This document shows positions 1-64,000 of a stretch of DNA of 64,000 bases, piece after piece; within the stretch, counting starts at the first letter, position 1, and the number at the start of each line of letters is the position of its first letter. The notes beneath the pieces are model-generated. The model saw only the letters and a program-made list of their open reading frames with translations, was not told where the DNA came from and ran no database searches. Both the position numbers and the translations under genes were made by a program. Location: NCBI RefSeq assembly GCF_010692725.1, contig NZ_JAAFZB010000096.1, positions 124,001 through 188,000 of the forward strand, written 5' to 3'. Source of the stretch: Flavihumibacter soli (lineage in GTDB: Bacteria > Bacteroidota > Bacteroidia > Sphingobacteriales > Sphingobacteriaceae).

Positions 1-1112
1 TCATTGTAAGAAAATGATAACAAAAGCTTTTCCCTGAACGGCAGCTGATAATTTCCTATCAGCTCCCAGCGCTTAGTATATATGCTTTCGGCATAACGCT
101 GATCACCACCCCGAAAAGATTTGTCCCATGTTACATCACCGCCCCAACGGTCTTCATAATTATAGCGGGCGGCTATGCTCAGCAGACGATTATCCTTCCT
201 GTTGAAATTCCATTTCTGAAAAACGGAGATCCGGTCCTGCTGTGTCACATCAGTAAAGTTGTCGTCGTTATTGTCTATGCGGTTTCCGTATTTAAAGTAG
301 TTGACACCGGTCAGCACGCTGGCTTTATTGCCTGCATTAAACTTAAATCCCACATCAGTATTGATCTCCCGCCAGGACGTTGCGAATACATCTCCGGAAA
401 AAACAGGAGCGTTCTGAGGCTTCTTAGTAATAATATTGATCAGCCCCCCGACGGCTTCCGAACCATAAAGTGAAGATGCCGGCCCTTTCACTATCTCTAC
501 CCTCTCGATCAGTGCATTAGGTATTCCCGAAAGACCGTAGACAGAGGATAGGCCGCTCACGATGGGCATACCATCAATCAGGATCATCGTGTAAGGACCT
601 TCCAGACCATTAATATGTATATCTCCCGTGTTGCAAACGTTGCAATTCAGCTGAGGCCTGACCCCGTTAACATTCTGCAGGGCATCAAAAACAGAAGGCG
701 TTGGATTCTTCCTGAAAAATGCGGGACTATAAACTTCCACAGGTACCGGGCTTTCAAGCCGGCTCACTTCTTTCAGGGTGCCAGTAATTACTACTTCATT
801 GAGCGAACTCTTATCAGCGGCCAAAGCGAAATTCACTTCAACCTCCGCACTGTCTGCAAGGACAACTTTTTTTGTGAGCGGCAAAAATCCTACCGCTGAT
901 GCTTTTATAAAATATCCGCCGGGCGCCAAGCTCTTAATGGTGAAAACGCCTGAACTATCTGTCATAGCACCCGAAGATGTACCAACTACCTGAATACTAG
1001 CAAAGGGAATCGGTTTCTCGGCAGCGCTTGCCTTACCCCTTACTGAACCGGTTTGAGTGAAAGCATTATGACATACTAATAAGGAAGTTATAAGTGTAAG
1101 AATGCTTTTCAT
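1..1112 (-). CDS. TonB-dependent outer-membrane receptor (partial, N-terminal part)
   Basis: The reading frame starts at the ATG at 1112 and runs off the left edge of the window, giving about 370 residues. It has a signal peptide (MKSILTLITSLLVCHNAFTQ), then a carboxypeptidase-regulatory-like beta-sandwich domain of about 80 residues. A TonB plug domain follows, with recognisable stretches such as LIDGMPIVSGLSSVYGLSGIP and VEIVKGPASSLYGSEAVGG, and then the first barrel strands. The plug carries a Cys pair in NCNVCNTGDIHING. Such receptors import scarce nutrients (metal chelates, heme, cobalamin, glycans) using TonB energy. The substrate is not readable here. A DtxR-like palindrome overlaps the likely start of transcription, which would fit a metal-related cargo. 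The family is certain; the cargo is unknown. Confidence 0.9.
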   Translation of the reverse strand, partial: MKSILTLITSLLVCHNAFTQTGSVRGKASAAEKPIPFASIQVVGTSSGAMTDSSGVFTIKSLAPGGYFIKASAVGFLPLTKKVVLADSAEVEVNFALAADKSSLNEVVITGTLKEVSRLESPVPVEVYSPAFFRKNPTPSVFDALQNVNGVRPQLNCNVCNTGDIHINGLEGPYTMILIDGMPIVSGLSSVYGLSGIPNALIERVEIVKGPASSLYGSEAVGGLINIITKKPQNAPVFSGDVFATSWREINTDVGFKFNAGNKASVLTGVNYFKYGNRIDNNDDNFTDVTQQDRISVFQKWNFNRKDNRLLSIAARYNYEDRWGGDVTWDKSFRGGDQRYAESIYTKRWELIGNYQLPFREKLLLSFSYN

Positions 1113-1143
1113 AAATTCAGATTTAGAATTGTAAAAATATAAA

Positions 1144-1167
1144 TTTAGATTAGTCTAAACAAATATT
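1144..1167 (-). promoter_or_regulatory. Palindromic operator (TTTAGA-N4-TCTAAA) next to a -7-like box, upstream of the TonB receptor
   Basis: Positions 1144-1159 form a perfect 6-bp inverted repeat with a 4-bp centre (TTTAGATTAGTCTAAA). On the minus strand it is directly preceded by AATATTTG (1160-1167), one mismatch from the Bacteroidetes -7 box TAnnTTTG. The repeat would therefore cover the transcription start of the receptor gene, as a repressor site would. Its form resembles DtxR/MntR-family boxes. The regulator assignment is inference. Confidence 0.5.
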
Positions 1168-1295
1168 TAAGACACTCATCTCAAAGATCCTCAAGTGTTT
1201 TGATTGATATTGTCGGCTTCGCGAATTATTTAAGGGAAAACCTGCAGGCACACCAACGCATTCAGGTCGTCTAAGCTATTCACAACTTGACGATT

Positions 1296-1351
1296 TGATC
1301 AGGTCATCTAGTGGTTATTCCGCTAAATTGGTGGAATGACCACTACCTGAG
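1296..1351 (-). repeat. Dispersed hairpin repeat, copy A
   Basis: The core 1311-1343 is an 11-bp stem with one G-T mismatch around an 11-nt loop (GTGGTTATTCC / GGAATGACCAC, loop GCTAAATTGGT). Read on the minus strand, the flanks (CAGGTAGT on one side, CCACTAG..GACCTGA.CAA on the other) match copy B at 57391-57470. One stem pair differs in both arms between the copies, so pairing is kept. It is probably a small non-coding mobile or regulatory repeat. Confidence 0.5.
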
Positions 1352-1503
1352 TGCAAGGTGAGTACCATGATTGGTACATCAGTGTTCTCTTTCGCAATCC
1401 TACAATCCCGAGTAGTACAGCAGCACCCAAAAAAATTGTATTCAGATCAAAAAACCGGATTCCCGAAAATTTCTTTAGATATTAGCATTTTTAGGGACGT
1501 ACT

Positions 1504-1953
1504 ATGAGCAGCGGAATCAACATCAAGAATAAGAGAGCTTACTTTGAATACCATATACACGAAAAATTCACAGCAGGGATACAACTGCTGGGAACTGAAA
1601 TAAAGTCGATCAGGGAAGGTAAAGCTGATATCAATGATGCCTTTTGCGCTTTTTTAGGCAGTAACCTGTATGTGCGTAATATGCAGATCGCGGAATATTC
1701 GCATGGTTCATTTTATAACCACGAAGCTAAACGCGACAGGGCCCTATTACTCAACAAAAAGGAACTGGCGAAACTAAAGACAAAAATTGAGGAGAAGGGA
1801 TTCACCATTATACCTTTACAGATCTTTACAAGTGAAAGAGGGTTTGCCAAGCTTGAGATTGGCCTGGCGCAGGGTAAAAAGCTGTATGATAAAAGAGAAA
1901 CATTAAAAGACCGGGATGCGAAAATTGAAATGGACCGGGCTTTAAAAAGATAA
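1504..1953 (+). CDS. smpB: SsrA-binding protein SmpB
   Basis: This 149-residue protein has the normal SmpB length and fold. SmpB binds tmRNA and delivers it with EF-Tu to stalled ribosomes for trans-translation. Typical stretches are the N-terminal NIKNKRAYFEYHIHEKFTAG, the GTEIKSIREGKADINDAF segment, and the basic C-terminal tail ending KRETLKDRDAKIEMDRALKR, which enters the empty mRNA channel. The ATG at 1504 gives the canonical N-terminus. It is convergent with pcm, with only 11 bp between the stop codons. Nothing is unusual about it. Confidence 0.97.
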   Translation: MSSGINIKNKRAYFEYHIHEKFTAGIQLLGTEIKSIREGKADINDAFCAFLGSNLYVRNMQIAEYSHGSFYNHEAKRDRALLLNKKELAKLKTKIEEKGFTIIPLQIFTSERGFAKLEIGLAQGKKLYDKRETLKDRDAKIEMDRALKR

Positions 1954-1964
1954 ACCCGTTTTAT

Positions 1965-2621
1965 TTACCATGCCTGATCACCCACGAGGGGCACGAAGCG
2001 GAATGTATCAAGCTCAAATTTTTCAAAATCCGTTTCACTGACCCTCAGCACGGTAAGCATTTTCTGCGATTTCTCGTCCCCTACCGGGATAACCAGTATA
2101 CCACCAATTTTTAATTGCTTTAAAAGGATTTCCGGTACAAACGGGGCGCCGGCTGTCACGATTATCTTGTCATAGGGAGCCTGCTCAGAGATGCCTTTAG
2201 AGCCGTCACCGCAATAAAAATTGGCGTGATAACCAATGTGAGGCAAGACAAGTTTTGTTCTGTTATAAAGATTCTCCTGGCGCTCGATTGTGTACACCGT
2301 AGCACCCAATTCAAGTAAGATGCAGGTTTGGTAGCCTGAGCCTGTCCCTATTTCCAGCACCTTATCTCCTTTTTTAATATGGAGCAGTTCAGACTGATAA
2401 GCAACGGTATAAGGCTGGGAAATGGTCTGGCCATCGCCAATAGGAAAGGCGATGTCTTTATAAGCCTGGGGCCAGAATGTCTCATCGAAGAAATAGTGAC
2501 GCGGGACTTTTCCTATCGCATCCAGTACAGATTTATCCTGAATACCTCGTTCCTTAAGTTTATCAACAAGTTTTTTCCGGGCTCCCTTTTCACGGTAATT
2601 ATCTACGAACTTATGTGCCAT
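1965..2621 (-). CDS. pcm: Protein-L-isoaspartate(D-aspartate) O-methyltransferase
   Basis: This 218-residue enzyme uses S-adenosylmethionine to methylate isoaspartyl and D-aspartyl residues in aged proteins, starting their repair. The class I methyltransferase motif I is visible as VLEIGTGSGYQT near residues 88-98, preceded by GDGQTISQPYTVAYQSELL, the characteristic substrate-binding segment of the PCMT family. The PYDKIIVTAGAPFVPEILLKQL stretch is the usual post-motif region. The length is normal. It is a single gene, convergent with smpB and followed upstream by a short spacer to the priA end. Confidence 0.95.
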   Translation of the reverse strand: MAHKFVDNYREKGARKKLVDKLKERGIQDKSVLDAIGKVPRHYFFDETFWPQAYKDIAFPIGDGQTISQPYTVAYQSELLHIKKGDKVLEIGTGSGYQTCILLELGATVYTIERQENLYNRTKLVLPHIGYHANFYCGDGSKGISEQAPYDKIIVTAGAPFVPEILLKQLKIGGILVIPVGDEKSQKMLTVLRVSETDFEKFELDTFRFVPLVGDQAW

Positions 2622-2745
2622 TTCAGTTCAAAAATAGCGTTTGGAAACCATAAAACGCATTAAATTTGACAACCAACAGCCTAAGACAGATTAATCTCTT
2701 GTTGGTCAATCAGTAATAAAATTTGTATGTAAATGCGAATGGCGA

Positions 2746-5226
2746 TTAAGACGGATCGACGTCAACCTGTATATAAATCCCTTTATTGGTTGGATCAGAT
2801 TCAAAGGCTGTCAGCGTTTTCTTCAACATTTCCTTCACTTTCTGAATAGAAATACCGTCCTTCTCAACCTTAATCAAAATGGTTTCTATGTAATAATTAC
2901 GAATACGACTGATCAGGGGTGCCTGAGGGCCAAGTACCCGGTTACCAAGCTGATGCTTTAGTACATTTGACAGCTTAACCGATATCACCGACAGTTTGTT
3001 AACATCCTTATGCTTGACATCCAGTTGTATCAGGCGGTAAAGAGGTGGATAGTGAAAATTGCGCCTTTCCAGTATTTCTGTATCAAACATACCATCATAA
3101 TCGCTTCTTAATACCTGGTCGAGCACCCGGTGGGTAGTATCGTAAGCCTGGATTATTACTTTGCCCTGCTTCTCCCTCCTTCCGGCTCGCCCGGAAACTT
3201 GTGAGAGCAATTGAAAACTGCGTTCAAAGGCCCTGAAATCGGGGTAGTTCAGGATGGAATCAGCGCTGATGATACCAATGATGGTCACATTACCGAAGTC
3301 CAGTCCCTTTGCCACCATTTGTGTTCCGACCAGTATGTCGATCTTTCCCTCTTCGAAATCAGAAAGCAGGTTTTGAAAACTATTACGGGTTCGCGTCGAA
3401 TCCAGATCCATACGGGCTATCCGTGCCTTATCAAAGACCATTTGAAGTTCATCTTCAATCTTCTCTGTACCGAACCCTTTTTGTTCGATGCGTGCAGAAC
3501 CGCAGGCGGGGCAGGAATGCAATATTTCCTGTTTATAGCCGCAATAGTGACAATGAAGTTTACTGCTGCTTTTATGGAAGGTGAGACTTACATCGCAGTT
3601 GATGCATTTCGGTGTAAATCCGCAGGTTGCGCAAAGCAGGAATGGTGTATAACCCCGCCGGTTCTGGAATAATATGACCTGTTCCTTTCGGGCTAATGCA
3701 GATTCAATCTCTGACAACAGTACACTTGTGAAATGAGACTTCATAGTCTTCTTCCTGGTTTCCTCCGAGATACTGACCACTTCAATCACCGGCGATAAAA
3801 CACCTCCATAGCGTCCCTTTAAGCTGACCAGACCATATTTCCTGATCTTGGTGTTGTAGTAGGTTTCCAGGGATGGAGTAGCAGAGCCCAGCAATACTTT
3901 CGCCTGGTGCAGATAGGCAAGGTAGATTGCTGAATCGCGGGCATGATACCTCGGCGCAGGATCATATTGCTTATATGAAGATTCATGCTCCTCATCGACG
4001 ACTATTAAGCCCAGGTTAGTAAATGGCAGAAACACAGATGACCGGGCGCCCAGGATAATACGGTACTCACCCTTCAGTAGCTTCTGCCAGACTTCGGCGC
4101 GTTCATTATCGCTAAATTTTGAGTGATAAACACCGATCTGGTTCCCGAAATATTTCCTCAGGCGCTCAATGATCTGGGTGGTAAGGCCAATTTCCGGAAG
4201 CAGGTACAACACCTGCCTGCCTGCCTCGAGGGCCTGTTCCATCTGCCGGATGTAGATCTGGGTTTTTCCTGAGGAGGTTTCGCCATGCAGTAGTACAATA
4301 TCCTTTGCTTCAAATTGAGAGTTGATATCATCAAAGGCCAGTTGCTGTGCCGAACTAAGAATAAATCCTTCCGCCAGTTTTTCTTCCTCCAGGTTCAAAC
4401 GACTCACGACCCGGTCTTCCTGGATAAAGATCTCCTTATCAAGCATCGCCTTTACAGCTCCCGGACCCGCGCCACTGGCTTCGAGCAATTCTGACTTAGT
4501 GATGGATACTTGCTGCTTCTCGAGTTTCATATAGCACAAGAGCGCATCAAGCTGTTTCGGAGCCCGCTCCAGGATTTCGAAAAGAGCCTTCCTGTTTGCC
4601 GGGTCCTTATACAGGTCGTTCAGCTTTATAAAAGCTTTTCGCCGTGGCTTAAACTTCTCGTTAATCTCTTCTGAAATATTTATTATTCCTTTTTCAAAGA
4701 GTGATTTCAATAAGGGAAAAACGGTTTTCTGACTGAGAAGCTTACTGATGTCGCTTACGCGAAGATCGGGCTGGAGTTCAAGGGCATCAACGATAAGGAA
4801 CTCTTTATCATTTAAGGCTGCTTTGTTAACTTCTCCGGGTAATAAGGTTATCCGTGTTTCACTCGCTAACTTTAAAGCTGCCGGCACGGCCGCCTGCATT
4901 ACTTCGCCGAGGTTACAGAGATAATATTCGGCAATCCATTGCCAGAGTTTCAACTGAAGCGTATTTACGATCGGCTCATCATCCAAAACCTCCAGAAGAT
5001 ATTTGGCCTCGTATAAAGCCGGGGGTTCCTTACTGATGAGATAAATGATCGCGGTGTAAATTCTGCTCTTCCCGAATTGCACCACTACCCTCTTTCCCAT
5101 ACCTATCTTGCCGTTCATCTCGTATGGAACACGGTATGTATAGGTACGCGAAATTGCAAGCGGTAGAATTACCTCAACAAAAAATGTTTCACGTTCAGGG
5201 CTATCTGCTTCGTTAAACTGCAGCAT
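2746..5226 (-). CDS. priA: Primosomal replication protein N' (PriA helicase)
   Basis: This 826-residue superfamily 2 helicase restarts stalled replication forks by recognising forked DNA and loading the primosome. The N-terminal DNA-binding region is followed by the helicase core. The core has Walker A GETSSGKT near residue 315, the DEEH box near residue 412, and conserved motifs such as LGSATPS and GTQMVAKGLDF. Between the helicase lobes lies the zinc-binding insert with paired cysteines (CATCG, CINC, CHYCG, CPACG, about residues 530-580). The start codon overlaps the stop of the DUF423 gene by one base (TAATG), so the two are probably co-translated. Confidence 0.97.
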   Translation of the reverse strand: MLQFNEADSPERETFFVEVILPLAISRTYTYRVPYEMNGKIGMGKRVVVQFGKSRIYTAIIYLISKEPPALYEAKYLLEVLDDEPIVNTLQLKLWQWIAEYYLCNLGEVMQAAVPAALKLASETRITLLPGEVNKAALNDKEFLIVDALELQPDLRVSDISKLLSQKTVFPLLKSLFEKGIINISEEINEKFKPRRKAFIKLNDLYKDPANRKALFEILERAPKQLDALLCYMKLEKQQVSITKSELLEASGAGPGAVKAMLDKEIFIQEDRVVSRLNLEEEKLAEGFILSSAQQLAFDDINSQFEAKDIVLLHGETSSGKTQIYIRQMEQALEAGRQVLYLLPEIGLTTQIIERLRKYFGNQIGVYHSKFSDNERAEVWQKLLKGEYRIILGARSSVFLPFTNLGLIVVDEEHESSYKQYDPAPRYHARDSAIYLAYLHQAKVLLGSATPSLETYYNTKIRKYGLVSLKGRYGGVLSPVIEVVSISEETRKKTMKSHFTSVLLSEIESALARKEQVILFQNRRGYTPFLLCATCGFTPKCINCDVSLTFHKSSSKLHCHYCGYKQEILHSCPACGSARIEQKGFGTEKIEDELQMVFDKARIARMDLDSTRTRNSFQNLLSDFEEGKIDILVGTQMVAKGLDFGNVTIIGIISADSILNYPDFRAFERSFQLLSQVSGRAGRREKQGKVIIQAYDTTHRVLDQVLRSDYDGMFDTEILERRNFHYPPLYRLIQLDVKHKDVNKLSVISVKLSNVLKHQLGNRVLGPQAPLISRIRNYYIETILIKVEKDGISIQKVKEMLKKTLTAFESDPTNKGIYIQVDVDPS

Positions 5227-5612
5227 TATTTATTGCGGATAGCGGCCAGCAGTAAGGCAGTCCAGCCAATGATGAAACAAAGGCCCCCCACCGGTGTGAC
5301 CGGACCAATAAATGAAGTCTGGGTAATACCCAGGATGCTTTTTGCTGCCAGGATATATAGCGATCCCGAAAACAGGATTATGCCAATTGTGAAGAACAAA
5401 TAAGAAATGTTGATCAGGCGGGATCTGAACCTTGAAAATGTTGAAAGAAAAAGCAGCGCGAATACATGATAAAAATGGTAATCAACCGCTGTTTGCCATA
5501 TATGCATCTCATCAGGACTAATTTTTGGCTTTACACCGTGGGCGCCAAACGCCCCCAGGATAACGGCCAGCATGCCAAACAGAGACGCCGTGATGATAAT
5601 TCTTTTGTTCAT
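5226..5612 (-). CDS. DUF423 family small membrane protein
   Basis: This 128-residue protein has four predicted membrane segments, with the typical start (RIIITASLFGMLAVILGAFGAHGVK) and the GSLYILA...PVGGLCFIIGW pattern of the DUF423 (YgdD-like) family. No biochemical role is established for the family. It lies directly upstream of priA with overlapping stop and start codons, so it is probably the first gene of a two-gene transcript. It is divergent from the exported protein gene at 5701. Confidence 0.85.
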   Translation of the reverse strand: MNKRIIITASLFGMLAVILGAFGAHGVKPKISPDEMHIWQTAVDYHFYHVFALLFLSTFSRFRSRLINISYLFFTIGIILFSGSLYILAAKSILGITQTSFIGPVTPVGGLCFIIGWTALLLAAIRNK

Positions 5613-5652
5613 GGTGTGGTATCAGCCGCTAATGTAATAAACATGCGTACAA

Positions 5653-5684
5653 TTCGTCAGCAAGCACTTAAAAATATAATTTTG
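5653..5684 (+). promoter_or_regulatory. Predicted Bacteroidetes-type promoter for the gene at 5701
   Basis: A perfect -7 box TAATTTTG (TAnnTTTG) at 5677-5684 lies 16 bp before the ATG at 5701. A degenerate -33 element (TTCG, 5653-5656) sits about 20 bp upstream. The match is by eye only. It supports the ATG start over the upstream TTG. Confidence 0.45.
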
Positions 5685-5700
5685 CTTGAAAGCTTATCCA

Positions 5701-7299
5701 ATGAATAAAATTATTCTGACCACTGTTTTTTTAACAGTGGCAGTTTTTACGGTTGCTTACCTGTATTTCTCGAACATCTCAGCAGGCAATCGAAACAATG
5801 ATAAAGCATTATCCGTCATCCCCAATGATGCATCAATCATATTTGAGTTTAAAAACGATCAGAGCATTTATGAGCTTTTCAGCGACTATACCGTTTTTGA
5901 TGCTGTTATTGGCAAACAGAAACAGGATGAGATTAAGGCCCTGAAGTCGTTCCTTTTTTCCTTTGGACCATTTATTCAGGCCACGCAGGGAAAAAGCATT
6001 TACCTGTCATTTCATCCCCTCGCAGACTCCGTATCCTTCCTTTGGACCATGCCCTTGCCGGAAAACATCGATTCGCGGGAAGTTTCTGAAATCCTTACGA
6101 AAAATAAGACCATTATTTTCAGGGAAGGCACCGGCGCAGGCCCTGTCTACAGTGAAACCTACATCCCATCTGTAAAAAAAACATTCTATTTTCAGGCTGG
6201 CCAGGGCGTCCTCTCAGGAAGCTTTTCCAAGCCTTTGCTTCAAAACAGTATGGACACCAAAGGTCCTAAGATTGACGAGGAAATGGCGAACGAGATAATG
6301 AAAGCAAATCAGCAAAATCAAAATACACCTGCAACCATATTTATCAACTTCCGGAATTCAGTCCCTTTCCTGGCGAAATTCTTAAAAGGAAAACCGGACG
6401 GCAGTTTTTCACTCCTAAACAATTTTAACGCGATAGCAACTTTGAATATGAATTTCAAAAGCGACGCACTGATGTTCAATGGGATAACGACGACTGACAC
6501 CATTAAACAGAATTACATTAATCTCTTCCTGCATCAAAAGGCCGTCAAAAATCCAATTAAGCGAATCCTCCCGGATAATACCTCCAATTTCATTTCTTAC
6601 GGTATATCCGATTATGAAGCATTCCATAACGACTTAAAAAAACTACTTAAACTTCGTAATGAATTGGAACAACTGACCGCATTTATGATATCAATTCGGG
6701 AAGAAAGCGGGATAAACACTGACCGGGACATTAAAAAATATTGGGATCAGGAGTTTATGACCTTTCAGCTATCGACCCAGGAAAAATTCGGCGCAATTCA
6801 TTTAACTAACGGCCGTCAATTGCAGTTCTTTATGGAACCTATCAGCACTGAATATTCTGAAGGTATCCGGCATATCGAATACCCGGGTATTTTCTACTAC
6901 TATTTTGGGGATGCGTTTAAACAATTCAATAAACCGTTCTACGCGATTATTGAGAATCATATGATCCTCTCCAATTCGCCCGGTAGCCTCAGGCGTTACG
7001 TTGACCGGTATAGCCAGAATCTGCTTGTCAGCGATGAAAGATTCATGGATTTTGACCAGTATGTTGCAGATCGAAGTAACATCTCCATCTTTGTGCACAA
7101 TAAAAACTCTCAAAGCAATTATACTTCCAATCTAAAATCCGCTTACGCTAAAAACTTGAATAGTTCGACCAAAGGCCAGAAAGATTTTTATGGTTTTTCT
7201 TACCAATGGACAAGTGAAAGTGATCATTTTTTTACTAACTTTTATGCGGGATATTCACAGGTTCCGGTTCAAAATACCATTTTAGATACTAACAACTAG
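5701..7299 (+). CDS. Exported or membrane-anchored protein of unknown function
   Basis: The protein is 532 residues long from the ATG at 5701. An in-frame TTG at 5686 would add five residues but gives a poorer N-terminus. It begins with one hydrophobic anchor (MNKIILTTVFLTVAVFTVAYLYF), and the rest looks periplasmic. Phrases such as SVIPNDASIIFEF and the FYAIIENHMILSNSPGSLRRYVDRY stretch recall DUF3352-like periplasmic proteins, but I cannot assign a family firmly. A predicted TAnnTTTG box lies just upstream. The DUF5723 protein gene follows 40 bp downstream, so the two probably form an operon for a cell-envelope task. Confidence 0.7.
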   Translation: MNKIILTTVFLTVAVFTVAYLYFSNISAGNRNNDKALSVIPNDASIIFEFKNDQSIYELFSDYTVFDAVIGKQKQDEIKALKSFLFSFGPFIQATQGKSIYLSFHPLADSVSFLWTMPLPENIDSREVSEILTKNKTIIFREGTGAGPVYSETYIPSVKKTFYFQAGQGVLSGSFSKPLLQNSMDTKGPKIDEEMANEIMKANQQNQNTPATIFINFRNSVPFLAKFLKGKPDGSFSLLNNFNAIATLNMNFKSDALMFNGITTTDTIKQNYINLFLHQKAVKNPIKRILPDNTSNFISYGISDYEAFHNDLKKLLKLRNELEQLTAFMISIREESGINTDRDIKKYWDQEFMTFQLSTQEKFGAIHLTNGRQLQFFMEPISTEYSEGIRHIEYPGIFYYYFGDAFKQFNKPFYAIIENHMILSNSPGSLRRYVDRYSQNLLVSDERFMDFDQYVADRSNISIFVHNKNSQSNYTSNLKSAYAKNLNSSTKGQKDFYGFSYQWTSESDHFFTNFYAGYSQVPVQNTILDTNN

Positions 7300-7339
7300 A
7301 TTAAGCAACAAACCTCCATCCTTGACGGTATAAAGAATT

Positions 7340-8746
7340 ATGAAGAAAATAACATTCACAATAGCTTTAACATTTAGCGTTTCGCTTGCCTTGTGTCAAA
7401 CATTTAGTCTTTATAATTCACGTACTCTATATGATTCTTTTGAAAACCCTTCCCAGAAGGCTTTTCATACTGATAGCAGCCGGAAATTTGCCTTCAATTT
7501 CTTCATTCCAACTGCGACCATAAGCGGCCGGTTCAGTGGACCGGCAGAAAACAACTTCAGACCGCTCATTTATAAAAGTGCTATCGATGGCCGTAATCTA
7601 ACGTTGGGCCAGAGCGAAATAAATACGATAACCGCCCAGTCCAACAATTATGTGTTGATGTTTAAGATATTTACAAACGTTGACTACGATCGGGAGATCG
7701 GCTTTGCATGGCAGGTCGTAGATCATGGGAGGGCTCTCGTAACGAATGAAACCTTAGCCATATTCGATAGCTATCGCCTGTTTACCGAACAGGATGAATA
7801 CAACAATATATTTAACAATAACGGCTACAATCAATCCTATAATCAATATAGCTTCACTTACCGGGAAGACTTTGACAAGCGTTTATCCCTGGGATTGAAA
7901 TTTAGTGTATTAAGCGGGATCACTTACCATAAGGTGGATGTAGAGCAATCAACATTAAGGATCAGAAAGGATCTGGATGAGTTCGATGTTCTATTAAAGG
8001 GCACCTATAGAACGAATGTTCTGGATTCTGACCTGAATAGTGGCATCGTCAATCCTACTTTTACTGACCCGGGGCTGGCGATAAGTTTAGGAGGCAGCTA
8101 TAAATTCAGAGGCGGGTGGTTCCTGCTGGGTAATTTAAAAGATATCGGCTTTATCAAGTGGGATAAAGATTCCTACCGTTATGACCTTAACAGCGAGATC
8201 AAGATAGATAATGGCTCCTTAGCGACAGCAGACGAGCGACTGGAAGACGGCGTTAATAATATGCTTAAAGGAACAAGGAGCACGAGTGAGTTTACAACCA
8301 TGATAAATGGAAAGGCAGAAGCCCTGCTGAATAAAAATTTTGGTAACTATAAGCCAAACCTGATTCTGTCAAAGAACCTCTTTTATACCGGTGGTCATGC
8401 GGCCCTTGTCAACAACTACCATGTCAATAATTTTGTTTTCACAGCCACTACAGATTACAACTTTGATAATTTCATGCAGCTAGGCTTACAGGCAATGATC
8501 CGCACACCCAATGTTGAGTTTTTCATGGGGAGTGATAACCTTTTTAAAACCTATGAGTCCTCACGCTTATTTTTAACCAATAGTTCTGAATTGAGTGACG
8601 GTCCAAGCGCCGCATCGGGATATCTGGGATTCTCACTGAAATTCGGTCGTATGATGGAACATCAGGCGAACGCAAACTTTATCCCGGGAATGAATGCCAA
8701 TCATGACAGGGCGGGGATCTTCAGGAAATTGTTTGGAAGGAGATAA
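7340..8746 (+). CDS. DUF5723 family outer-membrane-like protein
   Basis: This 468-residue protein starts with a signal peptide ending ALCQTF. The YNSRTLYDSFENPSQKAF opening is characteristic of DUF5723 proteins. The rest is rich in alternating aromatic and polar residues with many Gly and Asn turns, as in outer-membrane beta-barrels. Similar proteins in Bacteroidota are uncharacterised. It follows the membrane-anchored protein gene by 40 bp and is probably co-transcribed with it. The closing segment YLGFSLKFGR looks like a last barrel strand, but seventeen to thirty more residues follow it, ending FRKLFGRR. Confidence 0.7.
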   Translation: MKKITFTIALTFSVSLALCQTFSLYNSRTLYDSFENPSQKAFHTDSSRKFAFNFFIPTATISGRFSGPAENNFRPLIYKSAIDGRNLTLGQSEINTITAQSNNYVLMFKIFTNVDYDREIGFAWQVVDHGRALVTNETLAIFDSYRLFTEQDEYNNIFNNNGYNQSYNQYSFTYREDFDKRLSLGLKFSVLSGITYHKVDVEQSTLRIRKDLDEFDVLLKGTYRTNVLDSDLNSGIVNPTFTDPGLAISLGGSYKFRGGWFLLGNLKDIGFIKWDKDSYRYDLNSEIKIDNGSLATADERLEDGVNNMLKGTRSTSEFTTMINGKAEALLNKNFGNYKPNLILSKNLFYTGGHAALVNNYHVNNFVFTATTDYNFDNFMQLGLQAMIRTPNVEFFMGSDNLFKTYESSRLFLTNSSELSDGPSAASGYLGFSLKFGRMMEHQANANFIPGMNANHDRAGIFRKLFGRR

Positions 8747-8773
8747 CCTTCCTACGGACATTAGGTAAGGCCG

Positions 8774-9463
8774 CTACTTAGAAACGCCTGCAATAAAATC
8801 TTTCAGGTAGAAGGGTTCAAAGTAAGCCACATCCTCAAAGTCGCCATTCTGAAACTTCCTGACAGCCAGCTCGCTTAAATGAGAGGCAGAATTTTCGAAT
8901 TCTATAAAGCGGTAATTAGGATTCGCCGCATATAACGACTGCGTTTTACCTGCTCCATCGCCGAAGAAAATGACATTGCTTCCCGAGAGGTATTTCCCGA
9001 ATGTTTGCCCGTCCAGAACTTTAGCAGCTACAGGTTCCAGCTGATTTAGATTTGCATCATAAATCGCGGTATAAACTTCCATCCTGCGGGCGTCTATCAT
9101 AGGGCACAGGATAGTCGACGGATCGGTAGCCGGGTATTTCTTAATAAACCCATCAGCCATTGCCTCAAGGGTATTCACGGCTATAAGAGGAATATCCAGC
9201 GCGAAACATAAGCCTTTAGCTGTCGATACGCCAATACGCAAGCCGGTATAGGAGCCTGGCCCCTTGCTCACGGCCACCGCATTCAGCTGCTGATAGGTTA
9301 TGCCAGCCCTGGTCATCACATCATCAATGAAAAGCGTGATCTCACTGGCGTGTATATTGCGCTCATTGGCCTCTTTCAGAGCAAGCAATTTGCCTCCTGC
9401 CGACAAAGCCACTGAACACATCGTTGTAGCTGTTTCTATTTGAAGTATGATCTGGTTGTGCAT
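8774..9463 (-). CDS. tsaB: tRNA threonylcarbamoyladenosine biosynthesis protein TsaB
   Basis: This 229-residue ASKHA-fold protein is the non-catalytic partner of TsaD in making t6A37 on ANN-decoding tRNAs. Family marks include the N-terminal ILQIETATTMCSVAL, NERNIHASEI, and the strongly conserved AVAVSKGPGSYTGLRIGVSTAKGL segment near residues 62-85. It is the last gene of a rpmH-rnpA-yidD-tsaB group on the minus strand, 19 bp after yidD. The length and motifs are normal. Confidence 0.95.
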   Translation of the reverse strand: MHNQIILQIETATTMCSVALSAGGKLLALKEANERNIHASEITLFIDDVMTRAGITYQQLNAVAVSKGPGSYTGLRIGVSTAKGLCFALDIPLIAVNTLEAMADGFIKKYPATDPSTILCPMIDARRMEVYTAIYDANLNQLEPVAAKVLDGQTFGKYLSGSNVIFFGDGAGKTQSLYAANPNYRFIEFENSASHLSELAVRKFQNGDFEDVAYFEPFYLKDFIAGVSK

Positions 9464-9482
9464 CCGGAAATCTGATTATAAA

Positions 9483-9707
9483 TTAAGGAACAGGATCGTG
9501 CCCGTGACCTCCCCAGGGATTACAGCGGCCTATCCTTTTAAGCGTTAGCCAGCCGCCCTTAAAAGGTCCATACTTTTGTATGGCTTCAACACCATATTGG
9601 GAGCAGGTGGGCGTATAGCGGCAGCTCGCTCCGAGTAAAGGCGAAATGAAATACTGGTAGAATCTGATCAGTAATAAAAATAACTTTCCGATTGCCCTTT
9701 TGATCAT
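9483..9707 (-). CDS. yidD: Membrane protein insertion efficiency factor YidD
   Basis: This 74-residue protein shows the full YidD signature: [35 protein letters not shown] and the ending [14 protein letters not shown]. YidD is a small membrane-associated factor that helps YidC insert inner-membrane proteins. Its ATG overlaps the rnpA stop by 4 bp, the usual arrangement in this conserved cluster. An N-terminal amphipathic stretch is visible. Confidence 0.95.
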
Positions 9708-10105
9708 TTTATTTCTGTATGATTTTTCAGATAGGCCTCTTTAAGCTGATTTAATACCAGCTTAAGTTTTTTATTGATCATCTCGAACTGCGCTATCTCC
9801 TTTCCAACATATTGAAAGGCAAGCAGCAACTGTGAAGAATGCTCCTCCAGAAAGACGTACAGTTCTTCGGATTTGTTTAAACGATAAGATTCGCGGATAC
9901 GACGTTTGATCAGGTTTCTGTCTACCGCCCTTTTGAAGCGCCTCTTGGGCACATTAATCACTACCTGAACGGGAACATTTGCGGGAAACGCTTGTTTCAA
10001 CCACACTATGCGAAAGGGGTACAAAAGAAAAGAAGAGCCGTTATGAAAAAGCTCTTCTATAAGCTTTTTACTACATAACCGCTCTTCTTTTTTGAAAGTA
10101 TACAT
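9704..10105 (-). CDS. rnpA: Ribonuclease P protein component
   Basis: This 133-residue basic protein is the protein subunit of RNase P, which matures the 5' ends of tRNAs. The RNR-type motif appears as [22 protein letters not shown] in the central third, and the N-terminal [22 protein letters not shown] is typical. It lies 63 bp downstream of rpmH and overlaps yidD by 4 bp, the classic rpmH-rnpA-yidD order. Confidence 0.95.
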
Positions 10106-10168
10106 TTAAGATTGCCTAGCCTTTGAGAGTGCAGCGTTAAATCTGCGGAAGCAAAAAGCAATCAAATA

Positions 10169-10327
10169 TTATGCTTTATGACGACGAACATCAGAAACAG
10201 AAACTCTTTTTCTGCCTTTTGCTCTTCTGGATGCTAATACTCTTCTTCCGTTGGCACTGCTCATGCGCTCTCTGAAACCGTGCTTATTTCTTCTTTTCCT
10301 TTGAGATGGCTGGAATGTTCTTTTCAT
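10169..10327 (-). CDS. rpmH: 50S ribosomal protein L34
   Basis: A 52-residue frame runs from the ATG at 10327 to the TAA at 10169. The product begins [20 protein letters not shown] and ends [10 protein letters not shown]. The first half is an almost perfect L34 signature (KRTFQPS..RKR...HGFR.RM....GR.VL..RR.KGRKR). L34 is a small basic protein of the large ribosomal subunit. A strong Bacteroidetes promoter is visible just upstream, and rnpA follows. Confidence 0.98.
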
Positions 10328-10363
10328 GACGTTTTATTATTTCTGCTTTTTAAAACAAGAGCG

Positions 10364-10394
10364 CAAATATAAGGTTGATTTCTTAATATTCAAA
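10364..10394 (-). promoter_or_regulatory. Predicted promoter of rpmH-rnpA-yidD-tsaB
   Basis: On the minus strand TTTG (10394-10391) is followed after exactly 19 bp by TATATTTG (10371-10364), a perfect match to the Bacteroidetes TTTG-N19-TAnnTTTG promoter. Transcription would begin near 10358, giving a leader of about 30 nt before the rpmH ATG at 10327. It serves as an internal standard for the promoter boxes proposed elsewhere in the window. Confidence 0.75.
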
Positions 10395-10580
10395 CTCTAT
10401 TTTAGAATTAGTTCGGCAAATTGGGTAGTGGCGCAAGCAGATCGCAAACCATTATTTCCTTATAACCCTTATCCAGCCACTTTACACGAAGTTACACCTT
10501 TTACATTTACTCCACATTTTTCTCACTGCATATTTTAAGCGGCCTTAGTAACCTATGGCTTAAATATGTAAATTTGACCC

Positions 10581-12053
10581 ATGTTAAGACAGAATCTACA
10601 GCAAAAACTTCTTCAAAAACTCTCTCCCCAGCAAATTCAGTTTATAAAATTACTGCAGGTTCCTACTGTTGCGCTTGATACCCGCATCAAAGAAGAACTT
10701 GAAGAAAATCCTGCGCTGGAAGACCTGAGCTTAACTAACATGAATGAACCGGCGGAAGAATATCCCGACCGGGATCCCGACGAAGATTCATTTAATGCAG
10801 AGGATTCCCAGGATAATTTCGATGAATTTAATGTAGACGATTATTTGCAGGATGACAACATAAATGACTACGGTTCCAAATATGAGCAGAATGGTGAGGA
10901 TGAAGATGATCGTAAAGAGATACCTATAGCCGTTCAAAGTTCCTTCTTTGAAAGCCTTCAAGCTCAGTTAGATCTTGTTCCACTATCTGACCAGGACTTT
11001 TTTATTGGTCAGCAGATAATCGGCAGCCTGGATGATGATGGATACCTGCGCCGGCCTATCAGTTCATTGGTTGATGACCTGGCCTTTTCTCAAAACGTAT
11101 TCGCAGAAGAGGAGGAAGTGCTGGAAATGCTTAAGGTAATCCAGTCTTTCGATCCTGCAGGGGTGGGTGCCAGGGATCTGCAGGAATGCCTCCTAATTCA
11201 ACTGCGCAAACGTGACCACATTCCAACCGTTCAGAAGGCTATTCTGGTAGTTGAGAAGTACCTCGAGGAATTTACCAAAAAGCACTATGACAAGCTGGAA
11301 AAGTCCTTGAATATGGGTTCGGATGAACTGAAGGAGGTGGTCAATGAGATCCTGAAACTTAACCCAAAGCCGGGTGACTCCAATGCGGTAACGACCAAGC
11401 AGCTACAAGTGATTCCGGATTTCCATATTAGCAACAATGATGGAACACTCGTATTAACTCTTAACTCTAAGAATGCTCCTGAGCTGCGCGTAAGCCGCTC
11501 TTATCAGGAAATGTTTGAGCATTATGATAAAACCGCGCAAAGAGATAAGAAACTCAAGGAAGCTGTCCAGTTTGTAAAACAAAAACTTGATTCAGCCCGC
11601 TGGTTTATAGATGCCATTAAGCAAAGACAGCAAACCTTGTTAAAAACGATGAACGCTATCATGAACTATCAATATGATTACTTCCTGACAGGCGACGACC
11701 GTAATCTCCGTCCAATGATCCTGAAGGATATAGCAGACAGAATCGGGATGGACATTTCAACCGTATCCAGGGTTGCAAACTCCAAATACGTACAGACTGA
11801 ATTTGGTACCTTTCTTCTTAAATCCTTCTTCTCTGAAGCTATACAGATGGATAGCGGTGAAGAGGTATCAAACAAAGAGGTAAAGAAAATTCTCGAGGAA
11901 TGCATTGGCAAGGAAGATAAACGCCGGCCTTTAGCAGATGAAAAATTAACTGAGATCCTAAAAGAAAAAGGTTACAACATTGCCCGCCGTACGGTAGCCA
12001 AATACAGGGAAGCAATGAATATTCCTGTAGCCCGTTTACGAAAAGAATTATAG
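10581..12053 (+). CDS. rpoN: RNA polymerase sigma-54 factor
   Basis: This 490-residue sigma factor has all three regions of the family. The N-terminal glutamine-rich activator-interacting region is MLRQNLQQKLLQKLSPQQIQ, with the ELEENPALE motif following. An acidic linker of about 70 residues comes next, then the core-binding domain, and the C-terminal RpoN box with the ARRTVAKYREAMNIPVARLRK element. Sigma-54 directs RNA polymerase to -24/-12 promoters and needs AAA+ activators. It is divergent from rpmH. A TAAATTTG -7-like box ends only 5 bp before the ATG, so the leader may be very short. It is convergent with the PorP-type gene. Confidence 0.97.
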   Translation: MLRQNLQQKLLQKLSPQQIQFIKLLQVPTVALDTRIKEELEENPALEDLSLTNMNEPAEEYPDRDPDEDSFNAEDSQDNFDEFNVDDYLQDDNINDYGSKYEQNGEDEDDRKEIPIAVQSSFFESLQAQLDLVPLSDQDFFIGQQIIGSLDDDGYLRRPISSLVDDLAFSQNVFAEEEEVLEMLKVIQSFDPAGVGARDLQECLLIQLRKRDHIPTVQKAILVVEKYLEEFTKKHYDKLEKSLNMGSDELKEVVNEILKLNPKPGDSNAVTTKQLQVIPDFHISNNDGTLVLTLNSKNAPELRVSRSYQEMFEHYDKTAQRDKKLKEAVQFVKQKLDSARWFIDAIKQRQQTLLKTMNAIMNYQYDYFLTGDDRNLRPMILKDIADRIGMDISTVSRVANSKYVQTEFGTFLLKSFFSEAIQMDSGEEVSNKEVKKILEECIGKEDKRRPLADEKLTEILKEKGYNIARRTVAKYREAMNIPVARLRKEL

Positions 12054-12080
12054 GGTCATTATCTCAACTCCCTGAAACTA

Positions 12081-13091
12081 TTACCAATTCCTTTGCGGAC
12101 AGGTTACTTTGTAACGGTTGTTAAGTAATAAGCCGAGTACAATCTCGTGCGTTCCATTGCTAACAGCCTGAAGGTCCGAGGTAGTGAAATCATAGGAATA
12201 ACTCAGGTTAAAGAAATGGCCGACATTAAACCCTGCCAGGGCTGCGAACGAATCATCCTTGCGGTAACTTCCTCCCACCCAGAACCTATCTTTAAAGGCA
12301 AGTTTCATATTCAGGTCCACAGACACAGGAACCGGAGACACCAGCTTCACCATAGTTGAAGGAATGGCGGCTATATCATCACTTAGATAAAATTTATATC
12401 CGGCCGTCATGAAAAAATGCGGCACCTGTTTCCCCTCATTATACTCTTCGAAGTCAGAAAAGTCAAGTTGCTGGCTAAGCAGCTGCTGTCCCGACACGCC
12501 TGCAAAGTATCGCGGGCCGTAAAGCCAGATACCTGCACCCAAATCTGGCTGGATCTGATTATCACTATTGTCTGAAATTGCCTGGTCGGTGGGATTTTCC
12601 AAAATAATCTTCGACCGGTCAAGATTAATACTTGACATCCCTGCGGCGACCCCGACGGCCAGGTTAATACTTTCGGTGAGCCCTAAGTGATAAGCATAAG
12701 TAAGATTAATATCAGTCCGGGTGAAAGGCCCGGTTTTATCTGATACTAGGTGGAATCCAATACCATGATGAGGTTCCGAGGCCTTATACGTTTGCACAAA
12801 ACTGCGACTCATCGGATTATTACCTTCTCCGGGAAACGATGTGGCGCTGCCCTCGGTGAACTTCTTGCCAATAGGCGCGTGTATGGAAAGGTAGGAAGTA
12901 ACCGGTGCATCGGTAAGGCCCTGCCACTGATTTCTGTACCCTGCTTTAACATCCGTGTAATTCTCAATTCCCGAAATAGCAGGATTAAGGATAAAATTAT
13001 TGAAAATGTATTGGGTATACTGAGGCTTCTGCTGCGAAATTGCGCTGTAATACATGCCTAAAAAGCACAACAGGCTTAGTAGTTTCTTCAT
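12081..13091 (-). CDS. Type IX secretion system membrane protein, PorP/SprF family
   Basis: This 336-residue protein has a signal peptide (MKKLLSLLCFLGMYYSAISQ), the PQYTQYIFNNFILNPAISG motif that opens almost all PorP/SprF proteins, and an outer-membrane barrel ending near SYSYDF. PorP/SprF proteins anchor or help export type B substrates of the type IX system at the outer membrane. Here it lies 2 bp downstream of a giant protein with a type B sorting domain, so it is probably that protein's dedicated partner. Confidence 0.92.
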   Translation of the reverse strand: MKKLLSLLCFLGMYYSAISQQKPQYTQYIFNNFILNPAISGIENYTDVKAGYRNQWQGLTDAPVTSYLSIHAPIGKKFTEGSATSFPGEGNNPMSRSFVQTYKASEPHHGIGFHLVSDKTGPFTRTDINLTYAYHLGLTESINLAVGVAAGMSSINLDRSKIILENPTDQAISDNSDNQIQPDLGAGIWLYGPRYFAGVSGQQLLSQQLDFSDFEEYNEGKQVPHFFMTAGYKFYLSDDIAAIPSTMVKLVSPVPVSVDLNMKLAFKDRFWVGGSYRKDDSFAALAGFNVGHFFNLSYSYDFTTSDLQAVSNGTHEIVLGLLLNNRYKVTCPQRNW

Positions 13092-13093
13092 TA

Positions 13094-16000
13094 TTATCGT
13101 AAAATAGTTACAGCCCCCGAAATAGTTTCGCGGCCGTTTTTCGGATTGATAATATAGTAATAAGTTCCGACTGGCAAGTCATCACCATTAAATTGACCTT
13201 TCCACGATTCGGTATAACCAACAGAACTGTATACTTTATTTCCAAACCGGTTAAAAACCTCAACGGTTACATCCGGATAGCTTTCGAGATATTTAATATT
13301 CCACTCATCATTTACACCATCGCTATTCGGAGTAAAAGCATTCGGAATAACAGGCATTTTTAATACTTTAACCAGAACTTCATCAGTTACCGTGCAGCTT
13401 CCCCTTGCGGCAACAGTGAGTGTATACGTAATATCTTCAACAGGCGATGCTATGGGATTTAATACATCATCCCTGTCAAGACCAGTTGAGGGAGTCCACT
13501 TATATATTAAACTGTCTCCAGTGGCCTGCGCGCCCAGCCTTATCTCCCCGCCTTCCAAAACTCTCAGATCTTCACCTGCTGTAGCATCTGGCAACCCAAT
13601 AACCGTAACTGTTTGTGTTTTAAAGTCCGTACAGCTGTTAAGCCCGGTAAAAGTGTAGGTCAGTGTATGTGTGCCCGCACCGGCTACACCGGGATTAAAT
13701 GTACCATCCGGTGAAATTCCGGGGCCGGAATAAACTCCCTGCCCTGCTATTCCATTTATTAAGCGTCCCTGTGTGAGTTGGAAAGGAGCTACATCACCGC
13801 AAACAGCCGGAATTGAATCAAAAGCTATTTCAGGCTCTGCTTTCAATACTATCTCCCTAACCTGCTCACTTATACAAACCTCTCCTGAAAAAGCCAGCAT
13901 TTTTACCCGGTAGGTTTTCTCGGCAGGGGAATTGAAAACCGGATACTGATGCTCATAATGTTTAAAAGATTCGCCACGAAGGTTTGGATTCTCATCAACC
14001 ACGATGGTTTCAGGTTCGTTGTCAAGATCAAATATCCACACAATCCTGGTCAGTTCACCGAAATCAACGCTGGCCCTGTCTTCGACAATTACCGGCTTGC
14101 TGCTACACAGCTTATCGGCATCTATCACCACGAACTCGGCTTTAGGGATACTCCCATTGACCCTCAAAGTTTTAGAAAGCTCCACCTGGCATCCATTTGC
14201 TGAAATGATTGTCAGTGTCACTGGATAATTACCGGCAGCTGTATATTTATGACTGGCATTTTTTATTGATGAGGTATTATTCTCAACGGTGGCATTGGGA
14301 TCTCCGAAATTCCACAAGTATTTGGCCTGAGTGGTATCGCCCGGAATAATTGACTTGTCTAGAAACTGTGCTCTCGAATCGGCAAGACAAACTTCAGGAA
14401 GTTCGAAATCGACTATCGGGAGACTACTAACCTGAATGGTTTGTGTTACCGGATCGCTTGTACAACTTTTATCGCCGCCGGAAGTGAGCGTTACTGTATA
14501 AGTTCCTGCTTTCAAATAAGTATGACTGGGATTCTTTTCATTGGAGGTCTGCCCATCACCAAAATCCCAGTTCCACTTATTAATTTCCCCTTGCGTAACA
14601 ATAGAACGATCGGTGAATAAAACCGGTTTAGTCTCACAAATATCTGGTGCAATCTCAAAGACAGCTTTTGGCCGGCTTAAGATTACCAGTTCTTTAACCA
14701 GTACCACTGGCTCACAATTAGATTCATTCGTCACTGTAAGCTTAACTTTATAAGTTCCACCTTCACTGAAAATATGAACGGGATTTTGTAAGGTAGAAGT
14801 ATTGTCAGTTGAAAGGGAATCACCAAAATCCCAAAGCCAGGTTGTTATCGGACGACCCTGCCCATTACTTTCATCGGTAAACAATACACTATCCCCAGCA
14901 CAAACGTCCAGGGTGCCCTTAAACTCAGGGACGGGAGGATTAAATATTGAAAAATCAAAAAACAGCTGTTCACTGCTCCCACATCCATCCCCTAACGTTT
15001 TTTCAGCAATTACATTGACCGTATACTCATTCGCCCGGGCATACCTGATTGTATCGCTCAGTTCATAAACATTATAAGTAAGGTCATTCTCAATATATGT
15101 CCGGGCTGGCACAGGACTGCTGACTGATCTCGCCGGACCACCGTCTTCCAGGTTCCATATAAGTTTGGTGGCAGCATACGGCAGGCTCACCCTAAATTTT
15201 AAGGGTTCGTTTATACAACCCGTGGTAGTAATCACATTCTTCACCCTGGTTTCAAGTTCAATACCAAGACTTTTGACGTTCGCACCTGCAGAGTATCCGT
15301 AAGATTCAGCACTGCCGAAACCGTAAGCTATTGCATTAAAACCTTTATCAGCCCTTAAATTATGGACTCCGGCATTCACGGTAAGCTGCGCATATGAATA
15401 AGCTGGGTCCCCGGAAATGGGACGGAAAGAAACAGGTGCCCCATCAAGCCGAAAACTGGATGCGGCACCTGTTTCTATTATTACATTGATAAAATGGGAG
15501 ACTATCAGATATGCTGCCGACGAATAGACTGTTATATTATCGATGTTTTGCTCCACCGAATTCAAAAAGATCATTTCGGGATCCCCGGCTTCTTCGGCAA
15601 TAAAGTTACAGCTTATTGATCGGCGCTGTGTGACCGCATACTGAACCACCTGAATGGGTTTATCTGATTCAACGACATTTGGTGATTGCGAATCAAACTC
15701 ATAGTAAAAGTTGTTAACAAATTCTGCATTAGGTACTGTGCGGCCATTTAGCTTTACCACTGCCGTTGGATCACTCTTTAAGATTCGAATAATATCATAA
15801 TCTCTTGACTTAAGGGGAGCGGTTATAAATTTCCTGCCCCACGATTTTGTAGGGTATACCTGCTGGTAAAGATTATCAGACGAACCGGTTCCATCCTCCC
15901 CGCAGCCAATCGCTATTTTGCCGCTTCCCGAAAAAACTGCAATTCTCTTGCATGGTTCAGCGGTGGTTGTAATCGATCTTATAGTACTTCCCGTCAGATC

Positions 16001-16642
16001 TACACCCATTGAAGAACCCAAAGGCGATATGTATGTACTCTTTCCAAGCACCTGGTAGATTTGGCCTTTATTCAGGTTAACGATGAACGGCACCCCGGCC
16101 GGATGGCCATGTGTCTCAGCAGCCGGGGTAATCTCTACCTGGGTATTGTCCTCGACTGCAATGACGAAAAAGTATGAAAACGAGTTCGTTTGATTTGAGA
16201 TCTGGGTGTAATTTATCGAATAGTATTCTTTTCCTAAGGCGGGAGTAGGCAATACAAGTGTAGCCCCGGAAACATTTTGATTATAAATGTGTGCGTATAC
16301 TACAACAGGCCTTTCAGCTGTTATGTGTATTGCCTGATTTGACAGGCCTTCCTGGCGCAGGTATGCAGATTGCGGAATTTCAACAGTTGTAATCGAATTT
16401 GCAGTCACTGAGTAGGTGGCGGAATGTCCGATGCCGGGAATTTCCAGCCGACCGCTGGTACTTACATCGGACGTAATATAAACCACCATCCGCTGGGTGT
16501 TATTGTCGTAACCACGGACATGATTACCGTAGCCAAGCCAAAAATCACGACCCTTGTTTGAAGTGCTCTGCGCAAAAACATTATTCGTTGTCATCACTAA
16601 CATCACGACCAAGAAACAAAGTTTTGCGAGCCGTTTAAACAT
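13094..16642 (-). CDS. PKD-domain surface protein with gliding-motility-type C-terminal sorting domain
   Basis: The protein is 1182 residues from the ATG at 16642. This ATG gives a clean signal peptide (MFKRLAKLCFLVVMLVMTT..VFAQ); an in-frame upstream start at 16675 would bury it. The N-terminal third resembles an IgGFc-binding-type domain (GRDFWLGYG, HITAERPVVVYAHIYN). At least three PKD-type repeats follow, each with a W.WDFGD or YLWNFGD core. The last 90 residues form the gliding-motility-associated C-terminal domain (NAFTPNSDGVNDEW, VFNRFGNKVY, LPVGTYYYII). It is probably exported by the type IX system, as a likely adhesin. It forms an operon with the PorP/SprF gene. Confidence 0.9.
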   Translation of the reverse strand: MFKRLAKLCFLVVMLVMTTNNVFAQSTSNKGRDFWLGYGNHVRGYDNNTQRMVVYITSDVSTSGRLEIPGIGHSATYSVTANSITTVEIPQSAYLRQEGLSNQAIHITAERPVVVYAHIYNQNVSGATLVLPTPALGKEYYSINYTQISNQTNSFSYFFVIAVEDNTQVEITPAAETHGHPAGVPFIVNLNKGQIYQVLGKSTYISPLGSSMGVDLTGSTIRSITTTAEPCKRIAVFSGSGKIAIGCGEDGTGSSDNLYQQVYPTKSWGRKFITAPLKSRDYDIIRILKSDPTAVVKLNGRTVPNAEFVNNFYYEFDSQSPNVVESDKPIQVVQYAVTQRRSISCNFIAEEAGDPEMIFLNSVEQNIDNITVYSSAAYLIVSHFINVIIETGAASSFRLDGAPVSFRPISGDPAYSYAQLTVNAGVHNLRADKGFNAIAYGFGSAESYGYSAGANVKSLGIELETRVKNVITTTGCINEPLKFRVSLPYAATKLIWNLEDGGPARSVSSPVPARTYIENDLTYNVYELSDTIRYARANEYTVNVIAEKTLGDGCGSSEQLFFDFSIFNPPVPEFKGTLDVCAGDSVLFTDESNGQGRPITTWLWDFGDSLSTDNTSTLQNPVHIFSEGGTYKVKLTVTNESNCEPVVLVKELVILSRPKAVFEIAPDICETKPVLFTDRSIVTQGEINKWNWDFGDGQTSNEKNPSHTYLKAGTYTVTLTSGGDKSCTSDPVTQTIQVSSLPIVDFELPEVCLADSRAQFLDKSIIPGDTTQAKYLWNFGDPNATVENNTSSIKNASHKYTAAGNYPVTLTIISANGCQVELSKTLRVNGSIPKAEFVVIDADKLCSSKPVIVEDRASVDFGELTRIVWIFDLDNEPETIVVDENPNLRGESFKHYEHQYPVFNSPAEKTYRVKMLAFSGEVCISEQVREIVLKAEPEIAFDSIPAVCGDVAPFQLTQGRLINGIAGQGVYSGPGISPDGTFNPGVAGAGTHTLTYTFTGLNSCTDFKTQTVTVIGLPDATAGEDLRVLEGGEIRLGAQATGDSLIYKWTPSTGLDRDDVLNPIASPVEDITYTLTVAARGSCTVTDEVLVKVLKMPVIPNAFTPNSDGVNDEWNIKYLESYPDVTVEVFNRFGNKVYSSVGYTESWKGQFNGDDLPVGTYYYIINPKNGRETISGAVTILR

Positions 16643-16854
16643 CACTCCATTTATGAAACATTGATGACTTATCATAAAGTTACAAAGACTGTTAAAGAAA
16701 ATCGTCTTTCGTGAGTCTTTTCTTTAAATCCCACAAGAACATAAATTTGCTCTCGATTTTTAATCACTCATGCCGAAATAGTAGCAGCAATGATTTACTT
16801 TCACGGATCAGATAATAAAAACCCACCTTTATACCATTTTTATCAACATATTCA

Positions 16855-17712
16855 ATGAGAATCTCAAATTTTACACTTCTGATCCAAAAGCTAATTACGC
16901 TCGCTTTTCTTCTTTTCACTGGAACTTCTTTTAGCATTGCGGCGACTGTCGATACAATTGTTACTTATAGCCCGGCTATGAAGAAAAACATCAAAGCAGT
17001 CGTGATCAGGCCCTCAAACTCGGAAGTTTCCGCTGCGCTGCCCGTAGTTTATCTCCTGCACGGCCATGGGGGTAACTATGCAAACTGGATATCGAAGGCA
17101 CCAGAGTTAAAGAATTACTCCGATCAGTACAAAATACTCATTGTTTGTCCTGATGGTGAAACAGCGAGCTGGTATTTCGACAGCCCTGAACTTCCGGGTT
17201 CCAGATACGAAACCTATATATCTGTCGAGCTGGTTAACTGGATAGATAAGCACTATCCTACCATCAAGAGTAAGTCCGGCAGGGCAATCACCGGTCTGAG
17301 CATGGGCGGTCACGGAGCGCTGTATCTGGCATTTAAACACCAGGACGTCTTCGGAGCGGCAGGCAGCATGAGCGGCGGACTTGATCTGCGGCCTTTTCCG
17401 AAAAACTGGAGCATTGCAGCACACTTAGGATCTTACGCTGAACATCCTGATAACTGGGTTCAAAACAGTGTTATCAATTTAACCCACTTGCTTACGCCCG
17501 GCTCCTTGAAGTTAATGATTGACTGTGGCACTCAGGATTTCTTTTATAATGTGAATGATGCGTTTCACCAAAAGCTTTTAGACACGAACATCCCACATGA
17601 TTTTATCTCGAGACCCGGAACACATGACTGGAATTACTGGCGAAATGCAGTTAAGTACCAGTTGCTTTTTATGAGCGATTATTTTTCTCAGAATACCTTG
17701 CTAAGGAACTAA
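16855..17712 (+). CDS. Secreted alpha/beta-hydrolase esterase (esterase D / FrmB-like family)
   Basis: This 285-residue protein has a signal peptide ending near SFSIAATVD and an esterase-D fold. The nucleophile elbow GLSMGGHGALYLA (Ser near residue 149) is preceded by VVYLLHGHGGNYANW, which forms the oxyanion region. The likely acid is in DCGTQDFF and the catalytic His in GTHDWNYW near residue 258. Relatives include acetyl-xylan and feruloyl esterases, tributyrin esterases and S-formylglutathione hydrolases. The substrate is unknown, but export suggests polymer or ester breakdown in the periplasm or outside. Its 3' end overlaps the convergent lipid kinase gene by 12 bp. Confidence 0.85.
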   Translation: MRISNFTLLIQKLITLAFLLFTGTSFSIAATVDTIVTYSPAMKKNIKAVVIRPSNSEVSAALPVVYLLHGHGGNYANWISKAPELKNYSDQYKILIVCPDGETASWYFDSPELPGSRYETYISVELVNWIDKHYPTIKSKSGRAITGLSMGGHGALYLAFKHQDVFGAAGSMSGGLDLRPFPKNWSIAAHLGSYAEHPDNWVQNSVINLTHLLTPGSLKLMIDCGTQDFFYNVNDAFHQKLLDTNIPHDFISRPGTHDWNYWRNAVKYQLLFMSDYFSQNTLLRN

Positions 17713-18597
17713 GAATTCAAGAGCCTGCGGTTGAACTTCGATGATTATTTCAAGGAGTTCCGGCAACTCCATTCGCTCATCATCAATGTGGCAATCGCTG
17801 CCATGCCACTTCAGCTTTATCTGTTTACCTTGTATAATCATTAAAGCAGGATTGACCTGGTGGCCTTTAAGCTTATCTGAAATATGATCTTGAAACTCGT
17901 CGCGGTGCCCCTCGGGAAGTAGTAACACATCAAACACCCCATCGTCGACTTCGGCATCCGGCCCAAGAAAAAGATTTGGACCGATTGACTTAATATTAAG
18001 GATCTCCACCATCAGGTAATCACCCGAATAATCCGCCCCATCTATCTCAATTTCACAATAACAGGTAGTGGCAGATGAAATTATGTTGCGTAATTCCTCG
18101 AGGGCAAGTTCCAGTTCCTCTTCAGGGCTATGGGGCTTGATCTTATCAGAACTCTGCATCCTTCTGATCAGGGAGGGGAAGATCCCATAACCTACGGCTT
18201 CTATAAAAAAACTTTTTCCCTCCAGGCCCTTGACTCTTCCTACATCAAACGAGCGTTTTCTATAAGACTGCCATAATTCTACCGCCGCTTCTGTCGTTTC
18301 TTCTACTTCAAGAGTCTTGGCGAGGTTATTTGCGGTTCCTAGTGGCAGAATAGCCACTGGAAATCTTTTGTCCAGTAAACTTCTTTGCAGCAGTTTGTCG
18401 GCAACCTTTCTAACCGTACCATCACCTCCTGCGACAATTAAAAAATCTGTATCGTCACTGAATTTGTCCCATCCTTTTTCTTTCACTGAAGCGTATTCGC
18501 AACTAAACCCTTTTGCTTCAATCAGTTCTATTAATTCCTGATTTGAGTGATCTTTATCCCCCGCCTTTGCGTTGTGCAATAATTTAACTTTAGCCAT
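17701..18597 (-). CDS. Diacylglycerol kinase family lipid kinase
   Basis: This 298-residue protein has the N-terminal DAGK catalytic fold with the nucleotide-binding motif GGDGTV at residues 57-62 and the PLGTANNLAKTL segment. The C-terminal half is the YegS/DgkB-type beta-sandwich (EAVGYGIFPSLI, GPDAEVDDGVFDVLLL). Such kinases phosphorylate diacylglycerol or related lipids with ATP. The exact lipid cannot be told. It is divergent from surE and overlaps the esterase gene tail to tail by 12 bp. Confidence 0.9.
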   Translation of the reverse strand: MAKVKLLHNAKAGDKDHSNQELIELIEAKGFSCEYASVKEKGWDKFSDDTDFLIVAGGDGTVRKVADKLLQRSLLDKRFPVAILPLGTANNLAKTLEVEETTEAAVELWQSYRKRSFDVGRVKGLEGKSFFIEAVGYGIFPSLIRRMQSSDKIKPHSPEEELELALEELRNIISSATTCYCEIEIDGADYSGDYLMVEILNIKSIGPNLFLGPDAEVDDGVFDVLLLPEGHRDEFQDHISDKLKGHQVNPALMIIQGKQIKLKWHGSDCHIDDERMELPELLEIIIEVQPQALEFLVP

Positions 18598-18662
18598 AAT
18601 ATAATTTGTTCTAAAACATAGAAGGAGGTTTTTGGTTGGCTTTATAAAAACTATTTTTCATT

Positions 18663-19415
18663 ATGAGGATCTTAGTAACAAATGATGACGGAATCTATAG
18701 TCCCGGGATTGCTGCGTTGGCCCATGCTGCGGGGATGTTTGGCGAGGTAAGAGTTGTTGCACCCGATGTTGAGCAGTCATCTATGGGTCATGCGGTCACG
18801 CATTCCAGACCACTCTCCTATAAAAAGTCGCCCATTGAATTTAAGGGAATTGAAGCTTACCGGGTTAATGGAACACCGGCCGATTGCGTTGCACTGGGTA
18901 CTCATTTATGGGCAAATACCGACCTGGTGCTTTCCGGAATAAATATGGGGCCGAACCTCGGAAATTCGATGTGGCATTCAGGAACCCTTGCGGCTGCAAA
19001 ACAAGCTGCTTTGTTAGGCATCAAGGCCGTGGCCTTAAGCACCCCGGTAGGTAAGACTGAGCCGGACTTTAAAGCCCTTGAGCCGTGGGTACAAAAAACC
19101 CTGGCCCTACTTTCTGAAATACGAGAGCACGGACTTTATAATGTGAACTTTCCGGCAAATCCGCAGGGAATCCGGTGGACCAGACAATCAGTACGCCTTT
19201 ATGACGGACATATAGTACCTGGAACTGATCCTATGGGCAGGAAACATTACTGGTTTACTGTAACACCTCTTGAGCCTGCTGAAGAGGGGACTGACCGATG
19301 GGCAGTGGAAAATAACTTTGTATCGATCACCCCCCTGCGGCTTGACCTGACAAACGAACAAGAACTAAAGGCTGCCATAGAGCAGGCTCCGGCCGATACT
19401 CCTGACCGATTATAA
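18663..19415 (+). CDS. surE: 5'/3'-nucleotidase SurE
   Basis: This 250-residue metal-dependent phosphatase acts on nucleoside monophosphates and short polyphosphates in stationary-phase and stress metabolism. The N-terminal MRILVTNDDGIYSPGI holds the metal-binding Asp pair. SSMGHAVT and the GTPADCVALG and GINMGPNLGNSMWHSGTLAAA stretches are highly conserved. The length is normal and the ATG is unambiguous. It is divergent from the lipid kinase. Confidence 0.96.
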   Translation: MRILVTNDDGIYSPGIAALAHAAGMFGEVRVVAPDVEQSSMGHAVTHSRPLSYKKSPIEFKGIEAYRVNGTPADCVALGTHLWANTDLVLSGINMGPNLGNSMWHSGTLAAAKQAALLGIKAVALSTPVGKTEPDFKALEPWVQKTLALLSEIREHGLYNVNFPANPQGIRWTRQSVRLYDGHIVPGTDPMGRKHYWFTVTPLEPAEEGTDRWAVENNFVSITPLRLDLTNEQELKAAIEQAPADTPDRL

Positions 19416-19622
19416 TCCCGTCGAGCCAGAATACCAGAATAGATGAAGGCGGTTGATAAAGTTAAGGCTTAAGCCCATTAAAATGAACTTGACCATAAAC
19501 TGGATCGAACAACCTTTACAATTCTTTCCTTCAACATGTTGATGCGCATAAGTGTTCTTCAGCAAGCCACTTCCCCATCATTACCAAATTCAACAGATTT
19601 CATTATTTCGACGGCTTTCAAC

Positions 19623-19820
19623 TTATTCAACTCTTTCATAACTAAATCTGCCTTTGATATGAAAATTCAGATATCTCCCTTTGGAACCCGAAGCTTTGAA
19701 CTCCTTGAATACTTTTTCCGGAACTTCCTTATACCGGTAGACCAAACCAGAAACATACCTAATCACAAGACTCGCCGTCTCGGGTTCATAGTTATAAGAA
19801 GTGATCACAGAAGAGGGCAT
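19623..19820 (-). CDS. KTSC domain protein
   Basis: The protein is 65 residues from the ATG at 19820. A longer in-frame version starting at 19919 would overlap the next gene and adds unlikely sequence. The core IRYVSGLVYRYKEVPEKVFKEFKA, followed by SKGRYLNFHIKGRFSYERV, is a clear KTSC domain, a small module named for its conserved Lys-Thr-Ser-Cys-type tail found alone or fused to RNA-related enzymes. Here it stands alone and lacks the usual extension. Its function is unknown. It lies 46 bp downstream of a second small gene. Confidence 0.75.
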   Translation of the reverse strand: MPSSVITSYNYEPETASLVIRYVSGLVYRYKEVPEKVFKEFKASGSKGRYLNFHIKGRFSYERVE

Positions 19821-19866
19821 AAGGAATAATCGATTTAAGGGCCTGGTCAACCCGGGAATGGGCCAA

Positions 19867-20100
19867 TTAGCGAGAATTATACCTCGCGACGGGATGCAAG
19901 GCTTTAGCGATAGCATCAACTAACCGGGGGTTGATATCACTCTCATCCATCACATTCCATTCACCGTCCTTTTGAACCATAACAAAAGAATCTTTCTCGG
20001 GAAAAAGCACTCGCCAGCCCTGATCACCATTATAGTCTTCAGGACGTACATCCAGATTCAACGGACTTTTTGTTACGGGTTCTTTGATTGTAATTCTCAT
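19867..20100 (-). CDS. Small hypothetical protein
   Basis: This 77-residue soluble acidic protein begins MRITIKEPVTKSPLNLDVRP, has a central GWRVLFPEKDSFVMVQKDGEW stretch and ends in HPVARYNSR. I do not recognise the family. The clean start, lack of overlap with better frames and tandem arrangement with the KTSC gene support it being real. Confidence 0.55.
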   Translation of the reverse strand: MRITIKEPVTKSPLNLDVRPEDYNGDQGWRVLFPEKDSFVMVQKDGEWNVMDESDINPRLVDAIAKALHPVARYNSR

Positions 20101-20294
20101 GACCTGTTCTATTAAGTTAAAATTTATTAAACAGCCATACCGCTTATTTTATTACGGCAGTAGGTTTATTACCATAGTTATGGCATTTTAACAACCTCCT
20201 GCAAATGGATTAGTTTAAAAAAATTATTCTTATTCCTGCCCTAAATCATATGAGAGTATTTCCAGTACTTTTTGATTAAGGTCCGCGGAAAATG

Positions 20295-20337
20295 TGACAA
20301 CGATCATTCTGTCAGCCCACGATCTGCTGCAACTTTG
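20295..20337 (+). promoter_or_regulatory. Predicted activator site and -7 box for the gene at 20360
   Basis: The palindrome TGACAACGATCA (TGAY-N4-RTCA) lies at 20295-20306. A -7-like box CAACTTTG lies at 20330-20337. The distance from palindrome centre to the last base of the box is 36.5 bp, as for three other genes in the window, which resembles a class II CRP/FNR-type position. The box has one mismatch to TAnnTTTG. Confidence 0.55.
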
Positions 20338-20359
20338 TAGTACAAAAAAACGACAGACA

Positions 20360-20716
20360 ATGGCAACACATAGCATTCAATCAAATTCACCAGTTCAAGT
20401 GACTTTCCCGGCAAGCCTTAATTTTGTAAGAAAGTTCAACGACTTTGCTGACAGCCAGCAAAAGTGGGCGATTGCCTACTTCATTGGCTCCTTGATGTTG
20501 ATCGGAAGTTTCTTTCTTCCTGTTACTTTCCTGATGGTATATAGCCTGAACGGGCCGGTCATCCCTTTTCTGGGTATCAGTATGATCTCATTCTTCGTTT
20601 CGCTTATCGCCAACATGAGTGGCATGGGTATCAGGGCATGCCTTTACAGTTTCTTTTTCAGCATACTATTACACCTGGGCATGATGCTGTCAGCCTTCGC
20701 AGGATTTTATTTCTAA
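20360..20716 (+). CDS. Small inner-membrane protein of unknown function
   Basis: The protein is 118 residues from the ATG at 20360. The in-frame start at 20294 is rejected because a predicted operator and promoter lie between the two. The N-terminal 35 residues are soluble. Three or four membrane segments follow (WAIAYFIGSLMLIGSFFLPV, VIPFLGISMISFFVSLIA, LYSFFFSILLHLGMMLSAFA). The layout (helix-rich N-terminus, GMGIR loop) suggests a small integral membrane protein, but I do not recognise a family. The upstream palindrome shared with ldhA, ccoNO and RIC suggests induction at low oxygen. A strong terminator follows, so it is monocistronic. Confidence 0.7.
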   Translation: MATHSIQSNSPVQVTFPASLNFVRKFNDFADSQQKWAIAYFIGSLMLIGSFFLPVTFLMVYSLNGPVIPFLGISMISFFVSLIANMSGMGIRACLYSFFFSILLHLGMMLSAFAGFYF

Positions 20717-20738
20717 TTTGATTATTTTTTAGTTGATC

Positions 20739-20772
20739 AGGCTATGGCATTGAGGATGCTGTAGCCTTTTTT
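20739..20772 (+). terminator. Rho-independent terminator after the gene at 20360
   Basis: A 12-bp stem (AGGCTATGGCAT / ATGCTGTAGCCT, two G-T wobbles) with a 5-nt loop is followed by a T-rich tract (TTTTTCTTT). It separates the small membrane protein from pta. Confidence 0.8.
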
Positions 20773-20890
20773 CTTTAATAGATTTTCAGTTCTTTTATAT
20801 CATCCATGTATTCATTCAATTGACATTATTTAAAACAGAACCGCTTCGTTTGAATTAATAAAGATTGTTGCTTCTATTAATCTTCATGTA

Positions 20891-22984
20891 ATGACCAAGA
20901 CCATCTTCATCGCCTCCGCAGAACCACATTCCGGAAAATCCATTATTGCTTTAGGACTTGTCAATATGCTACTCGGGAAGGCCCAAAAGATCGGGTATTT
21001 CAAGCCGATCATCAATGAGGATCAGGCCGGGAAAAAGGATGTTCATATCGAAACGATTATGAGTTATTTCGATCTCCCGATCAACTATGAAGACACATAC
21101 GCCTTTAAAAGACCCGAAGCACTGCAGCGACTCGAAAATAAGGGTCAGGGCGAGATGATAGACATCATCATTAATAAGTTTAAGAAGCTGGAGGAAAACT
21201 ATGATTTCACTGTCGTTGAGGGAAGTGATTTTCTGGGCGAAGGGATAGCCTTCGAATTTGAGGCGAATGTGGGAATTGCAAAAAACCTGAGTGCACCGGT
21301 GATCATCGTAATTTCCGGCGCCGGCAAGACCACCGCACAGATCGTCAATTCTGCTTTGAGTATCGCACGCAGCTTTGAAAACCGTGATGTACAGGTGTTA
21401 TCAATAGTTGCCAATAAAGTAAATCCGGAGCAGATAGAGGATGTGAAGGAATTATTGACATCCCAGCTGTCAAAGGATATCATACTGGCCATTATTCCAA
21501 TAGATAAAGGACTTCAAAGCCCTACAATGAAGGAAATCCTTGACAACCTGGGTGGAAAGTTGCTGTTTGGTGAGGATTCCCTGTCGAATAAAGTCGATAA
21601 CTTCGTTACCGGCGCTATGCAAGTGCCTAACTTCCTCAATCATATCGCAGAGAATTTGTTGATTGTTACTCCGGGTGACAGGGGGGACATAATAATCTGT
21701 GCTCTACAGGCTAACCTGTCTACAAATTATCCTAAAATAGCGGGAATAGTTCTTACCGCCGGCACGGAGCCTGAGGAACCAATTATTCGCCTGATAGAGG
21801 GGCTCCAGACAACCGTTCCTATTATTTCCGTGAAAACAGGCACTTTTCAGACAACTACACAAGTTGGTGCTATACAGTCTAAAATCACTCCGGATAACAG
21901 TAAGAAAATTGAGCTTGCCATTAATACATTCGAGAAGTATGTCGATATGCAGGCGCTGGAAGATAAGATCGTCACATTTAAGCCAGAAGGTATTACACCC
22001 CACATGTTTCAGTACCAGCTGACCAAGTGGGCAAAAAGCCAGAAAAAGCATATCGTTTTGCCGGAAGGTAACGATGATCGGATCCTTAAAGCCGTAGCAC
22101 GTTTAATCAGCCAGGAAATAGTTGATCTCACACTTCTCGGTGACCCTTCGAAAATTGCAGCCTCTATCAAACGACTGGGCCTGAACCTTGACCTGAGCCG
22201 AATCCGGATCGTTAATCCTGCCGATTCAGAATATTACAATGACTACGTCGAGACTCTTTTCGAATTGCGGAAAAATAAAAACGTAACACTTGAAATGGCC
22301 AGGGACCTGATGACCGATGTTTCATATTTCGGAACCATGATGGTTTACAAAGGTCACGCTGACGGCATGGTTTCAGGAGCCGTCCACACTACCCAGCATA
22401 CAATCAGACCTGCCTTGCAGTTCCTTAAAACCAAGCCCGGAGTTTCAGTTGTTTCCTCCGTTTTCTTTATGTGCCTGCCCGACCGGGTGTCCGTATTCGG
22501 TGACTGCGCAGTAAATCCAAATCCTACAGCTGAGCAACTGGCCGAAATCGCCATCTCATCTGCGGAAAGCAGCAAACGTTTCGGAATCGAGCCGCGGATT
22601 GCCATGCTCTCCTACTCTTCCGGAACCTCAGGCGAAGGTGAAGACGTGATCAAAGTGCGGCGGGCTACAGAAATTGTAAAGCAAAAGAGGCCTGACCTTA
22701 AGGTAGAGGGGCCGATCCAGTATGATGCAGCAGTTGACTCGGTAGTGGGAAGTCAGAAAATGCCGGATTCTGAAGTAGCAGGAAAGGCAAGTGTCCTTAT
22801 CTTTCCTGATTTGAATACCGGAAACAATACTTATAAAGCAGTTCAGCGGGAGACAGGCGCGCTCGCGATAGGGCCAATGCTTCAGGGGCTTAATAAACCC
22901 GTTAATGATCTCAGCCGCGGCTGCACAGTTGACGACATCTTCAATACTGTCATTATTACGGCTATTCAATGCCAGGAAAATTAA
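20891..22984 (+). CDS. pta: Phosphate acetyltransferase (long, three-domain form)
   Basis: This 697-residue enzyme converts acetyl-CoA and phosphate to acetyl phosphate. Domain order is an N-terminal BioD-like P-loop domain (IFIASAEPHSGKSIIALGL), a central DRTGG-type domain (TPGDRGDIIICALQANLS, about residues 250-350), and the C-terminal catalytic PTA domain from about residue 375. The catalytic domain includes LPEGNDDRILKA, HADGMVSGAVHTT, CAVNPNPTAEQLAEIA and SYSSGTSGEGEDV. The length is typical of the long form. ackA follows after 33 bp, so the pair makes ATP and acetate during overflow or low-oxygen growth. It sits immediately before the oxygen-sensing kinase genes. Confidence 0.96.
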   Translation: MTKTIFIASAEPHSGKSIIALGLVNMLLGKAQKIGYFKPIINEDQAGKKDVHIETIMSYFDLPINYEDTYAFKRPEALQRLENKGQGEMIDIIINKFKKLEENYDFTVVEGSDFLGEGIAFEFEANVGIAKNLSAPVIIVISGAGKTTAQIVNSALSIARSFENRDVQVLSIVANKVNPEQIEDVKELLTSQLSKDIILAIIPIDKGLQSPTMKEILDNLGGKLLFGEDSLSNKVDNFVTGAMQVPNFLNHIAENLLIVTPGDRGDIIICALQANLSTNYPKIAGIVLTAGTEPEEPIIRLIEGLQTTVPIISVKTGTFQTTTQVGAIQSKITPDNSKKIELAINTFEKYVDMQALEDKIVTFKPEGITPHMFQYQLTKWAKSQKKHIVLPEGNDDRILKAVARLISQEIVDLTLLGDPSKIAASIKRLGLNLDLSRIRIVNPADSEYYNDYVETLFELRKNKNVTLEMARDLMTDVSYFGTMMVYKGHADGMVSGAVHTTQHTIRPALQFLKTKPGVSVVSSVFFMCLPDRVSVFGDCAVNPNPTAEQLAEIAISSAESSKRFGIEPRIAMLSYSSGTSGEGEDVIKVRRATEIVKQKRPDLKVEGPIQYDAAVDSVVGSQKMPDSEVAGKASVLIFPDLNTGNNTYKAVQRETGALAIGPMLQGLNKPVNDLSRGCTVDDIFNTVIITAIQCQEN

Positions 22985-23017
22985 AACCAAACAGCAAGGC
23001 TTTACTTCACCGATAAC

Positions 23018-24229
23018 ATGAACATATTTATTATCAATTCCGGAAGCAGTTCCATCAAATATCAATTGTTTAAAATGCCCGTCGAACAACCTGTTTGCAG
23101 TGGTATGATTGAAAGGATCGGGCTTGAAAATTCATTAATAAAACATATAAGCTTCTTCAACAGCGAGGAAAAAACCATAGAACGGACATTAGATCTTGCA
23201 GACCATGAAGCCGGACTACAAGAGGTCTTAAAGCTGTTAACAGACGAAGAAACCGGTGTGATCAAAAATCCGGAGGAAATCTACGCAGTTGGTCACCGCG
23301 TAGTTCACGGAGGTGAGGCTTTCTCGGTGACGGCTTTTATCACGGAAGAGGTTAAGGATAAGATCAGGCAATTGTTTCCCCTCGCGCCTTTGCACAATCC
23401 CGCGAATTACATGGGTATCGTTGTGGCGGAGCGAATATTTACAGCCGCAAAGCAAATAGCCGTCTTTGATACAGCCTTTCATCAAACAATGCCGGAAAAG
23501 GCATTCAGGTATGCCCTTCCAAAGTCCTTTTACATCAATCAGAAGATCAGGGCATACGGCTTCCATGGCACCAGTCATAAATATGTGACTGAAAAAGCCT
23601 TAAAATACCTAAATAATCCCCTGGCAAAGATAATAACTATTCACCTGGGCAATGGTTGCAGTATGGCAGCGGTGCAGGATGGGAAGTGTATAGATACCAG
23701 TATGGGTTTCGGTCCTCTGAGCGGTCTTATTATGGGTACCAGAAGCGGCGATATTGATCCATCCATCGTTTTCCACCTTATCAATCAGTTGGGATATGAC
23801 CCGGAACAGGTAAACACGCTTTTGAACAAAAGAAGCGGTATGTTGGGAATGACCGGGTTCAGTGATATGCGTGATATAGAGAACTCGATCAATGAAGGTA
23901 ATGAAGATTCTGAACTCGCCAGTGAACTCTATGCTTACCGCATACAAAAATATATAGGCGCCTACGCTGCTGCCCTTAACGGACTCGATGCTATTGTGTT
24001 CACTGCAGGAGTGGGCGAAAATGATATCAGCATGCGTCAGCGTGTTTGTGACAATCTGGATTTCCTGGGCATTGTTGCGGATGCCGACAAAAACAATATA
24101 AGATCCCGTGAGATTAGAGAGATCAGTAAAGAAACATCCAGAGTTAAGATCCTGGTGATACCGACCAACGAAGAACTTGAAATCGCGCGGCAATGTGTCG
24201 AACTATTAGTAGCAGACGCTCAGGGCTGA
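23018..24229 (+). CDS. ackA: Acetate kinase
   Basis: This 403-residue ASKHA kinase transfers phosphate from acetyl phosphate to ADP. Family signatures are MNIFIINSGSSSIKYQLF at the N-terminus, GHRVVHGGE, YGFHGTSHKYV, IHLGNGCSMAAVQDGK, SMGFGPLSGLIMGTRSGDIDP and FTAGVGEND. The length is normal. It is in an operon with pta. Confidence 0.97.
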   Translation: MNIFIINSGSSSIKYQLFKMPVEQPVCSGMIERIGLENSLIKHISFFNSEEKTIERTLDLADHEAGLQEVLKLLTDEETGVIKNPEEIYAVGHRVVHGGEAFSVTAFITEEVKDKIRQLFPLAPLHNPANYMGIVVAERIFTAAKQIAVFDTAFHQTMPEKAFRYALPKSFYINQKIRAYGFHGTSHKYVTEKALKYLNNPLAKIITIHLGNGCSMAAVQDGKCIDTSMGFGPLSGLIMGTRSGDIDPSIVFHLINQLGYDPEQVNTLLNKRSGMLGMTGFSDMRDIENSINEGNEDSELASELYAYRIQKYIGAYAAALNGLDAIVFTAGVGENDISMRQRVCDNLDFLGIVADADKNNIRSREIREISKETSRVKILVIPTNEELEIARQCVELLVADAQG

Positions 24230-24393
24230 CATCGAGTGAACTGAACCTTTATCCTTTATCAGCAGGAAGGCGCTCTTAAGAATACTGCAAGCCTGTTAAG
24301 CTGCTCATCTCAATGCCGGACAGTCTGATATGCAAAGCTTATTTGTTATATTCCAAACCACTGGTCTGCTAAAAAAAATTAAATTTGCGATGA

Positions 24394-25590
24394 ATGAACA
24401 ATGCCGCCCTGTTAAGTTCCATTATCAAAAATGCCATTGATGGTATAATCACTATTAGTAACCGCGGGATAATCGATACAATAAATCCTTCCGCATGTGA
24501 GCTTTTCGGATATGAACCGGCCGATGTAATTGGGAAGAACATTAAATTCTTAATGCCCAATCCTTACAGGGACCATCATGACGAATATATTGCCCGATAT
24601 CAACGGACGGGCACCCCGCACATAATCGGTATCGGGCGTGAAGTACAGGGACTGAAAAAAGATGGTACCGTTTTTCCTTTTCGCTTGGGAGTAAGCGAAG
24701 TCAGATATGAGGATACCGTCATCTATGCAGGGTTTATTCATGATCTGACTAAAGAAAAGGAAGACGAAGAAAAAATCCGGGAATACGCCGTTGAACTTGA
24801 GAAACTCGTCGAAGACCGGACAGCTACACTAAGAAGCATGGTTGAGGCCCTGGAAGCCACCAAAGAAGAGGTTAGTCAATCACTGGAAAAGGAAAAAGAG
24901 CTTAATCAGTTGAAGAGCCGCTTTGTGTCAATGGCTTCCCACGAATTCAGAACTCCCTTAAGCTCCGTTCAACTGTCCGCTTCATTGATAGATAAATATG
25001 CGCAGAATTTTGACAACCTGAACATTTCAAAGCATGTCAATAAGATCAAAAATTCAGTTGGTAATCTGACTGGTATACTCAATGATTTCCTGTCCCTGGA
25101 AAAATTAGAAGCCGGAAAAACGGAAGCGTCCTTGCGCAGCTTTGACCTGGTAAAGCTAGCTGAAGAAATAACAGAGGAAATGCAGCTGGTAGCTAAACAA
25201 AATCAGACGATTATGTATCAGCATACGGGTTTAGGCAGCAAGGTGAATCTGGATCAAAACCTGTTAAAGAATTGCATCATCAACCTGGTTGCGAATGCAA
25301 TCAAATATTCCGGAGAAAATACCTTCATCGAATTCAATACCGAGATCACAGATACGGAGTGTATAATTACAGTTAAAGATAACGGGATAGGTATTCCTCA
25401 AGCTGATCAGAAGCATTTGTTCCAGCCATTTTTCAGAGCCCATAATACAGGCAATATCCCGGGGACTGGCTTAGGGCTCAATATAGTCGCCAGATATACC
25501 AGTTTGATGAATGGCAAAGTCCGGTTCGAAAGCATCCAAAATAAGGGAACTCAGTTTACCATCACATTTGCAAACGAGAATGAAAACTAA
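24394..25590 (+). CDS. FixL-like heme-PAS oxygen-sensing histidine kinase
   Basis: This 398-residue soluble kinase has a PAS domain (about residues 8-125), a coiled-coil linker rich in Glu/Lys (125-175), a HisKA domain with SHEFRTPL (phospho-His near residue 183), and a HATPase_c domain with NLVANAIKYSGE, DNGIGIP and GTGLGLNIV. In the PAS domain, residues aligning with the Bradyrhizobium FixL heme pocket are conserved: H62 (His200, proximal ligand), R68 (Arg206), H76 (His214), I77 (Ile215), R82 (Arg220, the oxygen-state switch) and L98 (Leu236). It should bind heme and lose kinase activity when oxygenated, by analogy. No membrane segment is present. The 3' end overlaps the response regulator by 11 bp. 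Confidence 0.88.
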   Translation: MNNAALLSSIIKNAIDGIITISNRGIIDTINPSACELFGYEPADVIGKNIKFLMPNPYRDHHDEYIARYQRTGTPHIIGIGREVQGLKKDGTVFPFRLGVSEVRYEDTVIYAGFIHDLTKEKEDEEKIREYAVELEKLVEDRTATLRSMVEALEATKEEVSQSLEKEKELNQLKSRFVSMASHEFRTPLSSVQLSASLIDKYAQNFDNLNISKHVNKIKNSVGNLTGILNDFLSLEKLEAGKTEASLRSFDLVKLAEEITEEMQLVAKQNQTIMYQHTGLGSKVNLDQNLLKNCIINLVANAIKYSGENTFIEFNTEITDTECIITVKDNGIGIPQADQKHLFQPFFRAHNTGNIPGTGLGLNIVARYTSLMNGKVRFESIQNKGTQFTITFANENEN

Positions 25591-26629
25591 CATCCTGATC
25601 ATCGAAGACAACGATGACATTCGTGAAAGCACAGCCGAAATCCTCGATCTGGCAAATTACAACGTCATTACTGCTGAGAACGGAAAAAAAGGCGTCGACC
25701 TTGCCCAAAAGCATCTTCCGGATCTCATTCTCTGCGATATCATGATGCCTGAACTGGATGGCTATGGTGTACTATATCTTTTGAATAAAAATCCAAAGAC
25801 CGCCACTATCCCTTTTATTTTCCTGACTGCTAAGGTTGAAAGGCTCGATATGCGAAAGGGTATGGAGATGGGCGCTGATGATTACCTTACCAAGCCATTT
25901 GATGATATGGAGCTCTTAAACGCCATTGAAAGCCGGCTTCATAAAAAACAGCGGCAGGAGGCTTTTTACAGCAAGTCATTAGAAAATCTCAATCAGCTTG
26001 CGTCCCGGGGAAACGGTATTGAGGAACTGAAAAAAGTGGTCGCCGAACGTAAGATCCGATTTATTAAGAAAAAACAGATCATTTACTACGAAGGTGATGC
26101 TGCAACAGGAATCTATCTGATTATCTCCGGCAAAGTCAAAACGGTAAAGTTAAGTGCAGATGGCCGGGAATTACTTACCGGAATGTACGGCGCGGACGAG
26201 TATCTCGGTATCCAGGCCCTTCTTTCCAACGAATCATACAATGAAACAGCAGAGGCGGTAGAGGATACTTCCATCTGCCTGATATCAAAAGATACAGTTG
26301 AACAGATCCTGAGTAAATATGCTGATGTCAGCCGGGAGTTTATCAAGATACTATCAAACAACCTGGTTGAAAAAGAAGAACAACTCCTGCAATTGGCTTA
26401 CCATTCCGTGAGAAAGCGAATGGCACAAACACTTCTTAAGCTATCTACTCAGTCAAATACTGCAAATACCCTTAGAATCTCAAGGGAAGACCTGGCTGCC
26501 ATGGCAGGGATAGCGACCGAAACGGTAAGTCGCACGCTAAGTGATTTTAAAGAAGAAGGGATTATCGAGAAAAAAGGAAGCCAGATTGATATTCTTGATC
26601 CGGTCAGATTGCAAAAAATGAAAAACTGA
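25580..26629 (+). CDS. Response regulator fused to a CRP/FNR-type DNA-binding module (FixJ-FixK-like)
   Basis: The protein is 349 residues from the ATG at 25580; an in-frame ATG at 25511 lies inside the kinase gene and adds unrelated sequence. The N-terminal receiver has the acidic pocket (IIEDNDD), phospho-acceptor Asp near residue 53 (CDIMMPELDG), the Thr (FLTA) and Lys (TKPFDD). A short linker leads to a cyclic-nucleotide-binding-like fold (about residues 150-265) and a CRP-type helix-turn-helix (about 285-345). The recognition helix reads ETVSR, the same key residues (Glu, Ser, Arg) that FNR uses. No FNR-type cysteine cluster is seen, so input probably comes from phosphorylation by the kinase. 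It likely activates the TGAY-N4-RTCA promoters in this window. Confidence 0.88.
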   Translation: MKTNILIIEDNDDIRESTAEILDLANYNVITAENGKKGVDLAQKHLPDLILCDIMMPELDGYGVLYLLNKNPKTATIPFIFLTAKVERLDMRKGMEMGADDYLTKPFDDMELLNAIESRLHKKQRQEAFYSKSLENLNQLASRGNGIEELKKVVAERKIRFIKKKQIIYYEGDAATGIYLIISGKVKTVKLSADGRELLTGMYGADEYLGIQALLSNESYNETAEAVEDTSICLISKDTVEQILSKYADVSREFIKILSNNLVEKEEQLLQLAYHSVRKRMAQTLLKLSTQSNTANTLRISREDLAAMAGIATETVSRTLSDFKEEGIIEKKGSQIDILDPVRLQKMKN

Positions 26630-26691
26630 TAGGCGTCACATTTCCCGCTGACCTCACTCATACCAATACCATTCCAGCAGGTGTAGATTTG
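26627..26691 (+). promoter_or_regulatory. Predicted activator site and promoter of ldhA-hemN-trHb
   Basis: The palindrome TGATAGGCGTCA (26627-26638) overlaps the stop codon of the response regulator gene. A perfect -7 box TAGATTTG lies at 26684-26691. The centre-to-box distance is 58.5 bp, identical to ccoNO and close to the class I position of CRP/FNR activators. The leader to the ldhA ATG would be about 15 nt. Confidence 0.65.
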
Positions 26692-26709
26692 TATAAATAA
26701 TCTGCTGAC

Positions 26710-27687
26710 ATGAGAGTTGTTGCATACAGTATCAAAACATTCGAGAAAGAATTTCTGGCCAAAGCAAACCAGAAAAAGCATGATATTACTTTAATATCGA
26801 ATGCACTAAGCCTGGATACAGCTCTCTATGCTGAGGGTAAAGATGCTGTTGTTGTATTTACAAACGATGATGTTTCGGCTCCGGTCATCAACAAACTGGC
26901 AGACATCGGTATTAGCTACATCGCCACTCGGTCAGTCGGGACAGATCACATCGACCTGGAAGAAGCGAAAAAACGAGCGATTAAGGTTGCAAACATTCCC
27001 GCCTATTCCCCTGAAGCTATTGCTGAGTTCGCGGTTACCCTGGCTTTAGCGCTTAGCCGCCAGCTCATTTCTACGGTTGACCACTGCCGAAACTTCGATT
27101 TCGCCGTTAGCCCGCATCCCGGTTTTAACTTTCATGGTAAAACAGTTGGGATCATTGGCCTGGGACATACAGGGCTTGCAGCGGCTTCCATTTTCAAAGG
27201 TTTTGGTTGCAAGGTGATAGGCTATGACATTTCAATGCCTTTAAAAAGTAGCAATGTCACACCGGTCGGGCTTGAGAAGCTACTGAGAGAAGCGGATATA
27301 ATCTCACTTCATGTTCCGCTAACAAGCGAAACGCAGCATCTCATCAATGCAGCGAGCATCGATCTGATGAAGCCCGGGGTCATGCTTATTAATACAAGCA
27401 GGGGCGCCGTGATCAATACGACTGATATAGTAAATGGATTGGACCGCGGAAAAATAGGCTATCTGGGACTTGATGTTTATGAAAACGAGAGGGGTCTTTT
27501 TCTTTCCGACAGAAAGATGGATCCTGCGTCGGACCCCTTACTCGACAAATTGATGAAACATCCTAATGTAATTGTAACACCGCACCAGGCATTTTTGACT
27601 GCTGAGGCATTGAATGAGATTGCATTAAAAACAATACAAAACCTGGATGAATGGCAAAGAAACATCAGCGGGAAAGTCTGCGCCTGA
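26710..27687 (+). CDS. ldhA: D-lactate dehydrogenase (2-hydroxyacid dehydrogenase family)
   Basis: This 325-residue NAD-dependent enzyme interconverts pyruvate and D-lactate. The N-terminal part (VVAYSIKTFEKEFLAKAN) matches the fermentative LdhA subgroup. The Rossmann motif GIIGLGHTGLAA is near residue 150, followed by GYDIS as the NAD-ribose-binding acid. The catalytic Arg is in NTSRGAVI, Glu in the following conserved block and His in VIVTPHQAFLT. A low-oxygen-type promoter precedes it, which fits NADH disposal when respiration is limited. hemN follows after 55 bp. Confidence 0.9.
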   Translation: MRVVAYSIKTFEKEFLAKANQKKHDITLISNALSLDTALYAEGKDAVVVFTNDDVSAPVINKLADIGISYIATRSVGTDHIDLEEAKKRAIKVANIPAYSPEAIAEFAVTLALALSRQLISTVDHCRNFDFAVSPHPGFNFHGKTVGIIGLGHTGLAAASIFKGFGCKVIGYDISMPLKSSNVTPVGLEKLLREADIISLHVPLTSETQHLINAASIDLMKPGVMLINTSRGAVINTTDIVNGLDRGKIGYLGLDVYENERGLFLSDRKMDPASDPLLDKLMKHPNVIVTPHQAFLTAEALNEIALKTIQNLDEWQRNISGKVCA

Positions 27688-27742
27688 ACATCCTCTTAGA
27701 AATAATTTTTCCTCATTGAGTTTACACCGCGACCAATAATTC

Positions 27743-29107
27743 ATGGACATTCAGCATCTTATTAAAAAATATCACGTTCCGGCTCCCCGTTATACCAGCT
27801 ACCCTACTGTTCCTTACTGGGATGCAGAGTCACCAACCATCGATGAATGGACCAAATCTGTACAGCTATCGTTCAGGGAAAGCAACCGATCTGACGGGAT
27901 TAGCTTATATGTTCATTTGCCGTTTTGTGAAAGCCTGTGTACTTATTGCGGCTGCAATACCCGGATTACAAAAAATCACCAGGTAGAAGAGCCTTACATA
28001 GATGCAGTACTGCGAGAATGGGACCTATACTGCAATCTGTTTGACGAAAAGCCGCTTATCAAGGAGATTCATCTTGGCGGGGGCACACCCACGTTTTTTA
28101 ACCATCAGAACCTTCACAGGCTAATCACAGGTTTACTTGCCCAGGCCGATGTACATCCTAACGCTGAATTCAGTTTCGAAGCTCATCCCAACAACACAAG
28201 TCCGGAGCATCTCCAAACCCTTTACGACCTGGGATTTAGAAGGCTAAGCCTTGGAATACAAGACTTTGATCCGAAGGTGCAGCTGATCATAAACCGGGTG
28301 CAAAGTTTCGAACAGGTTAAACTCGTGACCAATGAGGCACGTAAAATAGGTTATTCATCAATAAATTTTGACCTCATATATGGTCTCCCACTACAAACAC
28401 CAGCCGGCCTTGAGGAAACAATCAAAAAGGTGATCACCCTACTTCCGGACCGCATTGCGTTTTACAGTTATGCGCATGTCCCCTGGGTTAAGCCAGGTCA
28501 GCGTCGGTATAATGAAAGTCATTTGCCTTCCACAGAAGTAAAGCAACGATTATATGAACTGGGTCGCAACATGTTCACCAATTCAGGCTATGAAGAAATA
28601 GGAATGGATCATTTCGCCCTGAAATCAGACAGCCTGTACGAAGCTCAGGAATCCGGAAAGCTACATCGTAACTTTATGGGTTATACTCATCAATATACAC
28701 GGCTGATGATCTCACTGGGTGTATCGTCAATAAGCGATACCTGGTTTGCCTTTGCTCAAAATGTTAAAAAAGTGGAGGATTACATTCAACTGGTGAATAA
28801 CAATGTCTTTCCTATATTTAAAGGCCATATCTTAAGTGAAACTGACCTTATTATCCGTACACATATTCTAAACCTGATGTGCAGAGGCGCTACTTCCTGG
28901 ACCAAGGGAAATGAGTCAACTGAAGCCTTGTTTGAAGGACTGGAGAGGGTTCAGGAAATGGTAAAAGACGGTCTGGCAGAGATGACGACTGCAGGCTTAA
29001 CAGTAAAGCCGGAAGGAAAGAGATTTCTCCGAAATATTTGCATGGCTTTTGATGCAAGATTATATGCAAATAAGCCCTCAGCCCAATTGTTCAGTATGAC
29101 AGGCTGA
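27743..29107 (+). CDS. hemN: Oxygen-independent coproporphyrinogen III oxidase
   Basis: This 454-residue radical-SAM enzyme decarboxylates coproporphyrinogen III without oxygen to make heme under low-oxygen conditions. The N-terminal YHVPAPRYTSYPTVPYWD, the radical-SAM cluster motif CESLCTYCGC (CxxxCxxC plus the extra Cys typical of HemN), GGGTPTF and the C-terminal HemN domain are all present. It is in the predicted low-oxygen operon with ldhA and a truncated hemoglobin. The product heme is needed for the cbb3 oxidase and the FixL-type sensor. Confidence 0.95.
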   Translation: MDIQHLIKKYHVPAPRYTSYPTVPYWDAESPTIDEWTKSVQLSFRESNRSDGISLYVHLPFCESLCTYCGCNTRITKNHQVEEPYIDAVLREWDLYCNLFDEKPLIKEIHLGGGTPTFFNHQNLHRLITGLLAQADVHPNAEFSFEAHPNNTSPEHLQTLYDLGFRRLSLGIQDFDPKVQLIINRVQSFEQVKLVTNEARKIGYSSINFDLIYGLPLQTPAGLEETIKKVITLLPDRIAFYSYAHVPWVKPGQRRYNESHLPSTEVKQRLYELGRNMFTNSGYEEIGMDHFALKSDSLYEAQESGKLHRNFMGYTHQYTRLMISLGVSSISDTWFAFAQNVKKVEDYIQLVNNNVFPIFKGHILSETDLIIRTHILNLMCRGATSWTKGNESTEALFEGLERVQEMVKDGLAEMTTAGLTVKPEGKRFLRNICMAFDARLYANKPSAQLFSMTG

Positions 29108-29145
29108 TTATGAAAACTGTGCCTGATGGCACTTAATAACTTACA

Positions 29146-29541
29146 ATGGAAACTCCACAAGATATATTAACCTTAGATGATGTAAAAAAACTTGTCGACA
29201 CCTTCTATGCAAAGGTGCAGCAGGACCCCTTACTTGCGCCTGTTTTTAATGAGCGTATACAGGACAGGTGGACTGAGCATTTGGAAAAGATGTACCGGTT
29301 CTGGCAGACAGTCCTTCTGGAAGAGCAAACCTATTCAGGAAGCCCTTTCATGCCACATGCTAATCTTCCTGTAGACAACACTCACTTTCGCGAGTGGCTG
29401 AACTTGTTTGAACAAACAGTTACGGAACTGTTCAGCGGGCAGAAAGCCACTGAAGCCATATGGCGTGCTGAAAAGATGGCGCAAATGTTCGAGTTCAAAA
29501 TAGCTCACCACCGAAATAATCCCTATACCAGTATTCACTGA
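29146..29541 (+). CDS. Group III truncated hemoglobin
   Basis: This 131-residue protein has the compact 2-over-2 globin layout of group III (VDTFYAKVQQDPLLAPVFNERI, HLEKMYRFWQTVLLE, YSGSPFMPHANLP, THFREWLNLFEQTV). The His in THFREWL is the likely proximal heme ligand. Group III globins are linked to handling of oxygen, nitric oxide or peroxide in low-oxygen bacteria. It lies 38 bp after hemN, in the same direction and probably on the same transcript, so heme supply and globin are made together. Confidence 0.9.
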   Translation: METPQDILTLDDVKKLVDTFYAKVQQDPLLAPVFNERIQDRWTEHLEKMYRFWQTVLLEEQTYSGSPFMPHANLPVDNTHFREWLNLFEQTVTELFSGQKATEAIWRAEKMAQMFEFKIAHHRNNPYTSIH

Positions 29542-29635
29542 TAGGCTTGTTAATTAGAATGCGAATATAAAGACTTTGAGAGGGAAGACAGTGGATTAGA
29601 TAAAGCTGGTCCCGCTAAGCGTTTATAGTTCTTCT

Positions 29636-30481
29636 TCACTTTTCAGCAGATATCACCCAGGCGCCTGCATCCATCGCAATCTTTCCTTCAGGGTATTTCT
29701 GGTTGAGCAGTTCAAATACTTCCGACCTGATCCGCCCTTTCACCTCATCATCCGCTGTACTGAGTGCAGCAACGATAGATGCGCCCACTTCTGTCATCAT
29801 GTTCCAGTAAACATCAGCAGTTCCTACATTGTATTTTGAGTTTACTTCATTCTCAGAAATGTTTTTCAGTCCGGCCTGCCTGAATAAATGAGGAACAAGG
29901 CCCGCTTCTGCGCAGCGGAACATTCCCGGCGCCCCGGGCGGCAGCTGAGGGATCTCTATATGCTTGCTGATTGCGCCCATAATGGCAGTATTCCAAAAAT
30001 TCTTTTCCGGCACATTCCATACCGAAGCTGCTATTCGTCCACCCGGTTTCAGAACGCGGGTCATTTCACGTGCAGCCTGTAACATATCCGGAAAAAACAT
30101 GAAACCAAAACGGCAGCTTACCGCATCAAAGGTGTTGTCTCCGAACGGTAGTTGGGACGCATCACTAACAAGGGTTTCGAAATTTGTGATTCCGCGTCGT
30201 TCTGCCTTCTCCCTCGCAACTGCCAGCATTCCTTCCGCAAGATCCGTACTGATCACCTTTCCGCCTTTCAACATTGAAGCGATGGTGAGCCCAGGCTCGC
30301 CGGTCCCTGCCGCTATATCTAAAACCACGTCATCATCCTTAATTTTGAGCATACTGATAATCTCATCACCAAAGGGTTTCAAAAAACCCATAATAAGGTC
30401 GTCCCACTTTTTCCAGCCGGTTGAAAACTGGTTCCAGGACTCTTTCTGCTGGTCACGTATCTCTTCTGATTGCGGTTCCAT
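29636..30481 (-). CDS. Class I SAM-dependent methyltransferase (UbiE/arsenite-methyltransferase-like)
   Basis: The protein is 281 residues from the ATG at 30481. An upstream in-frame start at 30595 adds 38 residues unlike the family, so the shorter form is preferred. Motif I is VLDIAAGTGEPGLTIA, followed by ISTDLAEGMLAVA (acid loop) and LPFGDNTFDAVSCRFGFMFFPD, as in Methyltransf_11 enzymes. The opening RDQQKESWNQFSTGWKKWDD is typical of ubiquinone/menaquinone-type C-methyltransferases. The substrate is unknown. It is divergent from the thioesterase gene across a 411-bp gap. Confidence 0.8.
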   Translation of the reverse strand: MEPQSEEIRDQQKESWNQFSTGWKKWDDLIMGFLKPFGDEIISMLKIKDDDVVLDIAAGTGEPGLTIASMLKGGKVISTDLAEGMLAVAREKAERRGITNFETLVSDASQLPFGDNTFDAVSCRFGFMFFPDMLQAAREMTRVLKPGGRIAASVWNVPEKNFWNTAIMGAISKHIEIPQLPPGAPGMFRCAEAGLVPHLFRQAGLKNISENEVNSKYNVGTADVYWNMMTEVGASIVAALSTADDEVKGRIRSEVFELLNQKYPEGKIAMDAGAWVISAEK

Positions 30482-30892
30482 ACTAATTGATTTAATGATT
30501 ACCAGATTCGGTTTCTTAATTAAATCTATCAGGTTTTTATTTATAAAACAAGGCGGATTAATCGATATGTATTTGATTTTAAGATGGTTGCCCAATCTTA
30601 CCCCCCCGTAATTATCAACTTAATTCCCGGGTAATGTTGCCGGTAGGTGCAAATTGATCATGGTATCAAATATTTTCTATGATCAATCCATTTTTCATTT
30701 TAAAAAGCCTTCACGAAAACCAATTCCTCAATATATATATCGTATTATGAACATTTTTCATGATTTTTATTCCTTTGGAATATTTATTGTGAAAATGTAA
30801 ACCATATATCGTGTGAATATTACCATGCTTTTACTATAATAGGTGAATAAAGCACTTTATGATCTGAAATATTATCAATTAAATTCAAAAAC
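30482..30892. other. AT-rich gene-free stretch with a TTGAT-N6-ATCAA palindrome
   Basis: This 411-bp divergent intergenic region is AT-rich and holds no credible coding frame. A palindrome TTGAT-N6-ATCAA sits at 30654-30669. Its spacing (N6) differs from FNR boxes (N4). A -7-like TAGATTTA lies at 30528-30521 for the methyltransferase gene. Otherwise I see nothing. Confidence 0.45.
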
Positions 30893-31291
30893 ATGGAATT
30901 AATAGCAACAAAAGTTTGTAAGAAGGGAGATATAGGCGTGCATGACAATTTATTTGGCGGATTAATGTTATGCTGGATCGATGAAGCTGCCTTATCAATG
31001 GCAACTTCAGTTTGTCACACACCGAATATGGTTACTTTAAAAATTAACGAAGTCCTTTTTAAGTCCCCCGTAAAGGTGAATAACCAGATAAAGATCTACG
31101 GCAGTGTTGAGAGCGTTGGAAACACTTCCATAACACTGGCGATCGAAGCAAGGAGGTTCAGCGTTTATACACACGAGGAGACTATAGTTTGTTCAACGAA
31201 GATCGTTTTTGTGAGAATTGATGACGATGGCAGGGCCATCCCCATTTCAAAATCCAAAAAAGCGAAAATAATGGAGAGCATTGAGAGTTAA
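30893..31291 (+). CDS. Acyl-CoA thioesterase (hotdog fold, YciA-like)
   Basis: This 132-residue hotdog protein hydrolyses acyl-CoA to free acid and CoA. The pattern DNLFGGLMLCWIDEAALSMA, with the Asp-type catalytic region, and the VNNQIKIYGSVESVGNTSITLAIEA strands match the acyl-CoA thioesterase family. The length is right for a single-domain form. It is a stand-alone gene, convergent with the cbb3 assembly cluster. The acyl preference cannot be told. Confidence 0.85.
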   Translation: MELIATKVCKKGDIGVHDNLFGGLMLCWIDEAALSMATSVCHTPNMVTLKINEVLFKSPVKVNNQIKIYGSVESVGNTSITLAIEARRFSVYTHEETIVCSTKIVFVRIDDDGRAIPISKSKKAKIMESIES

Positions 31292-31343
31292 TTCAATTCA
31301 GATCATCACTCAGGCTCCTCTCCAAATAGGATAAGAACGTCTA

Positions 31344-32033
31344 TTAGCAAACAGCAGTACTGCTTGTATAGATCCGCGGTGAGAAGTAAGGGATATCCAG
31401 ATCTGCACCTCTCAGCAGAAACCAGATTCCCATAAAAAGCGTTACAAACGGCAGTATTCTGGAAAAGCGGATTTGAATCCAACTGCGAAAAAACAAACCC
31501 GCGAATGCCGCTACGAGCATCAGGGGTGTTGTACCCAAGCCGAAAAAGAACATGTATTCGGCACCAGCTTTTATCGAACCAGTGTTCACGGCACCTGCCA
31601 ATGCCAGGTAAACCATTCCGCACGGAAGGATACCGTTTAGCATTCCGGCGAAAAAGCCACCGTAAGGCTTAATTAACAACTTCACCATATGCTTTGAAAG
31701 CGGCCCCATCACTTTCAGCTGGAAAGCCTCGATACCAGTAGGCCGCTTCCTTGAAAAGTGCATTAAGGCCATGACAATCAGTATTATCCCGGTTAAAATG
31801 CTTATCCCCTGCTGTAAACCCAGGAGATTAAAGCTTTTCCCCATTAAACCGAACAATAAGCCAAAGACAACATAGGTTAGGATCCTGCCTGATTGATATA
31901 CTACTCTTTGCAAAACCGCATACCAGCGGGAATATCCATGGACAGGCAGTGCCATAACCAATGGTCCGCACATTGCTACACAATGTAAGCTGCCGAAGAG
32001 GCCTGTAAAGAATGCAAGTGTGTTAAAACTCAT
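31344..32033 (-). CDS. Sulfite exporter TauE/SafE family protein (cbb3-assembly-associated)
   Basis: This 229-residue membrane protein has about six membrane segments. It shows the DsbD/TauE-like start FFTGLFGSLHCVAMCGPLVMAL, with a Cys-containing first segment, and the GMLNGILPCGMVYLALAGA repeat of the same motif in the second half. In many bacteria this SafE-type protein sits next to fixH/ccoG and is implicated in copper handling for cbb3 oxidase, not sulfite. Here its start overlaps fixH by 4 bp and it ends the cco cluster. The copper role is inference from motif and position. Confidence 0.8.
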   Translation of the reverse strand: MSFNTLAFFTGLFGSLHCVAMCGPLVMALPVHGYSRWYAVLQRVVYQSGRILTYVVFGLLFGLMGKSFNLLGLQQGISILTGIILIVMALMHFSRKRPTGIEAFQLKVMGPLSKHMVKLLIKPYGGFFAGMLNGILPCGMVYLALAGAVNTGSIKAGAEYMFFFGLGTTPLMLVAAFAGLFFRSWIQIRFSRILPFVTLFMGIWFLLRGADLDIPYFSPRIYTSSTAVC

Positions 32034-32458
32034 GGCATCACAATCTCACGCTGAACCAGGTACTCTTTTCCCCCAATCGCAAATTCCAGTCGAAGGTTCC
32101 ACGGTCCGCTTGTTAAAACGTTCGCAGGAATAAAAACCTGGTTTCCCGTACCTGTTGTCCCTTTGCTAAGCCTGTCAAGCTTGATATCTGAGGGCCTTTG
32201 GCATGATAACTTATAATTAGCGGGAGATTTGAAAGTTATCGTAAGTCCTGCCTTCTCAGCCAGGAACTGCGGTACTACGGAATCCAGCTCTGCGTTTTTC
32301 TGGAGATCATAGTCCCGGTCATATACCAGACCTTTTTCATAATAATCCTCATCTACAAGCTCGTCTTCGCCTGAGGTGAAGAACATTTTTGTTGCCATGG
32401 CAATGATAAAAACCATAAACAGAGCCAACCCGATAATTATTTTAGTTCCCCAATTCAT
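32030..32458 (-). CDS. fixH: FixH/CcoH family protein
   Basis: This 142-residue protein has an N-terminal anchor (WGTKIIIGLALFMVFIIAMATKMFF) and a periplasmic domain with VDEDYYEKGLVYDRDYD, the hallmark of the FixH family. FixH/CcoH is required for stable assembly of cbb3 oxidase. It lies 3 bp after ccoG and overlaps the SafE-type gene by 4 bp, so the three genes are translationally linked. Confidence 0.9.
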   Translation of the reverse strand: MNWGTKIIIGLALFMVFIIAMATKMFFTSGEDELVDEDYYEKGLVYDRDYDLQKNAELDSVVPQFLAEKAGLTITFKSPANYKLSCQRPSDIKLDRLSKGTTGTGNQVFIPANVLTSGPWNLRLEFAIGGKEYLVQREIVMP

Positions 32459-32461
32459 AAT

Positions 32462-33826
32462 TTAAAAATTAGGAGGCGCGATAAAGGTTGTTTCGACCTT
32501 CTCGATCACCTGATTTCCTGAAAAAACATTCAGATTAATATCTGATTTATACTGTTCAATCCCTTTTTGCGGACGAATCACAAAGAAGGTGAGTTTGGTA
32601 GTACTGCCCTTTTCAAGTCTTTTTATATTCTGTATGAATTGAATTTTAGCAGTAGGGTCAGAAGCCTTTATATTGAAGTTTATGCTGTGATTTGTTTTAT
32701 TTATGATCTCAGCATTATAAAGATTACTAACGGTACCGTCCTCCCGCAACTGATAGAGCGTTCCTCCAGCCCTTAACAAAGTTGTCTCTATATCTGTTCG
32801 CCTTACCAGTAGTATCGCTAATGCGCTAACCATTATAAGCAATAGTGTGCTATATGCATATACCCTTTTACTCAATTTAAAAGGCTCTCCGCTTATGATC
32901 TCCTCTTCCGATTTAAAACCGATAAGCCGTTTGGGGCGGTTTAGTTTTGCCATGACCATATCGCACGCGTCAATACAAGCGGTACAGTTGATGCATTCGA
33001 GTTGGGTGCCCTCGCGAATATCTATCCCGGTTGGGCACACCTGTACACATAAGTTACAGTCAATACAATCACCGTGCAAATTAGCCTCGCCCTTCCGCAC
33101 TTTGGCCCTGGGTTCACCACGTCGATAATCGTAGCCCACTATCATACTCTGCTTATCAAGCAGTACGCCCTGCAGCCTTCCGTACGGACAAATAACCGTG
33201 CAAACTATTTCCCGGATATAAGCAAAGACACCGTAAAACATCAGTGTAAAGACTGTAATGGCAATAAACCCGGTTAAATGCTTAGATACCGGCTGACTGA
33301 TGATTTGAACCAGCGCCTCCGTACTGATGATATAAGCCAGAAAGGTGTTGGCGATAAGGAAAGATATAGCTAAAAATATAACATGCTTCAGCCCTTTCTT
33401 AAAGAACTTTTCAGCGGTGAGGTGTGAGGCATTTAACTTCCTTTGTCTTTGGGCATCACCTTCAATCAGGTATTCAATTTTCCGGAATACCATCTCCATA
33501 AATATGGTCTGCGGGCAAGCCCACCCACACCATACACGGCCGAACACAGCGGTAAACAGCACAATGAATACAAGGAATATTAAAGTGGCTACAACGAAAA
33601 GATAAAAATCCTGGGGCCAGAATATCACACCGAAAAACACAAACTTTCTTTCAAGGACATTAAGTAAGACCAGTTGCTCTCCGTTTATTCTCAGAAAAGG
33701 TCCTGAAAATAGTAAGGCCAGCAGGAACCAGCTGAAGATACTGCGATATCTATAGAGTTTCCCTTTTATAAGCTTAGGGTAGATCCATTGCCGACCTTTT
33801 GCCTCCTCACTATTCTTGTTATCCAT
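32462..33826 (-). CDS. ccoG: cbb3 oxidase accessory ferredoxin-like protein CcoG
   Basis: This 454-residue membrane protein has several N-terminal membrane segments, then two 4Fe-4S motifs (CIDCNLCVQVCP and CINCTACIDACD). These lie before a last membrane segment and a C-terminal Ig-like periplasmic domain. Typical features include FGRVWCGWACPQTIFMEMVFR and EIVCTVICPYGRLQG. CcoG (RdxA/FixG) is thought to reduce Cu(II) to Cu(I) for insertion into the oxidase. It is between ccoP and fixH, as expected for the cluster. Confidence 0.95.
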   Translation of the reverse strand: MDNKNSEEAKGRQWIYPKLIKGKLYRYRSIFSWFLLALLFSGPFLRINGEQLVLLNVLERKFVFFGVIFWPQDFYLFVVATLIFLVFIVLFTAVFGRVWCGWACPQTIFMEMVFRKIEYLIEGDAQRQRKLNASHLTAEKFFKKGLKHVIFLAISFLIANTFLAYIISTEALVQIISQPVSKHLTGFIAITVFTLMFYGVFAYIREIVCTVICPYGRLQGVLLDKQSMIVGYDYRRGEPRAKVRKGEANLHGDCIDCNLCVQVCPTGIDIREGTQLECINCTACIDACDMVMAKLNRPKRLIGFKSEEEIISGEPFKLSKRVYAYSTLLLIMVSALAILLVRRTDIETTLLRAGGTLYQLREDGTVSNLYNAEIINKTNHSINFNIKASDPTAKIQFIQNIKRLEKGSTTKLTFFVIRPQKGIEQYKSDINLNVFSGNQVIEKVETTFIAPPNF

Positions 33827-33868
33827 TTTCTATCAAACTCTTACTAGTCGTAATCCGAGCCCCCACTT

Positions 33869-34744
33869 CTATCCTTCCTTATCCCCTTGTGGTGCCTTAG
33901 GGTTAGCCGGCTTTGTACCCTTTAATGAAAGTATGTAATTGGAAACTTCTGATATCTGTTTAGGACTCAAAGTCTTCTCCCATGAGATCATACCCTTATC
34001 CGGCACGCCATACTTGATGGTTTTAAACACACTGCCGATCTTTCCGCCGTGAAGCCAATATTCATCTGTCAGATTAGGCCCAACTGATCCCTGCCCCTTA
34101 TCTCCATGGCAGGCGACGCAATTTGTGCTGAATAATGCTTTACCGGCATCCAGTGTGCCGGCTTCACTGCTCACCTTTACATTGCTCTCATCAATTTTAT
34201 CTGCTGAGGAGGCGAGATAGGCAGCCTTTTCCCGTTCCGCCAGTTTCATTTCGCTTACATATTCCTGTTCCTGCGACTGCCCCCATCCGGTGCCATGATA
34301 AGTGATAAAATACAGGAATCCGACGGCAATACTTCCATAGAACAACAAATTGAACCAGCCCGGTACAGGATTATCGAGCTCCTTGATACCGTCGAACTCA
34401 TGTTCAATAAGCAGGTCCTTTTCCTCTTCGAGAGGTTTAAGACCAAGGATTTTTGAAAAGATGCCTGGCTTCTTACTCTGCCTTGCTTTCCAGTCTTCAT
34501 ATTCCAGCCTTTCAACGACTTCCGATAAAGGTAATGGGGAAGGGTTCCGTAACTCTTTGGCCAGCGCCTTGAAAGTGTTTAGCAGCACGAAAGCGAATGC
34601 CAGCAGCAACACCGCAGCCGCTATAAACACACCTATCAGTACGTCCATATAATAATTTCCGGAAGTTGAAATTACATTGTTCTCCTGTCCAAAAGCTGGA
34701 ATACTTAATAAAGAAAGTATAAGGATATAGTTAACGCGTCTCAT
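33869..34744 (-). CDS. ccoP: cbb3-type cytochrome c oxidase subunit III (CcoP)
   Basis: This 291-residue protein has a signal-like start (MRRVNYILILSLLSIPAFG), a first membrane segment (VLIGVFIAAAVLLLAFAFVL), a second (WFNLLFYGSIAVGFLYFITY), and a periplasmic cytochrome c domain with a single CVACH heme site. The likely Met ligand is in KGMISWEKTLSP. Proteobacterial CcoP has two hemes. The one-heme form here is usual in Bacteroidota. It lies 3 bp after ccoQ and passes electrons to the CcoNO core. Confidence 0.93.
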   Translation of the reverse strand: MRRVNYILILSLLSIPAFGQENNVISTSGNYYMDVLIGVFIAAAVLLLAFAFVLLNTFKALAKELRNPSPLPLSEVVERLEYEDWKARQSKKPGIFSKILGLKPLEEEKDLLIEHEFDGIKELDNPVPGWFNLLFYGSIAVGFLYFITYHGTGWGQSQEQEYVSEMKLAEREKAAYLASSADKIDESNVKVSSEAGTLDAGKALFSTNCVACHGDKGQGSVGPNLTDEYWLHGGKIGSVFKTIKYGVPDKGMISWEKTLSPKQISEVSNYILSLKGTKPANPKAPQGDKEG

Positions 34745-34747
34745 AAT

Positions 34748-34918
34748 TTACTCTTGATTTTCGTCATCCAATGGAAGATTACGCATATAGGAAATGTGCT
34801 CTTTATTCATCTTGATTAAAAGCAGAGCTATTCCTACAAAAAACAAAAAGAATATGCATAGCGAAATGATCAGGTAGATCTCATCGCCGGCTATCTTATC
34901 TATAAATTGTCTGAACAT
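34748..34918 (-). CDS. ccoQ: Small CcoQ-like subunit
   Basis: This 56-residue frame encodes one membrane segment (EIYLIISLCIFFLFFVGIAL) followed by a basic, then acidic tail ending DDENQE. Its position between ccoNO and ccoP, its size and its topology all fit CcoQ, the small stabilising subunit of cbb3 oxidase. The sequence itself is too short to prove the family. The start is the ATG at 34918, 40 bp after ccoNO, and the stop leaves 3 bp to ccoP. Confidence 0.75.
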   Translation of the reverse strand: MFRQFIDKIAGDEIYLIISLCIFFLFFVGIALLLIKMNKEHISYMRNLPLDDENQE

Positions 34919-34958
34919 GTTCGTTTTTCTTAATTGAGTTTATTGATCGAATCCGGAA

Positions 34959-37085
34959 CTACTTATTTGCCGTTTTACTCACCTTGATATCGGCACCAAG
35001 GCGCTGCAGATATGCTATCAGCGCAACGATCTCACGGTCACTCTTCACTTTAATATTGTCTTTTGAAAGATTCCGGGCAATCATCTGCGCCTGTTCATTC
35101 AGTTCCTTGTTAGCGAGCCGAGAATAGCCTTCGGTGTAGGGAACCCCTAAACTTTGCATAGCCTCTATTTTAGAAACGGTGGTGGTGGTATCCAGCCTTT
35201 GCTCAATCAGCCAGGGATAAGGGGGCATGATGCTACCAGGTGACATGGTTGTCGGATCAAACATATGGTTGAAATGCCATGCGTCGGAATACTTCCCTCC
35301 GAGCCGATGAAGATCCGGCCCGGTACGCTTGGATCCCCATAAAAAGGGATGGTCATAAACATACTCGCCCGCCTTACTGTACTCACCATATCGTTCTGTT
35401 TCCGAGCGGAACGGACGCACAGTTTGCGAATGGCAGTTAACACATCCTTCCCGAATATATATATCACGTCCCTGCAGTTCAAGGGGACTATATGGCTTCA
35501 CACTGGTTATAGTCGGGATATTCGAAGAAATCATGAATGTTGGCACCATTTCCACCATCCCGCCGATCATAATAGCTATCAGAGCAAGGACCATGAACTG
35601 AACCGGCCGGCGTTCCAAAGCACGGTGCACTGTTTTCTCGGCTGAATGAGGAATAAAATCTTTTGTGAGAGTCATTGCCTCAGCGGGCTCATTTGCCAGC
35701 AGCTTACCTGTCCGCATCGTTTTAACCAGGTTATAGGTCATCACAATTACGCCTGCAAGGTAGAGCGCTCCTCCGATACCTCGTAATACATGCATCGGAA
35801 TGATCTGGAGCGTGGTGGCAAGGAAGCCCGGATATTTTAGCATGCCCTCCGGGGTAAACTCTCTCAGCATTAATCCTTGTGTGAAACCTGCCCAATACAT
35901 CGGAACTGCATAGAATAAGATACCAAGTGTCCCTATCCAGAAATGAAAGGAGGCCAGTTTTTTCGAATAAAGATTAGTCTGATAAATTCTTGGTACCAGC
36001 CAGTAAAGTATGGCAAATGTCAGGAAACCGTTCCAGCCTAAAGCACCTACATGAACGTGAGCAACTATCCAGTCTGAAAAATGGGCTATAGCGTTTATCT
36101 CCTTGAAAGAAAGCATAGGCCCTTCAAACGTTGCCATTCCGTAGGCAGTTAAGCCTACGACCATAAATTTCAGAATTGCGTCATCACGTACTTTATCCCA
36201 GGCACCACGGAGCGTTAACAGTCCGTTGATCATTCCGCCCCAGCTTGGCGCGATCAGCATGATGGAAAAAACGACTCCCAGGGATTGAGCCCAGCCCGGT
36301 AAAGAAGTATAAAGCAGGTGGTGCGGTCCTGCCCAGATATAAATAAATATGAGCGACCAGAAGTGGAGGATACTCAGCTTATATGAGTAAACCGGGCGAT
36401 TGGCCATCTTAGGAAGGAAGTAGTACATCATTCCCAAGTAGGGTGTTGTAAGAAAAAAGGCAACTGCGTTGTGACCATACCACCACTGTACCAGGGCATC
36501 CTGTACACCTGCATACAAATAATAGCTTTTAAATGCTGAGACAGGCAGTTGAGCCGAATTAACGATATGAAGTACGGCAACAGTAACGAAAGTGGCAATG
36601 TAAAACCAGATGGCAACGTACATGTGTCGCTCGCGGCGCTTAATGATAGTACCAAACATGTTAACGCCGAACACCACCCACACAATGGTTAGAGCGATAT
36701 CTATCGGCCACTCCAACTCAGCATACTCATGAGACGTTGTCAGTCCCAGGGGAAGGGAGATAACAGCTGCGACGATGATCAGCTGCCAACCCCAGAAGTT
36801 GATCTTACTAAGCAGGTCGCTATACATTCTTGCCTTTAACAAACGCTGAAGCGAATAGTAAACACCCATAAAAATTGCGTTACCCACGAACGCGAAGATC
36901 ACGGCATTCGTATGAAGGGGCCTGATACGACCAAATGTGGTGTACTGCGAACCCATATTCATTCCAGGTGTGATCATTTGCAGGGCGATGATCAGACCGA
37001 CAAGCATCCCGATGATACCCCATACAACGGTGGCTATTCCGAAGTTCCGGACAATCTTATTGTCATAACTAAATTTCTCAAGCAT
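34959..37085 (-). CDS. ccoNO: Fused cbb3-type cytochrome c oxidase subunits I and II (CcoNO)
   Basis: This 708-residue protein joins the catalytic heme-copper subunit CcoN and the mono-heme CcoO. The N-terminal part (about 1-480) has twelve membrane segments with the low-spin heme and copper/high-spin heme histidines (GRIRPLHTNAVIFAFVG, QWWYGHNAVAFFLT, WAGPHHLLYTSLPGW, WIVAHVHVGALGWNGF). The C-terminal part (from about 500) has one anchor and the CVNCHSQ heme site with GPDLHRLGGKY. The fused form is common in Bacteroidota. cbb3 oxidases respire at very low oxygen. A predicted activator site lies 75-86 bp upstream of the start. Confidence 0.96.
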   Translation of the reverse strand: MLEKFSYDNKIVRNFGIATVVWGIIGMLVGLIIALQMITPGMNMGSQYTTFGRIRPLHTNAVIFAFVGNAIFMGVYYSLQRLLKARMYSDLLSKINFWGWQLIIVAAVISLPLGLTTSHEYAELEWPIDIALTIVWVVFGVNMFGTIIKRRERHMYVAIWFYIATFVTVAVLHIVNSAQLPVSAFKSYYLYAGVQDALVQWWYGHNAVAFFLTTPYLGMMYYFLPKMANRPVYSYKLSILHFWSLIFIYIWAGPHHLLYTSLPGWAQSLGVVFSIMLIAPSWGGMINGLLTLRGAWDKVRDDAILKFMVVGLTAYGMATFEGPMLSFKEINAIAHFSDWIVAHVHVGALGWNGFLTFAILYWLVPRIYQTNLYSKKLASFHFWIGTLGILFYAVPMYWAGFTQGLMLREFTPEGMLKYPGFLATTLQIIPMHVLRGIGGALYLAGVIVMTYNLVKTMRTGKLLANEPAEAMTLTKDFIPHSAEKTVHRALERRPVQFMVLALIAIMIGGMVEMVPTFMISSNIPTITSVKPYSPLELQGRDIYIREGCVNCHSQTVRPFRSETERYGEYSKAGEYVYDHPFLWGSKRTGPDLHRLGGKYSDAWHFNHMFDPTTMSPGSIMPPYPWLIEQRLDTTTTVSKIEAMQSLGVPYTEGYSRLANKELNEQAQMIARNLSKDNIKVKSDREIVALIAYLQRLGADIKVSKTANK

Positions 37086-37106
37086 TGAAGTGGAATTATT
37101 TCGGTG

Positions 37107-37171
37107 TAAAACTATTTCTAAGGCAATGCATGACGGATGACGGTAATTTTACAAAAAACTGATCTTCGTCA
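37107..37171 (-). promoter_or_regulatory. Predicted activator site and promoter of ccoNO-Q-P-G-H
   Basis: The palindrome TGATCTTCGTCA on the plus strand (37160-37171) matches TGAY-N4-RTCA. A -7-like box TAGTTTTA (37114-37107, minus strand, one mismatch to TAnnTTTG) lies downstream. The centre-to-box distance is 58.5 bp, identical to the ldhA promoter. It lies between ccoS and ccoNO, so the oxidase genes have their own start of transcription in addition to any read-through from ccoI. Confidence 0.6.
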
Positions 37172-37184
37172 TTTTTAAAAATTA

Positions 37185-37355
37185 TTACGACTGATTACTT
37201 TCCGTTTCATCGGGCTTATCGTCATCAAAAAGGATCCGCATCGCGGGTGTATGCATATCGTCATGCTGCCCATCGCGAAGCGCCCAGAAAAAGGCAGCCA
37301 GGAAGATAAGTGCCATGACAATGCTGCATCCTATCAGAAAGTAGATTATGTTCAT
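37185..37355 (-). CDS. ccoS: cbb3 oxidase maturation protein CcoS
   Basis: This 56-residue frame begins MNIIYFLIGCSIVMALIFLA, continues AFFWALRDGQHDD and has the tail MRILFDDDKPDETESNQS. The single N-terminal membrane segment and the F.WA...GQ.DD motif are diagnostic for CcoS, needed to insert cofactors into the oxidase. Its ATG overlaps the ccoI stop by 4 bp, the standard arrangement. Confidence 0.92.
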   Translation of the reverse strand: MNIIYFLIGCSIVMALIFLAAFFWALRDGQHDDMHTPAMRILFDDDKPDETESNQS

Positions 37356-39745
37356 TTTAGCTTATTCTTGTGTGCATAGACATGAGTTGCCAGACTGGTA
37401 AATGCTATTATCGTTATGGTGCTGACTGGCATTAATACCGCCGCTGTCAAAGGCGACATGGTGCCCTGAACCGCAAAATAGATACCTATAATATTATATG
37501 AGGCAGAGACTACAAAGCTTCTCCTGATCGTTCTGACAGCATGCCGGGATTGCTCAATAAAGCGAGGCAGCTTATCGAACGATACTCCATCGAGGATGCC
37601 ATCGCAGCCCGGAGTGAAGTTATTTATATCATCTGTTACTGCCACTCCAAGATTGCTTTGCTTTAAAGCGCCTGCATCATTAAGACCGTCACCCAGCATC
37701 ATGACCATACTGCCAGAAGCCTGAAGTTCCCGGATATACTCGAGTTTATCCTGAGGACTTTGCATAAAATTCAATGATGTGCCGGAGGGAAATATATCAG
37801 CAAGAGCCTTGCGCTCATTGTGCGTATCGCCGGATATCATGTGAAAATTAAATTGTCTTTTTAAGCGGGATATAACGCCCTTAAGCCCTGGACGCCACTC
37901 CTGTTTCATGCTGAAGTATCCGATACAACTCCCATTGATGGCTACATGAACCCCGGAAGGCTCGGCTTTCATATCGCTTTCGTGGCCTGCAAATGCCGCT
38001 TTCCCCAGCCTTACACTGCAACCATTAACAATTCCCGATATCCCTGTCCCGGTAATTTCCTTATAATCCAGTACATCCGAAAAACTGCTTATACCTAAGT
38101 ATTTGACAATTTCCTGGCTGAGCGGATGCAATGAGTTTCTGCTGAGTGACGCAATCATTTCCTGCTGATCCCTCCGAAGCTCTCCTGAAAAAGAAATATT
38201 GACGGCTTCCGGAGAAGAAATAGTTCCTGTCTTATCAAACACCAGCGTATCGATCCTGGCAAGCTGCTCGACCACATCGGTATTCTTCAAATAGAAGCGA
38301 TTTCTGTCAAAGATGCCGAGTACAGCCGAAAGAGTGAAAGGTGTGCTCAGCGCAAGCACACACGGACATGCTACGATGAGAACCGCCGTAAACGCCCCCC
38401 AGGCTTTGGCTGTGTCATCATTTATCATCCAGTAGGCTGATGCTCCGATCGCCAAAATAAATACAACTGTGCTGAAATAGCGGGCGATACTGTCATTGAA
38501 ATTCTTGATCCGGCTCTCCGGCGCAGCAAAAGTTTGATTATTCCATAAGCGTGTCAGGTAGCTTTGCGAAACAGGCTTTACAACTTCCAGCTCAATGGCG
38601 TCGCCCAGGTGCCTCCCACCCGCATAGACCATTTCACCAAGGACTTTTTCTACCGGAGATGCTTCACCGGTAACAAAGCTAAAATCAATATAACCATTCC
38701 CCTTCATCAGGATACTGTCTGCAGGGATGATCTCATGATTGCGGATCAGCATACGGTCACCCACATGCAACTCGTTTATAGCCACGGGCTTCTCAGTACC
38801 TTGCCTGATCACGGTAACGGCTACCGGAAAGTACGAACGATAGTCACGTTCGAAAGAAAGATGATAGTAAGTCCGCTGTTTAACCCATTTCCCCATCAAT
38901 AATAAAAAGACCAATCCGCTGAGCGTGTCTGTAAAGCCAGGGCCCGTTTGGGTGATAACTTCAAAGCTTGTCCTTAGAAAAAGCACGGCGATTATCAACG
39001 CCAGCGGGGAATCGAGGTTGAACATCCTGTTCTTCAATCCGGTATAGGCCGATATAAAGAAGTCTCTTCCGCAATAAAAAGTCACAGGTATTGCAAACGC
39101 GAGGTTCAGCCAGTTGAATAAGGTTTTAAATTCCTGTTCGCGGGATGACAGTCCGAAATATTCAGGAAAGCTGAAGAGCATTACATTGCCCATGCAGAAC
39201 CCGGCCACTGCAATTTTCTTTATGAGATCCCGGTTAACAGAGTTCTTCTTTTCCTTAACAACATCCTGAAGGCTGATAAGCGGCTCATAGCTGATTGACG
39301 ACAACAATTCTACCAGCTTCCGCAATGAAAGCTTATCATGGCGGAACGTCACAGTAACTTCTTTTTTAAGAAAATCGATCCGGGAATTAACGACAGCCTT
39401 GTCAAGCTTGTGCAGGTGTTCAAGCAGCCAGATACACGAACTGCAATGTATGGCCGGAATATAGAAAGTGATTATGGTAACATCATCATCAATAAAGTCA
39501 GCCAGCCTTACAACTATAGATGGTTCGTCCAGGTATTCGAAATGCTGCTGCCGTGCCGGCCTGATCTGCCCGGGACTATCATTATAAACATAATAATTAC
39601 AAAGATTGCTGGAGTTGAGGATCTGGTACACGCCCTGACAGCCGGCGCAGCAAAAACTTTTATCATCTAAACGATAAGGGCTTTCCCCGCACTCGTTGCC
39701 GCAGTGATAGCAACTTGTAATAGTAGTAGATGTGGTAGTGACCAT
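37352..39745 (-). CDS. ccoI: Copper-transporting P-type ATPase CcoI/FixI
   Basis: This 797-residue P1B ATPase exports copper for cbb3 oxidase assembly. The N-terminus has a Cys-rich metal-binding stretch (CYHCGNEC..., CCAGCQGVY) typical of CcoI, then a heavy-metal domain with IHCSSCIWLLEHL. Membrane segments follow, with the CPC ion motif (VLIVACPCVLALSTPF), the phosphorylation site DKTGT, and the hinge GDGLNDAGAL. Both the Cys-rich N-terminus and CPC are complete. A perfect -7 box TACCTTTG (39785-39778, minus strand) lies upstream. ccoS overlaps its end. Confidence 0.95.
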   Translation of the reverse strand: MVTTTSTTITSCYHCGNECGESPYRLDDKSFCCAGCQGVYQILNSSNLCNYYVYNDSPGQIRPARQQHFEYLDEPSIVVRLADFIDDDVTIITFYIPAIHCSSCIWLLEHLHKLDKAVVNSRIDFLKKEVTVTFRHDKLSLRKLVELLSSISYEPLISLQDVVKEKKNSVNRDLIKKIAVAGFCMGNVMLFSFPEYFGLSSREQEFKTLFNWLNLAFAIPVTFYCGRDFFISAYTGLKNRMFNLDSPLALIIAVLFLRTSFEVITQTGPGFTDTLSGLVFLLLMGKWVKQRTYYHLSFERDYRSYFPVAVTVIRQGTEKPVAINELHVGDRMLIRNHEIIPADSILMKGNGYIDFSFVTGEASPVEKVLGEMVYAGGRHLGDAIELEVVKPVSQSYLTRLWNNQTFAAPESRIKNFNDSIARYFSTVVFILAIGASAYWMINDDTAKAWGAFTAVLIVACPCVLALSTPFTLSAVLGIFDRNRFYLKNTDVVEQLARIDTLVFDKTGTISSPEAVNISFSGELRRDQQEMIASLSRNSLHPLSQEIVKYLGISSFSDVLDYKEITGTGISGIVNGCSVRLGKAAFAGHESDMKAEPSGVHVAINGSCIGYFSMKQEWRPGLKGVISRLKRQFNFHMISGDTHNERKALADIFPSGTSLNFMQSPQDKLEYIRELQASGSMVMMLGDGLNDAGALKQSNLGVAVTDDINNFTPGCDGILDGVSFDKLPRFIEQSRHAVRTIRRSFVVSASYNIIGIYFAVQGTMSPLTAAVLMPVSTITIIAFTSLATHVYAHKNKLK

Positions 39746-39777
39746 TTGATTTCTTTAACAGGATCAAATATCAGGAG

Positions 39778-39785
39778 CAAAGGTA
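39778..39785 (-). promoter_or_regulatory. Candidate -7 box for ccoI-ccoS
   Basis: TACCTTTG on the minus strand is a perfect TAnnTTTG match about 33 bp before the ccoI ATG. No TTTG -33 element and no TGAY-N4-RTCA palindrome is found at the expected distance, so this may be a weak or separately controlled promoter. Confidence 0.35.
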
Positions 39786-39820
39786 GATGATTTAAATTGC
39801 ATTTATTTAATAATAGCCTA

Positions 39821-41620
39821 TTAATCAGCCAGCTCATTTTCTAAACGAAGCAGCGCTATCCGCATTTCAGCTTCCTCAATCTGGCACTTCATCCTGTCGA
39901 TATAAGTCTCCGCCTGGTTATGAAAATTGGACATGAGCCCTTTATAATATGCTATACCCTGCAGCAGCTGATCGCTAAATTTCGCGAAATACTTTGCCTT
40001 CTTTTCACTGAGGTCATTCAGATGTGTTTCTATATCTTTTTTCAGATAGTCGATATAGAGGTTAAGCTCGTTAATAAACATATTCGGTCTTTGTGAGCCG
40101 TGGAGCAGGTTTAAGCTACCATAAATATGCTTCACCATCTCGTCCAGTGAGAAAACACCTGAGAACCAGGCCACATTGGGTCCGGGACAGATTGCGACGG
40201 CATTATTCTCCCTGGGCTTAAGCATATCATTCTTACGATATGCCGATGCGGTAAGGCCTTCGCAAAGACATAGCTTCTCCACGATACTCTCATACTTCAC
40301 CTGGTACTCTTCCCCCGTTAGCTCCCCGGCCTGCAGTTGCCTGATCTTCAGGTCCTGGTATTCGCGGGAGGCCGTACAGATGGGCTGTGCAGTAAATTCT
40401 GTATTCGAAACGAGGAACTTCTTAGTACATGGGCTACCAGGGCGTCCTTTAGCGATCCGCTCCAGGCGCTGTTTTTCCGCAGTACTTTTCCTGAAATTGT
40501 TGAATGGTATTCCCAGGGGCGATGAACCGCTGATATAGAAATCGTCCTGGGATGCATCGACAAGTGTAGACAACGTAGCATTATCCACATTCGTAGCTTC
40601 AGGAACCAGCAGAAAGGGACTTCCCCAACCGGTCGCGTCCATTCCGTAATAATCAAGCAGAAAACTGTTCTCTTCTGCCGTACCGATTCCTCCCTGTACA
40701 CTTATCTTCATATCCGGCGCCTGAGCGACCGGTACTGATTTCGCTGCCAGGACAGGTTGGTAAATGGAAAATAGTTCAGCCACCATATCCTGCCTTCTTA
40801 ACTTGAATTCTTCCAATATCGGGCCGAGGAGAAATCCTTCTGTAGCGAATGCATGGCCCCCGCAATTCAATCCCGACTCTATCCGGAACTCCGAAACCCA
40901 TATTCCTTTTTTTGCGAGAAACTTTGCCTGAATGAAAGCAGAACGGAAGTCACTTACTTTCAGGATGACTCTTTTTTCGATATCCCCGCTTTCATCTGGT
41001 AGAAAACACCTGAAATTTTCAAGGTAACTGTATAGTCTCGGGTTCATTCCCGCAGAGAGCACTACCGACGATTTCAGGGTGCTTTCCGCAAAGCCGCGCA
41101 AAGCAGCTAAGGCGTCGCTATATTCTTCTGCCAGGGGTTCCTTTTTTGCCGACAGGTTCATCTTATCCACCTTCGACATGATGTTCACATCAATGGAACC
41201 GGCGCGCATCTCCGCCCGCAGTTCTTGCTGAAGCGCCGACTTTAACTCCACATCAGAGGTTCCAAGCATTTCACGATACTTCCTTTTCAAAGGCGACGAT
41301 TCGGGCAGCAGATCGAAATACCGGGTAATATCAGATAACAGTTCGAACGGAGAGTTACGAAGTGTCTCAAAATCTTCCTTCACTAACCTTTCCATCAGGT
41401 TAAGATAGGCAGTTATACGTTTTGCCCGACTGTCCTGTTCCCGGGGCTCTATTGGTTTAAAGACTTCGTTCCTTTTCTCTGTATGATACTTTCTCATCCT
41501 CTCGATCAGCATATCGTCAACTATTGAAGCAACGGATGAAATGCCAAACCTGGCGACCTTTATAGGAGTATCGACAGAGAAACCTAAACCAAGAACGGGA
41601 ATGTGAAATGTGTGACCCAT
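39821..41620 (-). CDS. Unrecognised 599-residue protein, possibly an FMN-dependent (nitronate-monooxygenase-like) enzyme with a Cys-rich region
   Basis: I do not recognise a named family. The N-terminus (FHIPVLGLGFSVDTPIKVARFG) and the stretches GLNCGGHAF (about residue 250), QGGIGTAEEN (about 310) and DATGWGSPFLLVPEA (about 328) resemble the glycine-rich phosphate- and flavin-binding loops of nitronate monooxygenase/FabK-type TIM barrels. A region with Cys near residues 397, 415, 450, 452 and 476 (GSPCTKKF, PICTAS, LCLCEG, AICPGP) could hold a metal or Fe-S centre. The last 100 residues form helices with coiled-coil character. No signal or membrane segment is present. It sits between ccoI and the nos genes and has the shared low-oxygen promoter pattern. 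Confidence 0.6.
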   Translation of the reverse strand: MGHTFHIPVLGLGFSVDTPIKVARFGISSVASIVDDMLIERMRKYHTEKRNEVFKPIEPREQDSRAKRITAYLNLMERLVKEDFETLRNSPFELLSDITRYFDLLPESSPLKRKYREMLGTSDVELKSALQQELRAEMRAGSIDVNIMSKVDKMNLSAKKEPLAEEYSDALAALRGFAESTLKSSVVLSAGMNPRLYSYLENFRCFLPDESGDIEKRVILKVSDFRSAFIQAKFLAKKGIWVSEFRIESGLNCGGHAFATEGFLLGPILEEFKLRRQDMVAELFSIYQPVLAAKSVPVAQAPDMKISVQGGIGTAEENSFLLDYYGMDATGWGSPFLLVPEATNVDNATLSTLVDASQDDFYISGSSPLGIPFNNFRKSTAEKQRLERIAKGRPGSPCTKKFLVSNTEFTAQPICTASREYQDLKIRQLQAGELTGEEYQVKYESIVEKLCLCEGLTASAYRKNDMLKPRENNAVAICPGPNVAWFSGVFSLDEMVKHIYGSLNLLHGSQRPNMFINELNLYIDYLKKDIETHLNDLSEKKAKYFAKFSDQLLQGIAYYKGLMSNFHNQAETYIDRMKCQIEEAEMRIALLRLENELAD

Positions 41621-41921
41621 ATAATATTATATTAATACAGGGACAAAGGAGGAAATAATCAGCCGGGAAAAATATGATGTCAGTCACAATTCCTTCGAAA
41701 CCTATTCGATCGCCTGGATTTTACTTTCACAGTACATTTCCGGAAATGGGAAACCCGCCTTTCCAGAGGAGTAATACAGATCAGGTAGCAATTAAATTAA
41801 ATCCGGAACATCCCCAATCTGCCAGCCAAAACAAAACCCATCGAAATGGCCATATCAACTCCGGTTTAGTATATTTGGCCGCGCCTAAGTCCGGCGATCG
41901 CACGACTGACAATCAATAAAC
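41621..41921. other. Divergent intergenic region between the 599-residue protein and the membrane protein gene at 41922
   Basis: Besides the activator palindrome at 41675-41686 this 301-bp region holds a perfect -7 box TATATTTG (41870-41877, plus strand), 44 bp before the ATG at 41922. No palindrome lies at 36 or 58 bp from that box. A 81-codon frame at 41674-41919 looks like chance. Confidence 0.5.
41644..41686 (-). promoter_or_regulatory. Predicted activator site and -7 box for the 599-residue protein gene
   Basis: The palindrome TGATGTCAGTCA at 41675-41686 matches TGAY-N4-RTCA. A -7-like box CTCCTTTG (minus strand, 41651-41644; TTTG kept, TA not) gives a centre-to-box distance of 36.5 bp, as at three other genes. 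The weak box is the soft point. Confidence 0.5.
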
Positions 41922-43166
41922 ATGGAAGCCTCCACATATAATCCCAAGCCATGGATCAGGATCGCACTGATCAATTTCTGTATTGTAGCGCTTGCCGGAA
42001 TTACTCTTCGGTATAAGATCAATTTCCCACTTCCGTCTGTTAATCAAAAGTACCTGCTTCACGGCCATTCACACTTCGCGTTTTCAGGCTGGGTTGCCCT
42101 TGCGCTCATGGCGCTGCTCGTTAATTATATACAGCAACAAAAGGTAGTAACGAACTATAAAAAATACAATCGGATATTCCTGGCAAACTGTGTTACCGCT
42201 TACGGGATGCTTGTGAGCTTTATAGTGCAGGGTTACGGGCCATACTCGATTTTATTTTCCATCCTTTCTATATTGGTGTCGTATTTCTTCATTCTCCAGG
42301 CCTGGAGGGATTTAAATAATATAAGTGACGGATCATATGCACCCAGATGGTTTCGAGCGGCGTTAATACTGTGGGCTGTTTCTTCACTCGGAGCTTTTGC
42401 TCTGGCCTACCTGATGGCTAACCAGATCATGGTACAGGACTATTACTTTGCCGCCAGTTATTTCTTCCTGCATTTTCAGTACAACGGGTGGTTTTTGTTT
42501 GTTTGCTTCGGACTACTTCTTTCCTATCTGTATAGTAAAGGTTTGACTTCATCCGGCCCCGTTAACAAAACGCTGTTTGCTGTTATGGCTGTCTCCGTTG
42601 GGCCCACTTTCTTCCTTTCTATACTCTGGTTGAGGCTTCCTCACGCACTCCACCTGATCGCGAATATTTCGGCAGTTCTCCAACTCGTTGTACTCATTTA
42701 TTTTATTCGCCTCGCCTATCTCATCAAAGGAACGATTCTCTACAGGCTGACAAAAACCAGCAGGTATCTATGGATTCTGGCGGCTATCGCCTTTGTGATA
42801 AAAATTATTCTGCAAATGCTTTCCATTATCCCTGTTCTCAGTTCTTATGCTTTCGGGTTTAGGCCTATTGTTATCGGTTTTCTGCATCTTTCTTTTTTAG
42901 GAATAATATCATTTTTCATCATTGGCTTTATCAACCAGATCCTCAATGATACCTATCGCCCTATATCAAAAAGAGGGGTCAGCGTATTTGTCTTTGGTGT
43001 ATTAATGCAGGAAATCATATTAATGAGCCAGGGGCTTGAAGCAATTGAGTTTGAGCCATTGCCCTATGCAGATATACTACTGTTCGTCTCAGCGATCATA
43101 ATAGGTACCGGGTTAATCTCTATTACGATCAGCACAACCAGGTTAAAGCTTTCGGGTAAAGTTTGA
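41922..43166 (+). CDS. Polytopic membrane protein with conserved histidines (paralogue of the gene at 51662)
   Basis: This 414-residue protein has about twelve membrane segments. The motif LLHGHSHFAFSGW (H47, H49, H51) opens the second segment, YFFLHFQYNGW lies midway, and IGFLHLSFLG lies near the end. All three recur in the 404-residue protein at 51662-52876 (LLHAHSHFAFSGW, YFYLHFQMNGF, IGYVHLLTLG). Membrane histidines arranged like this are seen in heme-copper oxidase-type and NnrS-type proteins, but I cannot assign either family. It is divergent from the 599-residue protein and convergent with nosY. Confidence 0.7.
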   Translation: MEASTYNPKPWIRIALINFCIVALAGITLRYKINFPLPSVNQKYLLHGHSHFAFSGWVALALMALLVNYIQQQKVVTNYKKYNRIFLANCVTAYGMLVSFIVQGYGPYSILFSILSILVSYFFILQAWRDLNNISDGSYAPRWFRAALILWAVSSLGAFALAYLMANQIMVQDYYFAASYFFLHFQYNGWFLFVCFGLLLSYLYSKGLTSSGPVNKTLFAVMAVSVGPTFFLSILWLRLPHALHLIANISAVLQLVVLIYFIRLAYLIKGTILYRLTKTSRYLWILAAIAFVIKIILQMLSIIPVLSSYAFGFRPIVIGFLHLSFLGIISFFIIGFINQILNDTYRPISKRGVSVFVFGVLMQEIILMSQGLEAIEFEPLPYADILLFVSAIIIGTGLISITISTTRLKLSGKV

Positions 43167-43190
43167 TATTGCTGAGAACACCTGCAATAA

Positions 43191-43222
43191 AAGACTGATA
43201 GGTCTTTGACCCTACCAGTCTT
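43191..43222 (-). terminator. Terminator after nosY (between convergent genes)
   Basis: A 12-bp stem (AAGACTGATAGG / CCTACCAGTCTT with one G-T pair) and 8-nt loop are followed on the minus strand by TTTT. It closes the nosL-D-F-Y transcript and may also slow the convergent gene from 41922. Confidence 0.7.
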
Positions 43223-43243
43223 AATAACCAGCACAATACGCTG

Positions 43244-44011
43244 CTATAAATCTTTCGCCTTGAATTTCTTTAATGAGAACAATAAAGGCATAAAGATCCA
43301 GATAGTTAAGCCCGCAAACGACAGCATAATGCCCATCGAGTTACCGAAGAATTCACGAAATACCGCTCCCGTATAGCCCATCAGAGCTGAAATATCCATG
43401 TGTAATAGTATTTGAATGCGGCTCAGATCTATCGGGTTGAAAAAACTGAAAAAGACCATTAGTCTCTCTAAAGGATAGTCCTGGAACTGGAACAGCAGGA
43501 ATAAAACCAGCGCGTCGAATATGAGCGAAAAAAAGAGCCATAGCAATATGGAAAGACCTATACCTTTTGCTTTATCCCGGGTTAATCCGGCTGCAAGCAT
43601 GGCGATGCTCACAAACACTACCGTCAGGAATAAACCCATCGCGATCATCATAAACCCGGTTGCGTCTGCATTGTAAAGCAAGAGGGGTATGCCGGCACCT
43701 ATAAAGAAAGCCAACGATAGCGAAATCGCCAGGCCGGAAAATATGCTCGCCCAGATGGTTCGCCGCTTCAATGGCTGGCTGACCAACAATTCTATAAATT
43801 CCGAACTGTTATAAATGTAAATGGTAGAAAAGATGATACATATCAGCGGAACAATAATGAGTATAATGTTCAGTAAACTGAGTAAACCCTTGGCTGAATT
43901 GCTCTCCAGATTGAAGACACTCAGAGAGATAATAAGTAATAAAAGAGTATAAATTATTACAATTCTGTTCTGGACAATATCGACAATGACATATTTTAAA
44001 ATCTTTTTCAT
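43244..44011 (-). CDS. nosY: NosY-type ABC transporter permease
   Basis: This 255-residue protein has about six membrane segments (IVIIYTLLLLIISLSVF, LSLLNIILIIVPLICIIFSTIYIY, FSGLAISLSLAFFIGAG and others). The SEFIELLVSQPLKRRTIWASIF segment is typical of NosY. With NosF it forms an ABC complex that, with NosD, supports maturation of the copper-sulfur centre of nitrous oxide reductase. Its start overlaps the nosF stop by 4 bp. It is the last gene before a terminator. Confidence 0.9.
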   Translation of the reverse strand: MKKILKYVIVDIVQNRIVIIYTLLLLIISLSVFNLESNSAKGLLSLLNIILIIVPLICIIFSTIYIYNSSEFIELLVSQPLKRRTIWASIFSGLAISLSLAFFIGAGIPLLLYNADATGFMMIAMGLFLTVVFVSIAMLAAGLTRDKAKGIGLSILLWLFFSLIFDALVLFLLFQFQDYPLERLMVFFSFFNPIDLSRIQILLHMDISALMGYTGAVFREFFGNSMGIMLSFAGLTIWIFMPLLFSLKKFKAKDL

Positions 44012-44721
44012 ACTGCTTTAACGCTCATAATTTTTGCAATAGCTTTCGACAATTTGATCTCGCCTGTTTCTTCTTTCAGTGCAGAAAGCTTTTTATGGAA
44101 TAGCAGCCTGCCTTCCTGCATATAGAAAACTTCGGTGATCAGGTCATCCAACTCGCTCAAAATGTGTGAAGTAATCAGGATCAGTTTTCCATTTTGCTTT
44201 TCCTTGATAATTTTCTGCTTCAGCAGCTCTGAAGAAAGCGGATCAAGCCCCGCTGTAGGTTCATCCAGGATCAGGACGTCCGGATTGAACAGAAATGCTA
44301 AGCTGGCGCTTACCTTTTGCGTTGTTCCCCCGGATAAAGTTCGCATACGCTTATCCATCATCCTTTTCAGACCGAAGCTTTCAATCAGGTCCTCATCATG
44401 CTTTCCGCTATCGGCCTTCCTGATATCTTTCATCATATCAATCACATGGGCAATGGTCATGTTTTCAGGGTAACGCCCTATCTGAGGCATGTATCCTATC
44501 TGGTTCCTATATCTCCATTTATTAGCTATATCCTGACCGGCAAAGTGAATAGTTCCACTATCCGGTACAACCATGCCAAGCAATGCTTTGATAAGAGTCG
44601 TTTTACCGCTCCCGTTAGGGCCAAGCAATGCAATACATTCGCCCTTCGCAAAACTGACAGAGACGTTGTCCAGTGCTTTTAATTTTCCAAACTGTTTTGT
44701 TATGTTCTTCGCAGTGATCAT
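44008..44721 (-). CDS. nosF: NosF-type ABC transporter ATP-binding protein
   Basis: This 237-residue ATPase has Walker A GPNGSGKT (residues 34-41), Q-loop GYMPQIGRYPENMT, signature LSGGTTQK (129-136) and Walker B VLILDEP (149-155). The sequence and the nosD-F-Y order identify it as NosF, which powers delivery of sulfur or copper to apo-NosZ with NosD and NosY. It overlaps both neighbours by 4 bp. Confidence 0.93.
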   Translation of the reverse strand: MITAKNITKQFGKLKALDNVSVSFAKGECIALLGPNGSGKTTLIKALLGMVVPDSGTIHFAGQDIANKWRYRNQIGYMPQIGRYPENMTIAHVIDMMKDIRKADSGKHDEDLIESFGLKRMMDKRMRTLSGGTTQKVSASLAFLFNPDVLILDEPTAGLDPLSSELLKQKIIKEKQNGKLILITSHILSELDDLITEVFYMQEGRLLFHKKLSALKEETGEIKLSKAIAKIMSVKAV

Positions 44722-45974
44722 AGCAGCAATCGCTTCATTAAAGGTCTTGTATCTCTTAACTCTTCCGGAGTTACTCCGGGTAATATTTTCTCACTCTCGT
44801 CTAATAATGAAACGATCAGGCTTCTGAACAAAACAAGGGCAGCGGGATTACTATCGATGATCATGGAATACATACTCACAGGGTGATATGCAACATCACC
44901 GGTCCTATCACGGTTAAGATCATAACCCTCATATTTATCCCAATAGTTGCCATTGAAGGTATTGAGAACCAACGATCCATTTGTTCCAATATCAAAAGTA
45001 TTTCCAGTGAAATTGTTCCTTGTAAAATCATTATTGTCACAGCTCGCCTGTATCTTCACAGCCCAGCCATTATCGTAAAATGCATTCTTGTATAAATTAA
45101 TCCTGCTGCATCCTTCCATGTGGATTGCCACGGTGTTCTTTGTAAAGTGATTCCCGGAAATATCGCTATCGGTGATATCTTTCAGGAGAATGCCATATGC
45201 CGCGTCTCCCCAGTTATTCAGAAAATGATTGTTGTACATGTAAATGTGATTCGTGTACATCACGGCCACACCCGAGTCATTGTCCTCAAACACATTTCCT
45301 ATATAAGTGTCATGATGCGAAAACATGAAATGGATACCGTACCTGACATTCCGGGTGCTGATATTCCGCCAAACCAGAGAGTTCGTTACAAACTCGAAGT
45401 ACAGGCCGTCACGGTGACCTTTAATGGTATTGCCGATGATAAGCAGGCTGTCACTGCGCCAGGCGTTAATGCCGTTACCACTTTGAACCTCGTTTTTTCC
45501 GTACGCAGTTATCGAATTATCCTTAATTGTACAGCTTCGGCTGTTCTGTATATAAAACCCAAAATTTGTGTCATCCAGAATATTATTGATCGCTGTGACA
45601 CGGTAGCTATCGTAAATATTCAGGGCTCCCATATCCCGCATCTCTGAACGGCCGCTATGCTGCAGCCTGAATCCATCGATGGTTGCATTTTTAGTTTTTA
45701 CTGAAAGTATCTCATACTTATTTTCCCCATCAAGTACCGGATGATTGATACCCTTTAAGACAATTGATTTTTGCAATAGAATATTCCGCTCTTTATAAAT
45801 ACCAGGATATACAAGAACAGTATCACCCGTATTTGCCATATCAATTCCCTTCTGGATAGTTTTTACTGATCTGGATTTTCCAACGGTAATTGTTTTCGCG
45901 TCAGCTGATAATATTGTCAATAACAACAACAGGAAAGCAATATTGACAATTGCGAAAGGGTGTTTGATATTCAT
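44718..45974 (-). CDS. nosD: Nitrous oxide reductase maturation protein NosD
   Basis: The protein is 418 residues from the ATG at 45974, which gives a clean signal peptide (MNIKHPFAIVNIAFLLLLLT..SADA). A longer in-frame start at 46022 is possible but buries it. The mature part is a right-handed parallel beta-helix with about ten repeats (such as ILDDTNFGFYIQNSRSCTI and YKNAFYDNGWAVKIQASC), the CASH/NosD fold. NosD is the periplasmic partner of NosFY. Its length is typical and it overlaps nosF by 4 bp. Confidence 0.93.
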   Translation of the reverse strand: MNIKHPFAIVNIAFLLLLLTILSADAKTITVGKSRSVKTIQKGIDMANTGDTVLVYPGIYKERNILLQKSIVLKGINHPVLDGENKYEILSVKTKNATIDGFRLQHSGRSEMRDMGALNIYDSYRVTAINNILDDTNFGFYIQNSRSCTIKDNSITAYGKNEVQSGNGINAWRSDSLLIIGNTIKGHRDGLYFEFVTNSLVWRNISTRNVRYGIHFMFSHHDTYIGNVFEDNDSGVAVMYTNHIYMYNNHFLNNWGDAAYGILLKDITDSDISGNHFTKNTVAIHMEGCSRINLYKNAFYDNGWAVKIQASCDNNDFTRNNFTGNTFDIGTNGSLVLNTFNGNYWDKYEGYDLNRDRTGDVAYHPVSMYSMIIDSNPAALVLFRSLIVSLLDESEKILPGVTPEELRDTRPLMKRLLL

Positions 45975-46046
45975 TCCTATTTGTTTCTTCGCAGGGAAAC
46001 AGGCATTTCCTTCCTCGTTCATTAAACGTTTTCTTAGACCAACTGG

Positions 46047-47075
46047 CTATTTATCCATTACCACTGTCCACTCTACCTTTTCACCCTTAAGATTTTGGGC
46101 AGCCTGTTCCAGGCTTTTAGAATCAGGGAAAGCAGCAATATTTCCTCCCATGGGTGATCGCAGTTCATCACTTCTATATAGATATGATTCGGATGCTTTG
46201 ATGAAGTCATGCGGATCATTAAAAGCGACTAAGTATGTTTCCTTAATATCCGAATTGTCTATGGTATTTGATTTTACAAACTCAGCAACACAATGAGTGT
46301 CATCGAATTTATAAATTTTGCCTTTTTTAGTCACAATCTCAGCTCCGAACTTATTGTCGGCAATGCTCATCTTGCAAAAACTGCATGCATCCACGCCAAG
46401 CTTAATAGGTTCCGGCCCTGTGCTGCATGACATGACAGAAAAGATCAGGAGTACTGACGCTCCGGCAACTACTTTTCTTATCCGGCTATTATGATTCTTT
46501 TTCATCGTTCTATATTGAATAACTACCGCAGTTAATAATAATAATCCTACCCCGATAAAGATCCAGCCGCCAATATGCGGAGTTGAATAGGCCCCAAAGT
46601 TCAAAAGTTGCTTGTACCCTATCAGCGGCGGCTGATAGGACATTCCGGGAACCCGAATTGCAGCATTGGGATCCAATTCATGCCCATAATTATAATTCCA
46701 GCGATAGAAGTCGGCCATTGCCAGGATACCGAAAACAGTAAAGGAGATAAAAAGAATGACGAGCACCTTCCTCCTGTTTAACAACACTACAGCGAAACAA
46801 AATGCGGCAAAGAAGCTGATGATATAGGGTAGAAGCGTGAATTCAAGAAAGTCCTCGGTATGCAATGTTTTCATCCCGATGTAGTGGTTAAGACCATTGA
46901 TAATGTCAACGTTACCTGCAAGCTTATGCGGATGCATTAATAATACCAGTCCTTCAGGATATTGAGGGGCTTCCAATTCTATCTGCCAGAGCGGAACAAA
47001 TAAGACTATTATCAAACCAATACCACATAGAAAAGTGATTACCCGGCTGATTATTTTTAATTTCTGATCTACCAT
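46047..47075 (-). CDS. nosL: NosL-type copper lipoprotein fused to an N-terminal membrane domain
   Basis: This is a 342-residue fusion. Residues 1-185 have about four membrane segments and an extracytoplasmic loop with VPLWQIELEAPQYPEGL and HPHKLAGNVDIINGLNHYIG, a small membrane protein often found as a separate gene in nos clusters of this phylum. From residue 191 (MKKNHNSRIRK) the chain looks like an intact lipoprotein signal with lipobox VMSC, then a NosL domain with ACSFCKMSI and DDTHCVAEF. NosL supplies Cu(I) to NosZ. Either it is a true fusion, with the lipobox now inside a membrane helix, or translation also starts at the ATG at 46505. Confidence 0.85.
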   Translation of the reverse strand: MVDQKLKIISRVITFLCGIGLIIVLFVPLWQIELEAPQYPEGLVLLMHPHKLAGNVDIINGLNHYIGMKTLHTEDFLEFTLLPYIISFFAAFCFAVVLLNRRKVLVILFISFTVFGILAMADFYRWNYNYGHELDPNAAIRVPGMSYQPPLIGYKQLLNFGAYSTPHIGGWIFIGVGLLLLTAVVIQYRTMKKNHNSRIRKVVAGASVLLIFSVMSCSTGPEPIKLGVDACSFCKMSIADNKFGAEIVTKKGKIYKFDDTHCVAEFVKSNTIDNSDIKETYLVAFNDPHDFIKASESYLYRSDELRSPMGGNIAAFPDSKSLEQAAQNLKGEKVEWTVVMDK

Positions 47076-47233
47076 GATGTCAATTCGATTGAAATAACCT
47101 GTGAAGGGCTGATCTCGTTGTAAAGTGAATGAAGCGTTTCATCATGCCGGTAAGGCAGCTATCGTTCAATGAAGATCATTTTAGACTAGCGATCGGAAGT
47201 TTGGAACTTTCCTCCGAACTAAATTATTTAAAT

Positions 47234-47259
47234 AAAAGGGCCTTCTTACGGGCCCCTTT
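47234..47259 (-). terminator. Terminator-like hairpin after nosZ
   Basis: On the minus strand a 9-bp stem (AAAGGGGCC / GGCCCTTTT, one G-T pair) with an 8-nt loop is followed by TTTTATTT. It lies 12 bp after the nosZ stop and 160 bp before nosL, so it may make nosZ expression higher than that of the maturation genes. Confidence 0.75.
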
Positions 47260-47270
47260 ATTTAATCGTA

Positions 47271-49262
47271 CTATCTTTTTAACAACGAATCTCCCGCTGG
47301 CGAATTTTTACCTAAACTAAAGGATATTGCCACATTCGAGCCTTTGGGTGAAACCCTCACATAACCCGACATCTCCTGGTGAAGCGCACTGCAGAAGTCA
47401 GTACAGTAAATAGGATACATTCCCACTTTCTGCGGAACCCATTTTAAAGTAGTTGTTTCTCCAGGCATAATAAGCAACTCAGCATTTATCGCGCCTTTGA
47501 TAGCAAATCCGTGTGGTACATCCCAATCCTGCTCGAGGTTTGTGACGTGGAAATATACTTCATCTCCCAGTTTGACTCCTTCAATATTATCCGGAGAGAA
47601 GTGTGACCGCATGGCAGTTATATACACATGCACCTTATTTCCTTCACGAACAATTTTTGAGTTCTTTTCACCCATTGTGACGTAAGGATGCTTATTCTCT
47701 TCTAACTTGAAAGTCTTAACCGAATTCTTAACAACTTTATCTGCTGGTATCGACTGAGCATAATGGGGTTCTCCGATTGTTGGATAATCAATCAGCAGCT
47801 TCATCTTTTCGCCACTGATATCAAATAATTGAGCGCTTTGAGCTAATTCCGGTCCTGTAGGCAGGAACCTGTCTTTGGTGATCTTGTTGTACGCCATCAG
47901 GTACTTCCCGTAGGGCTTCATCGTATCGCCGCCCGGAATACTCAGGTGACCCGGAGAATAGTAAGTAGGCTGCCTGTCAATAACTTTCAGGTCTTTGATA
48001 TTCCATTTAACGATCTCTGACGAGATAAAGAATGTTGTATAAGCATTCCCTTTACCGTCAAACTCCGTATGCAATGGTCCTAAGCCTGGCTTTTTAACTT
48101 CACCATACAAAGCTGACTCATATTTTAATACCGGAATACCACCGTAGCTTCCATCAAAGGTTTTATCCGCAATAGCCTTTTTGATCTTACTCATAGCAAA
48201 TACAGGGATTAATGCTGCAAGTTTTCCACTTCCCACGATATATTCGCCTGTCGGATCGACGTCAACTCCATGAGGAGATTTAGGGCAAGGAATCATATAG
48301 GCGATTTCAGGGAAATCTTTTACATCTAGGACAGTTACTTCGGTCAGCATCTTGGAGGTAGCTGTGTGAGTAGACTCATCAAATTTGTTATGAGCATATT
48401 TGACAGTTTGTTTCCTACCCTTCCCAGCCTTGACATATTCTTCCGCTTTTTTCCAGTTCACCGCAAGAATATAATCCTTGTCATTCTTGGAAGCATTTAC
48501 TTCAAGTAAGGTGTGCGCCTGCTCGGAGTTATACGTGCTGAAAAAGAACCATCCGCTGCTCGGCCCCTTACCGCTGTGGCTAAGGTCAAAGTTCATCCCT
48601 GGCAATATAAGCTGGAAAGCGATTTTCATATTGCCATCTTCAGGTGCCACGCTGATAAAACTGATAGTACCTTTGAAATTCTTCTTGTACGTATCGATCG
48701 CAACATCACCGGAAGCATCGTCCATCGGCACACTAAAACGGGTACCCGCAACAACATACTCGGTATTTTCTGTGATGAATGGAGAAGAGTGATTACCTGC
48801 ACTATTCGGAATCTCAATGATCTCCGCCGTGCGGAACGTCCTCAAGTCTATACGAGCTATACGAGGTGTATTGTTGGCATTAGCGAATATCCAGCGACCG
48901 TCCGTTTCACCCTTAGTTTGCGAAAGGTCAAGATGATGCTGGTCATCCCAGGGAACCATTCCATGCGATGTATTTAACATCGGCTTGGTTTCCTCGCTGT
49001 ATCCCCAACCCTTCTCGGGATCTACCGAGAAAACCGGAATTACCCGAAGCAAGCGCGCGGAGGGAATGCCATATACGCTCACCTGACCGCTAAAACCGCC
49101 CGACACGAAGTTATACAACTCATCATATTTGCCTGGCTGCACATAAACTCTTGATGCAGCATCGCCACTAACGGCGTCCCCTGCATTTTTAGGTTTACAC
49201 GCTGAAATGCTCAACATTACGGCTGCTGAGAGTAACATAATTAAAAATAGAACCCTTTTCAT
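47271..49262 (-). CDS. nosZ: Nitrous oxide reductase, clade II (Sec-type, lipoprotein signal)
   Basis: The protein is 663 residues from the ATG at 49262; an in-frame upstream start at 49328 adds 22 residues before the signal. The N-terminus is a Sec lipoprotein signal with lipobox ISAC, not a twin-arginine signal, as expected in clade II. The seven-bladed propeller has copper-centre histidines (for example DQHHLDLS near residue 107 and CPKSPHGVDVDPTG). The C-terminal cupredoxin has the CuA motif CTDFCSALHQEM near residue 625. The enzyme reduces N2O to N2. It follows a cytochrome c lipoprotein that may feed it electrons. Confidence 0.95.
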   Translation of the reverse strand: MKRVLFLIMLLSAAVMLSISACKPKNAGDAVSGDAASRVYVQPGKYDELYNFVSGGFSGQVSVYGIPSARLLRVIPVFSVDPEKGWGYSEETKPMLNTSHGMVPWDDQHHLDLSQTKGETDGRWIFANANNTPRIARIDLRTFRTAEIIEIPNSAGNHSSPFITENTEYVVAGTRFSVPMDDASGDVAIDTYKKNFKGTISFISVAPEDGNMKIAFQLILPGMNFDLSHSGKGPSSGWFFFSTYNSEQAHTLLEVNASKNDKDYILAVNWKKAEEYVKAGKGRKQTVKYAHNKFDESTHTATSKMLTEVTVLDVKDFPEIAYMIPCPKSPHGVDVDPTGEYIVGSGKLAALIPVFAMSKIKKAIADKTFDGSYGGIPVLKYESALYGEVKKPGLGPLHTEFDGKGNAYTTFFISSEIVKWNIKDLKVIDRQPTYYSPGHLSIPGGDTMKPYGKYLMAYNKITKDRFLPTGPELAQSAQLFDISGEKMKLLIDYPTIGEPHYAQSIPADKVVKNSVKTFKLEENKHPYVTMGEKNSKIVREGNKVHVYITAMRSHFSPDNIEGVKLGDEVYFHVTNLEQDWDVPHGFAIKGAINAELLIMPGETTTLKWVPQKVGMYPIYCTDFCSALHQEMSGYVRVSPKGSNVAISFSLGKNSPAGDSLLKR

Positions 49263-49384
49263 GTTTATAAGATTAACTTTTGGAGACAAAGACAAAGGAT
49301 TGTCCGTACGATGAAAAACCCTCATCATTGTTAAAATTCATTTAATTTTCCTGCATTTCCGGTCTCGGCCGGCTTGTTGAATTA

Positions 49385-49861
49385 TTACTTTACACCGTCG
49401 ACCTTCCGCATATATTCATATACGTTTCGGGCATCGTCATCAGAAAGATTTTGATTAGGCATTCGAACCATACAAATTTCCAGCATTGCCTGAGCCTTGG
49501 GATCTTTGTCGATCATAACATCTGTATTTGTCATGAAGTTCATGATCCACTCTGGTGCGTGACGCGTGGTAACACCTGCCCAGCCCGGGCCAACCAGTCT
49601 CTCATCAGTCATTTTATGACATGAGGTACATTTGAGGTCTGCAACCTTCTCGCCCTTCTCAGCCATCCCCGCATCGAGATTTGGCTTGACCTCTACGTTA
49701 GTAAACTTTCCTTCGCCACGATTAGGATCATAACTTGGATTTCCCCCTTCAGTGGTTTCAGATGTTGCTGCGGAAGTAGTGTCGCTACCCGTGCCATCCC
49801 CGGAACCCGCACAAGCGGCGACAAACAAGACCAGGGCACTAAGACAAAGTAATTTTTTCAT
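49385..49861 (-). CDS. Mono-heme cytochrome c lipoprotein
   Basis: This 158-residue protein has a lipoprotein signal with lipobox VAAC, a Ser/Thr/Gly-rich linker, and a cytochrome c domain with one CTSCH heme site. The likely Met ligand is in RMPNQNLSDDDARNVYEYM. It lies 122 bp upstream of nosZ in the same direction, as in many clade II nos clusters, and is a good candidate electron donor to NosZ. Both proteins appear to be lipid-anchored. Confidence 0.9.
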   Translation of the reverse strand: MKKLLCLSALVLFVAACAGSGDGTGSDTTSAATSETTEGGNPSYDPNRGEGKFTNVEVKPNLDAGMAEKGEKVADLKCTSCHKMTDERLVGPGWAGVTTRHAPEWIMNFMTNTDVMIDKDPKAQAMLEICMVRMPNQNLSDDDARNVYEYMRKVDGVK

Positions 49862-50168
49862 AATCTAAATTTTTAATCATTAATGTATTACAAGAATCAG
49901 ATTAAGCGACAAGTCTCACTTTTACAGCAATAGAAACTATCGTCTTTGTATTGTTTTTGTCATTTCAATATCCCTACCAAACAAATGGTATAAAATTTAG
50001 TTTACATCGTCCTCTTGTAATCCGGATCTAACCTCTTATCCTACGCGCTGTTCCTTAATTTAAAATTAGTCCTTATTAGGTTGCTGTTAAATGACCACTC
50101 TTACTCAGAAAAATGATCTGGAACATTCTTAATAAAAGACATTAGAATCTCTTATAAGCTGAAAATTT
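49862..50168. other. Promoter region of the cytochrome c-nosZ genes
   Basis: This 307-bp stretch is AT-rich and must carry the nos promoter. I find no perfect TAnnTTTG box on the minus strand. The best palindrome match (TGATCTGGAACA, 50114-50125) has one mismatch and sits too far upstream. A partial AAGCGACAAG, like half of an HcpR site, occurs at about 49904-49913. I see no open frame. Confidence 0.4.
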
Positions 50169-50597
50169 TTATTTTAGGAAGTATCGATTTTGCTCATATT
50201 CTTTAACCATTTCATTAAGGGATTTTCTGCTAAATTCGGCCAACAGTTGGCTTTTGAGGGGCTTAATTTGATCATGCAGGGGGCAAGGCCCGGCATCCGA
50301 ACAACTCTTCAGTCCCATGACACACGCCGTAAATAACTCATCGCCATCAATTGCACGGACTATATCGATCAAAAAAACCGAATGCCGATCATCTATATAA
50401 AACCCGCCGTTCGGACCCTTTGCCGACGATAAGACCTGTTTACGGGAGAGTGCCTGGAGTATCTTACCCGTGAAGTGCATCGGAGAGCCGATTGCCTCCG
50501 CGATCTCTATTATCCCTGCCCTCTTACCCAGATTACTGGTATAAGCAACGTAAACTGCTGCTCTGATGGCATACTCACAGGATTTTGATAATAGCAT
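50169..50597 (-). CDS. Rrf2-family transcriptional regulator with putative Fe-S cysteines
   Basis: This 142-residue winged-helix regulator has the SCEYAIRAAVYVAY start and the KGPNGGFYIDD wing typical of the Rrf2/IscR/NsrR family. Three cysteines (C92, C99, C105, pattern CX6CX5C) are followed by PLHD, so a [2Fe-2S] or [4Fe-4S] cluster is likely. NsrR and IscR have CX5CX5C. It probably senses nitric oxide or Fe-S status. It lies 31 bp after the RIC gene on the same strand and probably controls that unit or the nos genes. Confidence 0.85.
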   Translation of the reverse strand: MLLSKSCEYAIRAAVYVAYTSNLGKRAGIIEIAEAIGSPMHFTGKILQALSRKQVLSSAKGPNGGFYIDDRHSVFLIDIVRAIDGDELFTACVMGLKSCSDAGPCPLHDQIKPLKSQLLAEFSRKSLNEMVKEYEQNRYFLK

Positions 50598-50628
50598 TCC
50601 GGTTTATATTACGGGTAAGGTTTATCCT

Positions 50629-51585
50629 TTAGCTTTCCAACAAGTCTCTTTCGAGTTTGATTGCTTTGGGGAATAGTATGTTATTTTCCAGGTGTACATG
50701 GTTGTACAGATCAATTTCAAATTCTTCCAACTTCCTGAAAAGGATTGTATAAGAGTTACAGGCGTCTGCCGGCAAGCTGTAATCCGATGTCAGCTCCCGT
50801 AACTCCGTAAGGTCTTCGCCTGCCTGCTCATGCTCCATTTCCATCACCATGATAGGGCTCAACACACCACCAAAGGGATTACTGCAGATCTCGGAACCTT
50901 TGTTTCCTGCATTAACCAATTGCCTGATGAACGGAAAGAGTATCTTCTCTTCCTTACTCATATGCAGAACCAGGTCCTGTGCGATTCGGGCGAATACTTC
51001 GGCCACCTTAACAAGTTCCGGATGCCTTCCGCCATGAACACGCGCTACCTTATTTGCAATTTCCAGGATAAACGGGATACTTTCCCGGCAGTAGCTGTGA
51101 TGAGTGTTAACCACGTAATCAGTCAGGAAATCAAGTTCCCATTCATCAAAATTCAATACGCTGTTAGCTGACCTGTCTACAGCTTCAAGTTCCGATTTGA
51201 TTACCTCAAGGCTGATCCCCTTTGCTTTGCTGACCTCTGAGAGTGTCTTTTTACCACCGCAGCAAAAGTCTATACCGAGCTTTTTAAAAGCCTGGGCTTT
51301 CCGGTAATCCCTCGCTACTATCTCCCCAATCGTTTCCTCCGGAATCTCTTCGTCGATGATCCTCTTACCAATTGAAACTCTCCACAATTCGGGCCCACTC
51401 TCAAGATAAGCCCATGTAACTATCTGCCCCCTTTCGGCAAGGAGCTGGTAATAAAGTGGCTTTGGATCATGATCGTTGTGAATTATAAATGAATTTCCGG
51501 GCACTAGCGAATCAAATTTTTGAAAGATTGTGGGATGTTTAAATCGCGGTTCTATCACCGTTACATCAAGAATATCTGTTTCCAT
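50629..51585 (-). CDS. ric: Iron-sulfur cluster repair di-iron protein (RIC/ScdA) with N-terminal DUF2249
   Basis: This 318-residue three-domain protein has a DUF2249 domain (about 1-75; NDHDPKPLYYQLL, GPELWRVSI), a DUF542 domain with IDFCCGGKKTL (Cys pair at 108-109), and a hemerythrin-like di-iron domain (about 155-310; HHSYCRESIPFILEI, HMSKEEKILFPFI, EMEHEQAGEDL, HVHLENNILFPKA). RIC proteins repair Fe-S clusters damaged by nitric oxide or peroxide. A predicted activator site lies 50-61 bp upstream. The Rrf2 regulator is downstream in the same unit. Confidence 0.93.
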   Translation of the reverse strand: METDILDVTVIEPRFKHPTIFQKFDSLVPGNSFIIHNDHDPKPLYYQLLAERGQIVTWAYLESGPELWRVSIGKRIIDEEIPEETIGEIVARDYRKAQAFKKLGIDFCCGGKKTLSEVSKAKGISLEVIKSELEAVDRSANSVLNFDEWELDFLTDYVVNTHHSYCRESIPFILEIANKVARVHGGRHPELVKVAEVFARIAQDLVLHMSKEEKILFPFIRQLVNAGNKGSEICSNPFGGVLSPIMVMEMEHEQAGEDLTELRELTSDYSLPADACNSYTILFRKLEEFEIDLYNHVHLENNILFPKAIKLERDLLES

Positions 51586-51604
51586 TTTCTTATTATATAG
51601 AGGA

Positions 51605-51646
51605 CAAATTTATCTTTTAATAAGCCCTCACTAATGACAAGGGTCA
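51605..51646 (-). promoter_or_regulatory. Predicted activator site and promoter of RIC-Rrf2
   Basis: The perfect palindrome TGACAAGGGTCA (TGAC-N4-GTCA, 51635-51646) lies upstream of a perfect -7 box TAAATTTG (minus strand, 51612-51605). The centre-to-box distance is 35.5 bp, a class II-like position. The site is between RIC and the end of the membrane protein gene at 51662. Confidence 0.7.
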
Positions 51647-51661
51647 CATATCCGGGTAAGC

Positions 51662-52876
51662 TTAATCACATTTGCCAGGCTTCGCAGGAAGCGCCGGAAC
51701 GAGGAGCGTAAATCGCCTGAGCTGAATGAAATACAGGATCCCGGCGAAGGGAAAGAGGGAGGAGATAACCAGCAAGCATAGCTGGAAATGAGGTATTCCA
51801 ACGTTAAAGGAGGAAAACAGGGGCTGTATAAAAAGAACTGAAAGGTAAAGGGCAACTACGACCATATAAAAACCGTTCAGTAAAGACACCCGGATACTGG
51901 CGCCAAAAAAACCTTTTTTCACAAACTGATCTATTATCAGAGGCATAATACAGCCCAACGTAAGCAAATGTACATACCCGATGATCAGGTTTCGCTCCTG
52001 GAAAACCCAGGTACCGATTATCGGAATACACAGCGCAACCTGTAATGCTATTTTAATTGAGATGGCAGCAAGCGCTATCTTTACGAGGAAAGAAAAGCTA
52101 TTACGTTCATGCCTGTAATAGAGGCAGAGTTTAATCCAGCACAGAAGATTCAGAGTCGAAGCCGCAAGCGAGAGAATCCATATCCATACAGGTGGATCAA
52201 CCCACAAGGTGAATATCAAAAATAGGGGAATAACTGAAATAACGAATGTTAAAAGCCATCTGCGCATCTTTATATGCCTGGTTCCGTTTAAATAAGCTGA
52301 TGCAAACAGGCCAAGTGCAGCGAGAAGCATAAATCCATTCATCTGGAAATGCAGGTAAAAATAAATAGCATCCTGATACAAGGCTGTGTTTCGAAATCCC
52401 GAAGCAGCTAACGGAGCCAGTGCGAATGGACCAAGTGATGAAAGGCACATAAATAACAATGATCCATATATCAGAATGCGGGCGGCTTCATTCATCCTTA
52501 TTTGTAAAATCCCCTTCGTACAGATAAGATAGGTAAACCTATAGCCGGTCAGGATAAACAGCGTGGAAAAACTTATAGACACCGGGTGATAGCCATAAAC
52601 GGAAAAACTTACCAGCATCCCCCAGGCACTCAGCTGGGTCACCAGCAAAATAGTTTTGTAAGCCGATGAAAAACTATCCCCAAAAACAGTGTGTATTATC
52701 AGCAAAGAAATGGAAAAGAACATCCAGCCGGAAAAGGCAAAATGAGAATGCGCATGAAGCAGGAACTGGTAATTGCCTGCTGGCAAGCCAAAAACCTGCA
52801 TATAGCGTAAGAGAAGTCCGAACAGGGACAATAGAATAAAATTCGAAATGGCCCATGCGGGGTATCTATTCTGCAT
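51662..52876 (-). CDS. Polytopic membrane protein with conserved histidines (paralogue of the gene at 41922)
   Basis: This 404-residue protein has about twelve membrane segments. LLHAHSHFAFSGW (H41, H43, H45), YFYLHFQMNGF and IGYVHLLTLG match the paralogue at 41922 at the same relative places, while most other residues differ. The two share size and topology, so they arose by an old duplication. I do not recognise a named family. A heme or copper role is possible from the histidines. It lies in the same direction as, and upstream of, RIC. The gap to the hemerythrin-like gene is 137 bp. Confidence 0.7.
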   Translation of the reverse strand: MQNRYPAWAISNFILLSLFGLLLRYMQVFGLPAGNYQFLLHAHSHFAFSGWMFFSISLLIIHTVFGDSFSSAYKTILLVTQLSAWGMLVSFSVYGYHPVSISFSTLFILTGYRFTYLICTKGILQIRMNEAARILIYGSLLFMCLSSLGPFALAPLAASGFRNTALYQDAIYFYLHFQMNGFMLLAALGLFASAYLNGTRHIKMRRWLLTFVISVIPLFLIFTLWVDPPVWIWILSLAASTLNLLCWIKLCLYYRHERNSFSFLVKIALAAISIKIALQVALCIPIIGTWVFQERNLIIGYVHLLTLGCIMPLIIDQFVKKGFFGASIRVSLLNGFYMVVVALYLSVLFIQPLFSSFNVGIPHFQLCLLVISSLFPFAGILYFIQLRRFTLLVPALPAKPGKCD

Positions 52877-53013
52877 AGCATAATTCGCATTGAACTGACA
52901 AGCTCTGAATTTCTCTTACATCAGCTCCCTGGCTGACGGCCAAGCCTCCTAAACTTGCACTACCCTCCCATTCAGCCAGGCGATTATTAAACCCGGGAAG
53001 TCTCCTGATCTCT

Positions 53014-53490
53014 TTAGCCCGCAGGGGAATTCCAGAATTCGGTATGAAAGTCTTCAATAAAAGGCTTATGATCACGGTTTATCGAATTTCCCATTTCCTC
53101 CAGCTGAGCAGCACTCAATCTGTCCTGCAGGTATGGAAACAGTTCGCGCTCTTCGAAGCGTATATGGTCATCCAGCATTCCGGCAAGCTTAAGCAGAAAT
53201 TTCGCTTCCCTTCCGTTACAATCATCAAGTGCCGCAACAGTGGCTTTTATATCCATATGCTCAAACAAGGTACGCTGCTTATATAGGTCTGCATCATCCA
53301 GAAAACTCAGCACAAAATTCTCCTCTTCCCTGAAATGCGGAAATAGAGCCTTTTTTGAAAAATAACGAACATACTCTCTTATCAGATCTGTACTGATCTT
53401 GTATTTCAATCCCTGGCGGATCTTCCAGCCTAATAATAGCCCGTGATGATGATCGCGGGATAAGGGTTGGAGGTTTATGTCTCGTTTCAT
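53014..53490 (-). CDS. Hemerythrin-like domain protein
   Basis: This 158-residue all-helical protein has the di-iron ligands of a hemerythrin-like fold: SRDHHHGLLLGWKIR (first His), HFREEENFVLSFL (His-x3-Glu type), DDHIRFEERELFPYL (His and Glu ligands) and a late His in NRDHKPFIEDFH. Such proteins bind O2 or NO or store iron. The predicted activator site upstream places it in the same regulon as RIC, consistent with a nitrosative or low-oxygen role. Confidence 0.85.
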   Translation of the reverse strand: MKRDINLQPLSRDHHHGLLLGWKIRQGLKYKISTDLIREYVRYFSKKALFPHFREEENFVLSFLDDADLYKQRTLFEHMDIKATVAALDDCNGREAKFLLKLAGMLDDHIRFEERELFPYLQDRLSAAQLEEMGNSINRDHKPFIEDFHTEFWNSPAG

Positions 53491-53555
53491 ATGGGAAAAT
53501 TAAAAGGGGGCATGCCAACCGCTTTTCACAGGCCATCAGGCATTACACTCGCTTA

Positions 53556-53598
53556 CAAAAATGGGCAGAGCTAAACGAGATCAATATGACCGCGGTCA
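53556..53598 (-). promoter_or_regulatory. Predicted activator site and -7 box for the hemerythrin-like gene
   Basis: The fully symmetric palindrome ATGACCGCGGTCAT spans 53586-53599, with its TGAC-N4-GTCA core at 53587-53598. A -7-like box CATTTTTG (minus strand, 53563-53556, one mismatch) gives a centre-to-box distance of 36.5 bp. The leader to the ATG at 53490 would be about 60 nt. Confidence 0.6.
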
Positions 53599-53747
53599 TT
53601 TTTTAAAATGATAACGAAACACTGAGCCAGAATTTGCTAGCCGGGAATGCAGCCTGAGATAAAAGAAAATATTGTAACCCTTTTTTACTTAGCTCTCTCT
53701 AACATATAGTTCAATTTCATTTTTCTGACACCATAACAATAAATATC

Positions 53748-54296
53748 ATGAAATCAGGTAAAAAAAATTCCGTTCTTATCACATCGATGATCGCCTATTT
53801 TCTGATCATTCGTCCGCCTGCCACTGCCCAGGAGAATCCAAAGCTAAGTGACGCCGAAGTAGCCTCAGTAGCGGTAGTTGCCAACCAGATCGATATTGAC
53901 TATGCGGCGATTGCAAAGAAGAAATCAAAAAACGAGGAGGTGCTGCAATTCGCCGCTACTATGGCAAGTGACCATAAAGCGATTATCGATAAGGCAGTGG
54001 CGCTGGTAACCAAACTGAACGTCACCCCTCAGGATAACGCTGTGAGTAAACAATTGCTTTCTGATGCGGAGAAGACCCGGAAAAAGCTCAATTCCCTGTC
54101 GGGAAAAGCGTTTGACAAGGCGTATATTGATAACGAGGTGGCCTACCACAAAGCCGTAATCGGAGCTGTGGAAGGTCTGCTCATCCCGGAAGCAGAAAAC
54201 GTAGAACTTAAGGAGCTGCTGCAAAATGCTGTTCCTGCCTTCAAAGCACATCTCAAACACGCTGAAATGGTGCAGAAGATGCATAGCGGTCAATAA
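53748..54296 (+). CDS. DUF4142 domain periplasmic protein
   Basis: This 182-residue protein has an N-terminal signal-like hydrophobic stretch ending near PATAQENP and a helical DUF4142 domain (LSDAEVASVAVVANQIDIDYA, AATMASDHKAIIDKAVAL, ELLQNAVPAFKAHLKHAEMV). DUF4142 proteins are predicted periplasmic helical bundles of unknown function, often induced by stress. The sigma factor gene follows 90 bp downstream, suggesting an envelope-stress context. Confidence 0.85.
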   Translation: MKSGKKNSVLITSMIAYFLIIRPPATAQENPKLSDAEVASVAVVANQIDIDYAAIAKKKSKNEEVLQFAATMASDHKAIIDKAVALVTKLNVTPQDNAVSKQLLSDAEKTRKKLNSLSGKAFDKAYIDNEVAYHKAVIGAVEGLLIPEAENVELKELLQNAVPAFKAHLKHAEMVQKMHSGQ

Positions 54297-54386
54297 TATG
54301 ACCATCAGCGGATATCAGATACCGTAAAATACCTTAACTTATTATACCTGTCACCTTGCAGGATTTCATAAAAGGATTTGATCAGA

Positions 54387-55061
54387 ATGCCTGGAAAAAT
54401 ATTAAGCGATGATGAGATAGTTGAGCGAATCATACAGGGCGAAAAGTCCCTGTATGAATTGCTAATGCGAAAATATAATCAACGCATGTACCGTATTGCC
54501 ATGTCAATCGTCAATGATGATATGGGGGCAGAAGATATTATGCAGGCTGCCTATCTCAATGCCTTTATGCAACTCCCGGCTTTTAAACATAAAGCCGGTT
54601 TCGGCACCTGGCTCACCCGCATCCTGATCAACGAAAGCCTGCTCTACCGGAAGAAGGATCTCAGGCGGCGAGAAGTATTGGCAGGCGTTGATGAAGACCC
54701 TGAAGACCAAGTAACACCTTTAAAAAGTCTTATGAATAAAGAATTGAAGGCCATCCTGGAAAAAGCAGTTTTTCAGTTACCAGAAAAGTATCGCCTTGTT
54801 TTCGTCATGAGGGAGATTGAGGAAATGAGCACCAGCGAAACCATGGAGGTCTTAAACCTGGGCGAATCCAATATAAAGATCCGCCTCAGCCGGGCAAAAC
54901 AGATGCTTCGGCAGGAACTAAGCAGCTACTACAAGCCGAAAGAGCTTTTTGATTTCCACCTGAGCCGCTGCGACAGGGTTGTGCTGGCAGTAATGGATAC
55001 GATCAGCAGGGAGCCCTTTTTCAATGATAGCTTTCCGGAATCGACGAGTTCCTTTAAATAA
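54387..55061 (+). CDS. ECF-type RNA polymerase sigma-70 factor
   Basis: The protein is 224 residues from the ATG at 54387. An in-frame TTG at 54378 lies too close to AAAGGA (54371-54376), which suits the ATG. Sigma region 2 is visible (LYELLMRKYNQRMYRIAMSIV, DDMGAEDIMQAAYLNAF), then region 4 (FQLPEKYRLVFVMREIEEMSTSETMEVLNLGESNIKIRLSRAKQML). An extra C-terminal tail of about 45 residues (SRCDRVVLAVMDTIS) follows. No anti-sigma gene is adjacent. It is convergent with the PepSY-like lipoprotein. Confidence 0.9.
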   Translation: MPGKILSDDEIVERIIQGEKSLYELLMRKYNQRMYRIAMSIVNDDMGAEDIMQAAYLNAFMQLPAFKHKAGFGTWLTRILINESLLYRKKDLRRREVLAGVDEDPEDQVTPLKSLMNKELKAILEKAVFQLPEKYRLVFVMREIEEMSTSETMEVLNLGESNIKIRLSRAKQMLRQELSSYYKPKELFDFHLSRCDRVVLAVMDTISREPFFNDSFPESTSSFK

Positions 55062-55063
55062 AA

Positions 55064-55083
55064 AGCCTGTTCAGAAACAGGCT
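55064..55083 (-). terminator. Terminator of the PepSY-like lipoprotein gene
   Basis: A perfect 8-bp stem (AGCCTGTT / AACAGGCT) with a 4-nt loop is followed by TTTTTATTT on the minus strand. On the plus strand the tail is not T-rich, so it works mainly for the minus-strand gene. Confidence 0.75.
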
Positions 55084-55113
55084 CTTAAAAACATGACAAT
55101 AAAATAAACAAGC

Positions 55114-56022
55114 TTACCTGACCGTCTTTACCGATAAAAATTGTCCGGCACTGTCAAATTGAACTGCATATTTAGTGGCATTCGCAAGAATGTAAACAAG
55201 GTATCCCGAAGTTATTCCCTCCTTTTTAACAATAAAAGCTTTCTCCGCAACATAAGCAGGATAGGTATTCGTCAGATAAGTCAGTATTACTGCAGGAACA
55301 ACGGTCAGGGCAAGTTCCTCTTTTTTACCTTTTGGAGCGGGTAAAGTCATCCTGTTGACAAAGGTGCCTGACGAAGCAAATACCGTTGCATACAGAGCGA
55401 TATTTTTGCTGATGACCACGATAGTGGAGTCCCGGTGGTTTGCAGCATGCAAAAGCGTATCTGCCGCATAGCTGGTTCTAAAGTAAGAGGTGACGATTGC
55501 CGGCAGCGCGCTAAGGGCAATCGTATCCATTGATCTTCCTTCATTTCTAAATATCCCCCTGTCATGTCCCTTTCCGTGACGACCTCTCAATTCATCGCCT
55601 TCACGAAGCTCCATCACTTTGACAAATTCTCCTGCCGCGTTAAACTTTAAACCTACGGGACTTGAATTAAATATAATACCAACAATATAGCTGTCGAGCA
55701 CACTGGTTGTGCTATTGGTGATACTGAAGGCCTTGCTAAAAATATAACTGCTGTATGTTTCGCCCAGGTACGCAGTGATGCTTGCAGGCAAAGAAGATTC
55801 GGACAGTTCAGTTTTCATAAAGCCCTTTTCACACCCCCCTGCTACATAGACAGAATCAGTGGAACTGCTACCCCCAGACACCGAACTTAGTGAAGCGATT
55901 GCTACTGCCGTCGGGTCAATGTCCGCAGAATCAGTGTTAACCGACGAATCTTTGCTGCACGCTGTTAAAAATATGACCATGCATGAGGCCATAAACAGGT
56001 AATTCTTAATTTGTGTTCTCAT
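55114..56022 (-). CDS. Lipoprotein with three PepSY-like (DUF2874-type) repeats
   Basis: This 302-residue lipoprotein has a signal with lipobox LTAC, then a Ser/Asp-rich linker. Three repeats of about 75 residues follow, each opening with a pattern like LPASITAYLGETYSSYIF, LPAIVTSYFRTSYAADTL or VPAVILTYLTNTYPAYVA and closing with a strand pair (GLKFNAAGEFVKVMEL; YATVFASSGTFVNRM; YAVQFDSAGQFLSVK). This is the putative beta-lactamase-inhibitor-like PepSY fold. The function is unknown. It is convergent with the sigma factor gene and ends at a strong terminator. Confidence 0.7.
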   Translation of the reverse strand: MRTQIKNYLFMASCMVIFLTACSKDSSVNTDSADIDPTAVAIASLSSVSGGSSSTDSVYVAGGCEKGFMKTELSESSLPASITAYLGETYSSYIFSKAFSITNSTTSVLDSYIVGIIFNSSPVGLKFNAAGEFVKVMELREGDELRGRHGKGHDRGIFRNEGRSMDTIALSALPAIVTSYFRTSYAADTLLHAANHRDSTIVVISKNIALYATVFASSGTFVNRMTLPAPKGKKEELALTVVPAVILTYLTNTYPAYVAEKAFIVKKEGITSGYLVYILANATKYAVQFDSAGQFLSVKTVR

Positions 56023-56405
56023 TGTCGTAAGATTTAGTGAAAAATTTTATCCATTAACAGGAATTACTTTGAAGCTCATTCAAACGATTTTCTCCAATGG
56101 ACAATGTAAAGGAGCGGGTAAATCCCCTGGCATCAAATCATGTGTCGGTTAACAGGTTAAATGTGTCGACTAAATGAGTTAACGCTGCGACGAGTTCGAA
56201 TTTGACCCGAATTCTCTCCCGGAAGGGGACATTCTAACTTGAAATCGTCTCGAGCTGGATAACCTCAGACTCGTGCTTATAACGTGGATTAGGAGGGTTG
56301 AACAAGTCCCTGATCAGTTCAATTCATTTAAGCATGGTTATTGAGCGTCCATCAGTACCTGGCTACATCAACGCTGGAAGGGTTGTAGAAAAATATTAAA
56401 AGGAC
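56023..56405. other. Gene-free stretch upstream of the pirin gene
   Basis: This 383-bp stretch has no credible frame. It contains near-repeats around GTGTCGGTTAAC and GTGTCGACTAAATGAGTTAAC (about 56142-56182) that look like decayed mobile-element or repeat sequence. It also holds a 19-bp stretch (56299-56317) shared with copy B of the dispersed repeat. Confidence 0.45.
56299..56317 (+). repeat. Partial copy (C) of the dispersed repeat
   Basis: TGAACAAGTCCCTGATCAG matches 57452-57470 at 17 of 19 positions. The hairpin part is missing, so this is a fragment. Confidence 0.35.
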
Positions 56406-57320
56406 ATGCTCGACATCGTAATTGAAGCACGCCAAGCAGCAATTAGCAAGGCAGTGAAAGTAAAACGCATTCTTCCATTCCGCCTTAGAAGGATGGTTGG
56501 ACCCTTCATTTTCATGGATCACGCCGGACCAATTCTGAATATTCCTTCAGAAACTTCTTCGTTAGATGTCTTACCTCATCCGCACATCGGACTTTCTACA
56601 GTAAGCTATCTTTTTGACGGTCAGGTAACACATCGGGATAGTCTGGGCGTAGAACAAATAATCCGTCCTGGCGAAGTAAACTGGATGACTGCTGGCAGTG
56701 GCATTGCACACTCTGAAAGGTTTGAAGAGCCTTCATCTCTTACAGGGGGATTGGAGATGATACAAACCTGGGTGGCGCTACCCGAAAGTGATGAAGAAGC
56801 TGCACCCTCTTTCAATAATTATACGCCCGAACAACTTCCTGTCTTTACTGACAAGGGTGTTTGGATGCGACTGATAGCAGGCAGTGCATACGGACTGCAA
56901 AACAATGTCAAAACAAATTCGCCCTTGTTTTACCTCCACGTGGTCTTACAACAAGGTGCCGCATTTGCACTACCCGCGGAGCATTCAGAAAGAGGCTTCT
57001 ACATCGTTAAGGGAAGCATAGAAGTATCGGGATTTACATACGGGCCGGGAAAAATGCTGGTATTCAGCAAGGGTACAGATCCCTTAATCATTGCGAAGGC
57101 AGACAGCACGCTTATGCTTCTTGGCGGTGAGCCCCTGGGTGAGCGATTTATCTGGTGGAATTTTGTTTCCTCCCGCGAAGAACGTATTGAACAAGCGAAA
57201 GAAGACTGGAAGCAGGGTAGAATTATCCTGCCACCAAACGACAACAAGGAGTTTATTCCACTTCCATATGACCAATCAAAACCGGCAGGAACCTCACCAG
57301 GGCCTGAGCCGCTTTCATAA
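56406..57320 (+). CDS. Pirin family protein
   Basis: This 304-residue bicupin has the family features: RRMVGPFIFMDHAGP, LPHPHIGLSTVSYLFDGQVTHRDSLG with the metal His residues, IRPGEVNWMTAGSGIAHSER with His and Glu, and a C-terminal pirin domain (ERGFYIVKGSIEVSGF, LLGGEPLGERFIWWNFVSS). Bacterial pirins bind iron; some are quercetin dioxygenases or modulate central enzymes. The length is typical. It is flanked on both sides by fragments of the dispersed repeat. Confidence 0.93.
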   Translation: MLDIVIEARQAAISKAVKVKRILPFRLRRMVGPFIFMDHAGPILNIPSETSSLDVLPHPHIGLSTVSYLFDGQVTHRDSLGVEQIIRPGEVNWMTAGSGIAHSERFEEPSSLTGGLEMIQTWVALPESDEEAAPSFNNYTPEQLPVFTDKGVWMRLIAGSAYGLQNNVKTNSPLFYLHVVLQQGAAFALPAEHSERGFYIVKGSIEVSGFTYGPGKMLVFSKGTDPLIIAKADSTLMLLGGEPLGERFIWWNFVSSREERIEQAKEDWKQGRIILPPNDNKEFIPLPYDQSKPAGTSPGPEPLS

Positions 57321-57390
57321 ACATTCCTTGCCAGCATTTGCAAAAATGTATACAAGGTCACCGGCACTCACACATTCTTAATTCCTATAG

Positions 57391-57470
57391 GTCAGGTAGT
57401 ACTCATGTTAAGGTTAGTCCGCTAAATTAGTGGACTAACCACTAGCAGACCTGAACAAGTCCCTAAGCAG
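57391..57470 (+). repeat. Dispersed hairpin repeat, copy B
   Basis: The core is a perfect 9-bp stem (GGTTAGTCC 57412-57420 / GGACTAACC 57432-57440) with the loop GCTAAATTAGT. Flanking CAGGTAGT on the left and CCACTAG..GACCTGAACAAGTCC on the right match copy A (reverse strand, 1296-1351). It lies in the 283-bp gap between pirin and a hydrolase gene, where I see no coding frame. Confidence 0.5.
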
Positions 57471-57603
57471 CCAGTTCGTGGCGGACAATATGAAGCTCAG
57501 CCAAATAGTTTTAGAGACGTTAAATATTTTACCAAAACTGCACTTGCGTTGGAGTGGCAGAAGCCCTCAGATCCGGCTATATTATTAGCAACTTGCAGTC
57601 GCT

Positions 57604-58338
57604 TTATTTACCTATAAATTCTAATATAGAAGTTAACGTTTCAGCTTGTTGTTGCTCCCTGCTGATATCCGCTTTATTGTCTCCTAATTGAAAACCGTAA
57701 TAACCAAACTGCGCATGATTTGCTCCGCCTATTCGCACAAATTTTGTCATTTCAGGCAATTTCGATTTATTGCTCAGTACGGAGTTCTCGTCTGCCACAC
57801 CGTCTTTTGATCCATAAATTTTTAAGACTGGAATTTTAATGTCAGCAAGGGAAATGTCTCTTGGGTGAGTCGTTCCTATCAATATTAATTTATCAATCAA
57901 ATTACGATTTTCATACACGAATTGTGCGCCCATTTTTGCACCCTGAGAATGGCCTGCAAGAATATACGTTTTAGATGTATCCTTAAACAGTTTTAATTCT
58001 TTGGGCTTTTTATATCCTTTTGATGCAAGTCGCCAGGGCATTTTTATTAAGTATACTTTTATATTGTTTTCCGCTATTTTTCTGCAAAGGGGAATATATG
58101 CTTGTGGCTCTACCATTGCTCCGGGAAAAAATATAAAGACGTCTTTAAATTTTCTTTGTGGCGTAAACACATAAAAGTCAGCCGTTTTTTCCACGCTTAC
58201 TAAGCCGTTGTTTTGCAGAAGCGATTTGTCAACTCCATGAGACTGATAGGAATAGAATATCCAGAATGTAAAAATTATTCCACCGGCTACCCAAATGGTC
58301 TTTGCAATTTTTTTAAATCTCCATTTCTTCCTGGTCAT
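57604..58338 (-). CDS. Membrane-anchored alpha/beta hydrolase
   Basis: This 244-residue protein has an N-terminal basic stretch and anchor (TIWVAGGIIFTFWIFYSY), then an alpha/beta-hydrolase fold. The nucleophile elbow is LAGHSQGAKMGAQF (Ser), the acid is in LKIYGSKDGVADE and the catalytic His in GANHAQFGYYG. VFIFFPGAMVEPQAY gives the oxyanion loop. The motifs resemble the dienelactone hydrolase-like alpha/beta-hydrolase_5 group. The substrate is unknown. Its base composition is more AT-rich than its neighbours by eye, and it sits near repeat fragments, which hints at acquisition. Confidence 0.8.
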   Translation of the reverse strand: MTRKKWRFKKIAKTIWVAGGIIFTFWIFYSYQSHGVDKSLLQNNGLVSVEKTADFYVFTPQRKFKDVFIFFPGAMVEPQAYIPLCRKIAENNIKVYLIKMPWRLASKGYKKPKELKLFKDTSKTYILAGHSQGAKMGAQFVYENRNLIDKLILIGTTHPRDISLADIKIPVLKIYGSKDGVADENSVLSNKSKLPEMTKFVRIGGANHAQFGYYGFQLGDNKADISREQQQAETLTSILEFIGK

Positions 58339-58572
58339 ATCTGGTTTGCCTTATGGTTGAGTAAATTACTGGATTGCATAGCAAAAATTTTATTTGAGAA
58401 TGTACTCAATACACGGCTAATCTACTTTATAAAATATTTACTTCAACTGAATAGCTATAGACGAAGCTTCAGTTCTGGCCTTTGGTCTATCATCGTCGAT
58501 TTTTCTGCACCTTGTTAATCATATCCCGGACTAATCGCTACATTTCCATCACAAAAATGAAATCAGGGGAGT

Positions 58573-59880
58573 ATGTCAGAACTAATTGAAAAGAAAAGCA
58601 GCCGGATAAAGGTTGGACTATATGCGGCTGTTGTAGTATTCCTGGCCTATACCATGATCTTCGGGTTCAGGAAGTCATTTACTGTGGCCACTTTCGATGG
58701 AATTGAAATAGCCGGGTACAGCTACAAGACCATCCTGGTGATCAGCCAGGTTCTGGGTTACCTGCTGGCCAAATTCTACGGTATAAAATATATTTCAGAG
58801 CTTAAACGAACAGGAAGGGGTCAGGTTATTTTAATCCTGACCGGAATTGCCTGGTTAAGCTGGTTGTTTTTCGCCCTGGTGCCGGTTCCCTACAACATTG
58901 TATTTCTTTTTATAAATGGTTTCCCCTTAGGGATGCTTTGGGGCGTAGTTTTCTCTTATGTGGAAGGCAGGAGAAGTACGGATTTTATTGGTGCAACTCT
59001 GGCTGTCAGCTTCATCTTCGCCTCGGGTTTTGTCAAAACTGTTGGCGCGTGGCTGATGACCAGTTTCGGCGTGTCAGAATTTTGGGTGCCATTCTTTACC
59101 GGATTAGTTTTTGCCCTGCCGCTGCTATTGTTCGTTTACCTGATGGAGAAAATCCCACCACCAGATGAGGAAGACATTGAGTTTCGTACAGAACGCCTGG
59201 CGATGACGGAAGCAGACCGGAAAAGCTTTGTGAAAGAATTTTTTGCCGGGATAGTCGCCTGTATTCTGATCTATTGCTTTGCGACAATCTTCAGGGACAT
59301 ACGCGACAACTTCGGCGCAGAAATGTGGAAAGAACTGGGTTATTTTAATCAGCCGGCTATATTTTCGAAAACAGAAACCCCGATCACCCTGGTCATCCTG
59401 GTTTTAATTGGCAGCATGGTTCTTATCAAAAACAACTATAAAGCCTTGCAAACGGCTCATGCCTTTATCCTGGCTGGCTTTACTATTGCGGGCGTTTCAA
59501 CCCTCCTTTTTACCTCTCAATCGCTTGAACCGATCTGGTGGATGATGCTCGTCGGACTGGGCCTTTACATGGTTTACATCCCTTTCAATGCCGTCTTTTT
59601 CGACCGGCTGATCTCCACCTTCAGGTACACCGGAAACGTAGGTTTCTTAATCTACCTGGCTGATTCATTCGGCTATGTCGGCAGCGTTGGGGTTTTGTTC
59701 AGCAAAGAGATCTTCCGGGTACAACTCAACTGGGTCACTTTCTTTTCAAATAGCGTGATGATCCTGTCTGCGACCGGCATCTTACTTACTGTTTTTTCGA
59801 TGTTTTATTTTGGTAAGAAGTATGCCGTGTTGAGCCGGCAAGAAGTACGTCCTGATCAACAAGTGCACACCGAGTATTAG
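58573..59880 (+). CDS. DUF5690 family membrane protein (MFS-like)
   Basis: This 435-residue protein has about twelve membrane segments. The opening VFLAYTMIFGFRKSFTVATF and the segments SVLILTGIAWL-like, NGFPLGMLWGVVFSYVEGRR and LGLYMVYIPFNAVFFDRLIST match the DUF5690 family, whose topology resembles major facilitator transporters. The substrate is unknown. A good ribosome-binding sequence AGGGGAG precedes the ATG closely, which is uncommon in this window. Confidence 0.85.
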   Translation: MSELIEKKSSRIKVGLYAAVVVFLAYTMIFGFRKSFTVATFDGIEIAGYSYKTILVISQVLGYLLAKFYGIKYISELKRTGRGQVILILTGIAWLSWLFFALVPVPYNIVFLFINGFPLGMLWGVVFSYVEGRRSTDFIGATLAVSFIFASGFVKTVGAWLMTSFGVSEFWVPFFTGLVFALPLLLFVYLMEKIPPPDEEDIEFRTERLAMTEADRKSFVKEFFAGIVACILIYCFATIFRDIRDNFGAEMWKELGYFNQPAIFSKTETPITLVILVLIGSMVLIKNNYKALQTAHAFILAGFTIAGVSTLLFTSQSLEPIWWMMLVGLGLYMVYIPFNAVFFDRLISTFRYTGNVGFLIYLADSFGYVGSVGVLFSKEIFRVQLNWVTFFSNSVMILSATGILLTVFSMFYFGKKYAVLSRQEVRPDQQVHTEY

Positions 59881-60108
59881 GGCAAAGAGATGCACCGCCC
59901 CTCTCGCCGACTGACTTTCTTCAGTGGAAGACTTTGCCTTGTCCTAAGGCCAGCTTCTAAAACGCCACTTCCGACGCCGTTTTTCTTAACAAGTGCTTCT
60001 GTGTCTGAGACTTCTAAAAATTTTGAGCATAAAGATGACGGTAACTAAAACACATGCAATGCGTAAAAAGTGGGGATTTTAATACCCAATTGAAAAACAT
60101 TTTAATAA

Positions 60109-61893
60109 ATGAAAAAAAATTTCCACTTTTTAACATTCCTTGCCGTGGCCGCATTGAGCTCGGTAACTGCCTGTAAAACGGAAAAAACAGGAGACCCTAA
60201 AGGAATTTTACTCAGCTCAAACGTTACAGAAATTAACAAACGTTTAACGACCTATGAGAATGAGGTTGTACCACTGGTCGAATACGGGGGCCAGCGCGTT
60301 AGTGCCGCTAAGGGAAACAATCAAATTTCTTCCGTAGATATTTCCTCAAATTACAATCTTAGATTGGTTGCAGAGGTACAGGCACCGGTTTATAACGGGA
60401 GTACACTGCAGGCTACAGAGGTAACAGTGTCAGGTAATCGTGCTTACGTATCTTATAATACGCAGGGCAGCGTTTATCTGGGCGGCATTGATGTAATCGA
60501 TATTACTGACGGCAGTAAGCCGAAACTTTTGCAAAGTGCTGTCACGCCGAATATCGACATCAGCTCCTTGGCGTTTGACAACAACTATTTATACATAGCC
60601 GGTGCACTTGATATTGATCAGTTTTCAGACTACTCCTATCCAGCAATAGCCAGCCGCATAGGTATTGAGAGCGGATTACTAACCGAGAATATTACAAATG
60701 TAAAGCTGGGAGGCTATGTAGCCAACAGTATTGCAATAGATGGTAATAGTTTGTTTGTGACAAGCGGGAATACTAATGGAGGCGTATCAATTATCGATAA
60801 AGCTAATCTGACAATAAAAAGTACATTAGCCCTTGACGGCGCAAAAGATGTGGCTGTAGGGATGTCTGATTATACGGTGCTTTTTGGCGCATTCATTGGT
60901 TCTCCAAAGCAAACACTGGCGGTTTACGACAAGGCCACTAACCAGCTAAAAAGTTCTTCCGACGTACCAGCAGGAATTGATCCGCAGGCTAAATCAAACA
61001 TTGCAATCGCTCGTAATTCGGTCCTTCTGTCAAATGGAAAGGCTGGAATTACTTTTTGGAATCCTGTCACTAACGTTAGACTCGACCACATTGGCCTCCC
61101 TGCTTCAATTGATGATACTGAAACAGAGGATATCTACACAAACTCTGTGTCAGTGTCCGATAATTATGTCTACGGTGCAAATGGTGCAGCAGGTCTTGTG
61201 GTTTCAAGAATCAACACTACCGGAGACGGCTTAGAAATCTTAGGAATTGCTGACAGTAAAGGTTCCGCTAACTATGTTAAGGCGGCAAAGGATTTGATAT
61301 TTGTAGCTTCAGGCAAGGATGGAGTCCAGATTTATAAATTGGAATCGAAGATTGTTCCACCGCCTGTTTCAACAACTCCGGCTTGCGAAAGCCGCCCGGT
61401 TCTGAACTCTAATAATCATGGAACCTATAATAATAATTCAGGTGCGAAGGAATATTTCAGAGGTTCTACCGTCCTGGGAGGTTTAAACGTTAATGATGTT
61501 TTTGATTATTGCGGATCCCTGAGCATTTTAAGCACTGTCAATGTTAATTCGAATGCCTCTTTAAATGTGTCTGGTTCGTTATCGATTGGTGATTCGTTTA
61601 ATATCAATAAAACGGCTAAGCTGACAGGAAATCTGGTTGTGAAAAACCTGATACTCAACAGTAACGGCGAGTTTGAAATGCTGCAGTCCGGAGCATTGAA
61701 AGTGAATGGCAATATGACGATGAACTCGGGTTCTGTGCTAAAAGTTCGGGGCAGCCTGGAAATTGATGGTGACTTTACATTTAATGGCGGCCGCATTGAG
61801 TTTATCGGCACTGGCAATAGTGTAAAAATTCAAGGAAAAGTATATGGTTCCGGAAATTCAATTGTAGGCGAATATACAGGCAAAATCAAATAA
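60109..61893 (+). CDS. LVIVD-repeat lipoprotein with a bactofilin-like C-terminal part
   Basis: This 594-residue lipoprotein (lipobox VTAC) has an N-terminal beta-propeller of LVIVD-type repeats (GNRAYVSYNTQGSVYLGGIDVIDITDGSKP, NNYLYIAGALDID, GNSLFVTSGNTNGGVSIID, DLIFVASGKDGVQIYKL), about residues 75-420. A linker with CESRP and a C-terminal segment (about 440-594) of short repeated strands follow (NASLNVSGSLSIGDSFNINKTAKLTGNLVVKNLILN). These recall bactofilin or polymer-like beta-helix stacks. The role is unknown; surface or periplasmic placement is likely. A strong terminator follows. Confidence 0.7.
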   Translation: MKKNFHFLTFLAVAALSSVTACKTEKTGDPKGILLSSNVTEINKRLTTYENEVVPLVEYGGQRVSAAKGNNQISSVDISSNYNLRLVAEVQAPVYNGSTLQATEVTVSGNRAYVSYNTQGSVYLGGIDVIDITDGSKPKLLQSAVTPNIDISSLAFDNNYLYIAGALDIDQFSDYSYPAIASRIGIESGLLTENITNVKLGGYVANSIAIDGNSLFVTSGNTNGGVSIIDKANLTIKSTLALDGAKDVAVGMSDYTVLFGAFIGSPKQTLAVYDKATNQLKSSSDVPAGIDPQAKSNIAIARNSVLLSNGKAGITFWNPVTNVRLDHIGLPASIDDTETEDIYTNSVSVSDNYVYGANGAAGLVVSRINTTGDGLEILGIADSKGSANYVKAAKDLIFVASGKDGVQIYKLESKIVPPPVSTTPACESRPVLNSNNHGTYNNNSGAKEYFRGSTVLGGLNVNDVFDYCGSLSILSTVNVNSNASLNVSGSLSIGDSFNINKTAKLTGNLVVKNLILNSNGEFEMLQSGALKVNGNMTMNSGSVLKVRGSLEIDGDFTFNGGRIEFIGTGNSVKIQGKVYGSGNSIVGEYTGKIK

Positions 61894-62248
61894 TAAACTG
61901 GTCTTGCGTATCGACTTTCGCCGACGCGAATAGACCAATCATATAAACCACAAATCAGAAAGCACCTACATTTTTGTAGGTGCTTTCTTTTTGCAAATAC
62001 AATTTTGGGCCTGCTTGCAGGGTAATATTTCTAATCTACAGGGCACTATTTATCTGCTCAAAATTGTAAAAATCCACCATTGTGCACAAAACTGATATTA
62101 TTGGATAATATTGTTCGGTCCATTGCCAGTAATTTTAAAAAACGATCAGGCAGCAATTTCCGGGTTAGGCTTCTGCCTATTATTCCGCACATTAAAAGAC
62201 TTACTGTTTAGGTCGCGAGGGTTTCCATCTTTCTCAAATTCGCGCTCC
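61894..62248. other. Gene-free stretch between the LVIVD and AsmA-like genes
   Basis: This 355-bp region contains the terminator at 61957-61992. Beyond that it is AT-rich without a credible frame, RNA gene or clear TAnnTTTG box. Confidence 0.5.
61957..61992 (+). terminator. Strong terminator after the LVIVD gene
   Basis: A perfect 14-bp stem (AGAAAGCACCTACA / TGTAGGTGCTTTCT) with a TTTT loop is followed by TTTT. The A-rich left arm could also serve the opposite strand. Confidence 0.9.
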
Positions 62249-64000
62249 ATGCCCCGCTGGACCAGGATCACTTTAATAATTGCCGGAGCACTACTGGCTA
62301 TCATCATTATAGCCTGGCTGGCTCTGGCAGCCTATGTTTATACCCATAAAAAGGAATTACTTGGTTCTATTATTGGGCAGCTAAATGAGAATCTCAACGG
62401 AACTCTAACCGTCGAAACGATGGATCCTGCCCTTATCAGTGGCTTTCCGGGCGTATCTGTCACTTTAAATAATATTATTCTGCGGGATAGCTTATGGCAG
62501 AATCACCGGCATGATGTATTGAATGCTGTAAGTGCATCCATCTCAGTGGATGCCTTTTCCATCCTCCGCGGTAAACCGACCATTAATAATATTACAGTTA
62601 ACAAGGGAAAAGTACATTTTTTCACGGATAGCCTTGGAAACTCGAATCTGGCTGTTTTTAGAAAAAAACCTAAAAAGGAAACGTCATCAGAAAAGAAGCG
62701 AAAGCAGATAAACCGCTTCGAACTTCACAACGTCAGACTTGTTTTTGAAAATCAAAAGAAAGCTAAGTTTTTCGACTTTGACATTTCAACTATTGACGCA
62801 AAGATCAAGTATAATAACAAGGGCTGGGAAGGCAAGGTTAAGATCAATATGCTTGTCAATAGCCTGACCTTTAAGACCCGGCGGGGAAGTTTTCTGAAGA
62901 ACAAAAAGCTTGAGACAAACCTGGACCTGGTCTTTGACCGGGGACTAAAGCTGCTCAGATTTCCGATGCAGGACTTTAAGATAGGAGAAGATAAATTTGA
63001 AATTGGCGGCCAGTTTTCGCTGGCAAAAAATTCTTCTGCATTCGGTCTGGATGTAAAAACGAAAAAAATAGCCCTTGGAAACGCGGCTGCCTTGCTAACA
63101 CCTAATATCGGGTCGAAAATCAGCAGGTATAACCTAAGTAAACCGATATCTGCGGGTGCGACTATACGCGGCGGTTTAAAGGCGGGTTCGGATACCCGTA
63201 TCATCGCTAACTGGGAGGTTGAGAATAATACCTTATCACTCTATGACGAAAAAGTAACTAACTGCAGTTTCACAGGTTCCTACAATAATACCGGGCTTGG
63301 CGGGCAATTAAGCTCAGATGAGAATTCCGCTATTCGCATTTACAAAATGAAGGGTGACTGGAATGAGATACCCTTTACCGCTGACTCTATTATTGTGGCC
63401 AACTTAAAGGTACCGGTGCTGACCGGTAAGTTTTTAGCTGATTTTCCGCTAATGAAGCTTAACCCAATCTTTGCACAAACCTTCGCTTTCACCAATGGGA
63501 CCGCTCACCTGGATGTTCTTTATAAAGCACCATTAGATAAGAATGACAGTGTGCGGTATATAAACGGGAAAATACAGGTTAAAGATGCTTCACTGAAATA
63601 CCTTTCCCGGAACCTTGCATTCAATAATGGGAATGCGACGCTAGACTTCCGGGGACAAGATCTTTTTTTACGGGGCATCAATGTACAAAGCGGTGGAAGT
63701 TCCTTACAAATGGAGGGATCGATCCGTAATTTTTTAAAACTTATCTATACTCATCCTGAAAAAATGTTCTTAGACTGGAACATAAGCAGTCGCCAGATCA
63801 ACCTCGGGCAGTTCATGGCCTTCCTTAAACCCCGACAGGCACGTCCGCGCACAGCAGGTAATAGTAAGTTTTCAGCGCGGTTTGATCACATGCTCAGCAG
63901 AACGAATGTAAGAATGAAAGTAAGGGTTGACCGCCTGATCTACAAAAAGTTTGTGGCCCAGGATGTAAACTCAAATTTGACGCTGACAGAAAAAAGAATA
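62249..64000 (+). CDS. AsmA-family protein (partial, N-terminal part)
   Basis: The frame begins at the ATG at 62249 and is open to the right edge of the window (584 codons). The product starts MPRWTRITLIIAGALLAIII, with one inner-membrane anchor, then LNGTLTVETMDPALISGFPGVSV and NIILRDSL, the opening of AsmA/YhjG-type proteins. A long periplasmic beta-rich region follows. These proteins resemble lipid-transfer bridges (AsmA, TamB, YhdP) and are linked to envelope lipid balance. The 3' end is missing. Confidence 0.8.
   Translation, partial: MPRWTRITLIIAGALLAIIIIAWLALAAYVYTHKKELLGSIIGQLNENLNGTLTVETMDPALISGFPGVSVTLNNIILRDSLWQNHRHDVLNAVSASISVDAFSILRGKPTINNITVNKGKVHFFTDSLGNSNLAVFRKKPKKETSSEKKRKQINRFELHNVRLVFENQKKAKFFDFDISTIDAKIKYNNKGWEGKVKINMLVNSLTFKTRRGSFLKNKKLETNLDLVFDRGLKLLRFPMQDFKIGEDKFEIGGQFSLAKNSSAFGLDVKTKKIALGNAAALLTPNIGSKISRYNLSKPISAGATIRGGLKAGSDTRIIANWEVENNTLSLYDEKVTNCSFTGSYNNTGLGGQLSSDENSAIRIYKMKGDWNEIPFTADSIIVANLKVPVLTGKFLADFPLMKLNPIFAQTFAFTNGTAHLDVLYKAPLDKNDSVRYINGKIQVKDASLKYLSRNLAFNNGNATLDFRGQDLFLRGINVQSGGSSLQMEGSIRNFLKLIYTHPEKMFLDWNISSRQINLGQFMAFLKPRQARPRTAGNSKFSARFDHMLSRTNVRMKVRVDRLIYKKFVAQDVNSNLTLTEKRI

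Follow-up and report, generated by a model that had tools for sequence, protein, structure and literature searches.

Tandem CRP-type sites mark a candidate low-oxygen regulon of a FixL-like kinase and a REC-CRP regulator in Flavihumibacter soli

Six promoters in a 64-kb stretch of Flavihumibacter soli DNA (the window, whose own numbering is used throughout) probably belong to a single low-oxygen regulon, controlled by a FixL-like kinase/REC-CRP pair encoded in mid-window. The sequence suggests the following scheme. The kinase (24394-25590) would hold heme in a FixL-type PAS domain and, when oxygen is absent, would become active, leading to phosphorylation of the REC-CRP receiver. The REC-CRP dimer would then bind TGAY-N4-RTCA. 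At most of the promoters two dimers would sit 22 bp, or two helical turns, apart, 36.5 and 58.5 bp before the end of a TAnnTTTG box; with the box taken at -12 to -5, the site centres would fall at about -41.5 and -63.5. Class II activation through contact with sigma/RNA polymerase would fall to the proximal dimer, with the distal one reinforcing it. Putative targets are ldhA (fermentation), hemN (oxygen-independent heme synthesis), ccoNO (cbb3 oxidase), RIC and Rrf2 (iron-sulfur repair and nitrosative defence), and the genes for a hemerythrin-like protein, a small membrane protein and a 599-aa oxidoreductase-like protein. With its receiver fused to a FixK-like activator, the system would represent the FixL-FixJ-FixK cascade cut to one step.

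A pattern search of the window found 12 occurrences of TGAYN4RTCA. Six of them, at 20295, 26627, 37160, 41675, 51635 and 53587, are followed by TAnnTTTG-like boxes, which read, in site order, CAACTTTG, TAGATTTG, TAGTTTTA, CTCCTTTG, TAAATTTG and CATTTTTG. The distances from the palindrome centre to the last base of the box are 36.5, 58.5, 58.5, 36.5, 35.5 and 36.5 bp in the same order. Two boxes are perfect, three have one mismatch and one (CTCCTTTG, at 41644) keeps only TTTG. The six positions, the six distances and this grading of the boxes all reproduce those of a preliminary description of the window.

Two of the promoters lie on the plus strand. The small membrane protein gene (20357..20716; its start, MATHS, is inferred from related loci, and the protein has no match in Pfam or NCBIfam) is preceded by the distal imperfect site TGATTAAGGTCC (20273..20284), by the proximal palindrome TGACAACGATCA (20295..20306) 22 bp downstream, and by the box CAACTTTG (20330..20337) at 36.5 bp from the latter. 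The ldhA-hemN-trHb promoter combines the distal palindrome TGATAGGCGTCA (26627..26638), 58.5 bp from the end of the box TAGATTTG (26684..26691), with the proximal site TGACCTCACTCA (26649..26660) at 36.5 bp. The TGA of TGATAGGCGTCA is also the stop codon of the REC-CRP gene.

The other four are on the minus strand. For ccoNO, the distal palindrome TGACGAAGATCA (37160..37171) stands 58.5 bp from the end of the box TAGTTTTA (37107..37114), and the proximal site AAATTACCGTCA (37138..37149) is degenerate. The 599-aa gene (39821..41620) has a proximal palindrome TGACTGACATCA (41675..41686) at 36.5 bp from the weak box CTCCTTTG, with no distal half-site at the partner position. Its product has a predicted flavin TIM-barrel oxidoreductase fold, and a profile search of the PDB gave no convincing relative by sequence. 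The proximal palindrome of RIC-Rrf2, TGACCCTTGTCA (51635..51646), is 35.5 bp from the end of the box TAAATTTG (51605..51612), and that of the hemerythrin-like gene, TGACCGCGGTCA (53587..53598), is 36.5 bp from that of CATTTTTG (53556..53563); distal half-sites are found at 51657..51668 (TGATTAAGCTTA) and 53609..53620 (GTTTCGTTATCA), respectively.

The remaining six palindromes, at 302, 21156, 34755, 43834, 48934 and 60609, have no box with at most one mismatch at 35.5-37.5 or 57.5-59.5 bp. According to the gene list, those at 21156, 43834, 48934 and 60609 are coding and that at 34755 is non-coding; the one at 302 is close to the window edge, and its coding status differs between two gene assignments. 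The palindrome at 34755, directly upstream of ccoP and devoid of a box, was omitted from the site set.

We analysed the spacing in 89 non-redundant loci of other genomes, 11 of 100 loci having been discarded as redundant. Relatives were the best 80 of 391, or in another search loci from the best 30 matches; they are mostly Pedobacter and Mucilaginibacter, and the counts are not independent. Among intergenic palindromes followed by a box with at most one mismatch, 58.5 and 36.5 bp were the two highest peaks (168 and 65 cases, for a mean of 8.7 per offset). None of seven control dyads peaked at either distance over all 100 loci, redundant ones included, the largest count there being 5 at 36.5 bp for one dyad (mean 1.3). 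These peaks, together with the conservation described below, support the earlier proposal of a CRP/FNR-type low-oxygen regulon with fixed spacing to TAnnTTTG.

Genome-wide enrichment, a check proposed with it, was strong across 100 genomes, our own included: the perfect motif with a perfect box occurred 140 times at 58.5 bp and 282 times at 36.5 bp, versus 14 for the control pattern at each distance. With one mismatch allowed, the F. soli genome itself gave 15 hits versus 3 for controls at 36.5 bp, but 13 versus 8 at 58.5 bp, which is no clear enrichment. The palindrome was intergenic in 5/15 and 4/13 of those hits, respectively, according to ORF calls that score 20295 and a rhodanese-gene site as coding on the basis of possibly spurious ORFs; four of these nine intergenic hits are within the window. 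Four other palindromes of this genome sit 60.5 bp from perfect boxes. Of these, L011 adjoins the gene of one short CRP paralogue and L019 is about 4 kb from that of the second; by eye, L006, L011 and L019 share an extended sequence after the palindrome. The 60.5-bp sites possibly form a separate regulon.

Palindromes precede most orthologues of four targets, namely LdhA (71/72), CcoNO (45/48, and 29/30 in a second set that includes our own), the 599-aa protein (38/44) and the small membrane protein (16/21). They were found upstream of 1/66 HemN, 4/53 CcoG, 0/13 trHb, 2/10 CcoI and 10/87 REC-CRP genes, taken as contrast. Among 673 genes near REC-CRP that have no homologue in the window, 128 had a palindrome and 64 of these also a box in place, but unlisted regulon members or shared promoters may occur there, so that this set is not a clean negative control. 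When the LdhA and CcoNO promoters are aligned, positions within the sites reach 2 bits, whereas the stretch from site to box is mostly variable; the motif's outer T/A showed no conservation in these alignments.

Conservation in orthologous promoters, named beforehand as support for the regulon, thus holds for these four genes but is weaker for RIC, with a palindrome at 13 of the best 30 loci, and weak for the hemerythrin gene, with 5/24. A box was in place at ten and three of those loci, respectively, our own included. These low counts, and a RIC spacing that varies from 35.5 to 37.5 bp, would fit control of both promoters by another regulator with a merely similar motif, for instance an NO sensor such as Rrf2. 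We consider this rather unlikely: eight of the ten RIC boxes in place are perfect, and in the window each of the two promoters shows a half-site 22 bp distal to its palindrome.

The candidate sensor is a FixL-type histidine kinase (24394..25590, plus strand) with Pfam PAS, HisKA and HATPase_c domains. Residues 7-130 align with the FixL heme domain 1dp6 (phmmer E value 1.4e-28), with HHDEYIARY aligned to RHDSYISRY and GIGR preserved. In FixL these segments supply the His that ligates heme and the Arg with a regulatory role, so that the kinase has both the homologous heme PAS domain and the residues expected of a FixL. It scores 161 bits against the NCBIfam FixL_Rhizob model, whose cut-off is 850; since that model is named for rhizobia and its cut-off is missed, we call the protein FixL-like and not rhizobial FixL. 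Such a kinase adjoins REC-CRP in 86/88 cases; HDxY is present in 83 of these 86 kinases and both heme-PAS patterns in 78, the other eight failing at least one. Palindromes precede 61/87 FixL-HK-type genes in relatives, suggesting autoregulation in many of them, and the window search found none in the promoter of the window's own kinase gene.

The regulator of the six sites is probably the adjacent REC-CRP response regulator (25580..26629, plus strand), a probable activator with Pfam receiver, cNMP-like roll and Crp HTH domains. Its ORF opens at 25511, with the conserved start at about 25580, and the recognition helix reads TETVSR in 79/83 orthologues. Three proteins with a cNMP domain are encoded in the genome, and REC-CRP is taken as the probable regulator because it is the only one whose HTH exceeds the Pfam cut-off; one of the others has no HTH match and the second scores 22.7 of the 27 bits required. 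The perfect 58.5-bp pattern was found in 33/37 genomes with full-length REC-CRP versus 6/23 without (Fisher p = 8.7e-7), and within the genus in 12/12 versus 2/8, a co-occurrence test that is confounded because the ldhA site adjoins the REC-CRP gene and loss of the locus is loss of the site. On both grounds REC-CRP, already put forward in the preliminary description, stands as the likeliest regulator.

The sites might instead serve another member of the CRP family, for example one of FNR type, given that the TGA-N6-TCA core is common to the family. The F. soli genome does encode two short cNMP-domain proteins, and relatives without full-length REC-CRP carry a lone CRP, with an N-terminal CxxC in 5/6 by eye, and retain sites at their cco promoters. 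Four relatives combine ccoNO with a lone CRP in the absence of a full-length REC-CRP; at their cco genes G023, G038 and G040 keep palindrome and box, and G029 keeps the palindrome only. The motif is thus not confined to REC-CRP. However, both paralogues in our genome lack an HTH above the cut-off, lie far from REC-CRP in a tree built from 23 selected sequences, and differ from the lone FNR-like form in length and N-terminus; we consider this alternative improbable.

The preliminary description had not recorded that most of the window promoters contain a second site. A weaker site or half-site lies 22 bp from the palindrome in 5/6 of them, and 48 other offsets gave at most 1/6. In the relatives, a partner (a half-site or better) lies exactly 22 bp downstream of 155/168 of the 58.5-bp sites, that is at 36.5 bp, compared with a mean of 1.7 and a maximum of 8 at other offsets; 50/65 of the 36.5-bp sites also have a partner at 22 bp. 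The proximal position is occupied by TGAN6TCA in 60/66 LdhA promoters with a 58.5-bp site and by a TCA half-site in 41/41 such CcoNO promoters. A search of 100 genomes, taking one intergenic locus per genome after removal of coding ones (7/29 at 58.5 bp and 5/30 at 36.5 bp), found a partner for 18/22 of the 58.5-bp sites. With a perfect box, 5/25 of the 36.5-bp sites had one and 20/25 had no partner half-site; some lone 36.5-bp sites may belong to other CRP-family proteins.

Because the 58.5-bp sites pair with one at 36.5 bp in the relatives as in the window, the proximal position appears from the sequences to be the common element, and the two distance groups to be set apart by whether the distal or the proximal site is the perfect one. 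This does not support the earlier division into class I promoters at 58.5 bp and class II promoters at 36.5 bp. Perfect palindromes of the window do fall into both groups, and many 36.5-bp sites elsewhere are solitary, as two separate classes would predict. A class I site, however, would act without one at -41.5, whereas the 58.5-bp sites are seldom alone and their partners recur in the LdhA and CcoNO promoters, so that we give the two-class reading very little credence. For Flavobacterium psychrophilum, PMC9723704 places the box at -12 to -5. The same placement would put the site centres here at about -41.5 and -63.5.

The six-palindrome set is not due to chance, since six randomly drawn intergenic positions, with both distances left free, reached 5/6 boxes in 0/3000 trials. 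The genome holds 413 palindromes in 4.44 Mb, so that about 6 are expected per 64 kb, versus the 12 seen in the window. Intergenic density was 0.85/kb in the window (6 in 7.1 kb), 0.089/kb in nine arbitrarily placed 20-kb stretches of the same genome (2 in 22.4 kb) and 1.93/kb around REC-CRP orthologues (341 in 176 kb), as computed with mechanical ORF calls that count 20295 as coding (GTG ORF) and 34755 as intergenic; three control dyads showed no comparable intergenic excess. Even though four of the 12 palindromes are in coding DNA, the box at 41644 is weak and the hemerythrin-gene site is poorly conserved, it is barely credible that the palindromes are chance occurrences or repressor operators unrelated to oxygen, in view of the spacing, density and conservation statistics, of site positions conserved amid mostly variable bases, and of a fixed 36.5 bp before the box end that would fit activation better than repression.

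Enterobacterial FNR has a CRP-family HTH with E..SR recognition residues, a TGA-N6-TCA core motif and a site position around -41.5. The REC-CRP system resembles it in the first two respects and would do so in the third, but differs in that REC-CRP lacks an N-terminal Cys cluster for a [4Fe-4S] centre, the 372-aa ORF having just two cysteines, at 75 and 256; oxygen sensing would be in the kinase. Lone FNR-like CRPs of other Bacteroidota, several of them near cco genes, have a CRP half related to that of REC-CRP in the tree, a near-identical recognition helix and similar sites, but no receiver domain and, in most, the N-terminal CxxC.

The FixL-FixJ-FixK system of rhizobia and Caulobacter likewise combines a heme-PAS kinase with a CRP/FNR activator devoid of an Fe-S cluster, controls cco and heme-biosynthesis genes, as the sites upstream of ccoNO and ldhA-hemN would do here, and uses a similar motif (the alphaproteobacterial FixK/FnrN consensus is TTGANCNNGATCAANG in PMC4999443). 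FixK, however, is a stand-alone protein induced by FixJ, whereas here a single protein carries both receiver and CRP activator, which leaves out the FixJ transcriptional step; REC-CRP reaches 88 of the 300 bits set by the NCBIfam FixK (Caulobacter) model. Further differences are the unconserved outer T/A, the tandem sites at TAnnTTTG promoters and the presence of ldhA and RIC among the putative targets. A variant FixL-type cascade leading to fixNOQP is reported in Rhizobium, in which hFixL acts through FxkR to induce FixK, the product of the cascade; the opening of that abstract (PMC7888657) mentions no REC-CRP fusion. A summary-level survey of the open literature turned up no report of a FixL or REC-CRP regulator in Bacteroidota.

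Low-oxygen control in Bacteroidota appears sparsely described, and the regulon, if true, would provide a sensor and a regulator for it, together with their motif, the geometry of the promoters and a list of targets. On balance we lean slightly toward a broader proposal, that Sphingobacteriaceae and further families of the class use a one-step FixL to REC-FixK switch as a low-oxygen regulator, either instead of an Fe-S FNR or alongside it. Its activator would work at TAnnTTTG promoters as a cooperating pair of dimers with a 22-bp spacing, centred near -41.5 and -63.5, with the distal dimer needing the proximal one and promoters being tuned by which site is perfect. This would suggest how a three-protein relay can collapse into two proteins. 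With a related, cysteine-bearing lone CRP in use in other lineages, the DNA site may have remained the same as oxygen sensing moved between Fe-S cluster and heme kinase.

We checked the six TGAY-N4-RTCA palindromes of the preliminary description and their six distances from palindrome centre to the last base of a TAnnTTTG-like box against the window, and all were correct. The sites precede genes for a small membrane protein (20295), ldhA-hemN-trHb (26627), ccoNO (37160), a 599-residue protein (41675), RIC-Rrf2 (51635) and a hemerythrin-like protein (53587), in a neighbourhood containing pta, ackA, a PAS histidine kinase, REC-CRP, ldhA, hemN, globin, cco and 599-residue protein genes, together with a nos region that includes genes for Rrf2, RIC and the hemerythrin-like protein. 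The window holds 12 such palindromes, and none of the six others has a box in place. The window's intergenic DNA contained 6 palindromes in 7.1 kb (0.85 per kb), compared with 2 in 22.4 kb (0.089 per kb) for nine stretches at arbitrary coordinates of the same genome (4.44 Mb in 96 contigs). Both densities are based on mechanical ORF calls, which place 20295 in coding and 34755 in intergenic DNA. When six random intergenic positions were drawn and two distances freely chosen, five boxes of six were obtained in 0/3000 sets. The palindrome at 34755-34766 lies directly upstream of ccoP, without a box. The REC-CRP stop codon TGA provides the first bases of the distal ldhA palindrome (26627-26638; ATGAAAAACTGA), and relatives show the same letters.

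REC-CRP orthologues with their flanks were gathered as 80 loci from named genomes (the best 80 of 391) plus 20 further stretches; the non-redundant set comprised 89 loci and 1.73 Mb. In this set 341 of 497 palindromes were intergenic, while intergenic DNA makes up 10% of the sequence. The histogram of intergenic palindrome-to-box distances peaked at 58.5 bp (168) and 36.5 bp (65), with a mean of 8.7 and a third-highest count of 27; thus, the two distances proposed from six sites in one genome are the two highest peaks in the loci of others. None of seven control dyads had its top count at either distance in all 100 loci, the largest count there being 5 at 36.5 (dyad mean 1.3). Across 100 whole genomes, our own included, perfect motifs with perfect boxes numbered 140 at 58.5 and 282 at 36.5, against 14 in the backward control in each case.

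At orthologous promoters, a palindrome within -350 to +60 of the gene was present for 71/72 LdhA, 45/48 CcoNO, 38/44 599-residue protein and 16/21 small membrane protein orthologues. It was mostly absent from the remaining neighbourhood genes (HemN, 1/66; trHb, 0/13; CcoG, 4/53; CcoI, 2/10; REC-CRP, 10/87), but 128 of 673 further genes in these loci without a window homologue carried one, 64 of them with the box in place too. In a second CcoNO set (n = 30, own genome included), a palindrome was found within 400 bp of 29 genes, and the box was in place for 28. RIC (palindrome in 13/30, box in place in ten) and the hemerythrin gene (5/24 and three), counted with our own genome, are weaker regulon members. 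In several Pedobacter loci (e.g., L111:6991-7157), the gene for the 599-residue protein adjoins that for the small membrane protein in divergent orientation, and the stretch separating the two contains a pair of palindromes spaced 44 bp apart. The 599-residue protein (39821-41620) matched no family; its predicted fold is a flavin TIM barrel, nearest to FabX and PfaD, and its invariant cysteines, including C398, C415, C451, C453 and C478, may bind a cluster.

Aligning the promoters showed that the 58.5 palindrome is followed, exactly 22 bp downstream, by another site, present as TGAN6TCA in 60/66 LdhA promoters and as a TCA half-site in 41/41 CcoNO promoters; six alternative offsets yielded none for LdhA and, for CcoNO, only 4 TCA half-sites at one offset. 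Over all genes, a half-site or better was found at +22 for 155/168 sites at 58.5 and at -22 for 50/65 sites at 36.5. Five of the six window promoters have at least a half-site partner, the exception being the 599-residue protein gene, while 48 alternative offsets gave a partner in at most 1 promoter. In the 100-genome search (intergenic, one locus per genome), 18/22 sites at 58.5 but only 5/25 at 36.5 had a partner; the distal site therefore seems to need the proximal one, which can stand alone. Because 58.5 sites are usually paired in this way, the proposed class I group is unsupported as a separate class. For CRP and FNR in E. coli, class II sites are centred at -41.5, and -63.5 is close to the class I position. 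As the TAnnTTTG box spans -12 to -5 in F. psychrophilum (PMC9723704), site centres here would by analogy lie near -41.5 and -63.5.

Within our own genome, allowing one mismatch, we obtained 13 matches at 58.5 (control, 8) and 15 at 36.5 (control, 3). By ORF calls, 4 and 5 intergenic palindromes remained, respectively. Four of these nine fall in the window, and the genes following the sites outside it (HlyD-type, pirin, YceI and metallo-beta-lactamase/rhodanese) include no clear respiration gene; the convincing part of the regulon in this genome therefore forms a physical island roughly 33 kb long. Metallo-beta-lactamase/rhodanese genes with a 36.5 site occur in our own and two other genomes (loci L196, L306 and L314), and this gene is a possible further member. 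Four other palindromes of this genome (stretches L006, L011, L018 and L019) have a perfect TAnnTTTG box at a distance of 60.5 bp. L011 adjoins one short CRP paralogue, L019 is about 4 kb from the other, and in L006, L011 and L019 the palindrome is followed by what looks, by eye, like a common sequence extension. These are perhaps a separate short-CRP regulon.

The candidate regulator, REC-CRP (25580), consists of a receiver, a cNMP-like roll and a Crp HTH, with only two cysteines; 79/83 orthologues share the recognition helix TETVSR. Only two other PF00027 proteins are encoded in the genome, both short; one has an HTH that scores under the Pfam cut-off and the other has no HTH hit. The perfect 58.5 pattern was present in 33/37 genomes with full-length REC-CRP versus 6/23 without (p 8.7e-7), and within the genus in 12/12 versus 2/8, a co-occurrence that is confounded by the position of the ldhA site next to the REC-CRP gene. 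Lone CRP proteins with near-identical recognition helices occur in six relatives that lack full-length REC-CRP; by eye, five of these proteins carry an N-terminal CxxC, and three lie near ccoNO. A midpoint-rooted tree built from 23 selected sequences places the lone proteins with the REC-CRP halves and well away from the short paralogues.

A FixL-like kinase adjoins REC-CRP in 86/88 cases. In our genome (24394..25590), its PAS domain aligns over residues 7-130 with 1dp6, a FixL heme domain (E 1.4e-28), and retains HDxYIxRY and GIGR, presumably the sites of the heme His and the regulatory Arg, respectively, although in the alignments 1y28, also among the matches, is unlike 1dp6 at the Arg position. 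Among the 86 adjacent kinases, 83 have HDxY and 78 both heme-PAS patterns. In the relative with locus L065, the kinase beside REC-CRP has lost GIGR, so the same activator may also receive signals of other kinds.

In PMC4999443, FixL is described as a heme-based oxygen sensor and FixK as having no Fe-S cluster, and TTGANCNNGATCAANG is given as the FixK/FnrN motif. Our search, mostly outside subscription journals, found no description of this system among FixL, FNR or REC-CRP regulators in Bacteroidota. The regulon is real and conserved, with a revised promoter architecture, and is likely under one-step FixL -> REC-FixK control.
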